Virus record (IMG/VR): IMGVR_UViG_3300027969_003536
Span: 1-43,310 of that record
Length of the DNA: 43,310 nucleotides
Direction: 5' to 3' (one strand)
Source of the DNA: a virus
The notes below the pieces were generated by a model. It made no database searches. It was not told where the DNA came from and saw only the letters and a program-made list of their open reading frames with translations. This document shows, piece by piece, positions 1 through 43,310 of this stretch (position 1 is its first letter; each line of letters starts with the position of its first letter). The position numbers were made by a program, and so were the translations under genes.

Positions 1-91
1 TATCACAGGTTATAACTTTGTCAACAATACGAAAACGGGGATCGCCTCGTTTGATTGTACGAACTTGACTTTGATGTGTGGTAAATGTCAT
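1..91 (-). CDS. N-terminal fragment of an unknown protein, cut by the window edge
   Basis: An open frame runs from an ATG at 91 to the left edge without a stop, giving 30 residues that begin MTFTTHQSQVRTIKRG and end near DKVITCD. A strong promoter lies just upstream (98-126), so this is probably the first gene of its transcription unit. Too little is visible to name a family. Confidence 0.6.
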   Translation of the reverse strand, partial: MTFTTHQSQVRTIKRGDPRFRIVDKVITCD

Positions 92-97
92 ACTACA

Positions 98-126
98 AGT
101 ATAACATCATCACTGCCAGTTGTCAA
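98..126 (-). promoter_or_regulatory. sigma70-type promoter, TTGACA-17-TATACT
   Basis: On the minus strand TTGACA (121-126) is followed after exactly 17 nt by TATACT (98-103). It overlaps the 3' end of the glycosyltransferase gene and points to the edge-truncated gene. Spacing and hexamers match the bacterial housekeeping consensus, so it should be read by unmodified host polymerase. Confidence 0.75.
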
Positions 127-916
127 CTACAAATTTGTCCTGAACATCCTGTGGATTTGGTTCTCCGTGGAACACAGCAATGCTACAGTCTAGAGGAGGT
201 CTAACATCATTTCGAACAGTTTTGAACTGTCTTTTACCATTTATTACAGACAATTCATCACGACTGCGTATTTCCCATTTGTAACTCATGATCCATTCTT
301 TAGGCCAAAATTTAATTTTTTCCTTGGACAACTTCCATATCCAATCTTGATCCCCTTGCAGTCGTTGTGCATCTGCAGGCTTTTGTTTGAACTGCTCATA
401 GATATGGCTCTGTGTCCCGTGAGTCCATGCCAACACAGAACTATTGAGATAGCTCCACGACGGATGAAATTTTCTATTGAAATCATGGATACCTATAAAA
501 CTGGTGGGATGATATTCGGTGAGCTTGTCCATGCTGGCATGTATGACCACATCAAGGTCGAGATAAAGTATTCTTCCTCTAAGGGGCAAGACAGAGTCAA
601 ACATATGCACCTTGTGCCACCATCCTCTGGAATATTTGGCATTGGGTTGATATATTTTACGTACTCCGGGGATGTCATGCTGATCGTCAGTGAGGCAGGC
701 AAACTCATACGGTACCGTGAGATGCCTTGACACCATGTTGCGCAAACGTTCTACATATTCTCTGCCGTACTTGTGTCCAAATTTCACACACAACACAGTG
801 ACAGGATCGCTGGGATTCGAAGGCACTACTAGATCGGGATATTCTCCACGTGCTGCTATTTTGGCAGCTCTCTTTTCAGCCTTGGCTTGTTGACGTTGTT
901 CTTTTGACAATTCCAT
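110..916 (-). CDS. Glycosyltransferase-like protein with a DxD motif
   Basis: This 268-residue protein opens with a charged helix (residues 1-25). A Rossmann-like segment with VTVLCVKFG follows at about 39-47, then [10 protein letters not shown] at 116-125 with a DxD (D120, D122) typical of nucleotide-sugar and metal binding in GT-A enzymes. GDQDW at 188-192 resembles the acceptor-side motif of GT8-type enzymes. Its first 41 nt overlap the end of kdsA. Next to kdsA and a GT42-like gene, a role in modifying host LPS or a phage-encoded glycan is reasonable. The fold call is fairly good; donor and acceptor are unknown. Confidence 0.65.
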
Positions 917-1721
917 CTATGGCAACCAATTGTTCTAATATTTTTGAGAGATCGTCCAGCTTGATCATGTTAGGTCCATCGCTGGGTGCGTTATCCGGAT
1001 CTTCGTGTGTTTCCATAAACAGAGTTGATACACACCCTGTGGCTATAGCAGCTCTCGCCAGGTACGGGACCATGGTCCTATCTCCACCAGATCTTTCTCC
1101 CATTCCTCCAGGCTGTTGAACACTATGTGTAGCATCAAAGACCACTGGATAGCCAGTGCTTGCCATAATAGGTAGACTGCGCATGTCAACCACAAGATTA
1201 TTGTATCCATGAGTGTATCCTCTTTCGCATAACATGATGCGTTCATTACCAGTTGACGCAATCTTTGCAGCAACATTTTTCATATCGTGGGGTGCAAGAA
1301 ATTGTCCTTTCTTGACGTTGATAGCACATCCGGTTTCTCCAGCAGCCAACAATAAATCTGTTTGCCTGCACAGGAAGGCAGGAATCTGTAGTATGTCAAT
1401 ACCGGCTTCTGCACATTCTTTGGCCTGCCACGATTCATGAATATCTGTTAAAACAGGCACTCCAAAACTATGCTTGATCGAATTAAGAATTTGCAAACCT
1501 TCTTCAATTCCAATACCACGTTTGGTACTGATGCTAGAACGATTGGCTTTGTCAAAACTGCTTTTGTATATTAGTGGAATGCCAAGTAATGCTGTGATAG
1601 CAATAAGTCTAGCACATGTGTCTTCTGCATGGTCCTGACTTTCTATTTGACACGGACCAGCAATAAGAACAAAGGGTAGGTTGTTACCGATGGTAAGTTG
1701 ATTGATATTAAATGTACGCAT
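876..1721 (-). CDS. kdsA: 3-deoxy-D-manno-octulosonate 8-phosphate synthase, metal-dependent class
   Basis: It condenses arabinose 5-phosphate with phosphoenolpyruvate to Kdo 8-phosphate, the precursor of the LPS core sugar Kdo. Family motifs are clear: AGPCQIES near the N-terminus, [37 protein letters not shown] and [12 protein letters not shown]. The Cys in AGPC, the His in ATHS, the Glu in FMETHEDP and the Asp in PSDGPN match the four metal ligands of class II enzymes; E. coli KdsA has Asn at the Cys position. The frame extends to a TTG at 1736, but the ATG at 1721 (MRTFNINQ) is preferred. About 281 residues, a normal full length. Confidence 0.93.
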
Positions 1722-1729
1722 ATTATTAT

Positions 1730-1924
1730 TTACCAATGTCTTATAACACCAGCAATAATAAACAGGTTTGTAACGATATAGGTTAGAACAATAAGTGTGC
1801 GAACAAGTGCTACTCTGTCAGCTTCCTGATCAGTAGTACCTGATTTTTCACCCAATGCTTTTGCCCAAAGGCGCCAAAGATTTTTAGCCTTCGTAGATAG
1901 CCGAGTTAGCACCGTGTTCTGCAC
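1730..1924 (-). CDS. Small single-pass membrane protein
   Basis: This 64-residue protein has a basic N-terminal half ([21 protein letters not shown]), an acidic joint ([13 protein letters not shown]) and a C-terminal hydrophobic helix ([16 protein letters not shown]) ending RHW. Its topology suggests an inner-membrane anchor. The only full-length start is GTG at 1924, which overlaps queD by 41 nt; no ATG occurs in the frame, so a shorter GTG or TTG start is possible. It lies between queD and kdsA in the same direction. Function unknown; small proteins of this shape are common in T4-like marine phages (from memory, not checked). Confidence 0.6.
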
Positions 1925-2333
1925 ATTCTACCCTAACGCAATAGCAACGACTACCAGTCTTTTCTTTGATAAGTTGATTAGCAAAATCGAAAGCGTGTTC
2001 TGCAAATTTCTCCGCCCCAACGCCATCAAAGATTCTAATTTCGGCCAAGCCCAAATCTTCAAGTTCTTGGAATTTTTTTAGATGCGGGTCGGCAAGATCC
2101 AATGCTAATTTGTGATCAAACTTATCTTCTAGCCATGCTTTGAGTTGTTTAAGTCCCCCAAAGTCTACTGCCCAGTTTTTATCGTCTAATTGATCACAGC
2201 CAAATGTGAATGTGAACGCTAGACTGTAACCGTGTAGTAGATGACAGTGACTGTGATCTGCATTAGGTTGACGGAATACCGCTGACAGACCAATGTTGTG
2301 TCCGTAGTGTTTTGTTGAAAGATATTTTGCCAT
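1884..2333 (-). CDS. queD: 6-carboxy-tetrahydropterin synthase / PTPS-family protein (QueD-like)
   Basis: The family converts 7,8-dihydroneopterin triphosphate to 6-carboxytetrahydropterin, an early step toward preQ0 and 7-deazaguanines. Visible are LSAVFRQP (residues 16-23), DHSHCHLLHGYSL (26-38) with the catalytic-type Cys30 and metal-type His, VDFGGLK, FDHK and a C-terminal [11 protein letters not shown]. The usual HGH metal motif reads HGY, so one zinc ligand is replaced or supplied by a neighbouring His. The ATG at 2333 follows a good AAGGAGAC ribosome binding site. No other queuosine genes are seen in the window; phages use this pathway for DNA 7-deazaguanine or tRNA modification. Confidence 0.85.
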   Translation of the reverse strand: MAKYLSTKHYGHNIGLSAVFRQPNADHSHCHLLHGYSLAFTFTFGCDQLDDKNWAVDFGGLKQLKAWLEDKFDHKLALDLADPHLKKFQELEDLGLAEIRIFDGVGAEKFAEHAFDFANQLIKEKTGSRCYCVRVECAEHGANSAIYEG

Positions 2334-2428
2334 CTCTAGTCTCCTTTATATAGGTAGCAAGTTTGATGACAGCAGAGTGTTTAGAGAGGGATGATGCCAT
2401 AGAGTCCTCTTTGTGTGTGTATTGTAAT

Positions 2429-2457
2429 AGTATACTACATCTCTATTTATAATGCAA
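2429..2457 (-). promoter_or_regulatory. Candidate sigma70-type promoter, TTGCAT-17-TATACT
   Basis: TATACT at 2429-2434 is preceded by TTGCAT at 2452-2457 with a 17-nt spacer. The -35 element is imperfect. It would give queD a leader of roughly 90 nt and lies across the 3' end of the upstream gene, as other promoters in this window do. Confidence 0.45.
2444..2451 (-). promoter_or_regulatory. T4-late-like promoter box TATAAATA
   Basis: The minus strand reads TATAAATA, the exact T4 late promoter core, about 110 nt upstream of queD and inside the spacer of the candidate sigma70 promoter. This could allow both early and late transcription of queD, the small membrane gene, kdsA and the glycosyltransferase. 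The call rests on motif identity alone. Confidence 0.4.
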
Positions 2458-3040
2458 TGAATTCCACATTATTTTTCCGCCATTCCGGCGGCATGTTCCA
2501 GTCTGGTCTATTATAAATCACAAATGTTGTGTTGGGATAATGTATGAACACTGATTCGATCTGGTAGACCCAATAGCTGTGATCCACTGCCTGTGCTCCC
2601 GATCTAGCATAGTTCACAGTGCCTTTGTAGATGTTGTTCACACTGTGATCGATTGGATACAGATCAAATCCGATCATTGTGACTTCTTGGTGACCTAACA
2701 CAGCTGCCAATAACACAGCGTATCCACCGCTGCCCCAATGGTCGGCTTGGTCCTTTTTCAATTCTCCTTTAGTGGGAACTGTAGGTAGAAGATTGATGTT
2801 TTTGTTTTTTCTTATTTTTCTAAAGTAGTGATGCCAATGGTCACGCACATAGATTTCTGTGTCTTTAGTGTTGGGATTGTTTACAGCTTCTTCTGCCATT
2901 CTACGATCACAGCAGATCAAATGATTGACATTGAAATCTCTGTGTATGGCATTACATCCTATAAGAACATGATCGGTGTATGTGCTGATATCAACGTGGC
3001 GTCTGCTTTCGCCATTACCGACTACCAATGCTCGAGGCAT
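2447..3040 (-). CDS. GT42/DUF115-like putative sialyltransferase-fold protein
   Basis: The 197-residue protein starts ALVVGNGESRR (residues 4-14), then VLIGCNAIHRDF and LICCDRRMAEEA. Near 103-127 it has GSGGYAVLLAAVLGHQEV followed by IGFDLYP. The order GNG-S, CN, SG-Y-A-LG, G-D-Y resembles the CMP-sialic-acid-binding core of CstI-type (GT42) enzymes and the DUF115 family. It is shorter than CstI and lacks its C-terminal membrane part. The gene ends between kdsA/queD and a tail-fibre gene, consistent with a surface-glycan role. Function is inferred from the motif pattern only. Confidence 0.5.
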   Translation of the reverse strand: MPRALVVGNGESRRHVDISTYTDHVLIGCNAIHRDFNVNHLICCDRRMAEEAVNNPNTKDTEIYVRDHWHHYFRKIRKNKNINLLPTVPTKGELKKDQADHWGSGGYAVLLAAVLGHQEVTMIGFDLYPIDHSVNNIYKGTVNYARSGAQAVDHSYWVYQIESVFIHYPNTTFVIYNRPDWNMPPEWRKNNVEFIAL

Positions 3041-3891
3041 TAATCGATTCTACCGAATCCGTTCCATATTCCAGGGTTGCCTGACTGCACACATATCCAT
3101 CCAACATGTTTGCCAGCCTGTGGGTTGTCATTCCAACATACATCACCTTTGGTATAAGAATTCATAAGTGGTGCTTGAGCAGCACTAAAGTGTAGTTTGT
3201 CGTTGAATTTCAGTGCGCCATTGACATGAAGAGCACTGCGTTGATCAGGAGTTTGGGTGTTTACACCAACCAACCCCATTATTGATACTTTATGATATCC
3301 GGAGTTTGTATTACCTATTACGATATTTCCGTCGGGCAACATGCTGATTCTTGCGGTATTATTTGTACCAATATCAAGAGAGTGCCCGCTAAATGTTCCT
3401 ATAAATGCTCTAGTAGTGTCCGGCGCTCCTAGCACTATTTCAACATCGTTGTCAACTATGCTCACGGCTGAATTCGGAGCATCGGTACCTAGTCCTAGTC
3501 TATTTGTATTGGCATCAAATACAAGGAATTGACTTACAGATAACCCACCATCAATTATAAGTCCTTTAAGATGCCCGACCTCTCGCAAATTGCTTTTTGT
3601 GATGGTAGGGCCTAACTCTTTTTCATCAATTAGTTTTACATTATTAATTGATAGTGTTTTACCTCGGGCTAGATCTATGTTTTCAGATACGAAAAATCTG
3701 TCAGGATTTGAATAGTAAACAAGCTGTTTAGTATGTCCTTGACCGCTCCAGATAACACCTTTGCCTTCGATATCACTGCGAAATTCCAAGAACTTGCCTA
3801 TATCTTGTGTAGTCCGTGCGTAGGCTGCGATTATAAGTTTAAATGCTTCGTCTAAATCAGTAAGCGGGAGATTAACGTTTGTATTGTCCAT
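3040..3891 (-). CDS. Tail-fibre-like structural protein
   Basis: About 283 residues, rich in short beta repeats. A central segment runs TLSINNVKLID, GLIIDGGLSVSQFLVFD, NRLGLGTDAPNSAVSI, ISMLPDGNIVIGN and VSIMGLVGVNTQTP, the pattern seen in phage fibre shafts (a repeated GLG/GVNT-P-A motif). The C-terminus (YTKGDVCWNDNPQAGKHVG, GNPGIWNGFG) resembles a fibre tip module. A TTG at 15 nt further upstream is in frame; the ATG at 3891 was chosen. It overlaps the next gene by one base (TAATG). A virion attachment role is inferred from repeats and context. Confidence 0.65.
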   Translation of the reverse strand: MDNTNVNLPLTDLDEAFKLIIAAYARTTQDIGKFLEFRSDIEGKGVIWSGQGHTKQLVYYSNPDRFFVSENIDLARGKTLSINNVKLIDEKELGPTITKSNLREVGHLKGLIIDGGLSVSQFLVFDANTNRLGLGTDAPNSAVSIVDNDVEIVLGAPDTTRAFIGTFSGHSLDIGTNNTARISMLPDGNIVIGNTNSGYHKVSIMGLVGVNTQTPDQRSALHVNGALKFNDKLHFSAAQAPLMNSYTKGDVCWNDNPQAGKHVGWICVQSGNPGIWNGFGRID

Positions 3892-3907
3892 ACAAATATT
3901 TATCAAA

Positions 3908-5083
3908 TCAACTTACTTTCAGCAGTATGGTTTCTTCGTTGATCCTGCCGTTGAGCTTGATATCCACAGCCTTGATATCGTCCAAGAACTTTCGTAACTG
4001 TACTTTGCCCGCAGCCTTGAACTCTTTGAGCTGTTCTTCGGGCTTGCGCAGGGTTTTCTGTACACTTTTTATTGGATCAAATCCAACGACTGTGGTGCCT
4101 TTGACTCCAAGTTCGTTGAATTCAGCAGCCACATACTTGCCTAATTTACGTGATTTGACATTATAGATCCACAATTCCTTGCCGCCGATGATATCTTGTG
4201 GGTTGATAGATACCAATTTAATTTTTTCGTCCTGCTTGAGATACTTCATCTTGGCCACAACCTTGGCTTTGTCAGTGGGCTTTTTAGCACGAGGCTTTTT
4301 ATTAACCTTGGCTTCTTGTGCCAGCATGTCGCAGGCTGAAAGGATTTCGCTGTAGAACAGCGTGATCTTCTTTAGATTGGCCTTGCTCAAATGAGAATAC
4401 CCTTCTTTCAATTGTTCGTCTTTGGTAGTAGCTGCTTCTACCAATTCGTCGTAGGTTCGACTATATAGTGTTTTAATGACACGAGCGTGAGCAGCCTTGG
4501 CCTGACGCCCCCGCAGTAGATTTAGAAGTTTAAATGCTTTTGGATCAAAAGATTCTGGATCTGTTTGAAAAGCCTCAATGGCATCTTCAATTTCTTCAGT
4601 CATACCCAGTGCAACTTCACGCAGTCGTTCCTGAATGCTAGGAGTGTATACTGCGGGTTTGAGTTCCACAGCACCTTCTTCAAGTTCGACTTCATCGTGT
4701 TTGCCCTCGTCAATGATCTTAGCAATGCTCTTGCTCAACCATTCTGCGGTGTTACGACCTTCATTGAAGTCTGCCCTCACTGCGGGCATACCTCTAAGTA
4801 AATTGGCAGCAATGGCGCCTACAGTCGCACCGCAACGATTGTCTTTGGTATCTTTGAACGCTTTGATAATATCTTTTGGATAGTTCTGGATGCTCATCCA
4901 ATTAATAACTTTGGGTTTGAGTTCTTTGCCGCTGGCTTCCAACCGATAGTAACTCATGGCCATCCGGAAGTGTCGACTAAATTGATCAGCTGTAAAGGTT
5001 TCGTGATCGTCCCATTTTGGACTTAGGTCACGCCCTTTGTTTTGGCGGATAGCGATACTTGCTTTTTTCAGTTTGGTTACCAT
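3908..5083 (-). CDS. Unknown 391-residue phage protein
   Basis: No family recognised. The sequence is charged and mostly helical. An N-terminal basic stretch leads to YYRLEASGKELKPKVINWM. The middle is acidic (EVELEEGAVEL, MTEEIEDAIEAF), a Lys-rich linker (NKKPRAKKPTDKAK) lies near residue 262, and the C-terminal domain has SINPQDIIGGKELWIYNVKSRKLGKY followed by KSVQKTLRKPEEQLKEF. It is the first gene behind a perfect-consensus promoter (5115-5143), so it is probably made early and strongly. A DNA- or RNA-associated role is possible from the basic linker but not shown. Confidence 0.75.
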   Translation of the reverse strand: MVTKLKKASIAIRQNKGRDLSPKWDDHETFTADQFSRHFRMAMSYYRLEASGKELKPKVINWMSIQNYPKDIIKAFKDTKDNRCGATVGAIAANLLRGMPAVRADFNEGRNTAEWLSKSIAKIIDEGKHDEVELEEGAVELKPAVYTPSIQERLREVALGMTEEIEDAIEAFQTDPESFDPKAFKLLNLLRGRQAKAAHARVIKTLYSRTYDELVEAATTKDEQLKEGYSHLSKANLKKITLFYSEILSACDMLAQEAKVNKKPRAKKPTDKAKVVAKMKYLKQDEKIKLVSINPQDIIGGKELWIYNVKSRKLGKYVAAEFNELGVKGTTVVGFDPIKSVQKTLRKPEEQLKEFKAAGKVQLRKFLDDIKAVDIKLNGRINEETILLKVS

Positions 5084-5114
5084 TTAGTCACTCCTGTTGT
5101 TAAACAATACATAT

Positions 5115-5143
5115 ATTATAGCACCAAACTGAGAATTTGTCAA
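5115..5143 (-). promoter_or_regulatory. Perfect-consensus sigma70 promoter, TTGACA-17-TATAAT
   Basis: TTGACA (5138-5143), a 17-nt spacer and TATAAT (5115-5120) on the minus strand lie just upstream of the 391-residue gene. The -35 box overlaps the stop region of the 64-residue gene. Confidence 0.85.
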
Positions 5144-5334
5144 CCATGAGTGAATCGTTTGATTTCATGTAGGTCACCATGTTCGTCTTCTTGATACACA
5201 ATGGCTTCCATAACGCCCAATCCAAGATTGGCTTCTGCTATTTCCAATGCTTCTTTCCTACTGCTGGTGGTTTCTACCAATTCTTCGTGACCGGATTCAT
5301 CCACTGCCCAAACTTCGTATAGTTCAAAGTTCAT
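5140..5334 (-). CDS. Small acidic unknown protein
   Basis: 64 residues with the pattern MNFELYEVWAVDESGHEEL, TTSSRKEALEIAEANLGLG and AIVYQEDEHGDLHEIKRF: a beta-helix-beta arrangement common in small phage proteins. The ATG at 5334 has AAGGAG upstream. It sits between two unknown genes in one direction. No function can be assigned. Confidence 0.65.
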   Translation of the reverse strand: MNFELYEVWAVDESGHEELVETTSSRKEALEIAEANLGLGVMEAIVYQEDEHGDLHEIKRFTHG

Positions 5335-5352
5335 GATACTAACACAATCTCC

Positions 5353-5904
5353 TTAAGTAAATTTTTCCCAATCTCCGCCAGGCACCACGGCCCAGCCAAG
5401 CTGTTGGAGATCGTTCCGGATCTCGTCGGTGATACAACCTTCCGATACATAGCCTTTGACATGATCAGGATCACCATTGCCTAACCCTTCACCCATACCA
5501 CTACAGTACCAATCAATGTAGTCACCCTTTTCCTGCATGTCAGCGACAATACCGCCAGCACTTCTCCATGAGGCACTCCAGAAATCTCTGTTCGGATCTT
5601 GTCTAAGGATGGGCACAACTTCTAATTTGATGAAGTCATTGTTGCATATGGCCGCATAGAGATTTTGAGCATAACCGTCACTGGCCTTGGCCTTGTCACA
5701 GATCCATGTGGTGCTGCGAAGATCATATTGCATGTTGTTCTTTTGCCATTCGGGATCTACGAGATTGGCTGCATCTTGTTCCCTCCAGGTTTTATACATG
5801 TCGATGTAGTCAAGATTAGGCTCCTCGCCTTTTTCTTCACAGCGTTTAATATATCCTTCCTTTTGAAAGGTGTGCCGTTCAGGGCTGCTTGAAATTTTTG
5901 ACAT
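5353..5904 (-). CDS. Unknown 183-residue protein
   Basis: No family recognised. It is soluble, with several Trp and Cys residues (TWICDKAKASDGYAQNLY, FWSASWRSAGGIVADM, YIDWYCSGMGEGLGNG) and a C-terminal CITDEIRNDLQQLGWAVVPGG. It overlaps the next upstream gene by 26 nt and is followed closely by the 64-residue gene, so it is part of one operon from 7272 to 5140. Coding is supported by length, tight packing and consistent direction. Confidence 0.7.
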   Translation of the reverse strand: MSKISSSPERHTFQKEGYIKRCEEKGEEPNLDYIDMYKTWREQDAANLVDPEWQKNNMQYDLRSTTWICDKAKASDGYAQNLYAAICNNDFIKLEVVPILRQDPNRDFWSASWRSAGGIVADMQEKGDYIDWYCSGMGEGLGNGDPDHVKGYVSEGCITDEIRNDLQQLGWAVVPGGDWEKFT

Positions 5905-6244
5905 CCTGTATTGCTTTCTTTAGTGTTTCTGCGTAGTTGAGCGCCTGTTGCTCAGTCATACTGATGTTGGCTTCATACTTGACATAGCCTTTGGTCAGCA
6001 GAATCCAAATGGTCTGCCAACGATTTAGACTCCACCATTGCGATTTTTGTGTAGTGTAGGTAGTAACAGTCACACGATGATCATCAGCTTCAACCCAAAC
6101 ATTGTGATCGTGGTCAGCATCATGACATTCGCAAGTGACCTGATAGGTGATTGCGTCTCCCCAACTATTGCGTTTAAGAACGCCTTCTGCAGGAGTCTGC
6201 GGGTTAAGTTCAGTCGAAGGTTTTGACATCATTTCTTCTTTCAT
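5879..6244 (-). CDS. Unknown 121-residue protein with a Cys/His/Asp-rich patch
   Basis: Residues about 37-53 read TCECHDADHDHNVWVEA, a possible metal-binding patch. They are followed by a Trp-rich stretch (QKSQWWSLNRWQTIWILL) and a C-terminal helix (TEQQALNYAETLKKAIQDV). Overlaps at both ends (26 nt with the 183-residue gene, 35 nt with the 73-residue gene) indicate translational coupling. No function is recognised. Confidence 0.65.
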   Translation of the reverse strand: MKEEMMSKPSTELNPQTPAEGVLKRNSWGDAITYQVTCECHDADHDHNVWVEADDHRVTVTTYTTQKSQWWSLNRWQTIWILLTKGYVKYEANISMTEQQALNYAETLKKAIQDVKNFKQP

Positions 6245-6431
6245 ATATGTTTTTTACCATGCGTTGATAATCGTCTTCTGGCAACACAGTTCTATACATG
6301 CTGAGAGCCTGGGTGACCATGATACCAGCTATTTCTATATCTTTATATTCTTCCAACATCACAGCAGTGAACTGTAGATACTTGGCGTATAAATCTTCAA
6401 TACAGTGTTCGTTTTGATCTGATATGCTCAT
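6210..6431 (-). CDS. Small helical unknown protein
   Basis: 73 residues, mainly helical: EDLYAKYLQFTAVMLEEY, AGIMVTQALSMYRTVLPE and DDYQRMVKNIYERRNDV. It lies one base after the stop of the 279-residue gene and overlaps the following gene by 35 nt. The layout is that of a coupled phage operon. Function unknown. Confidence 0.65.
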   Translation of the reverse strand: MSISDQNEHCIEDLYAKYLQFTAVMLEEYKDIEIAGIMVTQALSMYRTVLPEDDYQRMVKNIYERRNDVKTFD

Positions 6432-6432
6432 A

Positions 6433-7272
6433 TCATGTCCACAAACTGTCGCGAGCTTTGATTAGTCGGATCATCATAGCTTCGTCTTCTTTTTCATAAT
6501 CAGCTTCAATTTTTTGAAGCAGTTTGTGAGCTTTGTCGTTTTTCTTCTTGAGCACGGGATCTTTTGGACTATTAAAACTAAACTTGCCACCATTAGCTTG
6601 TCGTTGTTCTTCACATACCGCAGTCCACCCACTTGCTTCGTATGGGTCAGGGCGAGCACGATAGGTCACAGTCCACCATGTGTAAAGCTCTTTTATCTCT
6701 TTTGCACGAAGGGCCTGTCCAGTTGGTTTGCCGTAGTCTGGATCGTCTGGCTCGCACCAGTCAGTGTTAGTTAGAGTCATTGCCCAATCTAAATGATCAA
6801 TACCTGCTTGAGGACAACGCCAAGTGCGCCAACGGAACCAACCACTAGCCCAAAAGGGAGGATCATACTTAGCACGAGCTTCCTTATCTCCCCAGGCGAT
6901 GTGCGACCATGCGGATTCAATTTCGACGAAATCCACCAACTCATTAAATAGGCATAGCAAGAACCGATTGCCAACATCGCACCAAGCACCAGGCTTGATG
7001 TCACGAGGATGAGCGGTAAGACTGTGAGTACGACTAACCCAACGATTATTGATGTAATACTTAACATCGTAGATCTTTCTAATAGGCCAAGTTACAAAAT
7101 CCTGGATATAGCCTAGACCTTCCTCAGCTAACCAGTAACGAAAATTGTGCTTCATTTGAGCCGCAGTGGTCCATTCGTCCCATTGTTCGGCAGTACCTGC
7201 ACTGAGTTTCTTGGTGCCGCGAAGCCAATCTGCAAAAGGAGTGCATGACCAGTAATTTGAATGTTGTGCCAT
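6433..7272 (-). CDS. Unknown Trp-rich 279-residue protein
   Basis: A Trp-rich soluble protein (NYWSCTPFADWLRGTKKL, FWASGWFRWRTWRCPQAG, YTWWTVTYRARPDPYEASGW) with a charged C-terminal helix (KKKNDKAHKLLQKIEADYEK). It is the first gene behind a perfect-consensus promoter at 7300-7328 and heads a run of five short genes. Abundant early expression is likely from the promoter. The family is not recognised. Confidence 0.7.
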   Translation of the reverse strand: MAQHSNYWSCTPFADWLRGTKKLSAGTAEQWDEWTTAAQMKHNFRYWLAEEGLGYIQDFVTWPIRKIYDVKYYINNRWVSRTHSLTAHPRDIKPGAWCDVGNRFLLCLFNELVDFVEIESAWSHIAWGDKEARAKYDPPFWASGWFRWRTWRCPQAGIDHLDWAMTLTNTDWCEPDDPDYGKPTGQALRAKEIKELYTWWTVTYRARPDPYEASGWTAVCEEQRQANGGKFSFNSPKDPVLKKKNDKAHKLLQKIEADYEKEDEAMMIRLIKARDSLWT

Positions 7273-7299
7273 AGTATATTTTCTCTGTTGAACAACTTA

Positions 7300-7328
7300 A
7301 TTATACTATCTTTCTATAAACCTGTCAA
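7300..7328 (-). promoter_or_regulatory. Perfect-consensus sigma70 promoter, TTGACA-17-TATAAT
   Basis: TTGACA at 7323-7328, a 17-nt spacer and TATAAT at 7300-7305 on the minus strand, in the 73-nt gap upstream of the 279-residue gene. Both hexamers are exact. Confidence 0.87.
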
Positions 7329-7345
7329 TACCTATTCAAAATGAA

Positions 7346-7726
7346 TCAAAACTTTTTTTGATATCCTGCCAAATTAAGCATGATCGAATATTGTTCATAG
7401 GCTTTTTGGACAGCAGAATTGGTGTGACGAAAGTGTGCTTCCTCACGCTCTTTGTCCATGAGTGTTTGGAACATGTCAATTGGTTTGTCATGATGTGCAA
7501 CATAGTTAAAAAACCTGCGTTCCATTTCAACCAAAGTTCGTAGTCTGCCTTCGGGTATTTCTACGGTGTAGACCTTCTCAGTTTCGTACTCGACTACATC
7601 GTGGCGAATAAGATCAGCACGACTGGGATCTGTAAAAAATTTAGGAGGATGATACCGTGCCCTACGCTTGGAATCGTTGAGTACACGCACCTCGTAGTTT
7701 TCGCAGAATTTGTCGAGTTCATCCAT
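7346..7726 (-). CDS. Unknown 126-residue protein
   Basis: Begins MDELDKFCENYEVRVLNDSK and has YHPPKFFTDPSRADLIRHD, then TVEIPEGRLRTLVEMERRFF and a C-terminal helical region. It overlaps the end of thyX by 8 nt, so the two are co-translated. No domain is recognised; its fixed place after thyX might mean a link to nucleotide metabolism, but nothing in the sequence shows this. Confidence 0.65.
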   Translation of the reverse strand: MDELDKFCENYEVRVLNDSKRRARYHPPKFFTDPSRADLIRHDVVEYETEKVYTVEIPEGRLRTLVEMERRFFNYVAHHDKPIDMFQTLMDKEREEAHFRHTNSAVQKAYEQYSIMLNLAGYQKKF

Positions 7727-8390
7727 TTTGTACTAGACTTTTGCTCATAGGAAATATTGTTGAAATAACTTTGGCGCAGGCAACGGCCACTTCTTGATGC
7801 TCTTTTTGTGTACCATTTGCTGAACGTAGTTCGATAAAGTGTATCCATGAACGTAGTGTACCATTCATATATAAGCGGCTTTCGATAAGTCCTTCTGGTA
7901 GCACAGCTCGAGCCTGCTCCTTGGCTATGCCGTTAGCAATAGCCCATTCGTATTCTCTTTTGGCTGCATAGATAACCCGTTGTTGAGCTCTGTACCATTC
8001 GTTTTGTAGAAGTTGATCATCAACGTCGACACTGTTTTGTCTGTTCTTTGGATCTTGTAACCGTGCTTCTCTACATACAAACGACAGATCTTTAGTAGGG
8101 TCAGCATATCGCTGACTGAACTCTTGGAAACTAAAACTTCTGTGTCGCAAGATTTGTCTAGCAATGTCTCTTGTTGTGGTGATTTCGATACAGGCGGAGA
8201 CCATTTCAAGTGGGCTCCAGTGTTGGTGCTTGACCAAGTATCTGATGAGTTTTTCGGATGTGTCTGTGTTGAGTTGATTGGAGGGATTGCTGACACGGGC
8301 GCAATACGCAATGAGTTCCTGCGCATCTGAGAGACCCAGATCTCTAAATTCCTCTGTTGGTTGTGAATAGGATAATAGACGAACATCCAT
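7719..8390 (-). CDS. thyX: Flavin-dependent thymidylate synthase ThyX
   Basis: Makes dTMP from dUMP using methylene-tetrahydrofolate, FAD and NADPH, without needing DHFR. The signature RHR-x2-S-x4-S-x-RY is present as RHRSFSFQEFSQRY at residues 82-95. Other family features are ARVSNPSN near 31, HWSPLEM at 57-63, EQARAVLPEGLIESRLYMNGTLRSW region residues for dUMP and flavin contact, and EVAVACAKVISTIFP at the end. At 223 residues it is normal length. Phage ThyX supports DNA synthesis during infection. Confidence 0.95.
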   Translation of the reverse strand: MDVRLLSYSQPTEEFRDLGLSDAQELIAYCARVSNPSNQLNTDTSEKLIRYLVKHQHWSPLEMVSACIEITTTRDIARQILRHRSFSFQEFSQRYADPTKDLSFVCREARLQDPKNRQNSVDVDDQLLQNEWYRAQQRVIYAAKREYEWAIANGIAKEQARAVLPEGLIESRLYMNGTLRSWIHFIELRSANGTQKEHQEVAVACAKVISTIFPMSKSLVQNG

Positions 8391-8394
8391 ATAT

Positions 8395-8889
8395 TTAATC
8401 TTCTTTAGGTGGTTCTTGACAGAGTTGTTCCATTAGCTTGTAGTGTTCGTAGGCTTTTTTAAGTGCAGCAAACTGTTCTAGTTTCTTAGGGTCAGGTATA
8501 AGTATGGCCAAGCGTTCTTCCATCTTAGACATAAACTCTTTGAGACTTTTGCCATCTACTTTGATATCAGTGCCAGCGGCCATGTCAATGCCATCACTGC
8601 TGATATTGACACTTGGAGATGTTGTAGTATTCCAGTTGTAGGTACCTGTGGTATACATAGTACTGCCTGCGCTACCGATGGTATATCCACCATTGGCGAT
8701 AGTTGTACTTGGTAAAGTAATAGTATTTGAACTGTACATGGTGCTGGCATCTATGGTGATAGTATCGATGCCGCCACTATAACTGATGTTACCATAGTCA
8801 GGAGGGACAGCACCGTAACCTAGATCTAAACTACAGCTATCCTGTGCAATGATGCCTACACCGGGATCGTCAAGATCTTGCTTGCTCAT
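8395..8889 (-). CDS. Phage structural-type protein with low-complexity N-terminus and helical C-terminal module
   Basis: 164 residues. The N-terminal two thirds are Gly/Ser/Thr/Tyr-rich beta-type sequence (GNISYSGGIDTITIDAS, TIANGGYTIGSAGSTMYTTG). The C-terminal third is a compact helical module: IKVDGKSLKEFMSKMEERL, AILIPDPKKLEQFAALKKA, YEHYKLMEQLC. This last module recalls a segment seen in several T4-like marine phage proteins (memory-based, not checked). It may be a small virion or adaptor protein. Located between thyX and the histone-like gene. Confidence 0.6.
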   Translation of the reverse strand: MSKQDLDDPGVGIIAQDSCSLDLGYGAVPPDYGNISYSGGIDTITIDASTMYSSNTITLPSTTIANGGYTIGSAGSTMYTTGTYNWNTTTSPSVNISSDGIDMAAGTDIKVDGKSLKEFMSKMEERLAILIPDPKKLEQFAALKKAYEHYKLMEQLCQEPPKED

Positions 8890-8891
8890 CT

Positions 8892-9083
8892 TTAAGCCTT
8901 GGCTTCTTTGCGAGCGTTCTTTTCTTCTGTGATTTCGTTGCGGCGAGCTTTAACACCCTTGGCCACTTCTTGAAGTGCTTTACGAGCACGAGTACCTGCT
9001 GCACCGTTACCTGCTGTGAATTTTGCGTCCTCGGCTAAGAATGCTTCGAAGTCTGTTTTGAGTTGTTCTACTGTGTTTGACAT
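8892..9083 (-). CDS. Histone H1-like small basic protein
   Basis: 63 residues: a helix (VEQLKTDFEAFLAEDAKFT), the motif GNGAAGTRARKALQEVAKG, and a basic tail (KARRNEITEEKNARKEAKA). The GN-x-AAGTRARKA-x-E pattern matches the small Hc1/H1-like proteins of Bacteroidetes and some phages, which bind DNA. An AAGGAAA ribosome binding site precedes the ATG. The likely role is DNA or nucleoid binding during infection or packaging. The family match is from memory of the motif. Confidence 0.6.
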   Translation of the reverse strand: MSNTVEQLKTDFEAFLAEDAKFTAGNGAAGTRARKALQEVAKGVKARRNEITEEKNARKEAKA

Positions 9084-9126
9084 ATCTTTTTCCTTTTAGT
9101 TATGTAGTTCTACTTATCGTAGTATC

Positions 9127-9233
9127 TGGTGTGGTCGGTAGGATTCGAACCTACAAAGCGATGTCTAAGACGTTGCCCTTGCCCAAATGCGTTTCACAAC
9201 GGACCGGAGGTATACCATTCCACTCACGACCAC
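9127..9233 (-). tRNA. tRNA-like gene with oversized core; anticodon not assignable
   Basis: On the minus strand a perfect 7-bp acceptor stem (GTGGTCG with CGACCAC), discriminator A, an encoded CCA (9127-9129) and a perfect T arm (GTAGG TTCGAAT CCTAC) are present, plus a D-loop-like GGAATGGTA. The stretch between acceptor and T arm is 72 nt, about 20 more than in a long-variable-arm tRNA. No 5-bp stem with a 7-nt loop forms where the anticodon arm should be. A TTGTGAA segment looks like a His (GTG) loop but lacks a stem. It has its own promoter (9240-9268). It could be a tRNA with an insertion, a decayed tRNA or a tRNA-like RNA. Confidence 0.5.
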
Positions 9234-9239
9234 ACATAT

Positions 9240-9268
9240 AGTATATAACCGCAAACGCAAAAGGTCAA
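9240..9268 (-). promoter_or_regulatory. sigma70-type promoter, TTGACC-17-TATACT
   Basis: TTGACC (9263-9268), 17 nt, TATACT (9240-9245) on the minus strand, ending about 7 nt before the 5' end of the tRNA-like gene. It would start transcription almost at the mature 5' end and continue into the histone-like and thyX genes. Confidence 0.75.
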
Positions 9269-9296
9269 GACTTTTGTAGTTAAATACTGGCAGATT

Positions 9297-10280
9297 ATGA
9301 CGCAAGACTTCACAAAGATACCATTCGATAATATAATAAGATTTGGTCAACGCACTATGTTGCATCGCCCATTATTTTCCACCAGTTGGATTTTGGGTCG
9401 TTTCTGCAATTATAACTGTAGTTACTGTTGGCCCTATGCCCGTAGTGACAAAATAGATTATCAACCATTTGATGTCTATACCAACGCCATAGACGAAATC
9501 AAAAAACAAGCTCGCCAAAATGGATTCAATGAATTTCATTGGAGCTTCAGTGGGGGTGAACCCACTGCTTATAAACAATTAACGGATTTGGTCAAGCACC
9601 TAGACGAAACAGAAAGCACATATCAAAGCATACACATGACCACAAATTTGAGTCCAGGGTCAAAGTGGTGGAAAACTTGGTGTGCTAACACATCATTGTT
9701 ACAACGTAGAAGTATCACAGCATCATTCCATGATGAGTTTGCCCGCGAACAAGAGTTTGGAGATAAATGTTTACAATTACAGTATGAATTAGTACACGTA
9801 ACTGTTAACCAAGTTATGGTTCCTGAAAAATTCTACGAACTCTACGATAGGATGGAACGATTGCATGATCGTGGAATCAATGTGACACTAAAACCGCAAA
9901 GCGATCCGACTGCTAGTAATATTATTGACGGGTACACCAAAGATATGATACACAAGATGCAGACAGGGTTTCCGCAACGTTCTATCGGTGAAGAGGTTTA
10001 TCAAGTTGCACTGTATGATCATACAGGCCAAGAATATCTATTTGATCAAGCGGAAAGATTTAATGCTTTTGATTTTAATAAATTTCGAGGTTGGAGTTGC
10101 AATAGTGGTTATCAAAGTGTTATAATAAGAGGTAATGAAGTTAAACGGGCATATAGTTGTAAGGAAGAATCGTTAGGCTTGATTGAGAATTTTACCTTAT
10201 TTTCTTCACCGAAGATTTGTATAACAGATCAATGTGTTAGTTCAGCTGATAGCAAAATACCCAAGGTTAAAAATGTTTAA
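9297..10280 (+). CDS. Radical SAM protein with SPASM-like C-terminal cysteines
   Basis: 327 residues. The 4Fe-4S/SAM motif is C37-NYN-C41-SY-C44, followed by SFSGGEPTAYKQL (the GGE SAM-binding motif) near residue 88. The C-terminal part has GWSCNSG, then YSCKEES, then ICITDQCVSSAD, a cysteine set likely to hold a second Fe-S cluster. Two other proteins in the island (12685-13701 and 16725-17624) share this exact arrangement. It opens the plus-strand operon and overlaps the SGNH gene by 8 nt. Radical SAM/SPASM enzymes modify peptides or small molecules; the substrate here is unknown. Confidence 0.85.
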   Translation: MTQDFTKIPFDNIIRFGQRTMLHRPLFSTSWILGRFCNYNCSYCWPYARSDKIDYQPFDVYTNAIDEIKKQARQNGFNEFHWSFSGGEPTAYKQLTDLVKHLDETESTYQSIHMTTNLSPGSKWWKTWCANTSLLQRRSITASFHDEFAREQEFGDKCLQLQYELVHVTVNQVMVPEKFYELYDRMERLHDRGINVTLKPQSDPTASNIIDGYTKDMIHKMQTGFPQRSIGEEVYQVALYDHTGQEYLFDQAERFNAFDFNKFRGWSCNSGYQSVIIRGNEVKRAYSCKEESLGLIENFTLFSSPKICITDQCVSSADSKIPKVKNV

Positions 10281-11028
10281 TAAGTTTTTTGATACAATAC
10301 CTAATAGAATTAGAAATAATAAATTCCTACATGTAGCCAACGACGGCAATGAATGGGCCGGATCTGATATAAAAAGTACATTTCTTGAAAATTTAAAAAA
10401 GCAACCAGTCGATTGGTATTATCGAAATAACAAGATACAGTACAACTACAACTCTGATGGATACAGAACTAAAGAATTTAAAGAAGTGGATTGGAAAAAT
10501 TCTATAGTAATGTTTGGATGTTCGGTAACAAATGGCATCGGATTGCATGAGGAAGATACCATTACCAATCGTCTAGAGCAACAGTTAGATATCCCTGTTA
10601 TTAACATGGGTGTTGGTGCTTCATCAATGCTATTCAATCTACACAATTTATCAATACTGCACGATGGATACCCTGCCCCAAAAGGCGTTATTGTAATCTG
10701 GCCTACTTACAAACGAATAGTCGAATATGGTAAATTCAAATTTATGCCGCACGGGCCGTGGGACATGAAACCTAACTCTTTAATTGACGTATGGCTTAAG
10801 AATGATAATCATGCTGTTGCTAATGCAATGTTTATCAGCAAAATAAGCCGATTGATGTGGAAAGATAAATGTCAATATCTTGAATACTCTTGGTGTAGCG
10901 AAACCACTAAAATTCTAAAATGTAAAAAAACATCATCGCATATAGACTTGGGTAGAGATTTACTACATCCGGGAATAAAAACAGCCAACGCAATAGCGAA
11001 TCTTATAGCAGAAGATGTTGCAATATGA
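10273..11028 (+). CDS. SGNH/GDSL-family hydrolase-like protein
   Basis: 251 residues from the ATG at 10273 (MFNKFFDTIPNR); a longer in-frame start at 10234 would lie inside the radical SAM gene. Block I is VMFGCSVTNGIGL with the nucleophile-type Ser in GCS, NMGVGASSM supplies the Gly/Asn oxyanion region, and DLLHPGIKTANAIA near the end gives the D-x2-H catalytic pair. No signal peptide is seen, so it probably acts in the cytoplasm as an esterase or deacetylase. It is coupled to both neighbours by short overlaps. Confidence 0.7.
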   Translation: MFNKFFDTIPNRIRNNKFLHVANDGNEWAGSDIKSTFLENLKKQPVDWYYRNNKIQYNYNSDGYRTKEFKEVDWKNSIVMFGCSVTNGIGLHEEDTITNRLEQQLDIPVINMGVGASSMLFNLHNLSILHDGYPAPKGVIVIWPTYKRIVEYGKFKFMPHGPWDMKPNSLIDVWLKNDNHAVANAMFISKISRLMWKDKCQYLEYSWCSETTKILKCKKTSSHIDLGRDLLHPGIKTANAIANLIAEDVAI

Positions 11029-11615
11029 AAATAGATACCGAACACTTACACTATTGGATGCAGGCTATTAGGCAAAGCCCTGATCCTAAACGAACGCTTG
11101 ATGCATTTTGGCGAGGCCAGATGCAAAGTAAAGAATGGCTGATTGAGAATCTGCAACCTTTAGTCAATAGTCCCTCTAGAATCGACATCCACGGAGGATG
11201 GGTTGGAGTATTAGCCAGCATGATATTTCAAAGTAAGATACCTGCACGTTATATTTGTAGTGTGGATATTGATCCTACATGCGAACCCATCGCTACCATG
11301 ATGAATAAGCATGAAGAAATTGACGGAAAGTTTAGAGCTATTACAGGTGACATGTGTACTGTTCCAGTAAGTGGTAATGTCATAGTCAACACCAGTTGCG
11401 AGCATATTACACAAGAGCAATATGAAACCTGGTTAGCAAGATTACCCAAAGACAGTATTGTTGTACTGCAAAGTAACAACTATGATATTCCGGAACATGT
11501 TAGAATTGCACAGACACTAGAAGAATTTAAAAAACAGAGCCACCTAACAGAACTTTGGTCAGGCATGTTAAAAACACAGTTGTATACTCGCTGGATGATC
11601 ATAGGAACTGTATAA
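11025..11615 (+). CDS. Class I SAM-dependent methyltransferase-like protein
   Basis: 196 residues. A Rossmann-type motif I appears as RIDIHGGWVGVLASM (about 53-67), motif II as ICSVDIDPTCEPIA, then FRAITGDM and NVIVNTSCEHI as the acidic and post-II positions. Motif I is divergent (HGGWVG in place of GxGxG), so cofactor binding is probable rather than certain. It overlaps the SGNH gene by ATGA and the next gene by TAATG, so all three are translated together. Confidence 0.6.
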   Translation: MKIDTEHLHYWMQAIRQSPDPKRTLDAFWRGQMQSKEWLIENLQPLVNSPSRIDIHGGWVGVLASMIFQSKIPARYICSVDIDPTCEPIATMMNKHEEIDGKFRAITGDMCTVPVSGNVIVNTSCEHITQEQYETWLARLPKDSIVVLQSNNYDIPEHVRIAQTLEEFKKQSHLTELWSGMLKTQLYTRWMIIGTV

Positions 11616-12688
11616 TGTTTTTTTCTATAAGCAAACAAAAAAACAACGATTTTCCAAATCATATTCGATGGGGAGAGTTCTTTGTTGACTTTGATAATGG
11701 ATGGGCTGTAACAGACTCAACTATATCCAAAGGGCATGAAGGTAAGTCTTGCAAGATACAATACACAGTTAATTCGGTACAACTAACAACAGGGATAAGA
11801 CAGACCTTTCCTATCTTTATCAATGATGAAAAATTTATAGTTTCTAATTTATTGCACCTGCCTGAATTTTTTGTAGGAGATGTTTCTATAACAACAGACA
11901 GTATTACACGAACTAAAACAGCAGAACCAACATTTGTTAAATTAGATCTAACAGACGACAAGATTATTGACCAAATAAACACTACAATTGAACAGTCAAT
12001 TTTAAATTTTAAATTTGATAAACCTGTAAAATTGTTTTTAACAGGTGGAGTTGATACACTATTGTTGGCGGCTTATGTGGTTAAGCATGGCATTCCTTAC
12101 GAATTAGTAAATTATGAACACTTTGATTTAGATTATTTTATGTGTCACAACAGGTCTAAATTAAAACAATTCTGGGCCTACAAAAGTTTGCAGTATTGGC
12201 GAACTCCGGAGGTGTTATTGTCTGGGGCCAACGGTGACGAAATGCTCATGCGTAATCCACATGACGCTTGTATAACATTAAATCATTTTGGCGAAGATAT
12301 CATTGAAGTTTCCAAACAACAACATTATTATCACAGCAATTATTTCACGAAAGAAAAGTTTGCTGGCATAATTGATCATGCAAAGACATTGTCCTTTGCC
12401 ACCGAACAAGAACTTAAACATCATATCGTTGTTAGAAACAGCATGGATTGGCAGCATTGGCATTTGGGAAATACTATTACCCTCACACCCTACGATAATT
12501 TAAACTTGATAAATCTTGTGTTGAATTTAAGTTACCCGGTTCTTAGAACACAGATACTTGATGCCGGCATTCATAAATTATTGATTGAAAGAAATGCTCC
12601 AAACTTGTTAAGACTTTTATCTAACGATAAGAATACAAATAATTTTAAAAATTTATCTGCACTTTATGAAGGATTAGAATCTTTATGA
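11615..12688 (+). CDS. Asparagine-synthetase-like ATP pyrophosphatase without glutaminase domain
   Basis: 357 residues from the ATG at 11615. The PP-loop is KLFLTGGVDTLLLAAY (about 139-154), a variant of SGGxDS. SGANGDEMLMRNP further on corresponds to the SGxGxDE segment of asparagine synthetase B and beta-lactam synthetase. The N-terminal 110 residues lack Cys2 and other glutaminase residues, so ammonia would have to come from elsewhere, or another nucleophile is used. Such enzymes adenylate a carboxylate and form an amide. In this island that would mean amidating or cyclising an intermediate. Both key motifs are slightly altered. Confidence 0.7.
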   Translation: MFFSISKQKNNDFPNHIRWGEFFVDFDNGWAVTDSTISKGHEGKSCKIQYTVNSVQLTTGIRQTFPIFINDEKFIVSNLLHLPEFFVGDVSITTDSITRTKTAEPTFVKLDLTDDKIIDQINTTIEQSILNFKFDKPVKLFLTGGVDTLLLAAYVVKHGIPYELVNYEHFDLDYFMCHNRSKLKQFWAYKSLQYWRTPEVLLSGANGDEMLMRNPHDACITLNHFGEDIIEVSKQQHYYHSNYFTKEKFAGIIDHAKTLSFATEQELKHHIVVRNSMDWQHWHLGNTITLTPYDNLNLINLVLNLSYPVLRTQILDAGIHKLLIERNAPNLLRLLSNDKNTNNFKNLSALYEGLESL

Positions 12689-13701
12689 AACCTGTAGCTA
12701 TAGTAAACCCAGACTTTGACGAATACCTCAGTATACGTTATGAGTTTACAAATGTTTGTAACTACAGATGTAATTACTGCTGGCCCGATTCACACGCAGG
12801 AACAACTTCATGGCCGGACTTTGATGTAATCTGTAAGAACTTTGATCACCTAATTACAATTTATAAAACACATTTTAACAAGAAACTGTTCAGCATTGAG
12901 CTAACAGGTGGTGAGCCAACGCTTTGGCCCAAGCTAGGAGAGTTTGTAAAGTTCTTAAAAGAGAGACACGGCGTTAGAGTATCAGTTAACACCAACGGCT
13001 CACGCACATTAAGATGGTGGAAAGAATATTCGCAGTATTTTAACGACATTGCAATCAGTGTGCATCATGAATTCTGTGATATAGAACACATAAAAGAATT
13101 GCTAGATTTGGTCTATACCAACGATACAACTATTTCCGGAGCATCGGTACTGATGGATCCTAATGCATGGGACAAGTGTACACAGCTTGTAGACACGCTG
13201 GTAGCACATCCAACTCCTTGGTTGGTAAAAACTACAACATTGCTAACAGCATCTGGCGAAGACACCGGCATTATAAAAAATTACACTGAAGAACAACTCT
13301 TGTATCTAAAAGATAAAGTTAAGAAACTTCCTCCAAAAGAATATCTTGACAAGATGAAATCCCTTAACAACATACATGAAGATAAAACTCAAGCAGTTAT
13401 TACATGGGCAGACGGAACAAAAGAACCCTACAAGTCTTTTACTCTTATCAGCAAAAAATTAAATAATTTTTACGGTTGGGAATGTAACCTGGGTGTTGAT
13501 CGTGTTAATGTACAAAAAGATGGCTCATTTCAAGGTGCCTGCGGCGAGCTTAAAATATTTGGAGACAACTATTTTAAAATACATGATCCAGACTTTGCTG
13601 AAAAATTTACTCCTGATGTGATCAAACCTATTAGATGTTCAATGGCTATCTGTGGATGCAGATCTGAAGTACGTATACCTAAACGTAAACTAGATGTATA
13701 A
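12685..13701 (+). CDS. Radical SAM protein, same subfamily as 9297-10280
   Basis: 338 residues. Cluster motif C25-NYR-C29-NY-C32 followed by WPDSHAG; SIELTGGEPTLWPKL at about 69-83; VSVNTNGSRTLRWWKEY. The C-terminal cysteine set is GWECNLGVDRVNV, then GACGELK, then IRCSMAICGCRSE, like the proteins at 9297 and 16725. It overlaps the asparagine-synthetase-like gene by ATGA and the next radical SAM gene by 8 nt. It likely carries one auxiliary Fe-S cluster. Substrate unknown. Confidence 0.85.
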   Translation: MKPVAIVNPDFDEYLSIRYEFTNVCNYRCNYCWPDSHAGTTSWPDFDVICKNFDHLITIYKTHFNKKLFSIELTGGEPTLWPKLGEFVKFLKERHGVRVSVNTNGSRTLRWWKEYSQYFNDIAISVHHEFCDIEHIKELLDLVYTNDTTISGASVLMDPNAWDKCTQLVDTLVAHPTPWLVKTTTLLTASGEDTGIIKNYTEEQLLYLKDKVKKLPPKEYLDKMKSLNNIHEDKTQAVITWADGTKEPYKSFTLISKKLNNFYGWECNLGVDRVNVQKDGSFQGACGELKIFGDNYFKIHDPDFAEKFTPDVIKPIRCSMAICGCRSEVRIPKRKLDV

Positions 13702-14668
13702 TTTAGAAAACATTAAAACTATTCATCTCGAAGTCACTAGTCGATGTCAAGCCAGTTGTCCTATGTGTGTGCGCAACGTACAAGGAGGCATTGATAGTCC
13801 TAATTTAACTATAAGTGAAATTACATTAGCACAATTTAAAGAATGGTTTCCGTTTAATTTTATACAGCAATTAGATAGGCTGTACATGTGTGGTAACACA
13901 GGTGATCCTATTATTGCCAAAGACACATTAACTATATTTCAATATTTGCGTGAAGTTAATCCAACCATTGATTTAGGCATGAATACTAACGGAAGTGCAA
14001 GAACACAGAATTGGTGGGAGGAACTAGCCCGAGCCGATGTTAAAGTTATATTTGGTATTGACGGTCTAGAGGACACACATAGTTTATATCGTATAGGCAC
14101 TGATTACCAACAGATATTACGTAACGCTAGAGCATTTATCGATGCAGGTGGTCACGCAGAATGGCATATGTTGATATTTGAACATAATCAACATCAGGTA
14201 GAAGACTGCCGTACCTTAAGTGTGCAATCTAAGTTTGACAAGTTTGTTGCCAAACATACCAGTAGATTTCAAAACGACAGCCTACAAGTATTAAATAAAG
14301 ATGGAACAACAAGCCACATTTTACGACCGTCTATTAAAAGTAAACAAATTACAGAAAAGTTATTGTCACAGCAACCTGTAATTAGTTGTAAAGTAAAAGA
14401 ACCCGGAAGCCTATATATCAGCGCAGAAGGTAAGATTGCTCCGTGTTGTTGGTTAGAGTTTAACGCTGTGCCTAACACATCGGCGAGTTATATAGATTTT
14501 GCCAACAAAGGATTTACTAATCCGGATTTAAATCTGCAAACATTAGCTGATGTGTTTAATGGTAATTTCTTTAACGACATAGAAAAGACATGGGCATCTG
14601 ATCCGTTGCACTCATGCAGCAGACAATGCGGATCGGTGGACAAATTTAATGAACAATTTAACCAATAA
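13694..14668 (+). CDS. Radical SAM/SPASM protein
   Basis: 324 residues. HLEVTSRC18-QAS-C22-PM-C25 opens the barrel, NTNGSARTQNWW is a typical substrate-side strand, and KVIFGIDGLEDTHSLYRIG follows. The C-terminus has SLYISAEGKIAPCCWLEF and LHSCSRQCGS, a standard SPASM-type region for one or two extra Fe-S clusters. It differs from the three-member GWxC subfamily in the island. Such enzymes often act on peptides or amino acids. It overlaps the next gene by 20 nt. Confidence 0.85.
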   Translation: MYNLENIKTIHLEVTSRCQASCPMCVRNVQGGIDSPNLTISEITLAQFKEWFPFNFIQQLDRLYMCGNTGDPIIAKDTLTIFQYLREVNPTIDLGMNTNGSARTQNWWEELARADVKVIFGIDGLEDTHSLYRIGTDYQQILRNARAFIDAGGHAEWHMLIFEHNQHQVEDCRTLSVQSKFDKFVAKHTSRFQNDSLQVLNKDGTTSHILRPSIKSKQITEKLLSQQPVISCKVKEPGSLYISAEGKIAPCCWLEFNAVPNTSASYIDFANKGFTNPDLNLQTLADVFNGNFFNDIEKTWASDPLHSCSRQCGSVDKFNEQFNQ

Positions 14669-16079
14669 GATTTTTTGGAAATCGCATAACAACAATACCC
14701 TGAAGGTATGGCAGGAACGTATTGAAGAAATATCCGGGACAACTACGTTTTGTGCGTTACCCTGGATACACGTTGCTACACGACCCAACGGCGATGCGAG
14801 ACTGTGCTGCGGATCAAACGCTAGTCAAGCTACTAAAGGTGATCTCACAGCAGGACTGGTTAAAAAAGAAAATGGTGAGCCAGCTAATTTTGGCACAGAT
14901 ACTCTCATGAGCGCATTCAACAATGAATACATGAAAGATGTGCGTACAACCATGCTAGAAGGAAAGATTCCATTAAGTTGTGCCAAGTGCTTTGAAGAAG
15001 AATCAAACGGAGTGACAAGCAAGAGAGTATGGGAAACTTACTATTGGGATCAGGAGGGGCTTGATCTAAAAGAGATCATTGAATCTACAGCACAAGACGG
15101 TACTATACCTCCTGTTATTAGATATTTGGATCTTAGACTAGGACATACTTGTAATTTAAAATGTATCATGTGTACTCCGCATGACAGCAGTCGTTGGACA
15201 CAAGACCATGATCAACTTATCAATAAAACTCGTGCGCCTATTGTACTGCAACAGATACAGTGGGACAAAACAAAGTTTAATAACACATGGTATGAACGTC
15301 CAGAACTATGGGAAGAAATCTTCGAACAAATTCCTAATATACAACAGTTGTATTTTGCTGGTGGTGAACCATTAATGATCAAAGAACATAGACGATTCTT
15401 AGAAGAGATAGTGTTACGTGGATACAGCAAAAACATCACAGTACGTTATAATTCTAATGGTGTCCTTGTAGACGACAAGATGATTGAATTATGGAGCAAT
15501 TTCAAAGAAGTAAGATTTGCATTTAGCATTGATGCACTAATGGAACGCAACCATTATATTAGGTATCCTGTTAGTTGGGACGAAACTGTTGCAGCACTAC
15601 ACAAATTAGACCACACACCCGATAATATCAAAATAGGTATCGCATGTGCTATTCAAATCTTTAATATCAAACATATTGTAGAGTTTGCCAAGTGGAAAAT
15701 TCAACAAGGTTTTAAAAAGATCAATAAGTTTAAAATTGACAGATACGAAGCAGGCGGTGGTATACTTAACATGCACTTCTTATACCTGCCAACTTACCTA
15801 AGTGCTCGCATACTGCCAGAAAAAGACAAAGATGAATTAGTACAGCAGTTTTCAGAGTTCAAGCAATGGCTGTGGGATAATTATACACAACACGACGACT
15901 TTTGGAAACACAATCCCAACGGATGGAGACGTTGGGAAGCTGTATTAAAGTTTGTGCTGGCAGAAGATCACACACATTTAATTCCTGCGTTCACAGAATA
16001 TGCAGATAACATGGATGATATTAGAGGGACTGATTGGCGAGCAATTTTTCCTGAACTAAAAGGTATTTCAAATGACTAA
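14649..16079 (+). CDS. Radical SAM protein with N-terminal auxiliary-cluster (twitch-like) region
   Basis: 476 residues. The N-terminus has FCALPWIHVATRPNGDARLCCG (C35, C53, C54) and LSCAKCFEEE (C111, C114), which look like cluster-binding cysteines ahead of the core. The core motif is C168-NLK-C172-IM-C175, then LYFAGGEPLMIKEH and VRYNSNGVLVD. This order, auxiliary site first and barrel second, is typical of twitch-domain radical SAM proteins in marine phages and bacteria (memory-based). The start at 14649 overlaps the previous gene by 20 nt. Substrate unknown. Confidence 0.85.
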   Translation: MNNLTNKIFWKSHNNNTLKVWQERIEEISGTTTFCALPWIHVATRPNGDARLCCGSNASQATKGDLTAGLVKKENGEPANFGTDTLMSAFNNEYMKDVRTTMLEGKIPLSCAKCFEEESNGVTSKRVWETYYWDQEGLDLKEIIESTAQDGTIPPVIRYLDLRLGHTCNLKCIMCTPHDSSRWTQDHDQLINKTRAPIVLQQIQWDKTKFNNTWYERPELWEEIFEQIPNIQQLYFAGGEPLMIKEHRRFLEEIVLRGYSKNITVRYNSNGVLVDDKMIELWSNFKEVRFAFSIDALMERNHYIRYPVSWDETVAALHKLDHTPDNIKIGIACAIQIFNIKHIVEFAKWKIQQGFKKINKFKIDRYEAGGGILNMHFLYLPTYLSARILPEKDKDELVQQFSEFKQWLWDNYTQHDDFWKHNPNGWRRWEAVLKFVLAEDHTHLIPAFTEYADNMDDIRGTDWRAIFPELKGISND

Positions 16080-16728
16080 CGAAGAATTAGAACGTGCAGC
16101 ACTGTGGAACAGTTTAACTAACCTAGGAAACTATGTACAGTTAGATCTGCGTATTAACGAACCGGAAGTCACAGAAAAATTAGAACAGTTTAAAGACAGT
16201 TGGTGTCCGTATAATCAAAAGAAAGATATACACAACAACCGTTGGGGATTACCAGTTACTAGTCACACAGGTGATGTTATAGATAACTATCATCTTAATA
16301 GTTTTGGTTACATGCAGAAATATCACGATGTTGAAATGAAGGAAGAAAATTTTAATGTCCCTACAGATGTTTATAATGCTGTTCCAGACTTTAAAAAATT
16401 AGTGGATGTGTTCTCGCCCGATATTGGCCGTGTGCATGTGCTTAGGGTTGATCAAGGTGGATATTTCCCCCCGCATAGAGACATGCCAGGTGTTGCTCCC
16501 GAATACTTTAGATTGACCTGTGTATTCGGTGCGTGTACAAATTTTAGTTACGCACAAATATTAGACGATAAGTTATTTTATCCTGAGCGCAATTATTTGT
16601 ATTTTGTTAATTTTCAACTGAATCATAGTGTGTTTAGTTTTAGCAATAATTTATATAATCTCATTCTAACAGTCAAACTGAATAGAAGAACACACGATTT
16701 GATCATTAAACATTCAATGTCAAGATGA
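16072..16728 (+). CDS. Fe(II)/2-oxoglutarate oxygenase-like protein
   Basis: 218 residues. The jelly-roll signature is RVDQGGYFPPHRDMPG (H135, D137), with the distal His in FQLNHSVFSFSNN (H185) and a late basic residue after NLILTVKLNRR. These fit the facial triad H-x-D...H of the Asp/Asn hydroxylase-like group. It overlaps the radical SAM genes on either side by 8 and 4 nt, so it is made with them and may act on the same substrate. Hydroxylation or another oxidation is the family chemistry; the substrate is unknown. Confidence 0.7.
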   Translation: MTNEELERAALWNSLTNLGNYVQLDLRINEPEVTEKLEQFKDSWCPYNQKKDIHNNRWGLPVTSHTGDVIDNYHLNSFGYMQKYHDVEMKEENFNVPTDVYNAVPDFKKLVDVFSPDIGRVHVLRVDQGGYFPPHRDMPGVAPEYFRLTCVFGACTNFSYAQILDDKLFYPERNYLYFVNFQLNHSVFSFSNNLYNLILTVKLNRRTHDLIIKHSMSR

Positions 16729-17624
16729 AACTGACCTATCAAGATCCCAATAAAGACAATTGGTTTCTTGTTACCTGGAACTTGGGTAACAAATGTAACT
16801 ATAGGTGTAGCTATTGTCCTAGCATGTTTAACGATGGTAGTACAGGATGGCCAGACTGGACCGATGTAAAAAACTTTGTAATCAAATTAAATCAAGAATT
16901 GCCATATAAAGATATCTGTTTTAGAATCAGCGGGGGAGAACCCACTTACTGGAAACACTTTTTAGAATTTGCAGAACTAGTTAAGTCATTTGGAAATAGC
17001 TTTACATTTTTATCAAATGGTAGCAGAGACATTGAATATTTTTCAACCATTGGCAAGTTATCCAGCGGCATATTATTAAGTTATCATCCTGAATATTCTA
17101 GTCCTGATCATTTCATTGAAATTGCAAATGCGTCTAAAGTACCGGTGGCAGTTAACATGATGATGGTTCCTGAGAAGTTTGATCAACTAGTGAACATATC
17201 TAAGCACATGCATGATAATAGTAGTGTTGCGATTTGGCCAAAGATGGTCTTAGATAAAATTAATATGACCAATCAAGTTGCTGATTACACTCAAGAACAA
17301 AAAGACTTTATTAAAAACTGGCCTTACTTTAGACCCTTAGACGACAAAAAAATGCATCGAGGTGTATTGTTATTAGATGAAGTGCCTATTACAGCAAACG
17401 AATTAGTGTTACAAGGATTAAACAAACACAAAGGTTGGCAGTGTTGGGCAGGCATTGACATGATCAACATTGACTACACTGGTAATGTGTTTAGTGCCGA
17501 TTGCGGACAAGGTCCGTTGGGAACAATACAAGATTTTACATTGCCTAGAGGACCGCTTATTTGCGGTAAAGAACGTTGTAGTTGTCTAAGTGATATCTAT
17601 CTTAGAAAAGAATATCAAAGTTAA
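16725..17624 (+). CDS. Radical SAM protein, third member of the GWxC subfamily
   Basis: 299 residues. Motif C24-NYR-C28-SY-C31 followed by PSMFNDGSTGWPDW; RISGGEPTYWKHFLEF; TFLSNGSRDIEYFS. The C-terminal set is GWQCWAGIDMINIDY, then FSADCGQGPLG, then LICGKERCSCLSD. It closes the first plus-strand operon (9297-17624) and overlaps the convergent beta-propeller gene by 23 nt. Its partners and chemistry are probably those of the paralogues at 9297 and 12685. Confidence 0.85.
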   Translation: MKLTYQDPNKDNWFLVTWNLGNKCNYRCSYCPSMFNDGSTGWPDWTDVKNFVIKLNQELPYKDICFRISGGEPTYWKHFLEFAELVKSFGNSFTFLSNGSRDIEYFSTIGKLSSGILLSYHPEYSSPDHFIEIANASKVPVAVNMMMVPEKFDQLVNISKHMHDNSSVAIWPKMVLDKINMTNQVADYTQEQKDFIKNWPYFRPLDDKKMHRGVLLLDEVPITANELVLQGLNKHKGWQCWAGIDMINIDYTGNVFSADCGQGPLGTIQDFTLPRGPLICGKERCSCLSDIYLRKEYQS

Positions 17625-18762
17625 AAGTGTAACTGCTATCAATAGTTAGTATTGAATGCTGCTTAGTTAGCACATTGTAAGCAACAGTATACACAAGTTC
17701 GTTGTGTACTAACGGTCTTCCTAGAATATACTCAGGTAGACTTTTCCTAAATAAAATAGTTCCAGTCTTATCTACAACTATGATATCAGCATTGGGAGTA
17801 CCTGTGGGTAAAAATATAGCAACACCGTTATATTCAATGCCCGAACGGAATCTATATTTGCCACCGAATGTTAGCCCAATATCAAACACCGAATGTTCAT
17901 ACGTATCTGTGTTAAACACGAGTCCGTGGTTAGCATCGCCATTATCTTTATGCCCGTATGGTAATGCAACGATTACATTATCAAGTAGAACCCCGGCATT
18001 GTATTTTTTTACAAACGTAGGAACATTGAGGTCTACTAATTCTATACTATCCGTGGTTGTATCTACTACCAGCATTTGACGTAGTTCGATATCTCTACCC
18101 AGCGGTAACGCAAACAATTTATTTCCAGCAACGATAAAGTCACTGTACTTACGCCTTGCCTTGGGTAAGTCAGCTGTGATAAAACTTAGTTCTTCGGTAT
18201 CAGGGTTAAACTTTAAGATTTGATTGTAGTCATAACTTTCGCCACGTGGCGCACTCCAGTAATAGCCGTTGGCCCAGACAGTGCCCATGTGTTTTTTAAG
18301 TTCGCCGGTAACCGGAAACGGAATTTGTTTGACCTTGCCATCTTTAATAAACAATCCAAAGCTGACTTCTTCGTAGCCTAGAGGTGCAGAAAATGCAGTC
18401 TCGCCATTGCTGGCCATGTTATAGAATTGTCCTTTGGCGGTGCTATCGAGTGTGTGATATGTTGCTTTACCGGGCCCACGAGTATCAAGTTCTAATACAG
18501 TATTGAACTCATCCCATATCCCATAGGGCGCAAAGAACGCACTAGAACCTATGCTAATCATAGAATTGTATTTGCTAGTTGCAGGAGGAGTATCTACATG
18601 GAACCACGCCACTCCGCCGTCCTTATATATTAGAACACGACTATAGTCTTTGCACTTGTCTGTACAAAACGGTGGGCTGATCAAATAATTGCCATGCTTG
18701 AACAACACAAGATGTTTGATCTCAGCTTCTCTATAATAGTCCTCGAAAGATTTATAGCTCAT
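17602..18762 (-). CDS. Beta-propeller-like repeat protein with PYG motifs
   Basis: 386 residues made of about seven repeats of 45-55 residues. Each repeat has a strand ending in a PYG-like turn (FFAPYGIWDEFNTVLELD, FSAPLGYEEVSFG, WSAPRGESYDYNQILKF, FALPLGRDIELRQMLVVD, VALPYGHKDNGD) and then a hydrophobic strand with D-T. This fits a Kelch-like propeller. There is no signal peptide. It is a paralogue of the next gene and overlaps it by 11 nt. Possible roles are a receptor-binding or glycan-binding virion protein, or a scaffold for the island's enzymes. Confidence 0.65.
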   Translation of the reverse strand: MSYKSFEDYYREAEIKHLVLFKHGNYLISPPFCTDKCKDYSRVLIYKDGGVAWFHVDTPPATSKYNSMISIGSSAFFAPYGIWDEFNTVLELDTRGPGKATYHTLDSTAKGQFYNMASNGETAFSAPLGYEEVSFGLFIKDGKVKQIPFPVTGELKKHMGTVWANGYYWSAPRGESYDYNQILKFNPDTEELSFITADLPKARRKYSDFIVAGNKLFALPLGRDIELRQMLVVDTTTDSIELVDLNVPTFVKKYNAGVLLDNVIVALPYGHKDNGDANHGLVFNTDTYEHSVFDIGLTFGGKYRFRSGIEYNGVAIFLPTGTPNADIIVVDKTGTILFRKSLPEYILGRPLVHNELVYTVAYNVLTKQHSILTIDSSYTFNFDILF

Positions 18763-19972
18763 TTAGATCCAACGTTTTGATAATAGTTTCTGTGGTAGTA
18801 TCAAATACCAATACTGTTTGAAAGGATTCGCTTTCGCCATACGGCATAGCAAAGATAACATCATTGACAACACAGCAGGCATTGTATTTTTCAATAGTAG
18901 TATTGTCTGTGAAACATTCGCTTATGTCTACAGTATAATATCTATCGTCTTTGGTGTCAACCACTAACACTTCCGCTAGATCCCCTGTGAGTTTCAAATC
19001 GGCATCTGGGTCGCAAACACACCCGCCACGGGGTATGTAATAAACTTTACCTTGGCTGTTTTCTACTCCGGCAAAATACTTTTTGGTTTCTTTAGTTAAA
19101 TCTAAATCAACAGTTTTAACAACACCCCGATCAATAACTAAAAACTTACTCCACTCAGCATGATGTCCTGCCGGCGGAAAATACAGTTTGTTATTCTTGG
19201 TTTTAATGTTGGTAAAATACTTTCGGGTAGTTCCTGTAAGTCCAGTATGTGTGCAAGCCCATTCACCATTTTTGTTTACTAACATATAATCGAAATCATC
19301 ATGATAGCCATATGGTGGTGCATAGATTATATCATCCACAAGGGCAATGGTAGTAAACTTCATGGTAGTGTCTGCATGATCGGGATATAAGTCAGCAAGA
19401 TTGGTTAGTTTAATAGTGCTATCATCGCAGTTGTATTCCACAGCATAGTTGAAAGGCGTGTACGCACCTCGGGGAACAGCATATATAGAATTCCCTCTTA
19501 ATACGCTTTGATGCCATTTTTTACAATCGTTGGGCGCCGGTATTTTAATATGCTTTAGCGTAGCTTTATTAGTTTTTATATCTACAACCAATATATAATC
19601 TAAAGGCTGGTCTTCTCCGTAAGGGAGCGCATAAATTTTATCATTGTAAACATGTCCTTGAACAAACTTTCCTTTAGTAAACTTTGTTCCCTCTGGCCAA
19701 TCTATCTGTATATAATTAACATGGTCGGTTTTGGTGTCATATACTAGTACAGTTTCTTCACCGTACGGAAGCCAGTAAATGCAAGTTCCTACAGTAACAC
19801 CAAACGTCCATTTCTCTTTGCTTTCGTTTACAACCAACGGAATCTTTCTAATTTCATAAGTCTCCGGATTGATGGTAATCATGTATTTTAATGACTCTGT
19901 TAATCCGTACGGTGGCACATAGATTATTCCATCTGCTCCTACAGTTGGGTAACTAAATGCTTGTGGGGTCAT
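18752..19972 (-). CDS. Beta-propeller-like repeat protein, paralogue of the neighbour
   Basis: About 406 residues from the ATG at 19972 (MTPQAFSYPTVGADG); a longer frame to 20008 would run further into the kinase gene. Repeats contain IYVPPYGLTESLKYMITI, IYWLPYGEETVLVYDT, IYALPYGEDQPLDYILVVD, IYAVPRGAYTPFNYA, IYAPPYGYHDDFDYMLV, LYFPPAGHHAEWSKFLVID, VYYIPRGGCVC and IFAMPYGESESFQTVLVFD. Eight similar units are countable, consistent with a 7- or 8-bladed propeller. It overlaps the kinase gene by 20 nt, so kinase and both propellers form one operon. Confidence 0.68.
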   Translation of the reverse strand: MTPQAFSYPTVGADGIIYVPPYGLTESLKYMITINPETYEIRKIPLVVNESKEKWTFGVTVGTCIYWLPYGEETVLVYDTKTDHVNYIQIDWPEGTKFTKGKFVQGHVYNDKIYALPYGEDQPLDYILVVDIKTNKATLKHIKIPAPNDCKKWHQSVLRGNSIYAVPRGAYTPFNYAVEYNCDDSTIKLTNLADLYPDHADTTMKFTTIALVDDIIYAPPYGYHDDFDYMLVNKNGEWACTHTGLTGTTRKYFTNIKTKNNKLYFPPAGHHAEWSKFLVIDRGVVKTVDLDLTKETKKYFAGVENSQGKVYYIPRGGCVCDPDADLKLTGDLAEVLVVDTKDDRYYTVDISECFTDNTTIEKYNACCVVNDVIFAMPYGESESFQTVLVFDTTTETIIKTLDLNEL

Positions 19973-20423
19973 TGATTGCTTTCCTAAATTTCTCTTCGCC
20001 AAATGCACTAATTAAATCATTGTGTAATTTATTCATGTAATCTTCTTCTCGGTACATTCCTAAATTATCCCAATCGATCATAACCAACTGTCCATCTGGC
20101 TGTATAACAATATTGCTTAACGTCCAATCTCCATGCACCCACGGTTTTGTTGATTGAATATTTTCTAAACAAAATGCATATATCTGTTTAATAAATTCAT
20201 CAGTGTGCTCTCTAAGATTAGCCGTGGTGCCTTCGACTATTTTATATTCGATATAATCTTTACCATAGGTTAATACACGATCCGGGACTATGCGATCTAG
20301 TAATTTCACGTGTCGATAAATCCATTCAGGAGAAATATTACCCCAAACTTTTCGATACCTATCACCACAGAAATACATAGCTCTTTGTTTTGCTTTGTTT
20401 TCTCTGATTAACTCCATGCTCAT
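19953..20423 (-). CDS. Short APH/choline-kinase-like phosphotransferase
   Basis: 156 residues. The Brenner motif is WVHGDWTLSNIVI (H97, D99, N104), followed by LVMIDWDNLGM (D117, D119), the catalytic loop and metal-binding pair of aminoglycoside/choline/fructosamine kinases. The usual N-lobe is much reduced (family members are about 250-350 residues), but a Lys in YRKVWG and the strand DYIEYKIVEG remain. It may phosphorylate a sugar or other small hydroxyl substrate. It shares a 22-nt divergent start region with the 2OG gene at 20446. Confidence 0.7.
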   Translation of the reverse strand: MSMELIRENKAKQRAMYFCGDRYRKVWGNISPEWIYRHVKLLDRIVPDRVLTYGKDYIEYKIVEGTTANLREHTDEFIKQIYAFCLENIQSTKPWVHGDWTLSNIVIQPDGQLVMIDWDNLGMYREEDYMNKLHNDLISAFGEEKFRKAINDPTSI

Positions 20424-20445
20424 ATTTAATCAGATAAGTAGTAGC

Positions 20446-21117
20446 ATGGAAGGAAAACGAATACCCGGCTTCAAGCGTTACATACAAGAATATCCAATGG
20501 TAGATCTCGGATGGAAAGTGAAGCCATGGTTTAAAGTTGAAGTAGATAGATTACGTGCTTGGTATGATGAATTAGAAAAAAACTATAGTTCGTGGAAGTT
20601 TATATACGGCAATACTCGACATGTGTGGATAGAGGATATTGGAGATCCAGAAGGAAAGATCGGGCATCGTTTGATGGATGACACAGCATACTATACCTTA
20701 TGTTGGAACAGCGATGAACCGGGACCCAAGCCATTTGAGCAAGGTCAAGCCAAACCTGAATACAGAGACAACGACAACAATCAACTTAATCCGCGTAAAT
20801 GTTTTACAGGATATGGATTAGAACTAGTACAGGCAATGTCTGTGCGTAGTAAAAAATGGTTAGTGACCATACACACCCCTGGTACTAAATTAATCAATCA
20901 TCAAGATAGTCCGGATAAAATTCGTGTTCATATTCCCATCTACACCAATGATCAAAGTAAATGGATCATAGACGGTGAAGAATTTTACATGGAGCCAGGT
21001 TGGGCGTATCTTGTTAACACAACATTAATACACAGTCTTGAAAACAAAGGAACAACAGATAGAATACACCTGTATGGCAAGGTATGGACAGAAGATGTAC
21101 AACGACTTTTTAGTTAA
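20446..21117 (+). CDS. Fe(II)/2OG oxygenase-like protein (Asp/Asn hydroxylase type)
   Basis: 223 residues from the ATG at 20446. The metal triad is in TPGTKLINHQDSPDKIRVHI (H152, D154), with the distal His in LVNTTLIHSLENKG and the 2OG-binding Arg in TTDRIHLYGK. The strand FYMEPGWAYLVN is typical of the fold. It is first in a plus-strand run of four genes (three oxygenase-like and one phosphatase-like). The in-frame extension to 20395 was rejected because it runs into the divergent kinase gene. Substrate unknown. Confidence 0.72.
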   Translation: MEGKRIPGFKRYIQEYPMVDLGWKVKPWFKVEVDRLRAWYDELEKNYSSWKFIYGNTRHVWIEDIGDPEGKIGHRLMDDTAYYTLCWNSDEPGPKPFEQGQAKPEYRDNDNNQLNPRKCFTGYGLELVQAMSVRSKKWLVTIHTPGTKLINHQDSPDKIRVHIPIYTNDQSKWIIDGEEFYMEPGWAYLVNTTLIHSLENKGTTDRIHLYGKVWTEDVQRLFS

Positions 21118-21664
21118 ACCACTAGACATCGAGTTTGATCTAAACTATGCGTTAGATTACCTCCACACCTTGGAATCTAAGTTCATACATTTACGATGGA
21201 ACGCTGATGATAATCTAGATACGGTTAATGATGCAGAATATCAGGACAACATTGTAGGTGTGTACGGATGGGGAATCCAAAGCAACTTAGCAGATTTAAC
21301 CAAACCTTGCCCGCCGTATAATATACACAAAGAACGTACCAACGAGTATCGTAACACTCCGTTGGTGTTTGGATTTGCAGAATGGTTATTAGAACAATTT
21401 CCTTACGCTAGACAAATGAGCATAGCCGCACATCCTCCTGGCACTATGATCAGAACACACACCGATACTGATACTTGGTTTAAAATACACATCCCGTTGA
21501 CATCAACAGATAACAGTTACTTTGTATTTGCGGATGAGAAGTTTACTATGAAGTCAGGTAAAATGTATCTAGTTAATACCGCAGTTCCGCACAGTACAAG
21601 CAATGAAGGTGACCGGACTAGAATACATTTATTCTTTAAAATTCCTGCAGATACTAAATTATGA
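21095..21664 (+). CDS. Fe(II)/2OG oxygenase-like protein
   Basis: 189 residues from the ATG at 21095 (MYNDFLVKPLD), inside the 3' end of the previous gene; earlier in-frame starts lie deeper in that gene. Triad: PPGTMIRTHTDTDTWFKIHI with H-T-D, then YLVNTAVPHSTSNEGDRTRIHL with distal His and Arg. It is clearly related to the genes at 20446 and 22068 (same PG...H-x-D...IHIP...YLVNT...H...R layout), so the three probably arose by duplication. Confidence 0.7.
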   Translation: MYNDFLVKPLDIEFDLNYALDYLHTLESKFIHLRWNADDNLDTVNDAEYQDNIVGVYGWGIQSNLADLTKPCPPYNIHKERTNEYRNTPLVFGFAEWLLEQFPYARQMSIAAHPPGTMIRTHTDTDTWFKIHIPLTSTDNSYFVFADEKFTMKSGKMYLVNTAVPHSTSNEGDRTRIHLFFKIPADTKL

Positions 21665-22071
21665 TTAAAATATTTTCCTATGACCAAATGGAAAATTATA
21701 TTTCATCAAATGGAGTTAACTCAGATGAGTATTATATCTCTATTTTGTCTACAGGTGGTCCTTACGGAATTCCTATTTTTAAACAATCGCCAAATATATT
21801 TACAATGAGTTTTGATGATGTTCAGTATGATTGTTTAAAATCGAAATATCCAGACGGTGTCGGACTCAGGTGGGCTAAAGCTATGACAGCATCACAGGCC
21901 GATGACCTTTGTGATTTTATTAGAAGAATTCCCGATCATTCAACTATAAATGTACATTGCACATGGGGACATTCACGTAGCAAAGCAGTTGCATCTGCTA
22001 TAGAAAATAAACCAAACGTTGGTAATAATTTGTTGGTTTATAATTTAATTAAAGAAAGATTACACAAATGA
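21661..22071 (+). CDS. Protein-tyrosine-phosphatase-like protein (cysteine phosphatase fold)
   Basis: 136 residues. The P-loop INVHCTWGHSRSKAVA holds C100 and R106 in the C-x5-R signature, followed by a helix as in dual-specificity and tyrosine phosphatases. The FDDV segment (residues 51-54) may supply the general acid Asp. It overlaps both oxygenase-like neighbours by ATGA. It could dephosphorylate a protein, a sugar or a phosphorylated pathway intermediate. This is the smallest functional size for the fold. Confidence 0.75.
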   Translation: MIKIFSYDQMENYISSNGVNSDEYYISILSTGGPYGIPIFKQSPNIFTMSFDDVQYDCLKSKYPDGVGLRWAKAMTASQADDLCDFIRRIPDHSTINVHCTWGHSRSKAVASAIENKPNVGNNLLVYNLIKERLHK

Positions 22072-22718
22072 AAACAGAATATGAATTAAGAAACAGTAAT
22101 GCATGGGACTTTATTGAATTAAATATTGCCATAGATATAGACAAGCTGCAATTATGGTACAATGATGTTAACAAACAATTCCCACATTTAAAATTTTCAT
22201 TCGCCCTAACAGATTATGTTATACCAAATAAAAAACAGTCTATATTAAACGGCGGCATACACAGTTTTGGTATAAGCTGGCCTGTTGAACAGCAATTACC
22301 AATACCGCCCAAGTATGCTGCACGACCTGAATTATATCCAGAAACTGCCTTGTCTGATAACGAATTCAGTAGGCAGATGAAAGCAATGGAGAAATATAAA
22401 TTTGGATATTTTAAGGAATTATTCGACAGGCTGGGGGAGGAAACGTTTTCTTGGTCGAGGATAACTATTCATGATCCCAAGGCTAATATAGATCCGCACA
22501 TTGACGGTCCGCAAACTATACGCTTACATATCCCGATAGTTACAAATAGCCAGGCATGGTTTTATTGGGGTGATAAAAAATATAATTTTATTCCCGGCAA
22601 AGTCTATTTAATTAATACAGGTTCCATGCATCATACTGTCAACGAGGGTGACACCGAACGGGCACACATTATAAGTCACCCAGCGAATGTAGCTTGGCTG
22701 TTAGAAAATTTTGGTTGA
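22068..22718 (+). CDS. Fe(II)/2OG oxygenase-like protein
   Basis: 216 residues. The triad is in HDPKANIDPHIDGPQTIRLH (H-I-D), then VYLINTGSMHHTVNEGDTERAH with distal His and Arg. It resembles the proteins at 20446 and 21095. Its last 50 nt overlap the convergent GNAT-like gene, an unusually long tail-to-tail overlap. It is last in its plus-strand operon. Substrate unknown. Confidence 0.72.
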   Translation: MKTEYELRNSNAWDFIELNIAIDIDKLQLWYNDVNKQFPHLKFSFALTDYVIPNKKQSILNGGIHSFGISWPVEQQLPIPPKYAARPELYPETALSDNEFSRQMKAMEKYKFGYFKELFDRLGEETFSWSRITIHDPKANIDPHIDGPQTIRLHIPIVTNSQAWFYWGDKKYNFIPGKVYLINTGSMHHTVNEGDTERAHIISHPANVAWLLENFG

Positions 22719-23253
22719 TATTCCATACATTTTGTTCAGTATTAAATAAATTAAATATTCCACGGTGATTAACTACATGTTGTGCAAGTAGCACGGGCAT
22801 AACAACTTTATCAAGCCTGTCGCTTTTTCCAGCAATTGCATTATTCAAATTAGTAGTTACGACAAATTCAGCATCTGGATATCCTGCTTGGATATATCTA
22901 ATTTGTAAAGGTAAAAAATATCGCCAATGATGACTCACCTTAACAAAATCTTTGCTAGTTCCTAAAGCATAACCGGGGAGTTGAGCGCCTCGAAACAAAC
23001 ACCGCCATATGTTTGGTCCTAATTCAGGTAATCGATGTACACCCGCTAAGTTCCATATACATTCTCTTTCAGAATCATATCCAATAAAATACTGCCCGTA
23101 AGGCATGTGCATCCTATCTAACTTTATAGCAGTTGCATCTTTATTGTTTTCTAGACCAAGTGATTGGCACGCCAGACAAAATTTTTCTAAGTCTCGATAG
23201 TCAGCATCGGTGAACAACCGAATTTCGAGATTAGGTTTTCCAGGTATTACCAT
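22669..23253 (-). CDS. Putative GNAT-like acyltransferase
   Basis: 194 residues. The start LEIRLFTDADYRDLEKFCLA looks like the N-terminal strand and helix of GNAT acetyltransferases; QYFIGYDSERECIWNLAGVHRL and CLFRGAQLPGY follow, then KVSHHWRYFLPLQIRYIQAGY. The acetyl-CoA loop (Q/R-x2-G-x-G/A) is not evident, so the assignment is weak. It is coupled to the adenylate-forming gene by a 23-nt overlap and lies in one operon with two desaturases, which suggests acyl-group handling. Confidence 0.4.
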   Translation of the reverse strand: MVIPGKPNLEIRLFTDADYRDLEKFCLACQSLGLENNKDATAIKLDRMHMPYGQYFIGYDSERECIWNLAGVHRLPELGPNIWRCLFRGAQLPGYALGTSKDFVKVSHHWRYFLPLQIRYIQAGYPDAEFVVTTNLNNAIAGKSDRLDKVVMPVLLAQHVVNHRGIFNLFNTEQNVWNINQNFLTAKLHSLGDL

Positions 23254-23863
23254 TTAGCGTAATTTTCCGTTTTAAGAACAATTTGTTTTTTACGTCAAAC
23301 AGGTCACCAGTATGAAATCCGTTAATCACACATTCGCCTTCTTGTGTAAAGTCTACAGTATACCCATCTCTAGCAGCAAAGTCAAATTCGGCAGTATTGT
23401 ATCCTACGAATACAGGCGGCGGCATCTCGGTCATTCCATACCAATTAGCAACGGTTTGAACACCACGTTCTCTAAATGCATCTATCATTTCTTGGGTGAT
23501 GTTACTACTTCCAGTGACCATGTAACGTACACTACTCATATCTAAATTATCCCATCCTTTTGTTTTGGATAAAATTTCATAGTGTCGAGGAATTAAACTT
23601 ATGTATGTAGGTTGAAACTCTTTGAAAATTTTGATATAAGAAAAAGGCTCAAAATTAGTGGTGAATAGATGTGCGCCTACAGTCAGTGCAGGTACTGCGG
23701 TTACTGTATAGTTTGCTATTACATTTGCTGGAAATACATTTAACACTCGATCATGTTTTGTAAGTTCTATTTCTTTTATAGAACGAGCCACGTGTTGTGT
23801 TATATCTTCGTGGTGTACTAGTTTAGGTTCTTTTGTACTTCCACTGGTAAACAATGTGATCAT
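23231..23863 (-). CDS. Miniature adenylate-forming (ANL) enzyme
   Basis: 210 residues carrying core ANL motifs in order: A3 LFTSGSTKEPKLVHH (residues 4-18), ARYMVTGSSN-type strand, A5 WYGMTEMPPP, A7 FHTGDLFDV and a hinge-like LKRKITLNGN at the very end. Acyl-CoA synthetases and NRPS adenylation domains have about 500 residues; this one lacks the N-terminal ~150 and the whole C-terminal lid. The ATP-binding core is intact, so acyl-adenylate formation is possible, but the usual thioester step would need another protein. It could also be a decayed gene, though all its motifs are well kept. Confidence 0.7.
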   Translation of the reverse strand: MITLFTSGSTKEPKLVHHEDITQHVARSIKEIELTKHDRVLNVFPANVIANYTVTAVPALTVGAHLFTTNFEPFSYIKIFKEFQPTYISLIPRHYEILSKTKGWDNLDMSSVRYMVTGSSNITQEMIDAFRERGVQTVANWYGMTEMPPPVFVGYNTAEFDFAARDGYTVDFTQEGECVINGFHTGDLFDVKNKLFLKRKITLNGNTWKT

Positions 23864-24639
23864 TACTCGTAAACTTCTTTAGCAAGAATATATTTTATAA
23901 TTAATCCCGAAACATCAATCTCGTGCCATTTAACCCGTGTGGTGTATCTTCGAGAGTTATAGTGATGATTGTTATGTAGGCCAACACCGAACCCTAGCAG
24001 GTTAACAAAGGGATTGTTTCTGCTACGATCGTTGGTTTCAAAATTTCTATAACCCCACATATGATTTACAGTGTTAACCAATCCAGCTACAGTTAGTGCT
24101 AGTATGGCAGGCAGTATAAAAAAGAACAAGACAAATTTTGCATCGATTAATGCCGTTATAAAAATTGTTCCAAAGTATATCCAACTATGATAATTAACCA
24201 AGAACATCATTTCTTTTCGCTCTGTTAAGTCTCTTACAATACGCCAGTCTATTTCAGATCTTGATCTATCGTTACAATGAAAAAAACTTAAGATTGGTTG
24301 ATCAAATGGTCTATGAGGATCGAGATCAGTGTCAGCAGTTTTGTGATGTGTTCGATGTAGTCCACTATAATAAACTGGACCACCACATGCAGAGAATATT
24401 GAGCAAACATACAACAACCATTCAACAGCTTTATTCCTAGCAACAAAACTATTATGGCAGTAGTATCTGTGATGTGCAATTTCTAAACCAATAACACCAA
24501 ACAAGAAATATCCTAGGCCGAACCACACCAAGTACTCAATGTCCCATAAGAAGTAAGAACCTACACCCGCTAGGACATATAATGTTATAAGGCTGATTCC
24601 ATTTTCGAAAACTAACTTAATACTATTGGTAAACATCAT
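23863..24639 (-). CDS. Membrane fatty-acid desaturase
   Basis: 258 residues with the three histidine boxes of acyl desaturases: AHHRYYCH (56-62), GLHRTHHKTADTD (94-106) and LHNNHHYNSRRY near 220. Four hydrophobic segments lie around residues 17-35, 38-54, 75-90 and the pair at about 148-185. The box pattern fits the Delta9 (DesC/SCD) type that introduces a cis double bond into acyl chains at the membrane. It overlaps the next desaturase by ATGA, so two related enzymes are made together. It needs electron donors from the host. Confidence 0.87.
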   Translation of the reverse strand: MMFTNSIKLVFENGISLITLYVLAGVGSYFLWDIEYLVWFGLGYFLFGVIGLEIAHHRYYCHNSFVARNKAVEWLLYVCSIFSACGGPVYYSGLHRTHHKTADTDLDPHRPFDQPILSFFHCNDRSRSEIDWRIVRDLTERKEMMFLVNYHSWIYFGTIFITALIDAKFVLFFFILPAILALTVAGLVNTVNHMWGYRNFETNDRSRNNPFVNLLGFGVGLHNNHHYNSRRYTTRVKWHEIDVSGLIIKYILAKEVYE

Positions 24640-25421
24640 GTTTTTACCTCTATAGCAAGGAACTTTTTAATGATCAATGCTGTTAGATCAAATTCGTTAT
24701 CCTTTACAGCAGATGTGTAACTCCAGGGAAAAGCATGATGATTATTATGTAAATGATTACCATATGTCAATAATGATAACCAGCGACTATTAGTTGAATG
24801 ATCTGGGGTATCAAAATTTCGATAACCATACCCGTGCCCTAGTACATTGACGGCACCATGTTGATGTATAGCTAACAAGTTTGGTACAATAATTAAGTAA
24901 AATGCAATCTTGATATCGATTAACATTACTAGGGTGACTAGGACAACGTGGAAATACCAATACCATTTTTGTAAAAACTGTAGCATTGGCTTGTTTAACA
25001 GGTCCCAACATCCGTCGGGTTCTAACCAGTCGCCTCGAATATTATTAGGACAGAACCACATACGAATAGGACGGTCTTTTACCATGTGTGGATCTTTATC
25101 AGTATCACTGTGCCAGTGATGATGCCTGTGTTGTATAGCCCAACCTAAGGGACCGCCTAGGCCTGAAAATAAACTCATGACAACCATAAACCATTTTGTT
25201 CTCTCATTACAAGTGAATGAAGAATGACTCACATATCTATGATAAAATATTTCTCCCCCGATGACAGAAATCATAATGTTACCAATAACTATCAACGGTA
25301 AGAACATAGGATCCCATAAAAAATAGAATCCTATCACAGTTGCAATATGCAACAGAATAACATATAGAATCAACATCAAGTTTCCACCGAATGGTATACC
25401 AACGTTTGCATTCCACCCCAT
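24636..25421 (-). CDS. Membrane fatty-acid desaturase, second copy
   Basis: About 261 residues from the ATG at 25421 (MGWNANVGIPFGG); a longer in-frame start at 25634 would run antisense through the divergent SGNH gene and was rejected. Histidine boxes: FYHRYVSH, IQHRHHHWHSDTDKDPH and LHNNHHAFPWSY. Hydrophobic helices surround them. It is diverged from the neighbour but of the same type. A TATAAATA box lies 56 nt upstream (25477-25484). The operon continues with the ANL-type and GNAT-like genes. Confidence 0.87.
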   Translation of the reverse strand: MGWNANVGIPFGGNLMLILYVILLHIATVIGFYFLWDPMFLPLIVIGNIMISVIGGEIFYHRYVSHSSFTCNERTKWFMVVMSLFSGLGGPLGWAIQHRHHHWHSDTDKDPHMVKDRPIRMWFCPNNIRGDWLEPDGCWDLLNKPMLQFLQKWYWYFHVVLVTLVMLIDIKIAFYLIIVPNLLAIHQHGAVNVLGHGYGYRNFDTPDHSTNSRWLSLLTYGNHLHNNHHAFPWSYTSAVKDNEFDLTALIIKKFLAIEVKT

Positions 25422-25476
25422 AAATACAGTAAACTGATGCTGTACAAGAATTTTTTTAAATATTTTTGCATGATAA

Positions 25477-25484
25477 TATTTATA
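25477..25484 (-). promoter_or_regulatory. T4-late-like promoter box TATAAATA
   Basis: An exact TATAAATA on the minus strand lies in the 78-nt divergent gap, 56 nt upstream of the desaturase ATG. If used as in T4, the desaturase-ANL-GNAT operon is transcribed late. No -35 element is visible for this direction, as expected for T4-type late promoters. Confidence 0.5.
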
Positions 25485-25499
25485 GGTAAATAGGATACT

Positions 25500-26321
25500 A
25501 TGATTACTAAACTGGAATTCTTCGGCTGTAGCGTAACTGCTGGCAACGAACTTTGGGAAGAAAAACATGTCCCAAACTACAAAAAACTTACTTTTGCTGA
25601 GGCAAAAAAGATTGCTGCTAATCTGCCACACCAAGAAGCTGTGGCCTACAATATAGCAAATTCATTCCCGGCACTAATTGCTAAAGAAATTGGTTGTGAT
25701 TTTCAAAATCACGGAATACCTGGTATTTCTAATAAAGAAATCGCTGGCCGGGCAATAGCTCAGTTTCCGGAAGACCATTACGAAGGCGTAGTTGTATTTT
25801 TACAGCTTACTACACATAACAGAATGTTTCTGAGATACAAAGAAACAGAAACAGATTCAACTGTTGGTAGCTTCGTTGTGATGGCCAAGGCTAACGATGA
25901 TCGTCTAAGTAAAAGTCAAAACAATCTGTTAAAAGAAATGTTTTTTGAATTTTATAATGAAGCTATCATTTCTCAAGATGATCACATCTATATGTATTAT
26001 GCCGCTGAAATATTGCGTAGTAAAGGCATACAAGCTCATATATTATGGTGTACCGTTGATGTAGTTGATTGGGCCAATTGGGATCCTGAAAAAGTATGTC
26101 AACAAACTGACAAACCAGTGCCTATCCTTAATGACAAGGATCCCCAGTATATAACTAATCTTAGTCGACATATTGCAGGCAATCATCACAAGTACAATCC
26201 AATCGGAAAGCCGCTAAGTGAACTTGTTGGAACAAATTCATATTTGCCCCGATTCCATTATACTCAAGAAGCACATCAAATTGTTGCTCAAGCTATCGCG
26301 GAGAAAATAAAAAATGTTTAA
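25500..26321 (+). CDS. SGNH-family hydrolase-like protein
   Basis: 273 residues. Block I is EFFGCSVTAGNELW (nucleophile Ser11), the oxyanion region QNHGIPGISNKEIAGRA and VVVFLQLTTHNRM, and near the end PRFHYTQEAHQIVAQAI, where the catalytic His follows. It is related to the SGNH protein at 10273 (GCSVT-G start). The TAGGA ribosome binding site before the ATG is good. It heads the second plus-strand operon (25500-30103). Cytoplasmic esterase or deacetylase is the general expectation. Confidence 0.7.
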   Translation: MITKLEFFGCSVTAGNELWEEKHVPNYKKLTFAEAKKIAANLPHQEAVAYNIANSFPALIAKEIGCDFQNHGIPGISNKEIAGRAIAQFPEDHYEGVVVFLQLTTHNRMFLRYKETETDSTVGSFVVMAKANDDRLSKSQNNLLKEMFFEFYNEAIISQDDHIYMYYAAEILRSKGIQAHILWCTVDVVDWANWDPEKVCQQTDKPVPILNDKDPQYITNLSRHIAGNHHKYNPIGKPLSELVGTNSYLPRFHYTQEAHQIVAQAIAEKIKNV

Positions 26322-26406
26322 TTGGTTTAGAACAATTTATATCAAAATTAAATATCGCAAAAAACTCAAAGAACTTTCTAAACGATCGCCATTTATCTAT
26401 CGGTAA
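26314..26406 (+). CDS. 30-residue basic peptide
   Basis: An ATG overlapping the SGNH stop (26314) opens a 30-codon frame: MFNWFRTIYIKIKYRKK, then LKELSKRSPFIYR. It is followed after 3 nt by the B12 radical SAM gene. Eleven Lys or Arg in 30 residues and an amphipathic aromatic start are notable. The first residues recall the starts of the genes at 30677 (MFNIFKKR) and 32844 (MFNWFKKR). It exactly fills the gap between two coupled genes, which supports translation. Its function is unknown. Confidence 0.45.
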   Translation: MFNWFRTIYIKIKYRKKLKELSKRSPFIYR

Positions 26407-26409
26407 TTA

Positions 26410-28347
26410 ATGAAGAAGAAAATTGTTATATATGTACCTGATTCTACCTCTGGAGTTTACTTACCTTTGTTATGGGCTAGTTGTAAAAGTTACTATGAGC
26501 TAAAGGGTAAACGGGTAGATGACTATGAGTGGATACATCCTCGAATTAATTATGAATTCGACACTGATAAATTAAAGCAATACCTCCTGACTGTTAATCC
26601 TGATGTATTTGGTGTTAGCATGTACATCTGGAATGATGTACAAGGTCTTGAAATAGCCAAATGGGTTAAAGAAACTTTTCCTAATTGTCTAGTTGTAAGT
26701 GGCGGTCCCCAACAATATTTTAAACATCAAGCAGATTGGTTTGAGCAATATCCGTTCCTCGATGCTAGTTTAGATGGGGGAGAATACGGCGAACTAACGA
26801 TTGCTGATATTCTAGACAACCTTAAAGCTGACAATACTGTTGACTGGAATCTTGTCAATCAAGTAGTTTATCCTAGTAATAATAGAACAACAATATTTAA
26901 AAGTAAAAAGGCTACTCCTAAACTAGATTTCTTTTGGGACTATAGTGCATATGACATGCAAAAGACTGTTATACTTGAAGTCGCTGACGAAATCAGATCA
27001 TTGAGTAACACTCCAACTACAGTGATTAATACTGTAGTTCAAGGTAAGTTAGAAACCACCAGAGGTTGCCCTTATAGTTGTGCGTTCTGTGACTGGGGTG
27101 GTGGCATTGGATCTAAAGTTATTATCAAGTCAATAGAACATGTGAAGAAAGATATCGATGTCGTCGAAGCTACCCAAGCAGGGTATGTATTCCTATGTGA
27201 TGCTAATTTTGGTATACTGGGTCAGCGCGACATTGAAGTTATAAAATATATGGCAGAGCGCAAGCAAACCAATCCAAATTTCTTCCATATCTATTTCGGC
27301 GGATTTGCAAAGTCTGTCAAACATACTGAGACTATTAAAGAGATCCTTGATATTGATGCACAAAATAATTTAACTTGGGATTTAAGTTACAAAGCTAGTA
27401 TTCAGAGTATACACCAAGATGTATTGGCTAATATCAAACGCAGCGATATACCATTTGAAAAGCATGTTTATCTTTCTCAGCACTTGAAAAAATATTACGG
27501 ATTTTCTACATACGCTGAATGCATTAGTGGGTTACCTGGAATTACCCCAGATAAATGGTATCATGAGATAGATGTATATACCAGTCACGATATGGATATT
27601 TGTTTGTACAACTGGCATTTGCTTCCAGAAACACCAAGCTACGATTATGGATTCCGCAAGAAGATGGGCATCGAAACTGTTAACAAGTACAGCAACATGC
27701 AGACAAATAATTCTACATTGCGCAAGAGCGAAGTAGTTGTACAGTCGTTCAGTTATTCTAAAGAAGATTACAAAGAGATGTGGTTAGCATTCGCTATACA
27801 ACGTGGATTTTGGACCACAGGCTTATTAGAAAAAACACTTGATAAAATTTTTAAAAATTCTAATATCGGATATGGTGAATTTATTAAAAAATTCTATAGA
27901 GAGTTTTTAAGAAGTGATCAATGTGGACCGGTGTTATTAGAGTTTGTTCGCAAGACTGATGAAAGATTTGCACAGTACTATGACCCCGATAGCGACGTGA
28001 GTAATACTTCAATGATTTTCCCTCACACCCTAGCACCTATGTACAGCACATTTATGTTAACACTGTTCTACGAATACGAAGGATGTAAGGACTATATTAA
28101 AGCATGGTTATTGAAAGAGTTCCCGTACCTAAACGAATCTGCTGTAGATAAAGAAATGCGAAACGTAATAACTGTGTCTAACCTGCATACAAAGAAATGG
28201 GATAAGACTAGACTTATCAGTTATTCAAACGCGGCCTTAGATAGATTCAAAGGGGATTCTATAGAAGCTGTGGTTAGTTTTATAATGACGCAGATGGAAA
28301 CATATACTAAGATTAGATTTCTAACTGCAAGGACTATTGGAATATGA
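26410..28347 (+). CDS. B12-binding-type radical SAM protein
   Basis: 645 residues. The N-terminal part (about 1-140) looks like a cobalamin-binding domain: KIVIYVPDSTSGVYLPLLW, NPDVFGVSMYIWND, NCLVVSGGPQ, DGGEYGELTIADIL. The radical SAM motif is C220-PYS-C224-AF-C227, followed by FLCDANFG and ISGLPGITPDKW. A long C-terminal region (about 430-645) has no clear match. Class B enzymes methylate unactivated carbons or do ring rearrangements; the DXHXXG cobalamin motif is absent, so B12 may bind base-off differently or be lost. It overlaps the TauD-like gene by ATGA. Confidence 0.82.
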   Translation: MKKKIVIYVPDSTSGVYLPLLWASCKSYYELKGKRVDDYEWIHPRINYEFDTDKLKQYLLTVNPDVFGVSMYIWNDVQGLEIAKWVKETFPNCLVVSGGPQQYFKHQADWFEQYPFLDASLDGGEYGELTIADILDNLKADNTVDWNLVNQVVYPSNNRTTIFKSKKATPKLDFFWDYSAYDMQKTVILEVADEIRSLSNTPTTVINTVVQGKLETTRGCPYSCAFCDWGGGIGSKVIIKSIEHVKKDIDVVEATQAGYVFLCDANFGILGQRDIEVIKYMAERKQTNPNFFHIYFGGFAKSVKHTETIKEILDIDAQNNLTWDLSYKASIQSIHQDVLANIKRSDIPFEKHVYLSQHLKKYYGFSTYAECISGLPGITPDKWYHEIDVYTSHDMDICLYNWHLLPETPSYDYGFRKKMGIETVNKYSNMQTNNSTLRKSEVVVQSFSYSKEDYKEMWLAFAIQRGFWTTGLLEKTLDKIFKNSNIGYGEFIKKFYREFLRSDQCGPVLLEFVRKTDERFAQYYDPDSDVSNTSMIFPHTLAPMYSTFMLTLFYEYEGCKDYIKAWLLKEFPYLNESAVDKEMRNVITVSNLHTKKWDKTRLISYSNAALDRFKGDSIEAVVSFIMTQMETYTKIRFLTARTIGI

Positions 28348-29423
28348 AAGTAACAAAATTTCCTGTAGGTAACTATGGTATTATTATTGATGATTTAGAT
28401 TTAGATAATATGTCTGCTGAAGAATGGCAAGAAGTTGGAAAGTTACATCTGCAGAATCTTGTTACAGTCGTTCGTGGAAGCAGGTGTTCCGTTAATAAAT
28501 TTTCAGAACTTATACATCAATGGGGGCCTGAGTTTTGGGGTCTAAAATATTCGTTGCTAAAAAAGTATAAACTAGATTGGCCGACGTTTCAATCAGCGGT
28601 ACTAGCAGACTTGCCATGTATCGAACAAGTAGACAAGGATATATTAGACATATTGTATCAAGCTAGTATCACTACTGACAATGGTAAGAGCGTAAACTTT
28701 TTTAGCTCATCTAAGGACAGCAAAGGAGATTACGGATTGTATGGTGGCCAAGAATTAGATTGGCACATGCACTCTAGTGGAAATTATGTATTCGAACCTG
28801 CTGTTAGTTTATTAGCCGCAGAGAATGTGGTAGGTACTGCTACTGGGTTTGTTAATACTGCCAACTACTATGAGAATGTAAGCAATAGTTTTCGTAGTGA
28901 ATTAGATGAAATGACAGTACTGCATAGATACACAGGAGCTGATGTAATACCTCCATTTAAACCCAGCGAAGAAGCAGTGCTACGTTTTAAAATGTGTCCA
29001 CATGATGATACCGAATTACCTATGGTTGTTCGTAGTCCAGGAGGCATACGTGGATTACATTTTGCTCCACCTACACTGTTTGCAATTAAAGGTACTGGTA
29101 TTAAGGAAAGTCATAAAATATTCGATGCTATTAGTAAAGAACTATTCACAGACAAGTATGTGCATGATCACTGGTACGCACAGGACGGTGACTTTATGAC
29201 GTTTGATAACAGCATTACACTGCATCGTCGGTTGGGTCAAACTGAAAACAGAAAGATATATCGTATAGAGCATACTTACGATAATCTACTTGACAGTTTC
29301 TATGAACCATTTTATCAAGAAGAATATGCTAGTAAACATAGAAAAGCAATAAAGCAGATTATGAAACTTGAAAAGCACTCGGGATTCATTAAGCCTCCTT
29401 TTAAATTCAAGGACCTATTATGA
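28344..29423 (+). CDS. TauD/TfdA-like dioxygenase with altered metal motif
   Basis: 359 residues. The family's W-H-x-D/E motif appears as LDWHMHSSGNY (H141, H143), so the carboxylate position is His. The distal part is FMTFDNSITLHRRLGQTENRKIYRIEH with H294 and a C-terminal Arg for 2OG. TGFVNTANYYENV is also typical. The fold assignment is good; the His in place of Asp/Glu could change iron coordination or indicate a different reaction. It is co-transcribed with a B12 radical SAM enzyme and a methyltransferase, suggesting successive steps on one substrate. Confidence 0.72.
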   Translation: MKVTKFPVGNYGIIIDDLDLDNMSAEEWQEVGKLHLQNLVTVVRGSRCSVNKFSELIHQWGPEFWGLKYSLLKKYKLDWPTFQSAVLADLPCIEQVDKDILDILYQASITTDNGKSVNFFSSSKDSKGDYGLYGGQELDWHMHSSGNYVFEPAVSLLAAENVVGTATGFVNTANYYENVSNSFRSELDEMTVLHRYTGADVIPPFKPSEEAVLRFKMCPHDDTELPMVVRSPGGIRGLHFAPPTLFAIKGTGIKESHKIFDAISKELFTDKYVHDHWYAQDGDFMTFDNSITLHRRLGQTENRKIYRIEHTYDNLLDSFYEPFYQEEYASKHRKAIKQIMKLEKHSGFIKPPFKFKDLL

Positions 29424-30103
29424 CTCCTAAAGAAATAGAAATAAAAGAATTTTACGATACCGTAACCTTTCCAGGATTATACAATGAACAGGATATCACT
29501 GTAATAGAAGATTATTTGATTTTTGAACGTTACTTAGATTTCATACAGGCCAACAATATTAAGACTCTGTTAGACATCGGATGCGGTACCGGATACGTAA
29601 CTAATATCATTGCATATCATTGTCCAAACATACAGATCGTTGCTGTAGATTTTAGCGATGCTATTAAACACGGCAAGACGATGGCTAACAAATTAGGTAT
29701 TAAAAATATAACATGGATACAGAAAGACTTTCACGAATTTGAAAGCGACACAACTTTTGACCTTGTACTAAGCAACGGTAGTATACATCACATGCCCAAA
29801 TTTGATCAAGCATTAGACAAGGCAAAGAATCTAACACATAAGTTTATGATGATAGGCCTATATAACAAATACGGCAAGTGGATGCAACGAAAGATTCGTC
29901 CCAAATTTGTTACAGAGTGCTTTGAAATTGATCAGTTGAAAATTCCATTTGAACTTAGTTTTACCAACAGACAGGTACATAACTATTTCAAGGGTTGGAA
30001 TTTTCTTAAAGTTACTCCAAGCATCTTTGGACTAGGTGTAGATTTCTTTAGTCTGTTCCGTGGCAAGTGGGGCGGATTTACTTTTTATTATTTTAAGAAG
30101 TAA
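29420..30103 (+). CDS. Class I SAM-dependent methyltransferase
   Basis: 227 residues. Motif I LLDIGCGTGYVTNII (about 50-64), motif II IVAVDFSDAIKHG, then TWIQKDFHEF and DLVLSNGSIHHMPKFD. These are a complete SAM-binding set. The C-terminal RKIRPKFVTECFEID and FELSFTNRQVHNYFKGW may contact the substrate. It is the last gene of the second plus-strand operon and overlaps the convergent gene by 11 nt. The methyl acceptor is unknown. Confidence 0.87.
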   Translation: MTPKEIEIKEFYDTVTFPGLYNEQDITVIEDYLIFERYLDFIQANNIKTLLDIGCGTGYVTNIIAYHCPNIQIVAVDFSDAIKHGKTMANKLGIKNITWIQKDFHEFESDTTFDLVLSNGSIHHMPKFDQALDKAKNLTHKFMMIGLYNKYGKWMQRKIRPKFVTECFEIDQLKIPFELSFTNRQVHNYFKGWNFLKVTPSIFGLGVDFFSLFRGKWGGFTFYYFKK

Positions 30104-30677
30104 TGTAGTCTGCGAACATGGCCACAGCCATTTCAAAACCCACACGCCTAGGCTCTGATCGTTCTGCTAATGGTATGGCTAATGTCCATCTGCCTTCGGG
30201 GCCTGGATTCCATGTACTATGCAACATGCCAACTTGTACTATACTAGGACGATCTATTACAGCCCGATGTATCGGAATACATTCGTGTTCTTCTGCTCGT
30301 AAATAATTTACTCCAAATGAAGTTACAATAGGTTCTAATTTAATACCTGGTTTTGGCTCCCACCATATTAGTTCACTGTCCTTAGGTCCCCAGCTGAGAT
30401 TTATCCTAGCGAAGTCATCAATCTTATCAGAGTCGCCGTGAATCCAGATTTTTCCACCTGGCGGAGTATAGAATGCCTCCCATGATGGGATTCTTAATCC
30501 CGGTATGCTTTCCATAAAATCTACAAATTCTTTATTCAACATTGCTTTGGGATCTAGCTCAACATGATTTAATTGGTCTTTGTTATCAGGGAATAAACTA
30601 AAAAGATCAATCTCCGGCATCACCGGTAATTTTAGATACTGATGTACATACGGCCGTTTCTTAAAAATATTAAACAT
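30093..30677 (-). CDS. Cupin/2OG-oxygenase-like protein
   Basis: 194 residues from the ATG at 30677 (MFNIFKKRPYVHQY). Triad-type motif: TPPGGKIWIHGDSDKIDDFA (H-G-D), later PSIVQVGMLHSTWNPGPEGR with distal His and Arg in RWTLAIPL. It is a clear paralogue of 32245-32844 (shared start MFN-FKKR, EAFYTPP-GGKI, LIWWEPK, HSTWNP). The start chosen removes 7 residues of overlap into the SGNH gene. The oxygenase call is from motif geometry; a non-catalytic cupin is possible. Confidence 0.62.
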   Translation of the reverse strand: MFNIFKKRPYVHQYLKLPVMPEIDLFSLFPDNKDQLNHVELDPKAMLNKEFVDFMESIPGLRIPSWEAFYTPPGGKIWIHGDSDKIDDFARINLSWGPKDSELIWWEPKPGIKLEPIVTSFGVNYLRAEEHECIPIHRAVIDRPSIVQVGMLHSTWNPGPEGRWTLAIPLAERSEPRRVGFEMAVAMFADYITS

Positions 30678-31449
30678 AGAATATTCTTTTGATCTCATCT
30701 GCTATTAATTCATATCCATCTTGTGTAGGATGTATATCATTTGTCATATACTTGGCGGGATAGTCCATCTTTGGATAGTAGTTAGCAACAGCTTCAAATG
30801 TTTCTTCACATAGTCCGTCACGACGAACTAGCAGTTGAGCAAAGCAAACATAGTCAGTGTGTGAGTGTATATATCTATTCCAGTTTATCTGTTTTGATAT
30901 AGTAGGACACATGCTATCAAAATACTCCTTACCTCTCATTTCAAATGCGTTAGCGAAAATAAAATCAAAGTTATTTGCTTTTGCATAGTTCTGCGCTTCT
31001 AGTATGCAACAGGCTGTTTCTGCCGCAACTCCCGGCTCGTTATGTATAGCGTCGGCATACAGCCGATGCTCGTCCTTGTCATCTCGCTGCGGCCACATGG
31101 TTAAAAATTTATAATGATCAGTTTTCCAATTCTTATTGAAGAAATCAAATCTATCAAACCCAGTGAGCATTAGTACCACAGTTCCGCTGCTATACTCCGA
31201 ATAATCTTGTAGGTACAGCGATCGGACTGCACCTCGATTGCCAATGGCACGTTGACCTAGATTAACGGGGACATAATTTATCTTTTTAGCAAGACGATTA
31301 ACCCAACTGTTTTCTTGTTCAACCGGAATTAAGTGACGAGACTCTTCTAGCTTGAGCCACATACGACCATTATGAGCTTTCCAACGTTCATCTGGATATC
31401 CGCCTTCACCTTGCGTCCAACTACAACCTATACCGATTAGTGCTTTCAT
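30670..31449 (-). CDS. SGNH-family hydrolase-like protein
   Basis: 259 residues from the ATG at 31449 (MKALIGIGCSWTQGEGG), which overlaps the next gene's stop as ATGA. Block I is GIGCSWTQG with Ser10; VNLGQRAIGNRGAVR supplies the Gly/Asn positions; VVLMLTGFDRFDF and the catalytic NDIHPTQDGYELIADEI with D-x2-H close the set. It is the third SGNH protein of the island and differs from the two GCSVT types. Deacetylation or deacylation of a pathway product or glycan is a fair guess. Confidence 0.72.
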   Translation of the reverse strand: MKALIGIGCSWTQGEGGYPDERWKAHNGRMWLKLEESRHLIPVEQENSWVNRLAKKINYVPVNLGQRAIGNRGAVRSLYLQDYSEYSSGTVVLMLTGFDRFDFFNKNWKTDHYKFLTMWPQRDDKDEHRLYADAIHNEPGVAAETACCILEAQNYAKANNFDFIFANAFEMRGKEYFDSMCPTISKQINWNRYIHSHTDYVCFAQLLVRRDGLCEETFEAVANYYPKMDYPAKYMTNDIHPTQDGYELIADEIKRIFYV

Positions 31450-32264
31450 GATTTTAATCCGCCGAGCAACTGGCCTATGGTACAAGTATCACTGTCGATA
31501 AAGTTATCCATAATCTTTTTATACATCACAGGATTATTCTCCACTATCTGCTTTTTAGCAGGACTGTCTAAATTAAAATGACTTTTATGTATATTGTGCG
31601 TAGTAAGAAGACGACGAGCAGATATTGCTACTCGGTTAGTGCTAGTATCCTGAGTTTTATGTATACAGTATCCTCGCATGACCAGAGCATCACCCTGCTC
31701 TAACTGCGGACATTCGGAATAATCGTTTAGATTAAAATCTAACTCAATCTCCTTGCCCGTGTTGTCATCAAATATTCGACTAGTACTGCCAGCTTCGAAT
31801 CGTGTTGCTCCGTAATTTTTTAAGAATGCTAGCTCGGGATGATCATTTATTAATTGAATAAGATCTATTACTACGACATTGGTTAAATCTACACTAGGTT
31901 TTATTACAGGAATCCAGATATTAAGATAGTTTGTGTGATCGCCGTATAAGAACCAACTCTCGTGATCCTGATGATATTCAAAATTAACTCCGTGTTCTAT
32001 TGAAAAGTAGATAGGTGTAGATGTAAAATCAGTTGTAATATTAACTGAGTCTTGTATATCTTTTGACAACGCTTCAATCTTTGATAAAATATTATCTATC
32101 TTAACTTTTTTCCCTACAGGTAAGATATTAAAATTTGGATTTAAAAATTCTGTAGTTTTGATTAGATCAAAGTCTTGAGAAAGTTGTGATAAGTCGCCAG
32201 AGTTTAAAAAATTCTTAACAACACAATAGCTCTTATCGAGTAGATTAACAAAATTGTTTTTCAT
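31446..32264 (-). CDS. Phytanoyl-CoA-dioxygenase-like Fe(II)/2OG oxygenase
   Basis: 272 residues from the ATG at 32264 (MKNNFVNLLDKSYCVVKNFL). The N-terminal N-F-L-N-SGDL region is typical of PhyH-like enzymes. NFEYHQDHESWFLYGD gives H-x-D, YLNIWIPVI the following strand, GDALVMRGYCIHKTQDTSTN the distal His and RVAISAR the 2OG Arg. All triad residues are present, so it should be active. The substrate is unknown. It is coupled to the SGNH gene by ATGA and overlaps the preceding gene by 20 nt. Confidence 0.75.
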   Translation of the reverse strand: MKNNFVNLLDKSYCVVKNFLNSGDLSQLSQDFDLIKTTEFLNPNFNILPVGKKVKIDNILSKIEALSKDIQDSVNITTDFTSTPIYFSIEHGVNFEYHQDHESWFLYGDHTNYLNIWIPVIKPSVDLTNVVVIDLIQLINDHPELAFLKNYGATRFEAGSTSRIFDDNTGKEIELDFNLNDYSECPQLEQGDALVMRGYCIHKTQDTSTNRVAISARRLLTTHNIHKSHFNLDSPAKKQIVENNPVMYKKIMDNFIDSDTCTIGQLLGGLKS

Positions 32265-32844
32265 TGATATAGTGTCCTTGGAATCGATCAATGGCGTTAC
32301 TCCATACAAGTCGCTCGTTCGTTGTGTTATCTATTAGAGGCAAACTCAGGGTCCATCTTCCTTCTGTCGTTGGATTCCAAGTACTGTGAAATTGTCCAAT
32401 ATTAACTAGACTAGGTTTATTAATTTCAACTTCGTATAGATGCCTGCAATACTTTTCTTCCGCAGTCAAATACTGTGCTCCAAACTCTGTTTGATATGTT
32501 TCAATTTTGTTTTGATTTTTAGGTTCCCACCAGATGAGTTTACTGCCAGGTGCACCGTAGGTCCAATTGACTTTAACCACATCACATACTGTTGCAGTAT
32601 CGGTATGGATAGGAATTTTTCCGCCATATGGGGGAGTGTAAAATGCTTCAAACCAATAAAAACCAATATTGAATTGAGCAAACCACTTGACGAGATCAGG
32701 ATTAATTTCTGTGTCTTCTACTTTAATATGACGATAATACATAGGATCATAGTCAGTTCTAGAAAATAAATCAATACCTGGTGCTACTGGTATATCTAAG
32801 TATCGGTGATACGTATTTTCTCTTTTTTTAAACCAGTTAAACAT
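32245..32844 (-). CDS. Cupin/2OG-oxygenase-like protein, paralogue of 30093-30677
   Basis: 199 residues from the ATG at 32844 (MFNWFKKRENTYHRYLDIP). EAFYTPPYGGKIPIHTDTAT gives H-T-D; FHSTWNPTTEGRWTLSLPL gives the distal His and Arg. Shared features with the paralogue are the MFN-FKKR start, APGIDLFS/MPEIDLFS, LIWWEPK and the C-terminal HSTWNP block. The two copies flank the SGNH and PhyH-like genes, as if a block had been duplicated. Function inferred. Confidence 0.62.
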   Translation of the reverse strand: MFNWFKKRENTYHRYLDIPVAPGIDLFSRTDYDPMYYRHIKVEDTEINPDLVKWFAQFNIGFYWFEAFYTPPYGGKIPIHTDTATVCDVVKVNWTYGAPGSKLIWWEPKNQNKIETYQTEFGAQYLTAEEKYCRHLYEVEINKPSLVNIGQFHSTWNPTTEGRWTLSLPLIDNTTNERLVWSNAIDRFQGHYINEKQFC

Positions 32845-33667
32845 TGATATAATTTCCCAAGGAATTTTCACTGACCACGCAATAATCTTTATACGTAGTT
32901 ATACTGTTGTCTATGACTTCTTCATATTTTTCTATATTTAAAATACCCGTTGCAATTACAAGAATCTTTTTATATCCTGGAGTATATACGCTTCCATGCT
33001 TCACTCTTAGATTATTCCATACCCATGAATTGGTATTCGGTGCTTTAGGAACTTGTGTAACGGGTCCTTGAGAATACGGTTGTGTGGGATTATCAAAGAA
33101 ATACAAAGTCTCCTCTGGATTTTCATCGTAGAGTTTTATTCTAAAACTCATAGGCGTGTCAATCAGCTCCCCGGGATCTCTATGTTCAGTAAACGGTTTG
33201 TAACTTGACCACAGATGAAGTGTTAGAATATTTTCTATAGGTAATAGATCGTTGAACTGTTGCCAAAGGTGCGGAAATTCTTTTATGAAATTTTCTGTTT
33301 GCATATTGGGTGTCCAATAATGCTGAAATTTTTCTATAAGATCCACCGACTCTGCTGATGCATATCCTGTTTCAGGAGACAGGTGTTCACTGATTATTTT
33401 ATTTGGTTTTATAGCATACTTACTCCACCAATCGAAAAAATGATCTTTATCAGGCATTTCAAATTCAGGTAATGCTAGTGGAACTATGAGATACTTACCA
33501 TATTTTTTTTCTAGTTCCATTACCTCATTTATATTATGACCACAAAATGTGTTTAATTGTTCTTTGCGTGTATCAGTTAAAAACTTAATCAGGCTAGAGG
33601 GATCTGCTTTTTCCTGTTCTCTAAATGCTAAAAGATTAGGACTTGGATTTGTATTAAAATTGCTCAT
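32837..33667 (-). CDS. 2OG-oxygenase-like protein, first of a tandem pair
   Basis: 276 residues from the ATG at 33667 (MSNFNTNPSPNLLAFREQEK), which overlaps the upstream stop as ATGA. The N-terminal half is a helical region (LEKKYGKYLIVPLALPEFEMPD, HFFDWWSKYAI). The catalytic-type part has LHLWSSYKPFTEHRDPGEL (H-x-D), FRIKLYDENPEETLYFFDNP and WNNLRVKHGSVYTPGYKK with distal His. It is very similar in layout to the next gene. Arg for 2OG may be in the last block. Substrate unknown. Confidence 0.65.
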   Translation of the reverse strand: MSNFNTNPSPNLLAFREQEKADPSSLIKFLTDTRKEQLNTFCGHNINEVMELEKKYGKYLIVPLALPEFEMPDKDHFFDWWSKYAIKPNKIISEHLSPETGYASAESVDLIEKFQHYWTPNMQTENFIKEFPHLWQQFNDLLPIENILTLHLWSSYKPFTEHRDPGELIDTPMSFRIKLYDENPEETLYFFDNPTQPYSQGPVTQVPKAPNTNSWVWNNLRVKHGSVYTPGYKKILVIATGILNIEKYEEVIDNSITTYKDYCVVSENSLGNYINV

Positions 33668-34479
33668 ACATCCACATAGTTTTCTATGTTGTAATTGCTT
33701 TGTATACAATACTCACTGTAGGTTTCTATACTCTGTTCCATTAATGATTCGTACCTCGTTGGATTAACTAATCCCACTATGACTGCCAACACTTTTTTAT
33801 ATCCTGGGACATATACACTTCCATGTTTTACTCTCAAATTATTCCACATATATGAATTAGTAGTCGGTATTCTTGGGAAGAATTTTGGTTCTTCGCATTG
33901 ATATGGAGTTACCGGATTATCAAATACAAATAAAGTTTCATCGGGATTCTCATCATATAACTTTATCCTAAATGAGTTAGGGGCATCAACCATCTCAGCA
34001 CTATCTCTGTGCTCAGTGAATGGTTGTACACTTGACCATAAATTAATAACCAACAAATCATCACATGGTAACTGATCATAGAATTGTTGCCATAGGTATG
34101 GAAATTCTTGTTTAAAATTTTCAGTTTGTAAATTTAAATTCCAATCATCTCCTATTTTTTGTACAAGGTCAATAGATTCAAAAGGAGAGTATCCTGTTCC
34201 GGGTGCTACATAATCACCATGTTGTTTAGTAGGTCTAATAGCATATTTTTTCCACCAATGCATGAAATGATCAGAATCTGGAACTTCGAATAACGGCAAT
34301 GCCAACGGCACTAATAAATATTTTCCATATTTCTGTTCCAGCTCAAGAACTTTTGGATTATTGTTGAACATTTTTTCTATTTGAAATTTTCGCTGAGAAC
34401 TAAGATGATCGCGTAATTTTGAATCAGACTTTTCTTTCTCACGATGTTCTAAGGCACGTTCATTGGGTATGTATTTCAT
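33664..34479 (-). CDS. 2OG-oxygenase-like protein, second of a tandem pair
   Basis: 271 residues. It is parallel to its neighbour over the whole length: LEQKYGKYLLVPLALPLFEVPD, HFMHWWKKYAIRPTK, INLWSSVQPFTEHRDSAEM with H-x-D, FRIKLYDENPDETLFVFDNP and WNNLRVKHGSVYVPGYKK. The two clearly arose by tandem duplication. It starts with ATGA overlap on the Asp/Asn-hydroxylase gene. No substrate can be named; the EHRD and KHGSV blocks look intact. Confidence 0.65.
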   Translation of the reverse strand: MKYIPNERALEHREKEKSDSKLRDHLSSQRKFQIEKMFNNNPKVLELEQKYGKYLLVPLALPLFEVPDSDHFMHWWKKYAIRPTKQHGDYVAPGTGYSPFESIDLVQKIGDDWNLNLQTENFKQEFPYLWQQFYDQLPCDDLLVINLWSSVQPFTEHRDSAEMVDAPNSFRIKLYDENPDETLFVFDNPVTPYQCEEPKFFPRIPTTNSYMWNNLRVKHGSVYVPGYKKVLAVIVGLVNPTRYESLMEQSIETYSEYCIQSNYNIENYVDV

Positions 34480-35240
34480 TGAATCGCACCGTATTGATTT
34501 CGCAGTGTATCGTAGTATTTTCTGTCATACCGTGGTTGTCTAGAACTTAAATCTATTTCTGGATTAAATGGTGCGCAAGGAGTCATCCCTATATGTTCCA
34601 TGTCTAGGTCGATCATGAATATGACACGCCATTCATCTGAGGTGTTATATGCACTATGTGAATGTTGATTATTAAATCCCCAAATATCAGTCCATGTTAC
34701 TTCTTCACCACTGGCTTCTAAAAATAAATCACCTTCAGGTACAATCAACGGTACGTGTATTCTTATATACTTGCCTGTTCGGTTTTCAGGACCAGTGTGT
34801 CTGTGTAAAATTGTTTGCGGTGCTAGAATGCTGTAACTGGCTATGGGACAAAAATTCCCATATTCTTGTACAAGTTTGTATGCTGTAGGGTATCGTTTGG
34901 CTATACGATCGTTTGGTGATCTATCAAATTCAACATCAATCATGTCATCGTGGCGACCATATTTAAATTGCACATTCTTCCAACCACCGATGTTTCTTTT
35001 AAATTCACCACTAACTTTATCTTTTGATTCTATACCTTTAATAGTTTCTTCTAAAGGAACTCCGAAAGGTCTTAGGTCTAGCGCATCAGTTGAATATTTA
35101 ACACATGCTTCTTCAACTGAAGAACACCCCGCCATGAATTCGTTCCTTAATGCTTCTTGGAAACTCATTAGATAATCAGCTACGGGAATTTCGTTCCCTC
35201 GCCAGATTTTCTTCATTTTAAAGATTTCTTCTTCTGTCAT
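34476..35240 (-). CDS. Aspartyl/asparaginyl beta-hydroxylase-family protein (HTG type)
   Basis: 254 residues. The core is SYSILAPQTILHRHTGPENR, IRIHVPLIVPEGDLFLEASG, VTWTDIWGFNNQHSHSAYN and WRVIFMIDLD, the layout of AspH-type enzymes (PF05118). The metal motif reads H-T-G, with Gly where most 2OG oxygenases have Asp; animal AspH also has Gly there and uses two His. The paralogue at 39702 has H-T-D. The first gene of this minus-strand run, it has its ribosome binding site inside a 13-bp hairpin (35245-35279) that also contains a late-promoter-like box. Confidence 0.78.
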   Translation of the reverse strand: MTEEEIFKMKKIWRGNEIPVADYLMSFQEALRNEFMAGCSSVEEACVKYSTDALDLRPFGVPLEETIKGIESKDKVSGEFKRNIGGWKNVQFKYGRHDDMIDVEFDRSPNDRIAKRYPTAYKLVQEYGNFCPIASYSILAPQTILHRHTGPENRTGKYIRIHVPLIVPEGDLFLEASGEEVTWTDIWGFNNQHSHSAYNTSDEWRVIFMIDLDMEHIGMTPCAPFNPEIDLSSRQPRYDRKYYDTLRNQYGAIQ

Positions 35241-35244
35241 AAGA

Positions 35245-35279
35245 CTGCCCTAGTAATACGATATTTATTACTAGGGCAG
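35245..35279 (-). promoter_or_regulatory. RBS-sequestering hairpin with internal late-promoter-like box
   Basis: A perfect 13-bp stem (arms 35245-35257 and 35267-35279, 9-nt loop) ends 5 nt before the ATG of the hydroxylase gene at 35240. Its downstream arm contains AGGG, the only Shine-Dalgarno-like sequence before that start. AATAAATA (35262-35269), one mismatch from the T4 late box, spans the loop, so a late transcript would begin within or just after the loop and lack the upstream arm. It may also act as a processing or weak stop signal after the tail-fibre gene; no U-tract follows. Confidence 0.5.
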
Positions 35280-35301
35280 CTTAGGTAAATTATTTTTAAA
35301 A

Positions 35302-37107
35302 TTACCAGGTAGCGTCTTTGGCTACTCTTATCCAATTGTTGGTGCTGTAGCATATGTAAAAGTAATTTGCATCTGCTGAAACTTGGCCTTGTTTACCTGA
35401 TGCAGTCTTGCTAGCCGGCACTGCAACAAAACTAGGTATTGTAGTGAAAGCTGAGCCGTTGTAGAATGCTAAACTTTTTCTATCTGAACCATAGCCAAAC
35501 TGTCCTTCCGCCGCTGGCACCGTGGCCAGTGCAGCATCTGGTATTGGTAAAAGTTGTATGGCAGTGCCGGCATCAAATATACCACTTGATAGAAATTTAA
35601 ATTGTCTGTAGTTTCCGTCGGCATTTAACACACTAACCACAAGGTTAGAATCAAAGTTTCCTGCTGAAATTGTGCTTACTACTTCGCTTAGAAGAGTTGC
35701 TGATTTTTTAAACTCAGTTCCGTTGTAGCCTTCAAAAGTTATGATGCCTAGATCGTCTAAATTTTGCACAGCAATCCTGTTAGTACCAGAATATCTAGAA
35801 CCTCTGATTCTTAATAAAGCATATGCGTCGCTGGCAAAACTTTGCCCTTCAATGTTAACATATGATCCAAACCCAGTTTTTACTTCAAGCCCAGAGTTAT
35901 TTACATCCAATACGAAACCGTTGGATGCGCCGGGTGATACTGTTATGTAATCTGCTGAGACCTTAGCCATTGCAGCGATATTATTTACGGTTAGATTATT
36001 TTCGACAGTTGCATCGGAACTGAATATTGCTGCCGGAGTAATTGTAATTGCTGAACTATCGGCACTGTCAATCAATGTTGTAAAGATATTTCCTGTAACA
36101 TTGCCTGTAACATTACCTGAAACGTTACCTGTAACGTTACCTGTAACGTTGCCTAAAAGATTAGAGGTTATAAGATTTGCTAGGAAGTTGCCAGTGCCAT
36201 CACGTGAGACAATGGTACCTCCAGTGTTAGCGTCGGTGGCTGTGGTTGCAGAGTTGGAAACTTTACCAGCTGTATTAATTGTAGACAATTTTGTGTCTAC
36301 AATACTGCCTGCCAACATGGTGTTGGTAACAGTGCCGGTATCTGTGGTATACACACCGTTGGTAACTGACCCAGCATTTCCTGTGACGGTGCCTGTGACG
36401 TTACCTGTAAGATTGCCTGTGACATTACCTGTAAGATTGCCTGTGACATTACCTACAAACCCACCCTGTGCAGTTACAACTTCTGTGGTGGTATTTACAA
36501 TAACCGTGCTGTCGTCGGCTACGATATTAACATTTAAATCACCGCCGGGTATTCCGATCGCTGATCCACCAATGGTAGATCCTGCCGGTAGATTAACTGC
36601 TGTACCGGTGGCTGTGATAGTTGCAGCGCCTAGTTTAATACTAGATCCACTGAGATACAAATCTCTAAATCGGTATGTAGCACTGCCTAGATCGTAAGCC
36701 ACATCTGTATCTGGTATAATATTGCTGCCAACACTACCCGATAAATTGAATTTTCCTGTATTTCCGTCTATCAAAAGACTGCTGTCGTTGGCAACCACGG
36801 AGCCGTTGAATGATGCTGCTTTGATTACTCCTTGGTAATCTGATAAATTCACTGTGGCATTGACTTTATCTAAGGCATCGTCATAGACAAACGATATTGC
36901 ACTATGTGTGCCATTAACCAGCATGGGTGCCACTGCATCTTTTGCCTGCTCATCGGTGTAGTCTGTAACTGGAACACCACCATTGGTAGTGCCATTACCT
37001 ATGTATAATCTATTGGTATTTGTAACAAATATTAGCTCGCCCGCGGCCAAGGGCTGTGTCATTGCTGTTCTTTCAGCGTCTGTGCCCCTGCGAATCTGTA
37101 ATGGCAT
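35302..37107 (-). CDS. Large tail-fibre protein with VTGN repeats
   Basis: 601 residues. The N-terminus PLQIRRGTDAERTAMTQPL, GELIFVTNTNRLYIGNG is the attachment module common to many marine phage fibres. The shaft has DLGSATYRFRDLYLSG and two runs of GNVTGNLTGNVTG-type repeats (about residues 219-243 and 319-339), with Asn/Thr/Gly-rich beta sequence between. The C-terminal part (from about 480) ends in a receptor-tip-like region. An AGGAG site and a CATAAATA box precede the ATG. It is probably a host-recognition fibre and a late gene. Confidence 0.82.
   Translation of the reverse strand: MPLQIRRGTDAERTAMTQPLAAGELIFVTNTNRLYIGNGTTNGGVPVTDYTDEQAKDAVAPMLVNGTHSAISFVYDDALDKVNATVNLSDYQGVIKAASFNGSVVANDSSLLIDGNTGKFNLSGSVGSNIIPDTDVAYDLGSATYRFRDLYLSGSSIKLGAATITATGTAVNLPAGSTIGGSAIGIPGGDLNVNIVADDSTVIVNTTTEVVTAQGGFVGNVTGNLTGNVTGNLTGNVTGTVTGNAGSVTNGVYTTDTGTVTNTMLAGSIVDTKLSTINTAGKVSNSATTATDANTGGTIVSRDGTGNFLANLITSNLLGNVTGNVTGNVSGNVTGNVTGNIFTTLIDSADSSAITITPAAIFSSDATVENNLTVNNIAAMAKVSADYITVSPGASNGFVLDVNNSGLEVKTGFGSYVNIEGQSFASDAYALLRIRGSRYSGTNRIAVQNLDDLGIITFEGYNGTEFKKSATLLSEVVSTISAGNFDSNLVVSVLNADGNYRQFKFLSSGIFDAGTAIQLLPIPDAALATVPAAEGQFGYGSDRKSLAFYNGSAFTTIPSFVAVPASKTASGKQGQVSADANYFYICYSTNNWIRVAKDATW
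36091..36153 (+). repeat. Short tandem repeat inside the tail-fibre gene, block 1
   Basis: Imperfect 12-nt units of the form acctgtaacgtt (variants with cattg or cgtta) repeat about five times, encoding the GNVTGN shaft repeat on the minus strand. Slippage or recombination here could change fibre length. Confidence 0.7.
36379..36453 (+). repeat. Short tandem repeat inside the tail-fibre gene, block 2
   Basis: Six imperfect 12-nt units of the form cctgtgacatta or cctgtaagattg encode alternating NVTG and NLTG shaft repeats on the minus strand. The units differ from block 1 mainly at silent positions. Confidence 0.7.
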
Positions 37108-37141
37108 ATTTTTCTACTCCTGGAATTTTTCCTATCACAAG

Positions 37142-37149
37142 TATTTATG
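37142..37149 (-). promoter_or_regulatory. T4-late-like promoter box CATAAATA
   Basis: CATAAATA followed by CTTG on the minus strand, about 35 nt upstream of the tail-fibre ATG, and just downstream of the terminator that ends the preceding unit. One mismatch from TATAAATA. Position between a terminator and a structural gene fits a late promoter. Confidence 0.5.
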
Positions 37150-37173
37150 CCGCAGATATAAGAACCCAGAGTC

Positions 37174-37207
37174 AAAAAAATAGCACCCGAAGGTGCTATT
37201 TTGCCCT
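37174..37207 (-). terminator. Rho-independent terminator with TTCG loop
   Basis: On the minus strand a 9-bp stem AATAGCACC / GGTGCTATT closes a TTCG tetraloop and is followed by a run of seven T (37174-37180). It lies after the metallophosphoesterase gene. A classic, strong terminator; the stem is also preceded by AAAA, so it could work partly in reverse. Confidence 0.88.
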
Positions 37208-37214
37208 TTTTATA

Positions 37215-37253
37215 AGCGCCGTAGGGCTGGCGCTAAAATAGGACTATGTCCTA
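37215..37253 (-). other. Two further hairpins before the terminator
   Basis: AGCGCC/GGCGCT (37215-37234, 8-nt loop) and TAGGAC/GTCCTA (37239-37253, 3-nt loop) sit between the metallophosphoesterase stop and the terminator. The second overlaps the stop region of the gene. Together with the terminator they give three consecutive stems at this 3' end, which may protect the transcript end. Confidence 0.5.
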
Positions 37254-37841
37254 ATCTGCTATAGGCCCGTTCCCGGACTTGAACCCTATGCTGCCGCCTT
37301 CTGCTTCGATACGTGCTATAACGTCTTCAAACAAAATAGGAGCAAAATCAGGAGTTTGTTCCACGCAAACACAGTGATAACGGGTATCTACTATGTCAGT
37401 GATCTTACCACCAAACCCGGGTAACATCACACGATTAGCATGCAAGTGCCCATGTATGTTGGTACCAAAACGACCCAACGATTCCGGGTGTAAAGGAATG
37501 TGACTCAAGATCATACCGTTCATCACATGATACGCCCGCAATTCCCTAAAGTGTTCACGATAATCTGTATCTCTAAAGATGTCATGGTTACCACGGATCA
37601 ATACCTTGTCACCGTTCAACCTACGCATGATTCCCAAGGCTTTGCGGTTGATAACAACATCGCCTAAATGATAGACTTTGTCAGTGGGCTTTACCCGTTC
37701 GTTCCAGGCTTTGACCATAGCTTCGTCCATTTCCTCTGCAGAATCCCATGGGCGAAGTTTTGTAACTCCATCGTTACGTGTGAAGCGGCATACACCTGTA
37801 TGTCCAAAGTGCGTATCGCTTACTAAAAATACACTGGGCAT
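37251..37841 (-). CDS. Calcineurin-like metallophosphoesterase
   Basis: 196 residues with all five metal blocks: SDTHFGHTG (D9, H11), HLGDVVINR, IRGNHDIF, SHIPLHPESLG and NIHGHLHANR. Enzymes of this size hydrolyse phosphodiesters or phosphomonoesters of nucleotides or small molecules. The AAGGAG-type site before the ATG is good. It follows the 81-residue gene after 2 nt, is transcribed from the promoter at 38096-38124 and ends at a strong terminator, forming a two-gene unit. Confidence 0.87.
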   Translation of the reverse strand: MPSVFLVSDTHFGHTGVCRFTRNDGVTKLRPWDSAEEMDEAMVKAWNERVKPTDKVYHLGDVVINRKALGIMRRLNGDKVLIRGNHDIFRDTDYREHFRELRAYHVMNGMILSHIPLHPESLGRFGTNIHGHLHANRVMLPGFGGKITDIVDTRYHCVCVEQTPDFAPILFEDVIARIEAEGGSIGFKSGNGPIAD

Positions 37842-37843
37842 AT

Positions 37844-38089
37844 CTAACTCCTTTCTTTTTTAACTCGCCCGATGCGAGATGCTTTGTTCCAATCGTATAC
37901 TACACCATCTGGGCATAGCCCATCCTTGACTGTGTCTACTCCAAATATACCGCAGGCTTCAAAGTCTGGACCTTTGATTGTCACAAACATCTCAACGGTT
38001 TTGGCAAATGCCATTGCTTCGTGTAATGTGCTACAAGAGAACAACGGAAACAAATTCTTACTGATTACTTTATAATTTTCTTTTTTCAT
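37844..38089 (-). CDS. Small unknown protein, 81 residues
   Basis: Begins MKKENYKVISKNLFPLFSC and continues TLHEAMAFAKTVEMFVTIKG, GPDFEACGIFGVDTVKDG and ends in a basic tail. It is the first gene after a near-perfect promoter and is co-transcribed with the metallophosphoesterase. No family recognised; the beta-helix-beta pattern is usual for small phage proteins. Confidence 0.65.
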   Translation of the reverse strand: MKKENYKVISKNLFPLFSCSTLHEAMAFAKTVEMFVTIKGPDFEACGIFGVDTVKDGLCPDGVVYDWNKASRIGRVKKERS

Positions 38090-38095
38090 ACCATT

Positions 38096-38124
38096 ATTAT
38101 AGTGTCAAAAAGAAACCCCGTCAA
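38096..38124 (-). promoter_or_regulatory. sigma70-type promoter, TTGACG-17-TATAAT
   Basis: TTGACG (38119-38124), 17 nt, TATAAT (38096-38101) on the minus strand. The -35 box and part of the spacer lie within the stem and U-tract of the terminator at 38107-38140, so termination of the upstream unit and start of this one share DNA. Confidence 0.8.
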
Positions 38125-38140
38125 CCAAAATCAACGGGGT
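38107..38140 (-). terminator. Rho-independent terminator overlapping a promoter
   Basis: On the minus strand the stem ACCCCGT / ACGGGGT (38134-38140 and 38115-38121) closes a 12-nt loop and is followed by TTCTTTTT. It ends the unit that carries sprT-like, infA, phosphatase and the 63-residue gene. Confidence 0.78.
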
Positions 38141-38158
38141 GTTGTAAAAATGCCACAA

Positions 38159-38350
38159 TTACCAATTCTCTACACCTGACACTTCAATTGATACTGTAGC
38201 AGGGTAATCTGCTATTTCTGTTTCGTAGGTTAATGTAAGAATACTGCCAATACCAGAACTGTTATCTTGTTCTAGAGTAAAGTATTCTGTACTAACTTCC
38301 TCACAGATTTTTTTAATTTTGTTTAACTCAAATATATTTAATCTAATCAT
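38159..38350 (-). CDS. Small unknown protein, 63 residues
   Basis: MIRLNIFELNKIKKICEEVS, then TEYFTLEQDNSSGIGS, then a beta-rich end (LTLTYETEIADYPATVSIEV). It overlaps the phosphatase gene by ATGA-type coupling (38347-38350) and is last before a terminator. Function unknown. Confidence 0.62.
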   Translation of the reverse strand: MIRLNIFELNKIKKICEEVSTEYFTLEQDNSSGIGSILTLTYETEIADYPATVSIEVSGVENW

Positions 38351-38907
38351 ATGTCACCTTCTCTTTCTCTACGTGCTCTGCGTTCTGCAGCCAAGACAAA
38401 AACTTTTTCGTTGTCATTGGCCCACTCTATTTCCTTGGGTAGAATGATGCCAAACTCAGTTGTTACACCATTGATGCTGTGAGGCTCATCGGGGTCGTAG
38501 GTCCAACCCAGGGCCTTCATCATGCGATGTTTGACCAGTAGGTTAGGACTGCGAAATACTTCAGTATCGCCGAAGCCCAGCATTACACCAAGTTCGCAAA
38601 CAGCCCCGCTGCGACAAACACCAGCATGACAATGAACTATAACATTCATTCTCTGCTCTAATGCGTGTTGTAGTAGTCGAACCAGCTCGTTGGCCTGCTG
38701 CTGACTACACCGCATGGCTTCGTCCAAGCATTCATCCTTTTCTTCAATGTCTAGAAATTTAAATTGATGAACTTCTTTAAAAGAATACTGAGGAGTAGGA
38801 AACTCTGTATCTGGATCAACAATCTGAATTAACATAGAGTTAACTCCAGCATCGATATGAAGTCCTTTTTTGATATCGCCCAACCCTACGTTTTGAATCC
38901 ATGGCAT
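38347..38907 (-). CDS. Dual-specificity/tyrosine-phosphatase-like protein
   Basis: 186 residues. The P-loop is VIVHCHAGVCRSGAVCELG with C93 and R99 (C-x5-R); an upstream LDIEEKDECLDE (about 52-63) can supply the general-acid Asp. PDEPHSINGVTTEFG may hold the Q-loop region. A full-size cysteine phosphatase, unlike the shorter one at 21661. It is co-transcribed with infA and the SprT-like protease. Target may be host or phage phosphoproteins, nucleotides or RNA 5' ends. Confidence 0.8.
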   Translation of the reverse strand: MPWIQNVGLGDIKKGLHIDAGVNSMLIQIVDPDTEFPTPQYSFKEVHQFKFLDIEEKDECLDEAMRCSQQQANELVRLLQHALEQRMNVIVHCHAGVCRSGAVCELGVMLGFGDTEVFRSPNLLVKHRMMKALGWTYDPDEPHSINGVTTEFGIILPKEIEWANDNEKVFVLAAERRARREREGDI

Positions 38908-38917
38908 GATAGTTTCC

Positions 38918-39136
38918 TTATAATCTGTAGGTCACACGCCCTTTGGTAAGATCGTATGGGCTAACTTCAATTTTAACACGATCGCCCAAGATAATTTTTA
39001 TCTTGTGCTGTTTCAATTTACCGCTGGTGTAGCATACGAGTATGTTGGACAGATTATCTACCTTGACCCTGAACATGTTGCCAGGTAGTACTTCTTCAAC
39101 TGCACCAGTTAATTCGATTAGATCACTTTTTGCCAT
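38918..39136 (-). CDS. infA: Translation initiation factor IF-1
   Basis: 72 residues, the exact usual length of bacterial IF-1. The S1/OB fold is recognisable along the whole protein: [72 protein letters not shown]. These align with the bacterial pattern MFRV-N...SGK...I.I..GD.V..E..PYDL..GRI. IF-1 binds the 30S A site and promotes correct start selection with IF-2 and IF-3. It overlaps the SprT-like gene by 14 nt and lies in the strong-promoter unit at 39608. A phage copy of a host initiation factor is unusual. Confidence 0.93.
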
Positions 39137-39584
39137 TTTTCTTTGATTTTAGTTGAGTGTCTGCCTTGTCTATGATTTGAAAAACCTTGTTGGCTAACAC
39201 TCGTTCTTTACTAAAGGCTTCTACTTCCCAGGGCAGATCATAATAGTGTCCCTTGAATTTTTTACCCATCCAAAATCTGCTGTTGAGATTCTTTCCGTGT
39301 GTGATCTGTCCTCGAGCATACTGCTTGACATGCACCATTTCGTGTGCCAGAGCAATGATCAATCTTTCTATGTCAAGAGCTGTATCTATGCTCATGCCTA
39401 TAACAGTAGGTCCTAGTTTGAACACACTGCCTCGCACTCCTTCTTCGACACTCATTCCTCTTTTGGGAACAACTATCAGTGAGTACCGACTGTTCTGTAG
39501 TTTCAATTCATTTCGAAAAACTTGTAGACAGGTTTCGACCAACATTTTGCTGGCGCTTTTCCTTGCCATAACTTGAATATCCAT
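39123..39584 (-). CDS. SprT-like zinc metalloprotease
   Basis: 153 residues. The zinc motif HEMVH is at 81-85 in [19 protein letters not shown], and the third ligand probably lies in [15 protein letters not shown] (His97). The helix before the motif and the following Y/W-rich region fit the SprT/Spartan group. These enzymes act on DNA-protein crosslinks or other DNA-bound proteins; phage versions are seen near DNA-handling genes. AAGGAG precedes the ATG at 39584, the first start after a perfect promoter. Confidence 0.8.
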
Positions 39585-39607
39585 AAGAGCTCCTTGCGTA
39601 TTACTTA

Positions 39608-39636
39608 ATTATACAGTCTTTTTCGAATATTGTCAA
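39608..39636 (-). promoter_or_regulatory. Perfect-consensus sigma70 promoter, TTGACA-17-TATAAT
   Basis: TTGACA (39631-39636), 17 nt, TATAAT (39608-39613) on the minus strand. The -35 box begins one base after the CCA end of tRNA-Thr(GGT). It drives the SprT-like, infA, phosphatase and 63-residue genes. Confidence 0.87.
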
Positions 39637-39637
39637 G

Positions 39638-39711
39638 TGGTGCTCCAACCAAGAATCGAACTTGAAATACATCCTTACCAAGGATGCGTTATGCCATTTA
39701 ACTATAGGAGC
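39638..39711 (-). tRNA. tRNA-Thr (anticodon GGT)
   Basis: Cloverleaf on the minus strand with encoded CCA: acceptor GCTCCTA / TTGGAGC (one T-T mismatch at the sixth pair), D stem GTTA / TAAC, anticodon arm CATCC TTGGTAA GGATG and T arm TCAAG TTCGATT CTTGG. The anticodon GGT reads ACC and ACT. Its 5' end overlaps the stop of the hydroxylase-like gene by 10 nt. Confidence 0.93.
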
Positions 39712-40352
39712 ATTCTATCCGTTGAACTAACAGCCCTAACATATGGTTCAAATCTTTTTAATACAAACGGTTCACCTTCTGGAATTCCTAAAAAAGATCG
39801 TTTTATATCTATAAGATATATTAATCGTCTGTTATCTGTATTATTGTAAGCACTATGGGGTTCTTCGTTATCAAATGCAAAAATATCTGTCCAATATAAT
39901 TCAGTGCCACCAATTTCAATGAATACATCACCTTTAGGGATTATAAGTGGAATATGAATTCTTACAGTACTACGATCCCGATTTTCAATATCAGTGTGCC
40001 TGTTAATAACTCCGCCTGGTTCTAAAATACTGTAACCACTGCATCCGCAGAACTCAACATATTTTTCAGTAAGCATTACTGCTGTAGGAAAATTTTTCTG
40101 TGTGTTAGGATCTTTGTAAGGATTAAGTTCAATATTTTGATCAGGAGATACATAACGCATGCCTTCTACTTTCCAAATATCTTTTTCCCTTGGATCTAAC
40201 TTTAGATTTACATCAGCATAGGATGTATGTTTACTAAAGGTTGTATTAAAATCTTGATGATATAATAAAAATTCTTCTAAAAGTTTTGGTACTAATAATT
40301 GCAATTCATCGGCAATTGCAATTTCATTTTTTGTCCATATAGTTTTTATCAT
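39702..40352 (-). CDS. Aspartyl/asparaginyl beta-hydroxylase-family protein (HTD type)
   Basis: 216 residues, homologous to 34476-35240: SYSILEPGGVINRHTDIENR, VRIHIPLIIPKGDVFIEIGG, LYWTDIFAFDNEEPHSAYNN and RLIYLIDI, with a GIPEGEPFVLKRF end. Here the metal motif is H-T-D, so it has the full triad (His, Asp, distal His in EPHSAYN). The last 10 nt lie inside tRNA-Thr. It sits among tRNAs, outside the island. A protein or peptide substrate would fit the family; none is known here. Confidence 0.78.
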   Translation of the reverse strand: MIKTIWTKNEIAIADELQLLVPKLLEEFLLYHQDFNTTFSKHTSYADVNLKLDPREKDIWKVEGMRYVSPDQNIELNPYKDPNTQKNFPTAVMLTEKYVEFCGCSGYSILEPGGVINRHTDIENRDRSTVRIHIPLIIPKGDVFIEIGGTELYWTDIFAFDNEEPHSAYNNTDNRRLIYLIDIKRSFLGIPEGEPFVLKRFEPYVRAVSSTDRMLL

Positions 40353-40371
40353 AATATTTTACTATCTATTC

Positions 40372-40445
40372 TGGAGCGGGATAAGAGAATCGAACTCTTG
40401 ACCGAAGATTGGAAATCTGCTGTTTTACCATTAAACTAATCCCGC
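40372..40445 (-). tRNA. tRNA-Gly (anticodon TCC)
   Basis: Full cloverleaf with encoded CCA: acceptor GCGGGAT / ATCCCGC, anticodon loop TTTCCAA, T arm AAGAG TTCGATT CTCTT. TCC reads GGA and GGG. Confidence 0.93.
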
Positions 40446-40470
40446 ACTGCTTTTACTTATCGGTTGACTA

Positions 40471-40547
40471 TGGTCGGAGTACAAGGATTCGAACCTTGGA
40501 CCCCCTGGTCCCAAACCAGGTGCGCTACCAGACTGCGCCACACTCCG
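40471..40547 (-). tRNA. tRNA-Pro (anticodon TGG)
   Basis: Full cloverleaf with encoded CCA: acceptor CGGAGTG / TACTCCG (one non-pairing or wobble position near the base), anticodon arm CCTGG TTTGGGA CCAGG, T arm CAAGG TTCGAAT CCTTG. C1-G72 fits bacterial Pro tRNA. Confidence 0.93.
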
Positions 40548-40550
40548 AAT

Positions 40551-40778
40551 TTATTCTACTCTTTTAAGATATTCTCGGCCTATCTTGCCTTCTTGGATTT
40601 CTAACAAGGCACTCACTGGAGCATTTACTTGAGTGGTATGTCCTGCTGCCTTGTGTCTACGAGATAATTCTCTGGCTCTTACTGTAGCGATTAGCACGAG
40701 ATCGAATCTGTTACCCCCTGCTTGTTCTACACATTTTTGTGTATCTATGTTGGGACCACGGCTGTCAGTTAGTTTCAT
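40551..40778 (-). CDS. rpoZ: RNA polymerase omega subunit (RpoZ-like)
   Basis: 75 residues. The core NRFDLVLIATVRARELSRR (residues 23-41) matches the bacterial omega signature NRFDLVL-A--RAR, and ALLEIQEGKIGREYLK near the end matches the -AL-EI-EG-I- block. Omega helps fold and hold beta prime in RNA polymerase and mediates ppGpp response in E. coli. A length of 75 is close to small bacterial omegas. It is encoded between tRNA-Pro and tRNA-fMet. A phage copy could replace host omega and alter promoter choice or ppGpp sensing. Confidence 0.87.
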   Translation of the reverse strand: MKLTDSRGPNIDTQKCVEQAGGNRFDLVLIATVRARELSRRHKAAGHTTQVNAPVSALLEIQEGKIGREYLKRVE

Positions 40779-40797
40779 TTTTTGCCTTTGTAAAAAC

Positions 40798-40873
40798 TGG
40801 TTGCGGGAGTCGGAGTCGAACCGACGATCTGAAGCTTATGAGACTTCCGAGATACCACCTTCTCCATCCCGCG
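40798..40873 (-). tRNA. Initiator-type tRNA-Met (anticodon CAT)
   Basis: Minus-strand cloverleaf with encoded CCA and anticodon loop CTCATAA. The first acceptor pair is C1 and A72, the mismatch that marks bacterial initiator tRNA and blocks EF-Tu use. The start CGCGGGATGGAG and the T-arm GTCGG TTCGACT CCGAC resemble E. coli tRNA-fMet closely. The anticodon stem is GAAGT / GCTTC, so the three G-C pairs usual in initiators are not all present. Likely charged with Met and formylated. Confidence 0.88.
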
Positions 40874-40878
40874 ATAAA

Positions 40879-40967
40879 TTTAATAAAACACACTTCGCAC
40901 TTTTGTCGACACTGGTGTGCAGTCCTTCCAACCTAAACTATGTTTAGGCAAAATGTGTTTTATTAAA
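40879..40967 (-). repeat. 14-bp perfect inverted repeat with nested hairpin
   Basis: TTTAATAAAACACA (40879-40892) and its exact complement TGTGTTTTATTAAA (40954-40967) flank 61 nt that contain a second hairpin, CCTAAAC-TAT-GTTTAGG (40932-40948). It lies directly upstream of tRNA-fMet. It may fold in RNA as a long stem, or be a processing or recombination signal. A 47-codon frame also crosses it. Confidence 0.7.
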
Positions 40968-41023
40968 CTAACCTTATAGGTGCTCTCTGCGGCGCTTGAA
41001 TCCACGGTAGCCCTACTCTTCAT
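40880..41023 (-). CDS. Possible small protein, 47 codons
   Basis: ATG at 41023 to TAA at 40880: MKSRATVDSSAAESTYK, VSLIKHILPKHSLGWKD, CTPVSTKVRSVFY. It overlaps the stop of the preceding small frame as ATGA, a pattern of real coupled genes. Against it, the frame spans a perfect inverted repeat and no clear ribosome binding site is visible. It could be coding or only part of a structured RNA. Confidence 0.3.
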   Translation of the reverse strand: MKSRATVDSSAAESTYKVSLIKHILPKHSLGWKDCTPVSTKVRSVFY

Positions 41024-41154
41024 GGCCGGTCCTTGTACATGGTCGACATTGACAAGTATCTCGGTGTTCCATTGTAGCTACTACAGAAAGCATTTATAAA
41101 GTGTCTAGCTACTCCCACCACAGGAGCCCTAGACTGAGCGGTTACTCTGTCCAT
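41020..41154 (-). CDS. Possible small protein, 44 codons
   Basis: ATG at 41154 to TGA at 41020: MDRVTAQSRAPVVGVARHF, INAFCSSYNGTPRYLSM, STMYKDRP. ATGA overlap with the next small frame. AGGTGAGG lies about 25 nt upstream, too far for a normal site. The region is GC-richer than its surroundings, which also suits a structured RNA. Confidence 0.3.
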   Translation of the reverse strand: MDRVTAQSRAPVVGVARHFINAFCSSYNGTPRYLSMSTMYKDRP

Positions 41155-41308
41155 AACATTTATTCTTATGGGAAGGTGTTAAACCTCACCTAATGCGTCT
41201 CCGCCACTCCTTCACAGAGCACAGATGGTCAATGCACTACAAACCAAGCACTCTCTATGGTGACTGCCCCACCCCCTTTGTATAACGGGCAAGGGCGCCC
41301 GGGGTCTG
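41155..41308 (-). other. GC-rich, likely structured gene-free stretch
   Basis: No convincing frame. The end near 41265-41308 has complementary GC-rich runs (CCCCGGGCGCCC against GGGGGTGGGG) and a GGGC-GCCCTT-GCCC stem, and AGGTG-CACCT closes a small loop near 41180. With the two small frames next door the whole span 40879-41308 could be one non-coding RNA processed from the same transcript as tRNA-fMet. No known RNA family is recognised. Confidence 0.4.
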
Positions 41309-41884
41309 TTACAGCAAGCCTTCTGCTTGCAGTGAAGCCACCACATCATCACTCAGAGGAATCTCTGTCTTGATGTTCAACTCAAGCACTTCGTCGTTGA
41401 GCTGTTGTTTTTGCTTTTTCAGGTTAAGCACTTCTGCTTTGGCCTGTGCAATTTGTTCTCGACCAAGCACACTGGTGCTTACTGTATCACCGTAGCCGTA
41501 GATGCTACGACGGCTAGTTTCGCCCTTGTCGTTCTTGATCTTTTCCAACTTGCCCTTGATCACTTCCAACGAAGTGATCTCTGTGGCCTTGGCTAATTCT
41601 TCTAGCTGACCGATGCGTTTGTCAATGAACGCTGCTTTGGCTAGGGCTGTGTTGATGCCACTGGCTGCGTTGGCTGTGCCAACCAATGCACGGATGTTGT
41701 ACAGAGCCATGGTTAGCTTTTGTCTGCGGCCATCGTTGGCAACCAACTCAGCGTTGGCCTTGGTGATGGCAGCTTCTACGTCCTGAAACTCGTTGAGTTC
41801 AACCGTGAAATCTACCTTGATACCTTTGATAGTATCGTTGATGCTGTTTTGTACAGCATTTGCTTTTCTCAGTGTGATATTCAT
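41309..41884 (-). CDS. Coiled-coil protein of unknown function
   Basis: 191 residues, almost entirely helical. It begins MNITLRKANAVQNSINDTIKG; later segments are VEAAITKANAELVANDGRRQ, FIDKRIGQLEELAKATEITS and IAQAKAEVLNLKKQKQQLND with clear heptads. ETSRRSIYGYGDTVS interrupts the helices as a flexible link. It is preceded by a 290-nt leader from a perfect promoter. Similar proteins occur in T4-like phages with no known role (memory-based). Scaffolding or binding by coiled coil is likely. Confidence 0.72.
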   Translation of the reverse strand: MNITLRKANAVQNSINDTIKGIKVDFTVELNEFQDVEAAITKANAELVANDGRRQKLTMALYNIRALVGTANAASGINTALAKAAFIDKRIGQLEELAKATEITSLEVIKGKLEKIKNDKGETSRRSIYGYGDTVSTSVLGREQIAQAKAEVLNLKKQKQQLNDEVLELNIKTEIPLSDDVVASLQAEGLL

Positions 41885-42183
41885 TTTTTCTTCCTTTATT
41901 CAAACAACAATGACGGGTCCATGAAAGGTCAAGTAATAGACCGGACAATTGACAAACAGGTAGCATAAACAGCATCCCTTTGACAATGTGCAATATACAA
42001 TACACAGAGGTCTATATATTTCCGATTAACAAATGACATTCTATTAGGGATCGGATCACATAAACACGTTCCATTGTTCAGATGGTTGTAAGTTTGGAGT
42101 AGGGCATGAAGCCTTACGCCTGTGTGTCTATTCTCATCTACCCTTCACTTCACCGGTTGAAACATTTCTGTCCCAACAAAACT
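41885..42183 (-). other. Long structured leader upstream of the coiled-coil gene
   Basis: From the promoter at 42184-42212 the transcript runs about 290 nt before the 191-residue gene. It contains a stem GTAAGGC / GCCCTAC (one mismatch, near 42095-42118), GGTC / GACC (41926-41941) and several short frames, the longest 36 codons (41929-42039, MSFVNRKYIDLCVLYIAHCQ...). None has a good ribosome binding site. It may regulate the downstream gene or be an independent small RNA. No riboswitch class is recognised. Confidence 0.4.
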
Positions 42184-42212
42184 ATTATAATATATTTGTT
42201 GACAGATGTCAA
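42184..42212 (-). promoter_or_regulatory. Perfect-consensus sigma70 promoter with palindromic -35 region
   Basis: TTGACA (42207-42212), 17 nt, TATAAT (42184-42189) on the minus strand. The -35 box is half of GTTGACA-GA-TGTCAAC (42198-42213), a 7+7 bp inverted repeat that could be an operator. It overlaps the stop of the 2OG gene. Confidence 0.85.
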
Positions 42213-42826
42213 CCTTTTTTCGAAACTAATTTTGCGTCCCAAGCCAAAATAGTTCTATGACCCTTTCCTTTCCACGGATAAACAGTGTGAGGAATGTAAC
42301 TAGGGAAAATGATCATTTTCATAATCTGCGGGTTAAAACGCCATTGATCTACAAAAATAAAATTTGCTGGGTTACGTATTACTGGTAACCGAAATTCAAT
42401 GTTGGCATCTGATGAGGCTGCATCGTCATCCAAATAGGGAACATCAATGTAGATATTCCCACTAACATGTGCTTCATGGATGTGCAATGCTTGATAATCA
42501 CCGCTTGTCTGTTTTATAGTCCAGGCCGAAATCAATACAGGTTCGTATAGATCTAAATCTGTTCTGCCGCTTTGACGCATGATTGTATCAATGTATCCTT
42601 GCACCTGCGATTCAACATAGTGTTTTAACACAGAAGTATCTAATGCAAACTCGTTGGGCACTAGCTGTATCTGCTGTCCACCCCTAACACTGATCGCACT
42701 GTTGCCAGCATCGTTGTGCTCTCGACGGATGTGTGCTTGCTCAACCATCTCTTGTAGTTGTGTAAACACATCTGCAGGAACATCAGCTATTGCCATTACT
42801 GTGGGATTAAAATACGCAAATTTCAT
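42209..42826 (-). CDS. Fe(II)/2OG oxygenase-like protein (2OG-FeII_Oxy_5 type)
   Basis: 205 residues. The metal region is GDYQALHIHEAHVSGNIYID (H-x-H-E with SG-Y), then IIFPSYIPHTVYPWKGKG with distal His and HRTILAWD with Arg. This is the layout of the phage oxygenase group PF13759 (HxH..SGVYYL..P, FPS-LPHSV-P, R-S-). The N-terminal half is helical. It lies between tRNA-Thr(TGT) and the leader region. Oxygenases of this type are frequent in marine T4-like phages; substrate unknown. Confidence 0.75.
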   Translation of the reverse strand: MKFAYFNPTVMAIADVPADVFTQLQEMVEQAHIRREHNDAGNSAISVRGGQQIQLVPNEFALDTSVLKHYVESQVQGYIDTIMRQSGRTDLDLYEPVLISAWTIKQTSGDYQALHIHEAHVSGNIYIDVPYLDDDAASSDANIEFRLPVIRNPANFIFVDQWRFNPQIMKMIIFPSYIPHTVYPWKGKGHRTILAWDAKLVSKKG

Positions 42827-42840
42827 CTAGTGCCTATATG

Positions 42841-42914
42841 TGGTGCCCCGTGACAGAATCGAACTGCCAATACCTGATTACAAAACAGGTGTTATGCCAC
42901 TTAACTAACAGGGC
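42841..42914 (-). tRNA. tRNA-Thr (anticodon TGT)
   Basis: Cloverleaf with encoded CCA: acceptor GCCCTGT / ACGGGGC, anticodon arm CCTGT TTTGTAA TCAGG (T-T at the last pair), T arm GGCAG TTCGATT CTGTC. It reads ACA and ACG, complementing the GGT tRNA at 39638 so both Thr codon pairs are covered. Confidence 0.9.
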
Positions 42915-42930
42915 CTACTATTACTTATCT

Positions 42931-43006
42931 TGGTGGAGGATAACGGATTCGAACCGTTTGCTCCTGGTTGCAAACCAGGTGTGTTAGCCAAGTATACCAA
43001 TCCCCC
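42931..43006 (-). tRNA. tRNA-Ala (anticodon TGC)
   Basis: Acceptor GGGGGAT / ATCCTCC contains G3-U70, the identity pair of tRNA-Ala. Anticodon arm CCTGG TTTGCAA CCAGG, T arm AACGG TTCGAAT CCGTT, encoded CCA. The D stem has a mismatch. Confidence 0.92.
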
Positions 43007-43010
43007 GAAT

Positions 43011-43217
43011 TTAATTCCTAGTTGATGCTGTACCAGTTGGATTTTTTGCATATCCACCCGGACCAGCAGGCCTCTTTTCACGCTTGGGTTGAATAGCGGC
43101 ACATAGTTCAGCATCGATCATCATGCGTTTCCAACCGTTGCGTAGTTCTGGATCTCTGATCCCAGACAACATTAATTTTGTCAGCGAACTCATTCTATAA
43201 TTTGGACCTGGTTTCAT
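43011..43217 (-). CDS. Small unknown protein, 68 residues
   Basis: Begins MKPGPNYRMSSLTKLMLSG, then IRDPELRNGWKRMMIDAELC and a Pro/Gly/Lys-rich tail (IQPKREKRPAGPGGYAKNP). AGAGGAA lies before the ATG at 43217. It sits between tRNA-Ala and tRNA-Ser. The basic disordered tail suggests nucleic-acid or protein binding; no family is recognised. Confidence 0.6.
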   Translation of the reverse strand: MKPGPNYRMSSLTKLMLSGIRDPELRNGWKRMMIDAELCAAIQPKREKRPAGPGGYAKNPTGTASTRN

Positions 43218-43239
43218 ATATTTCCTCTTTTAAAAAACA

Positions 43240-43310
43240 TGGTGGAAGGTGAGGGATTCGAACCCTCGGGGCACCTTACGGCACCCCGCAGTTTAGCAAA
43301 CTGCTGATTT
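43240..43310 (-). tRNA. tRNA-Ser (anticodon GCT), truncated by the window edge
   Basis: Minus-strand 3' part: encoded CCA (43240-43242), acceptor 3' strand ACCTTCC, T arm GAGGG TTCGAAT CCCTC, long variable arm GGGGTGCC GTAA GGTGCCCC typical of Ser, and anticodon arm GCAGT TTGCTAA ACTGC. The D arm and 5' end lie outside the window. Confidence 0.9.

Follow-up and report, generated by a model that had tools for sequence, protein, structure and literature searches.

Why would a phage carry some 26 kb of tightly packed enzyme genes, and what could they make or modify? The question is raised by IMG/VR record IMGVR_UViG_3300027969_003536, viral DNA of which positions 1-43,310 were analysed (the window, i.e., the whole 43,310-nt stretch). 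A preliminary description had singled out a radical SAM and 2OG-oxygenase island and read it as one multi-step pathway and the best candidate for an undescribed system. We confirmed an island of 31 genes (g16-g46) at 9297-35240 that is as tightly packed as described, with 29 of 30 gene junctions overlapping, a coding fraction of 99.7% over 26 kb, and a sole intergenic gap of 88 nt. The island is AT-richer than its flanks (GC ~36-39% and ~41-44%, respectively), and its six alternating strand blocks (g16-24 +, g25-27 -, g28-31 +, g32-35 -, g36-39 +, g40-46 -) suggest a mosaic origin, while the scale of enzyme clustering is well above chance expectation. Gene identities were obtained from Pfam profile scans of the genome and of single proteins, plus motif inspection.

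Four genes, three of them radical SAM genes, form a nearly constant core:

9297-10280, + strand: g16, twitch-type radical SAM protein and signature gene (Pfam)
11025-11615, + strand: g18, class I methyltransferase-fold protein (AlphaFold and Foldseek, without a Pfam match)
13694-14668, + strand: g21, radical SAM/SPASM enzyme (Pfam and alignment)
14649-16079, + strand: g22, N-terminal-twitch radical SAM protein (NF033640)

Among the 32 viral loci with at least 9.5 kb downstream of g16, to which this count was confined, g18 and g21 each occurred in 31 and g22 in 26. Alignments of g16 revealed Cys37/41/44 plus the invariant Cys268/288/308/313, and its structural model is nearest MoaA. The g22 protein belongs to NF033640 (N_Twi_rSAM; 383.9 bits, cut-off 170), for which g16, g20, and g21 score far below the cut-off. 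The AlphaFold model of g18 (pLDDT 95.7) has a class I methyltransferase fold, and its top Foldseek match is nicotianamine synthase at a TM of only 0.64 and 13% identity. Compared with solved structures, g16, g20, and g21 resembled generic radical SAM enzymes only (e.g., MoaA, viperin, CteB, and TigE), so their substrate cannot be inferred from these matches; g22, g19, and a glycosyltransferase-like family returned nothing useful.

The other island genes are as follows:

10234-11028, + strand: g17, SGNH-like by motif (GCSVT, DxxH)
11555-12688, + strand: g19, asparagine-synthetase-like PP-loop protein by motif (TGGVDT, SGANGDE)
12685-13701, + strand: g20, radical SAM protein (Pfam)
16072-16728, + strand: g23, 2OG-oxygenase-like by HRD motif
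16725-17624, + strand: g24, twitch-type radical SAM protein (Pfam)
17602-20008, - strand: g25 and g26, two propeller-like proteins (sub-threshold Pfam, E 0.037 and 0.0043)
19953-20423, - strand: g27, APH/RIO-like kinase (Pfam APH, E 2e-6)
20395-21664, + strand: g28 and g29, Asp/Asn beta-hydroxylase-type 2OG oxygenases (Pfam above cut-off)
21661-22071, + strand: g30, dual-specificity phosphatase-like protein (weak Pfam, E 0.011)
22068-22718, + strand: g31, Asp/Asn beta-hydroxylase-type 2OG oxygenase (Pfam)
22669-23253, - strand: g32, protein without a Pfam match, mostly paired with g33
23231-23863, - strand: g33, 210-aa mini-ANL (AMP-binding) protein (Pfam E 2.3e-20; motifs TSGSTxxPK, YGMTE)
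23863-25634, - strand: g34 and g35, fatty-acid desaturase family (Pfam above cut-off)
25500-26321, + strand: g36, SGNH-like by motif (GCSVTA)
26410-28347, + strand: g37, B12-binding radical SAM protein, nearest KedN5-type C-methyltransferase
28344-29423, + strand: g38, TauD/TfdA-family protein (Pfam E 4.5e-21)
29420-30103, + strand: g39, SAM methyltransferase (strong Pfam)
30093-35240, - strand: g40-g46, 2OG-like g40, g42 (PhyH), g43, g44, g45, and g46 (AspH family), and SGNH-like g41

The six radical SAM proteins of the preliminary description held up exactly (g16, g20, g21, g22, g24, and g37): all carry CxxxCxxC and scored above the Pfam threshold when the genome was searched, g37 falling slightly below it as a single protein (26.7 bits, cut-off 29.5). 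Its ANL-type enzyme (g33, though only 210 aa), two desaturases, APH-family kinase, and two methyltransferase-like proteins (g39 by Pfam, g18 by fold) were likewise recovered. The eleven 2OG-oxygenase-like proteins were all found by the HxD/HxG plus distal H motif, but only six match a Pfam family, namely g28, g29, g31, and g46 (Asp_Arg_Hydrox), g38 (TauD, with HMH at the expected HxD position), and g42 (PhyH, barely above cut-off); the other five (g23, g40, g43, g44, and g45) have only the motif. Similarly, the three proposed SGNH hydrolases (g17, g36, and g41) share GCS(V/W)T but have no Pfam match, and g19 has asparagine-synthetase motifs but no significant profile or PDB match and no visible glutaminase domain, while the phosphatase and the two beta-propellers stay at the weak and sub-threshold values listed above. 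The g37 protein is related to, but not a member of, NF033712 (KedN5-type B12 radical SAM C-methyltransferase; 140.6 bits, cut-off 700). We considered and rejected g20 as a viperin, its resemblance being weak (58.8 bits, cut-off 180).

Is this block a genuine part of a phage genome? The backbone on its two sides contains:

110-916, - strand: g01, backbone protein whose DLDV motif suggests a glycosyltransferase
876-1736, - strand: g02, KDO-8-phosphate synthase (KdsA), an LPS-sugar precursor enzyme
3908-5083, - strand: g06, conserved backbone protein also present in jumbo phages such as PA5oct
7719-8390, - strand: g13, ThyX-like flavin-dependent thymidylate synthase (DNA match to annotated thyX)
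8892-9083, - strand: g15, left boundary gene of the island
35302-37107, - strand: g47, tail-fibre-like protein with an Mtd N-terminal domain (Pfam PF18454), right boundary gene
37251-43217, - strand: g48-g58 and six tRNA genes, right-hand backbone

In long relatives, g01 (59-88%, without a solved-structure match) and g13 (58-97%) are conserved adjoining the site, and g02 (phmmer E 6.9e-102 against PDB 3fs2) adjoins the island in most of them. The backbone also holds a QueD-like ORF (g03), assigned by sequence only. The left boundary gene g15 precedes g16 at 41 of 62 viral loci, the position of g47 is identical in three relatives (G001, G003, and G017), and a 281-kb relative shares g48, g52, g53, g56, and g58 with the window at 80-96%. 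An assembly chimera with a bacterial cluster, joined at about 9.3 or 35.3 kb, could have been suspected from the GC shifts at both edges and from related core genes in Bdellovibrionota. However, the flanking genes g15 and g47/g48/g52 are next to the island in independent contigs as well, one of them 281,658 bp long with phage genes to either side, and in the g16 tree the phage sequences form a clade of their own, apart from the bacterial ones (100/100). Both edges being conserved in independent contigs, the island is not an assembly join, and we give a chimera practically no credence. Contig G017 contains T4-like replication and tail genes, and the island lies near giant tail-fibre-like ORFs; as regards the place of the pelagimyophage cluster, between VrlC and the neck gene gp14 in a T4-like genome, a giant tail-fibre-like ORF was seen near one side of the island, and gp14 was not identified. 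The carriers are environmental, T4-like giant myophages.

Relatives of g16 were found at no fewer than 559 viral loci in IMG/VR. The 281,658-bp contig contains 19 radical SAM genes, and the island gene order recurs in many IMG/VR contigs, as the preliminary description had asked to be checked. GenBank phages contained no nucleotide relatives of the first 8 kb of the island. Two comparisons show wholesale exchange of the island between phages. The backbone of G017 has a median identity to the window of 86% on the left and 85% on the right, yet only 4 of the 31 island genes have counterparts at 40% identity or more; conversely, the left backbone of G001 is at a median of 60%, yet 27 island genes are retained at 50-83%. 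This is a hypervariable 20-35 kb island at a fixed site beside tail-fibre genes, organised as a near-constant core followed by wholly replaceable accessory modules (g23-g33 and g36-g46). A g20-like gene is present in most islands, the g25/g26 pair is kept beside g23/g24 in other phages, g33 occurs at 25 viral loci, g34/g35 are missing in G001 and found in locus L213, and the g40-g46 order recurs in other phage contigs. Hence, the genes have a multi-step biosynthetic or tailoring look and recur together, but as an exchangeable mosaic and not as the one fixed pathway first proposed.

The suggestion of an undescribed system likewise needs qualification, given precedents in four reports (PMC2853527, PMC7029224, PMC5332604, and PMC12390700). 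Campylobacter phages CP220 and CPt10, also T4-like and with 11-12 radical SAM genes, have an interchangeable radical SAM module, a cluster with five radical SAM genes whose versions in the two phages lack homology but are functionally alike and were read as exchanged en masse; these phages also carry a glycine amidinotransferase, have a different backbone, and show no dense 2OG set in the stretch covered (Timms et al. 2010, PMC2853527). We observed the same kind of event in G017 versus G001, in which a cluster of several radical SAM genes is swapped as a block against a conserved backbone. Radical SAM genes of their relative CP21 lie near tail-fibre genes, but the g16/g18/g21/g22 core was not recognised in these Campylobacter phages (best g16 match 21%, in CP21), and none of the 31 island proteins had a Pfam match to glycine amidinotransferase. 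The pelagimyophage host recognition cluster (PMC7029224) is similarly a large hypervariable island in a structural region with tail fibres and LPS-related genes, with radical SAM cassettes gained or lost; it differs in its SAR11 hosts, in having no described four-gene radical SAM core, and in being glycosyltransferase-rich, whereas the window island is without a Pfam glycosyltransferase. Aeromonas giant phage 332-Vera (PMC12390700) has eight radical SAM genes among tail-fibre genes, but on a Chimallinviridae backbone, and is not among the g16 or g22 matches listed from the phage collection, while the 12 radical SAM genes of the T4-like marine genome TARA_ERS488813_N000010 (PMC5332604) were treated as iron-sulphur metabolism and not as an exchangeable island. 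Since tail-fibre-adjacent radical SAM clusters had been reported in phages, the general kind of cluster is already known; many-radical-SAM phage clusters have been termed highly unusual since 2010, and the cited reports define neither core nor function.

The core also has a bacterial counterpart. Genes g16, g21, and g22, often with g18, occur in chromosomal islands of Bdellovibrionota (L053, L059, L061, L063, and L066) that add further radical SAM, TauD, AspH, and desaturase genes. At E 1e-40, g16 was found in 22 of 369 Bdellovibrionota and in none of 398 sampled Pseudomonadota. The 94 proteins of the bacterial islands include 40 radical SAM and 7 GT2 proteins, as well as nucleotidyltransferase, hexapeptide transferase, APH, TauD, and desaturase proteins, and a glycosyltransferase-like protein with a DGDN motif is found with the module in phages as well as at 10 bacterial loci. 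Unlike the phage island, these islands are chromosomal and GT2-linked, and their core proteins are only 30-56% identical to those of phages. Phage and bacterial g16 fall into separate clades (support 100/100), so that recent bacteria-to-phage transfer of g16 is unsupported and the bacterial g16 is an anciently separate clade. A 3.5-kb Thermoplasmata contig (L052; g22 57%), whose g22 falls within the phage clade of a quick tree, is probably a mis-binned phage contig.

What, then, might the island do? The best explanation, which we hold tentatively and at slightly short of even confidence, is that it tailors an exchangeable glycoconjugate of the surface, which would serve to mask receptors or exclude superinfection. 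During infection the core would build or activate a common intermediate, from which accessory radical, oxygenase, methyl, acyl/ester, kinase, and amide-forming enzymes would make a chemotype-specific glycoconjugate, located in the host LPS/envelope or as a decoration on the virion. With the chemotype, the masking of receptors, the exclusion of superinfection, or fibre recognition would change, and this would account for block swapping, as for O-antigen loci. Such a product fits the fixed site, hypervariability, and en bloc exchange of the island, for which place and exchange are precedented (PMC7029224, PMC2853527), as well as the adjoining KdsA (g02) and tail-fibre (g47) genes, the NDP-sugar epimerases of other islands (e.g., G017 at 233,438), the GT2-containing bacterial islands, the DGDN-motif protein, and a cultured parallel, Vibrio K566, which has a gene annotated as pagP (its product modifies lipid A) close to its radical SAM cluster. 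On the other hand, Pfam scans of the 31 island proteins found no classical glycosyltransferase, flippase, or polymerase, the window does not show by Pfam the set that marks an O-antigen or capsule locus (glycosyltransferases, flippase/polymerase, and NDP-sugar genes), and PF00535 is missing in 9 of 10 relative contigs. Moreover, peptides or proteins are the commoner substrates of SPASM/twitch radical SAM enzymes and AspH-type hydroxylases.

The main rival, to which the SPASM and twitch domains typical of peptide-modifying radical SAM enzymes also point, is that a protein of the virion is tailored post-translationally, the likeliest being a tail fibre (g47 or one of the giant tail proteins). 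In this model radical SAM/SPASM, B12-radical SAM, AspH-type, methyltransferase, and asparagine-synthetase-like enzymes would alter side chains or backbone and yield new receptor specificities. The Mtd-domain fibre abutting the island, the giant tail-fibre-like ORFs nearby, four AspH-family oxygenases, and radical SAM clusters in tail-fibre regions of unrelated phages agree with this, but the bacterial core adjoins glycosyltransferases and not fibre genes, and there is little place in this model for desaturases, the ANL enzyme, NDP-sugar epimerases, and KdsA; we consider it unlikely. We are more doubtful still of a small metabolite, diffusible or derived from a peptide (RiPP-like or amino-acid-derived), that would act on host or competitors: the tailoring mix is natural-product-like (a B12 radical SAM protein near KedN5, an ANL domain, and an AsnB-like protein) and the g18 fold is nearest nicotianamine synthase, but Pfam revealed no carrier protein, NRPS/PKS, or exporter among the island proteins. 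An embedded RiPP precursor was rejected; no precursor peptide gene lies beside a maturase, and 99.7% coding with a lone 88-nt gap leaves no space for one. Very improbable is DNA hypermodification (7-deazaguanine or 2OG-based) protecting against restriction, which the QueD-like g03, QueC-family proteins in other islands, and many 2OG proteins might suggest, since the 2OG families are of AspH/TauD/PhyH types and the proteins scanned included no QueE above cut-off and no guanine transglycosylase.

Returning to the surface glycoconjugate, the island probably makes or alters a molecule of the surface that determines who infects whom. It is possible, if doubtful, that the g16-g18-g21-g22 core is an undescribed route, common to giant phages and Bdellovibrionota since an ancient split, towards surface molecules of a new, radical-tailored class, with the accessory half exchanged blockwise so that phage chemotypes would behave like O-antigen serotypes.

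Together, these results provide a signature gene (g16) and a four-gene core at a fixed integration site, show en bloc exchange, and reveal a Bdellovibrionota counterpart that might allow genetic testing. The island family marks a large pool of candidate radical SAM and 2OG enzymes, and should the product prove to be a surface molecule, these phages would carry swappable complex chemistry that controls adsorption or excludes rivals.

The record (43,310 bases; IMG/VR) carries 58 genes (g01-g58, the main translated ORFs, called mechanically with unrefined start sites) and has no end repeats, so it is probably a fragment. The region of interest within it is:

9297-35240, six blocks of alternating strand: the island, genes g16-g46

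Neighboring genes of the island overlap at 29 of 30 junctions, the coding fraction is 99.7%, and the alternating blocks suggest assembly from cassettes. Pfam scans confirmed the six radical SAM genes of the preliminary description and agreed with its two fatty-acid desaturases, ANL-type enzyme (AMP-binding match), and kinase (APH-type); the catalytic cysteines of the radical enzymes are intact. Several labels are motif-level assignments, and parts of that inventory held less firmly. From the 2-oxoglutarate (2OG)-oxygenase-like set, Pfam recovered four Asp/Asn beta-hydroxylase (AspH)-type proteins, one TauD, and one PhyH, the remainder being motif or sub-threshold calls, as are the SGNH, asparagine-synthetase, and propeller labels. 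One methyltransferase was strong by Pfam; g18 had no match in the Pfam scan and has a confident class I methyltransferase-like predicted fold (pLDDT 95.7; nearest, nicotianamine synthase). Individual genes also stood out: g33 (23231-23863) is a 210-aa mini-ANL enzyme that keeps the central AMP-binding motifs and lacks the usual N-terminal part; g38 (28344-29423), a TauD-family protein with HMH in place of the expected iron-binding HxD, possibly has an altered metal site or is a pseudoenzyme; and g44 and g45 (32837-34479) are tandem duplicate 2OG-like genes, 81% identical across a 75-nt stretch, with a single-copy counterpart in the related contig G001.

All contigs compared were metagenomic. 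The GenBank phage collection held no nucleotide relative of the island's first 8 kb, and IMG/VR relatives, retrieved by g20 and then g16 searches, were many, including contigs in which g16 likewise comes after the left backbone (g01-g15). The genes recur together in other phages. An assembly join with a bacterial cluster, raised in the preliminary description as what could undo its reading, is answered by the 281,658-base contig G017 (T4-type DNA polymerase, gp46-like, and tail-sheath genes), where both edges are reproduced: backbone g01-g15, the island at 230.2-262.5 kb, then g47-, g48-, g52-, g53-, g56-, and g58-like genes. We are highly confident that the phage island is real, that it recurs, and that it is exchangeable. 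G017 has 19 radical SAM matches in total, and a second cluster of about five such genes (141,500-151,400, near 145-151 kb) adjoins two copies of a DGDN glycosyltransferase-like protein. Another relative, G003, encodes DnaK-like and GroEL-like chaperones (25,293-29,159), and a 3.5-kb contig from a Thermoplasmata archaeal bin bears a phage-clade g22 and is probably mis-binned phage DNA.

The island is hypervariable and exchanged in blocks, based on two comparisons with the window. In G017, median backbone identity is 86% (left) and 85% (right), and only four of the 31 island genes (g16, g18, g21, and g22) matched at 40% or more; in G001, the left backbone median is 60%, yet 27 island genes are retained at 50-83% in unchanged order, without the two desaturases. 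Confirmed g16 relatives number at least 559; the following counts come from the nearest 80 and so apply to close kin rather than the full set. Where a viral locus extends 9.5 kb or more beyond g16 (32 loci), g18 was carried by 31, g21 by 31, and g22 by 26. The gene preceding g16 was g15 in 41 of 62 viral loci, and in 11 g08 was close by in its place. Accessory-gene searches revealed two more ordered modules common to many contigs, g23-g33 and g36-g46; conservation of g33 extends to 25 viral loci, contigs of 356 kb and 186 kb among them, and at some of these the other module genes are missing.

Phage radical SAM clusters as a general kind are already known, given Campylobacter phages CP220/CPt10, whose radical SAM genes number 11-12 and which likewise have an exchangeable cluster, an interchangeable module with five radical SAM genes (PMC2853527); the pelagimyophage host recognition cluster (PMC7029224), which is hypervariable like the island and includes radical SAM cassettes; a marine T4-like viral genome with 12 radical SAM genes (PMC5332604); Aeromonas phage 332-Vera, with eight amid structural genes (PMC12390700); and Vibrio phage K566 (255 kb). 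The K566 cluster (11890-22352) includes several hypotheticals, and pagP (lipid A acylation) is annotated a few genes after it. We found no description of the four-gene core (radical SAM g16, g21, and g22, plus g18) or its abundance, of a fixed site with block exchange, or of the dense 2OG component and Bdellovibrionota counterpart, in a search covering few subscription journals, where absence is weak evidence.

That counterpart emerged from the g22 alignment, in which chromosomal relatives were mainly from Bdellovibrionota, where g22 occurs together with g21 and g16 and often g18. In a profile search at E 1e-40, 22 of 369 Bdellovibrionota genomes proved to carry g16, against 0 of 398 from Pseudomonadota. 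The 94 proteins of six bacterial loci include 40 radical SAM enzymes and 7 GT2 glycosyltransferases, as well as a nucleotidyltransferase, hexapeptide transferase, APH kinase, TauD, two AspH, and a desaturase. Five Bdellovibrionota loci (L053, L059, L061, L063, and L066) are chromosomal islands of extreme radical SAM density mixed with GT2 glycosyltransferases, for which the literature searched gave no description. A DGDN and YGxGGxK protein, with neither profile nor structure match, resembles GT-A glycosyltransferases and occurs alongside the module in phages and at 10 bacterial loci. Phage and bacterial g16 sequences form two separate, fully supported clades, which points to an old association rather than a recent acquisition.

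Around the island, a KDO-8-phosphate synthase (KdsA) is encoded in the flank and the tail-fiber neighbor g47 has an Mtd N-terminal domain. Two further 2OG oxygenases (g54, 39702-40352; g57, 42209-42826) lie in the right-hand backbone amid tRNA genes, and g03 (1884-2333), near the island's radical SAM genes, is by sequence 6-pyruvoyl-tetrahydropterin synthase/QueD-like; Campylobacter phage CP21 has a gene annotated as such (2359-2964), also close to its radical SAM cluster.

We favor a surface glycoconjugate as product because KdsA is encoded in the flank and NDP-sugar epimerases in other islands, glycosyltransferases accompany the core in bacteria, and the exchange resembles that of O antigens. 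Modification of tail-fiber protein is a serious rival, since the island's enzyme families usually act on peptides and the window's island has no recognizable glycosyltransferases. The island leaves no room for a RiPP precursor. Our confidence in the functional reading is moderate: the core would make or activate a common intermediate, to which accessory enzymes would add a finish specific to the phage type, and the product, displayed either by the virion or at the surface of the infected cell, may alter receptor recognition or superinfection.
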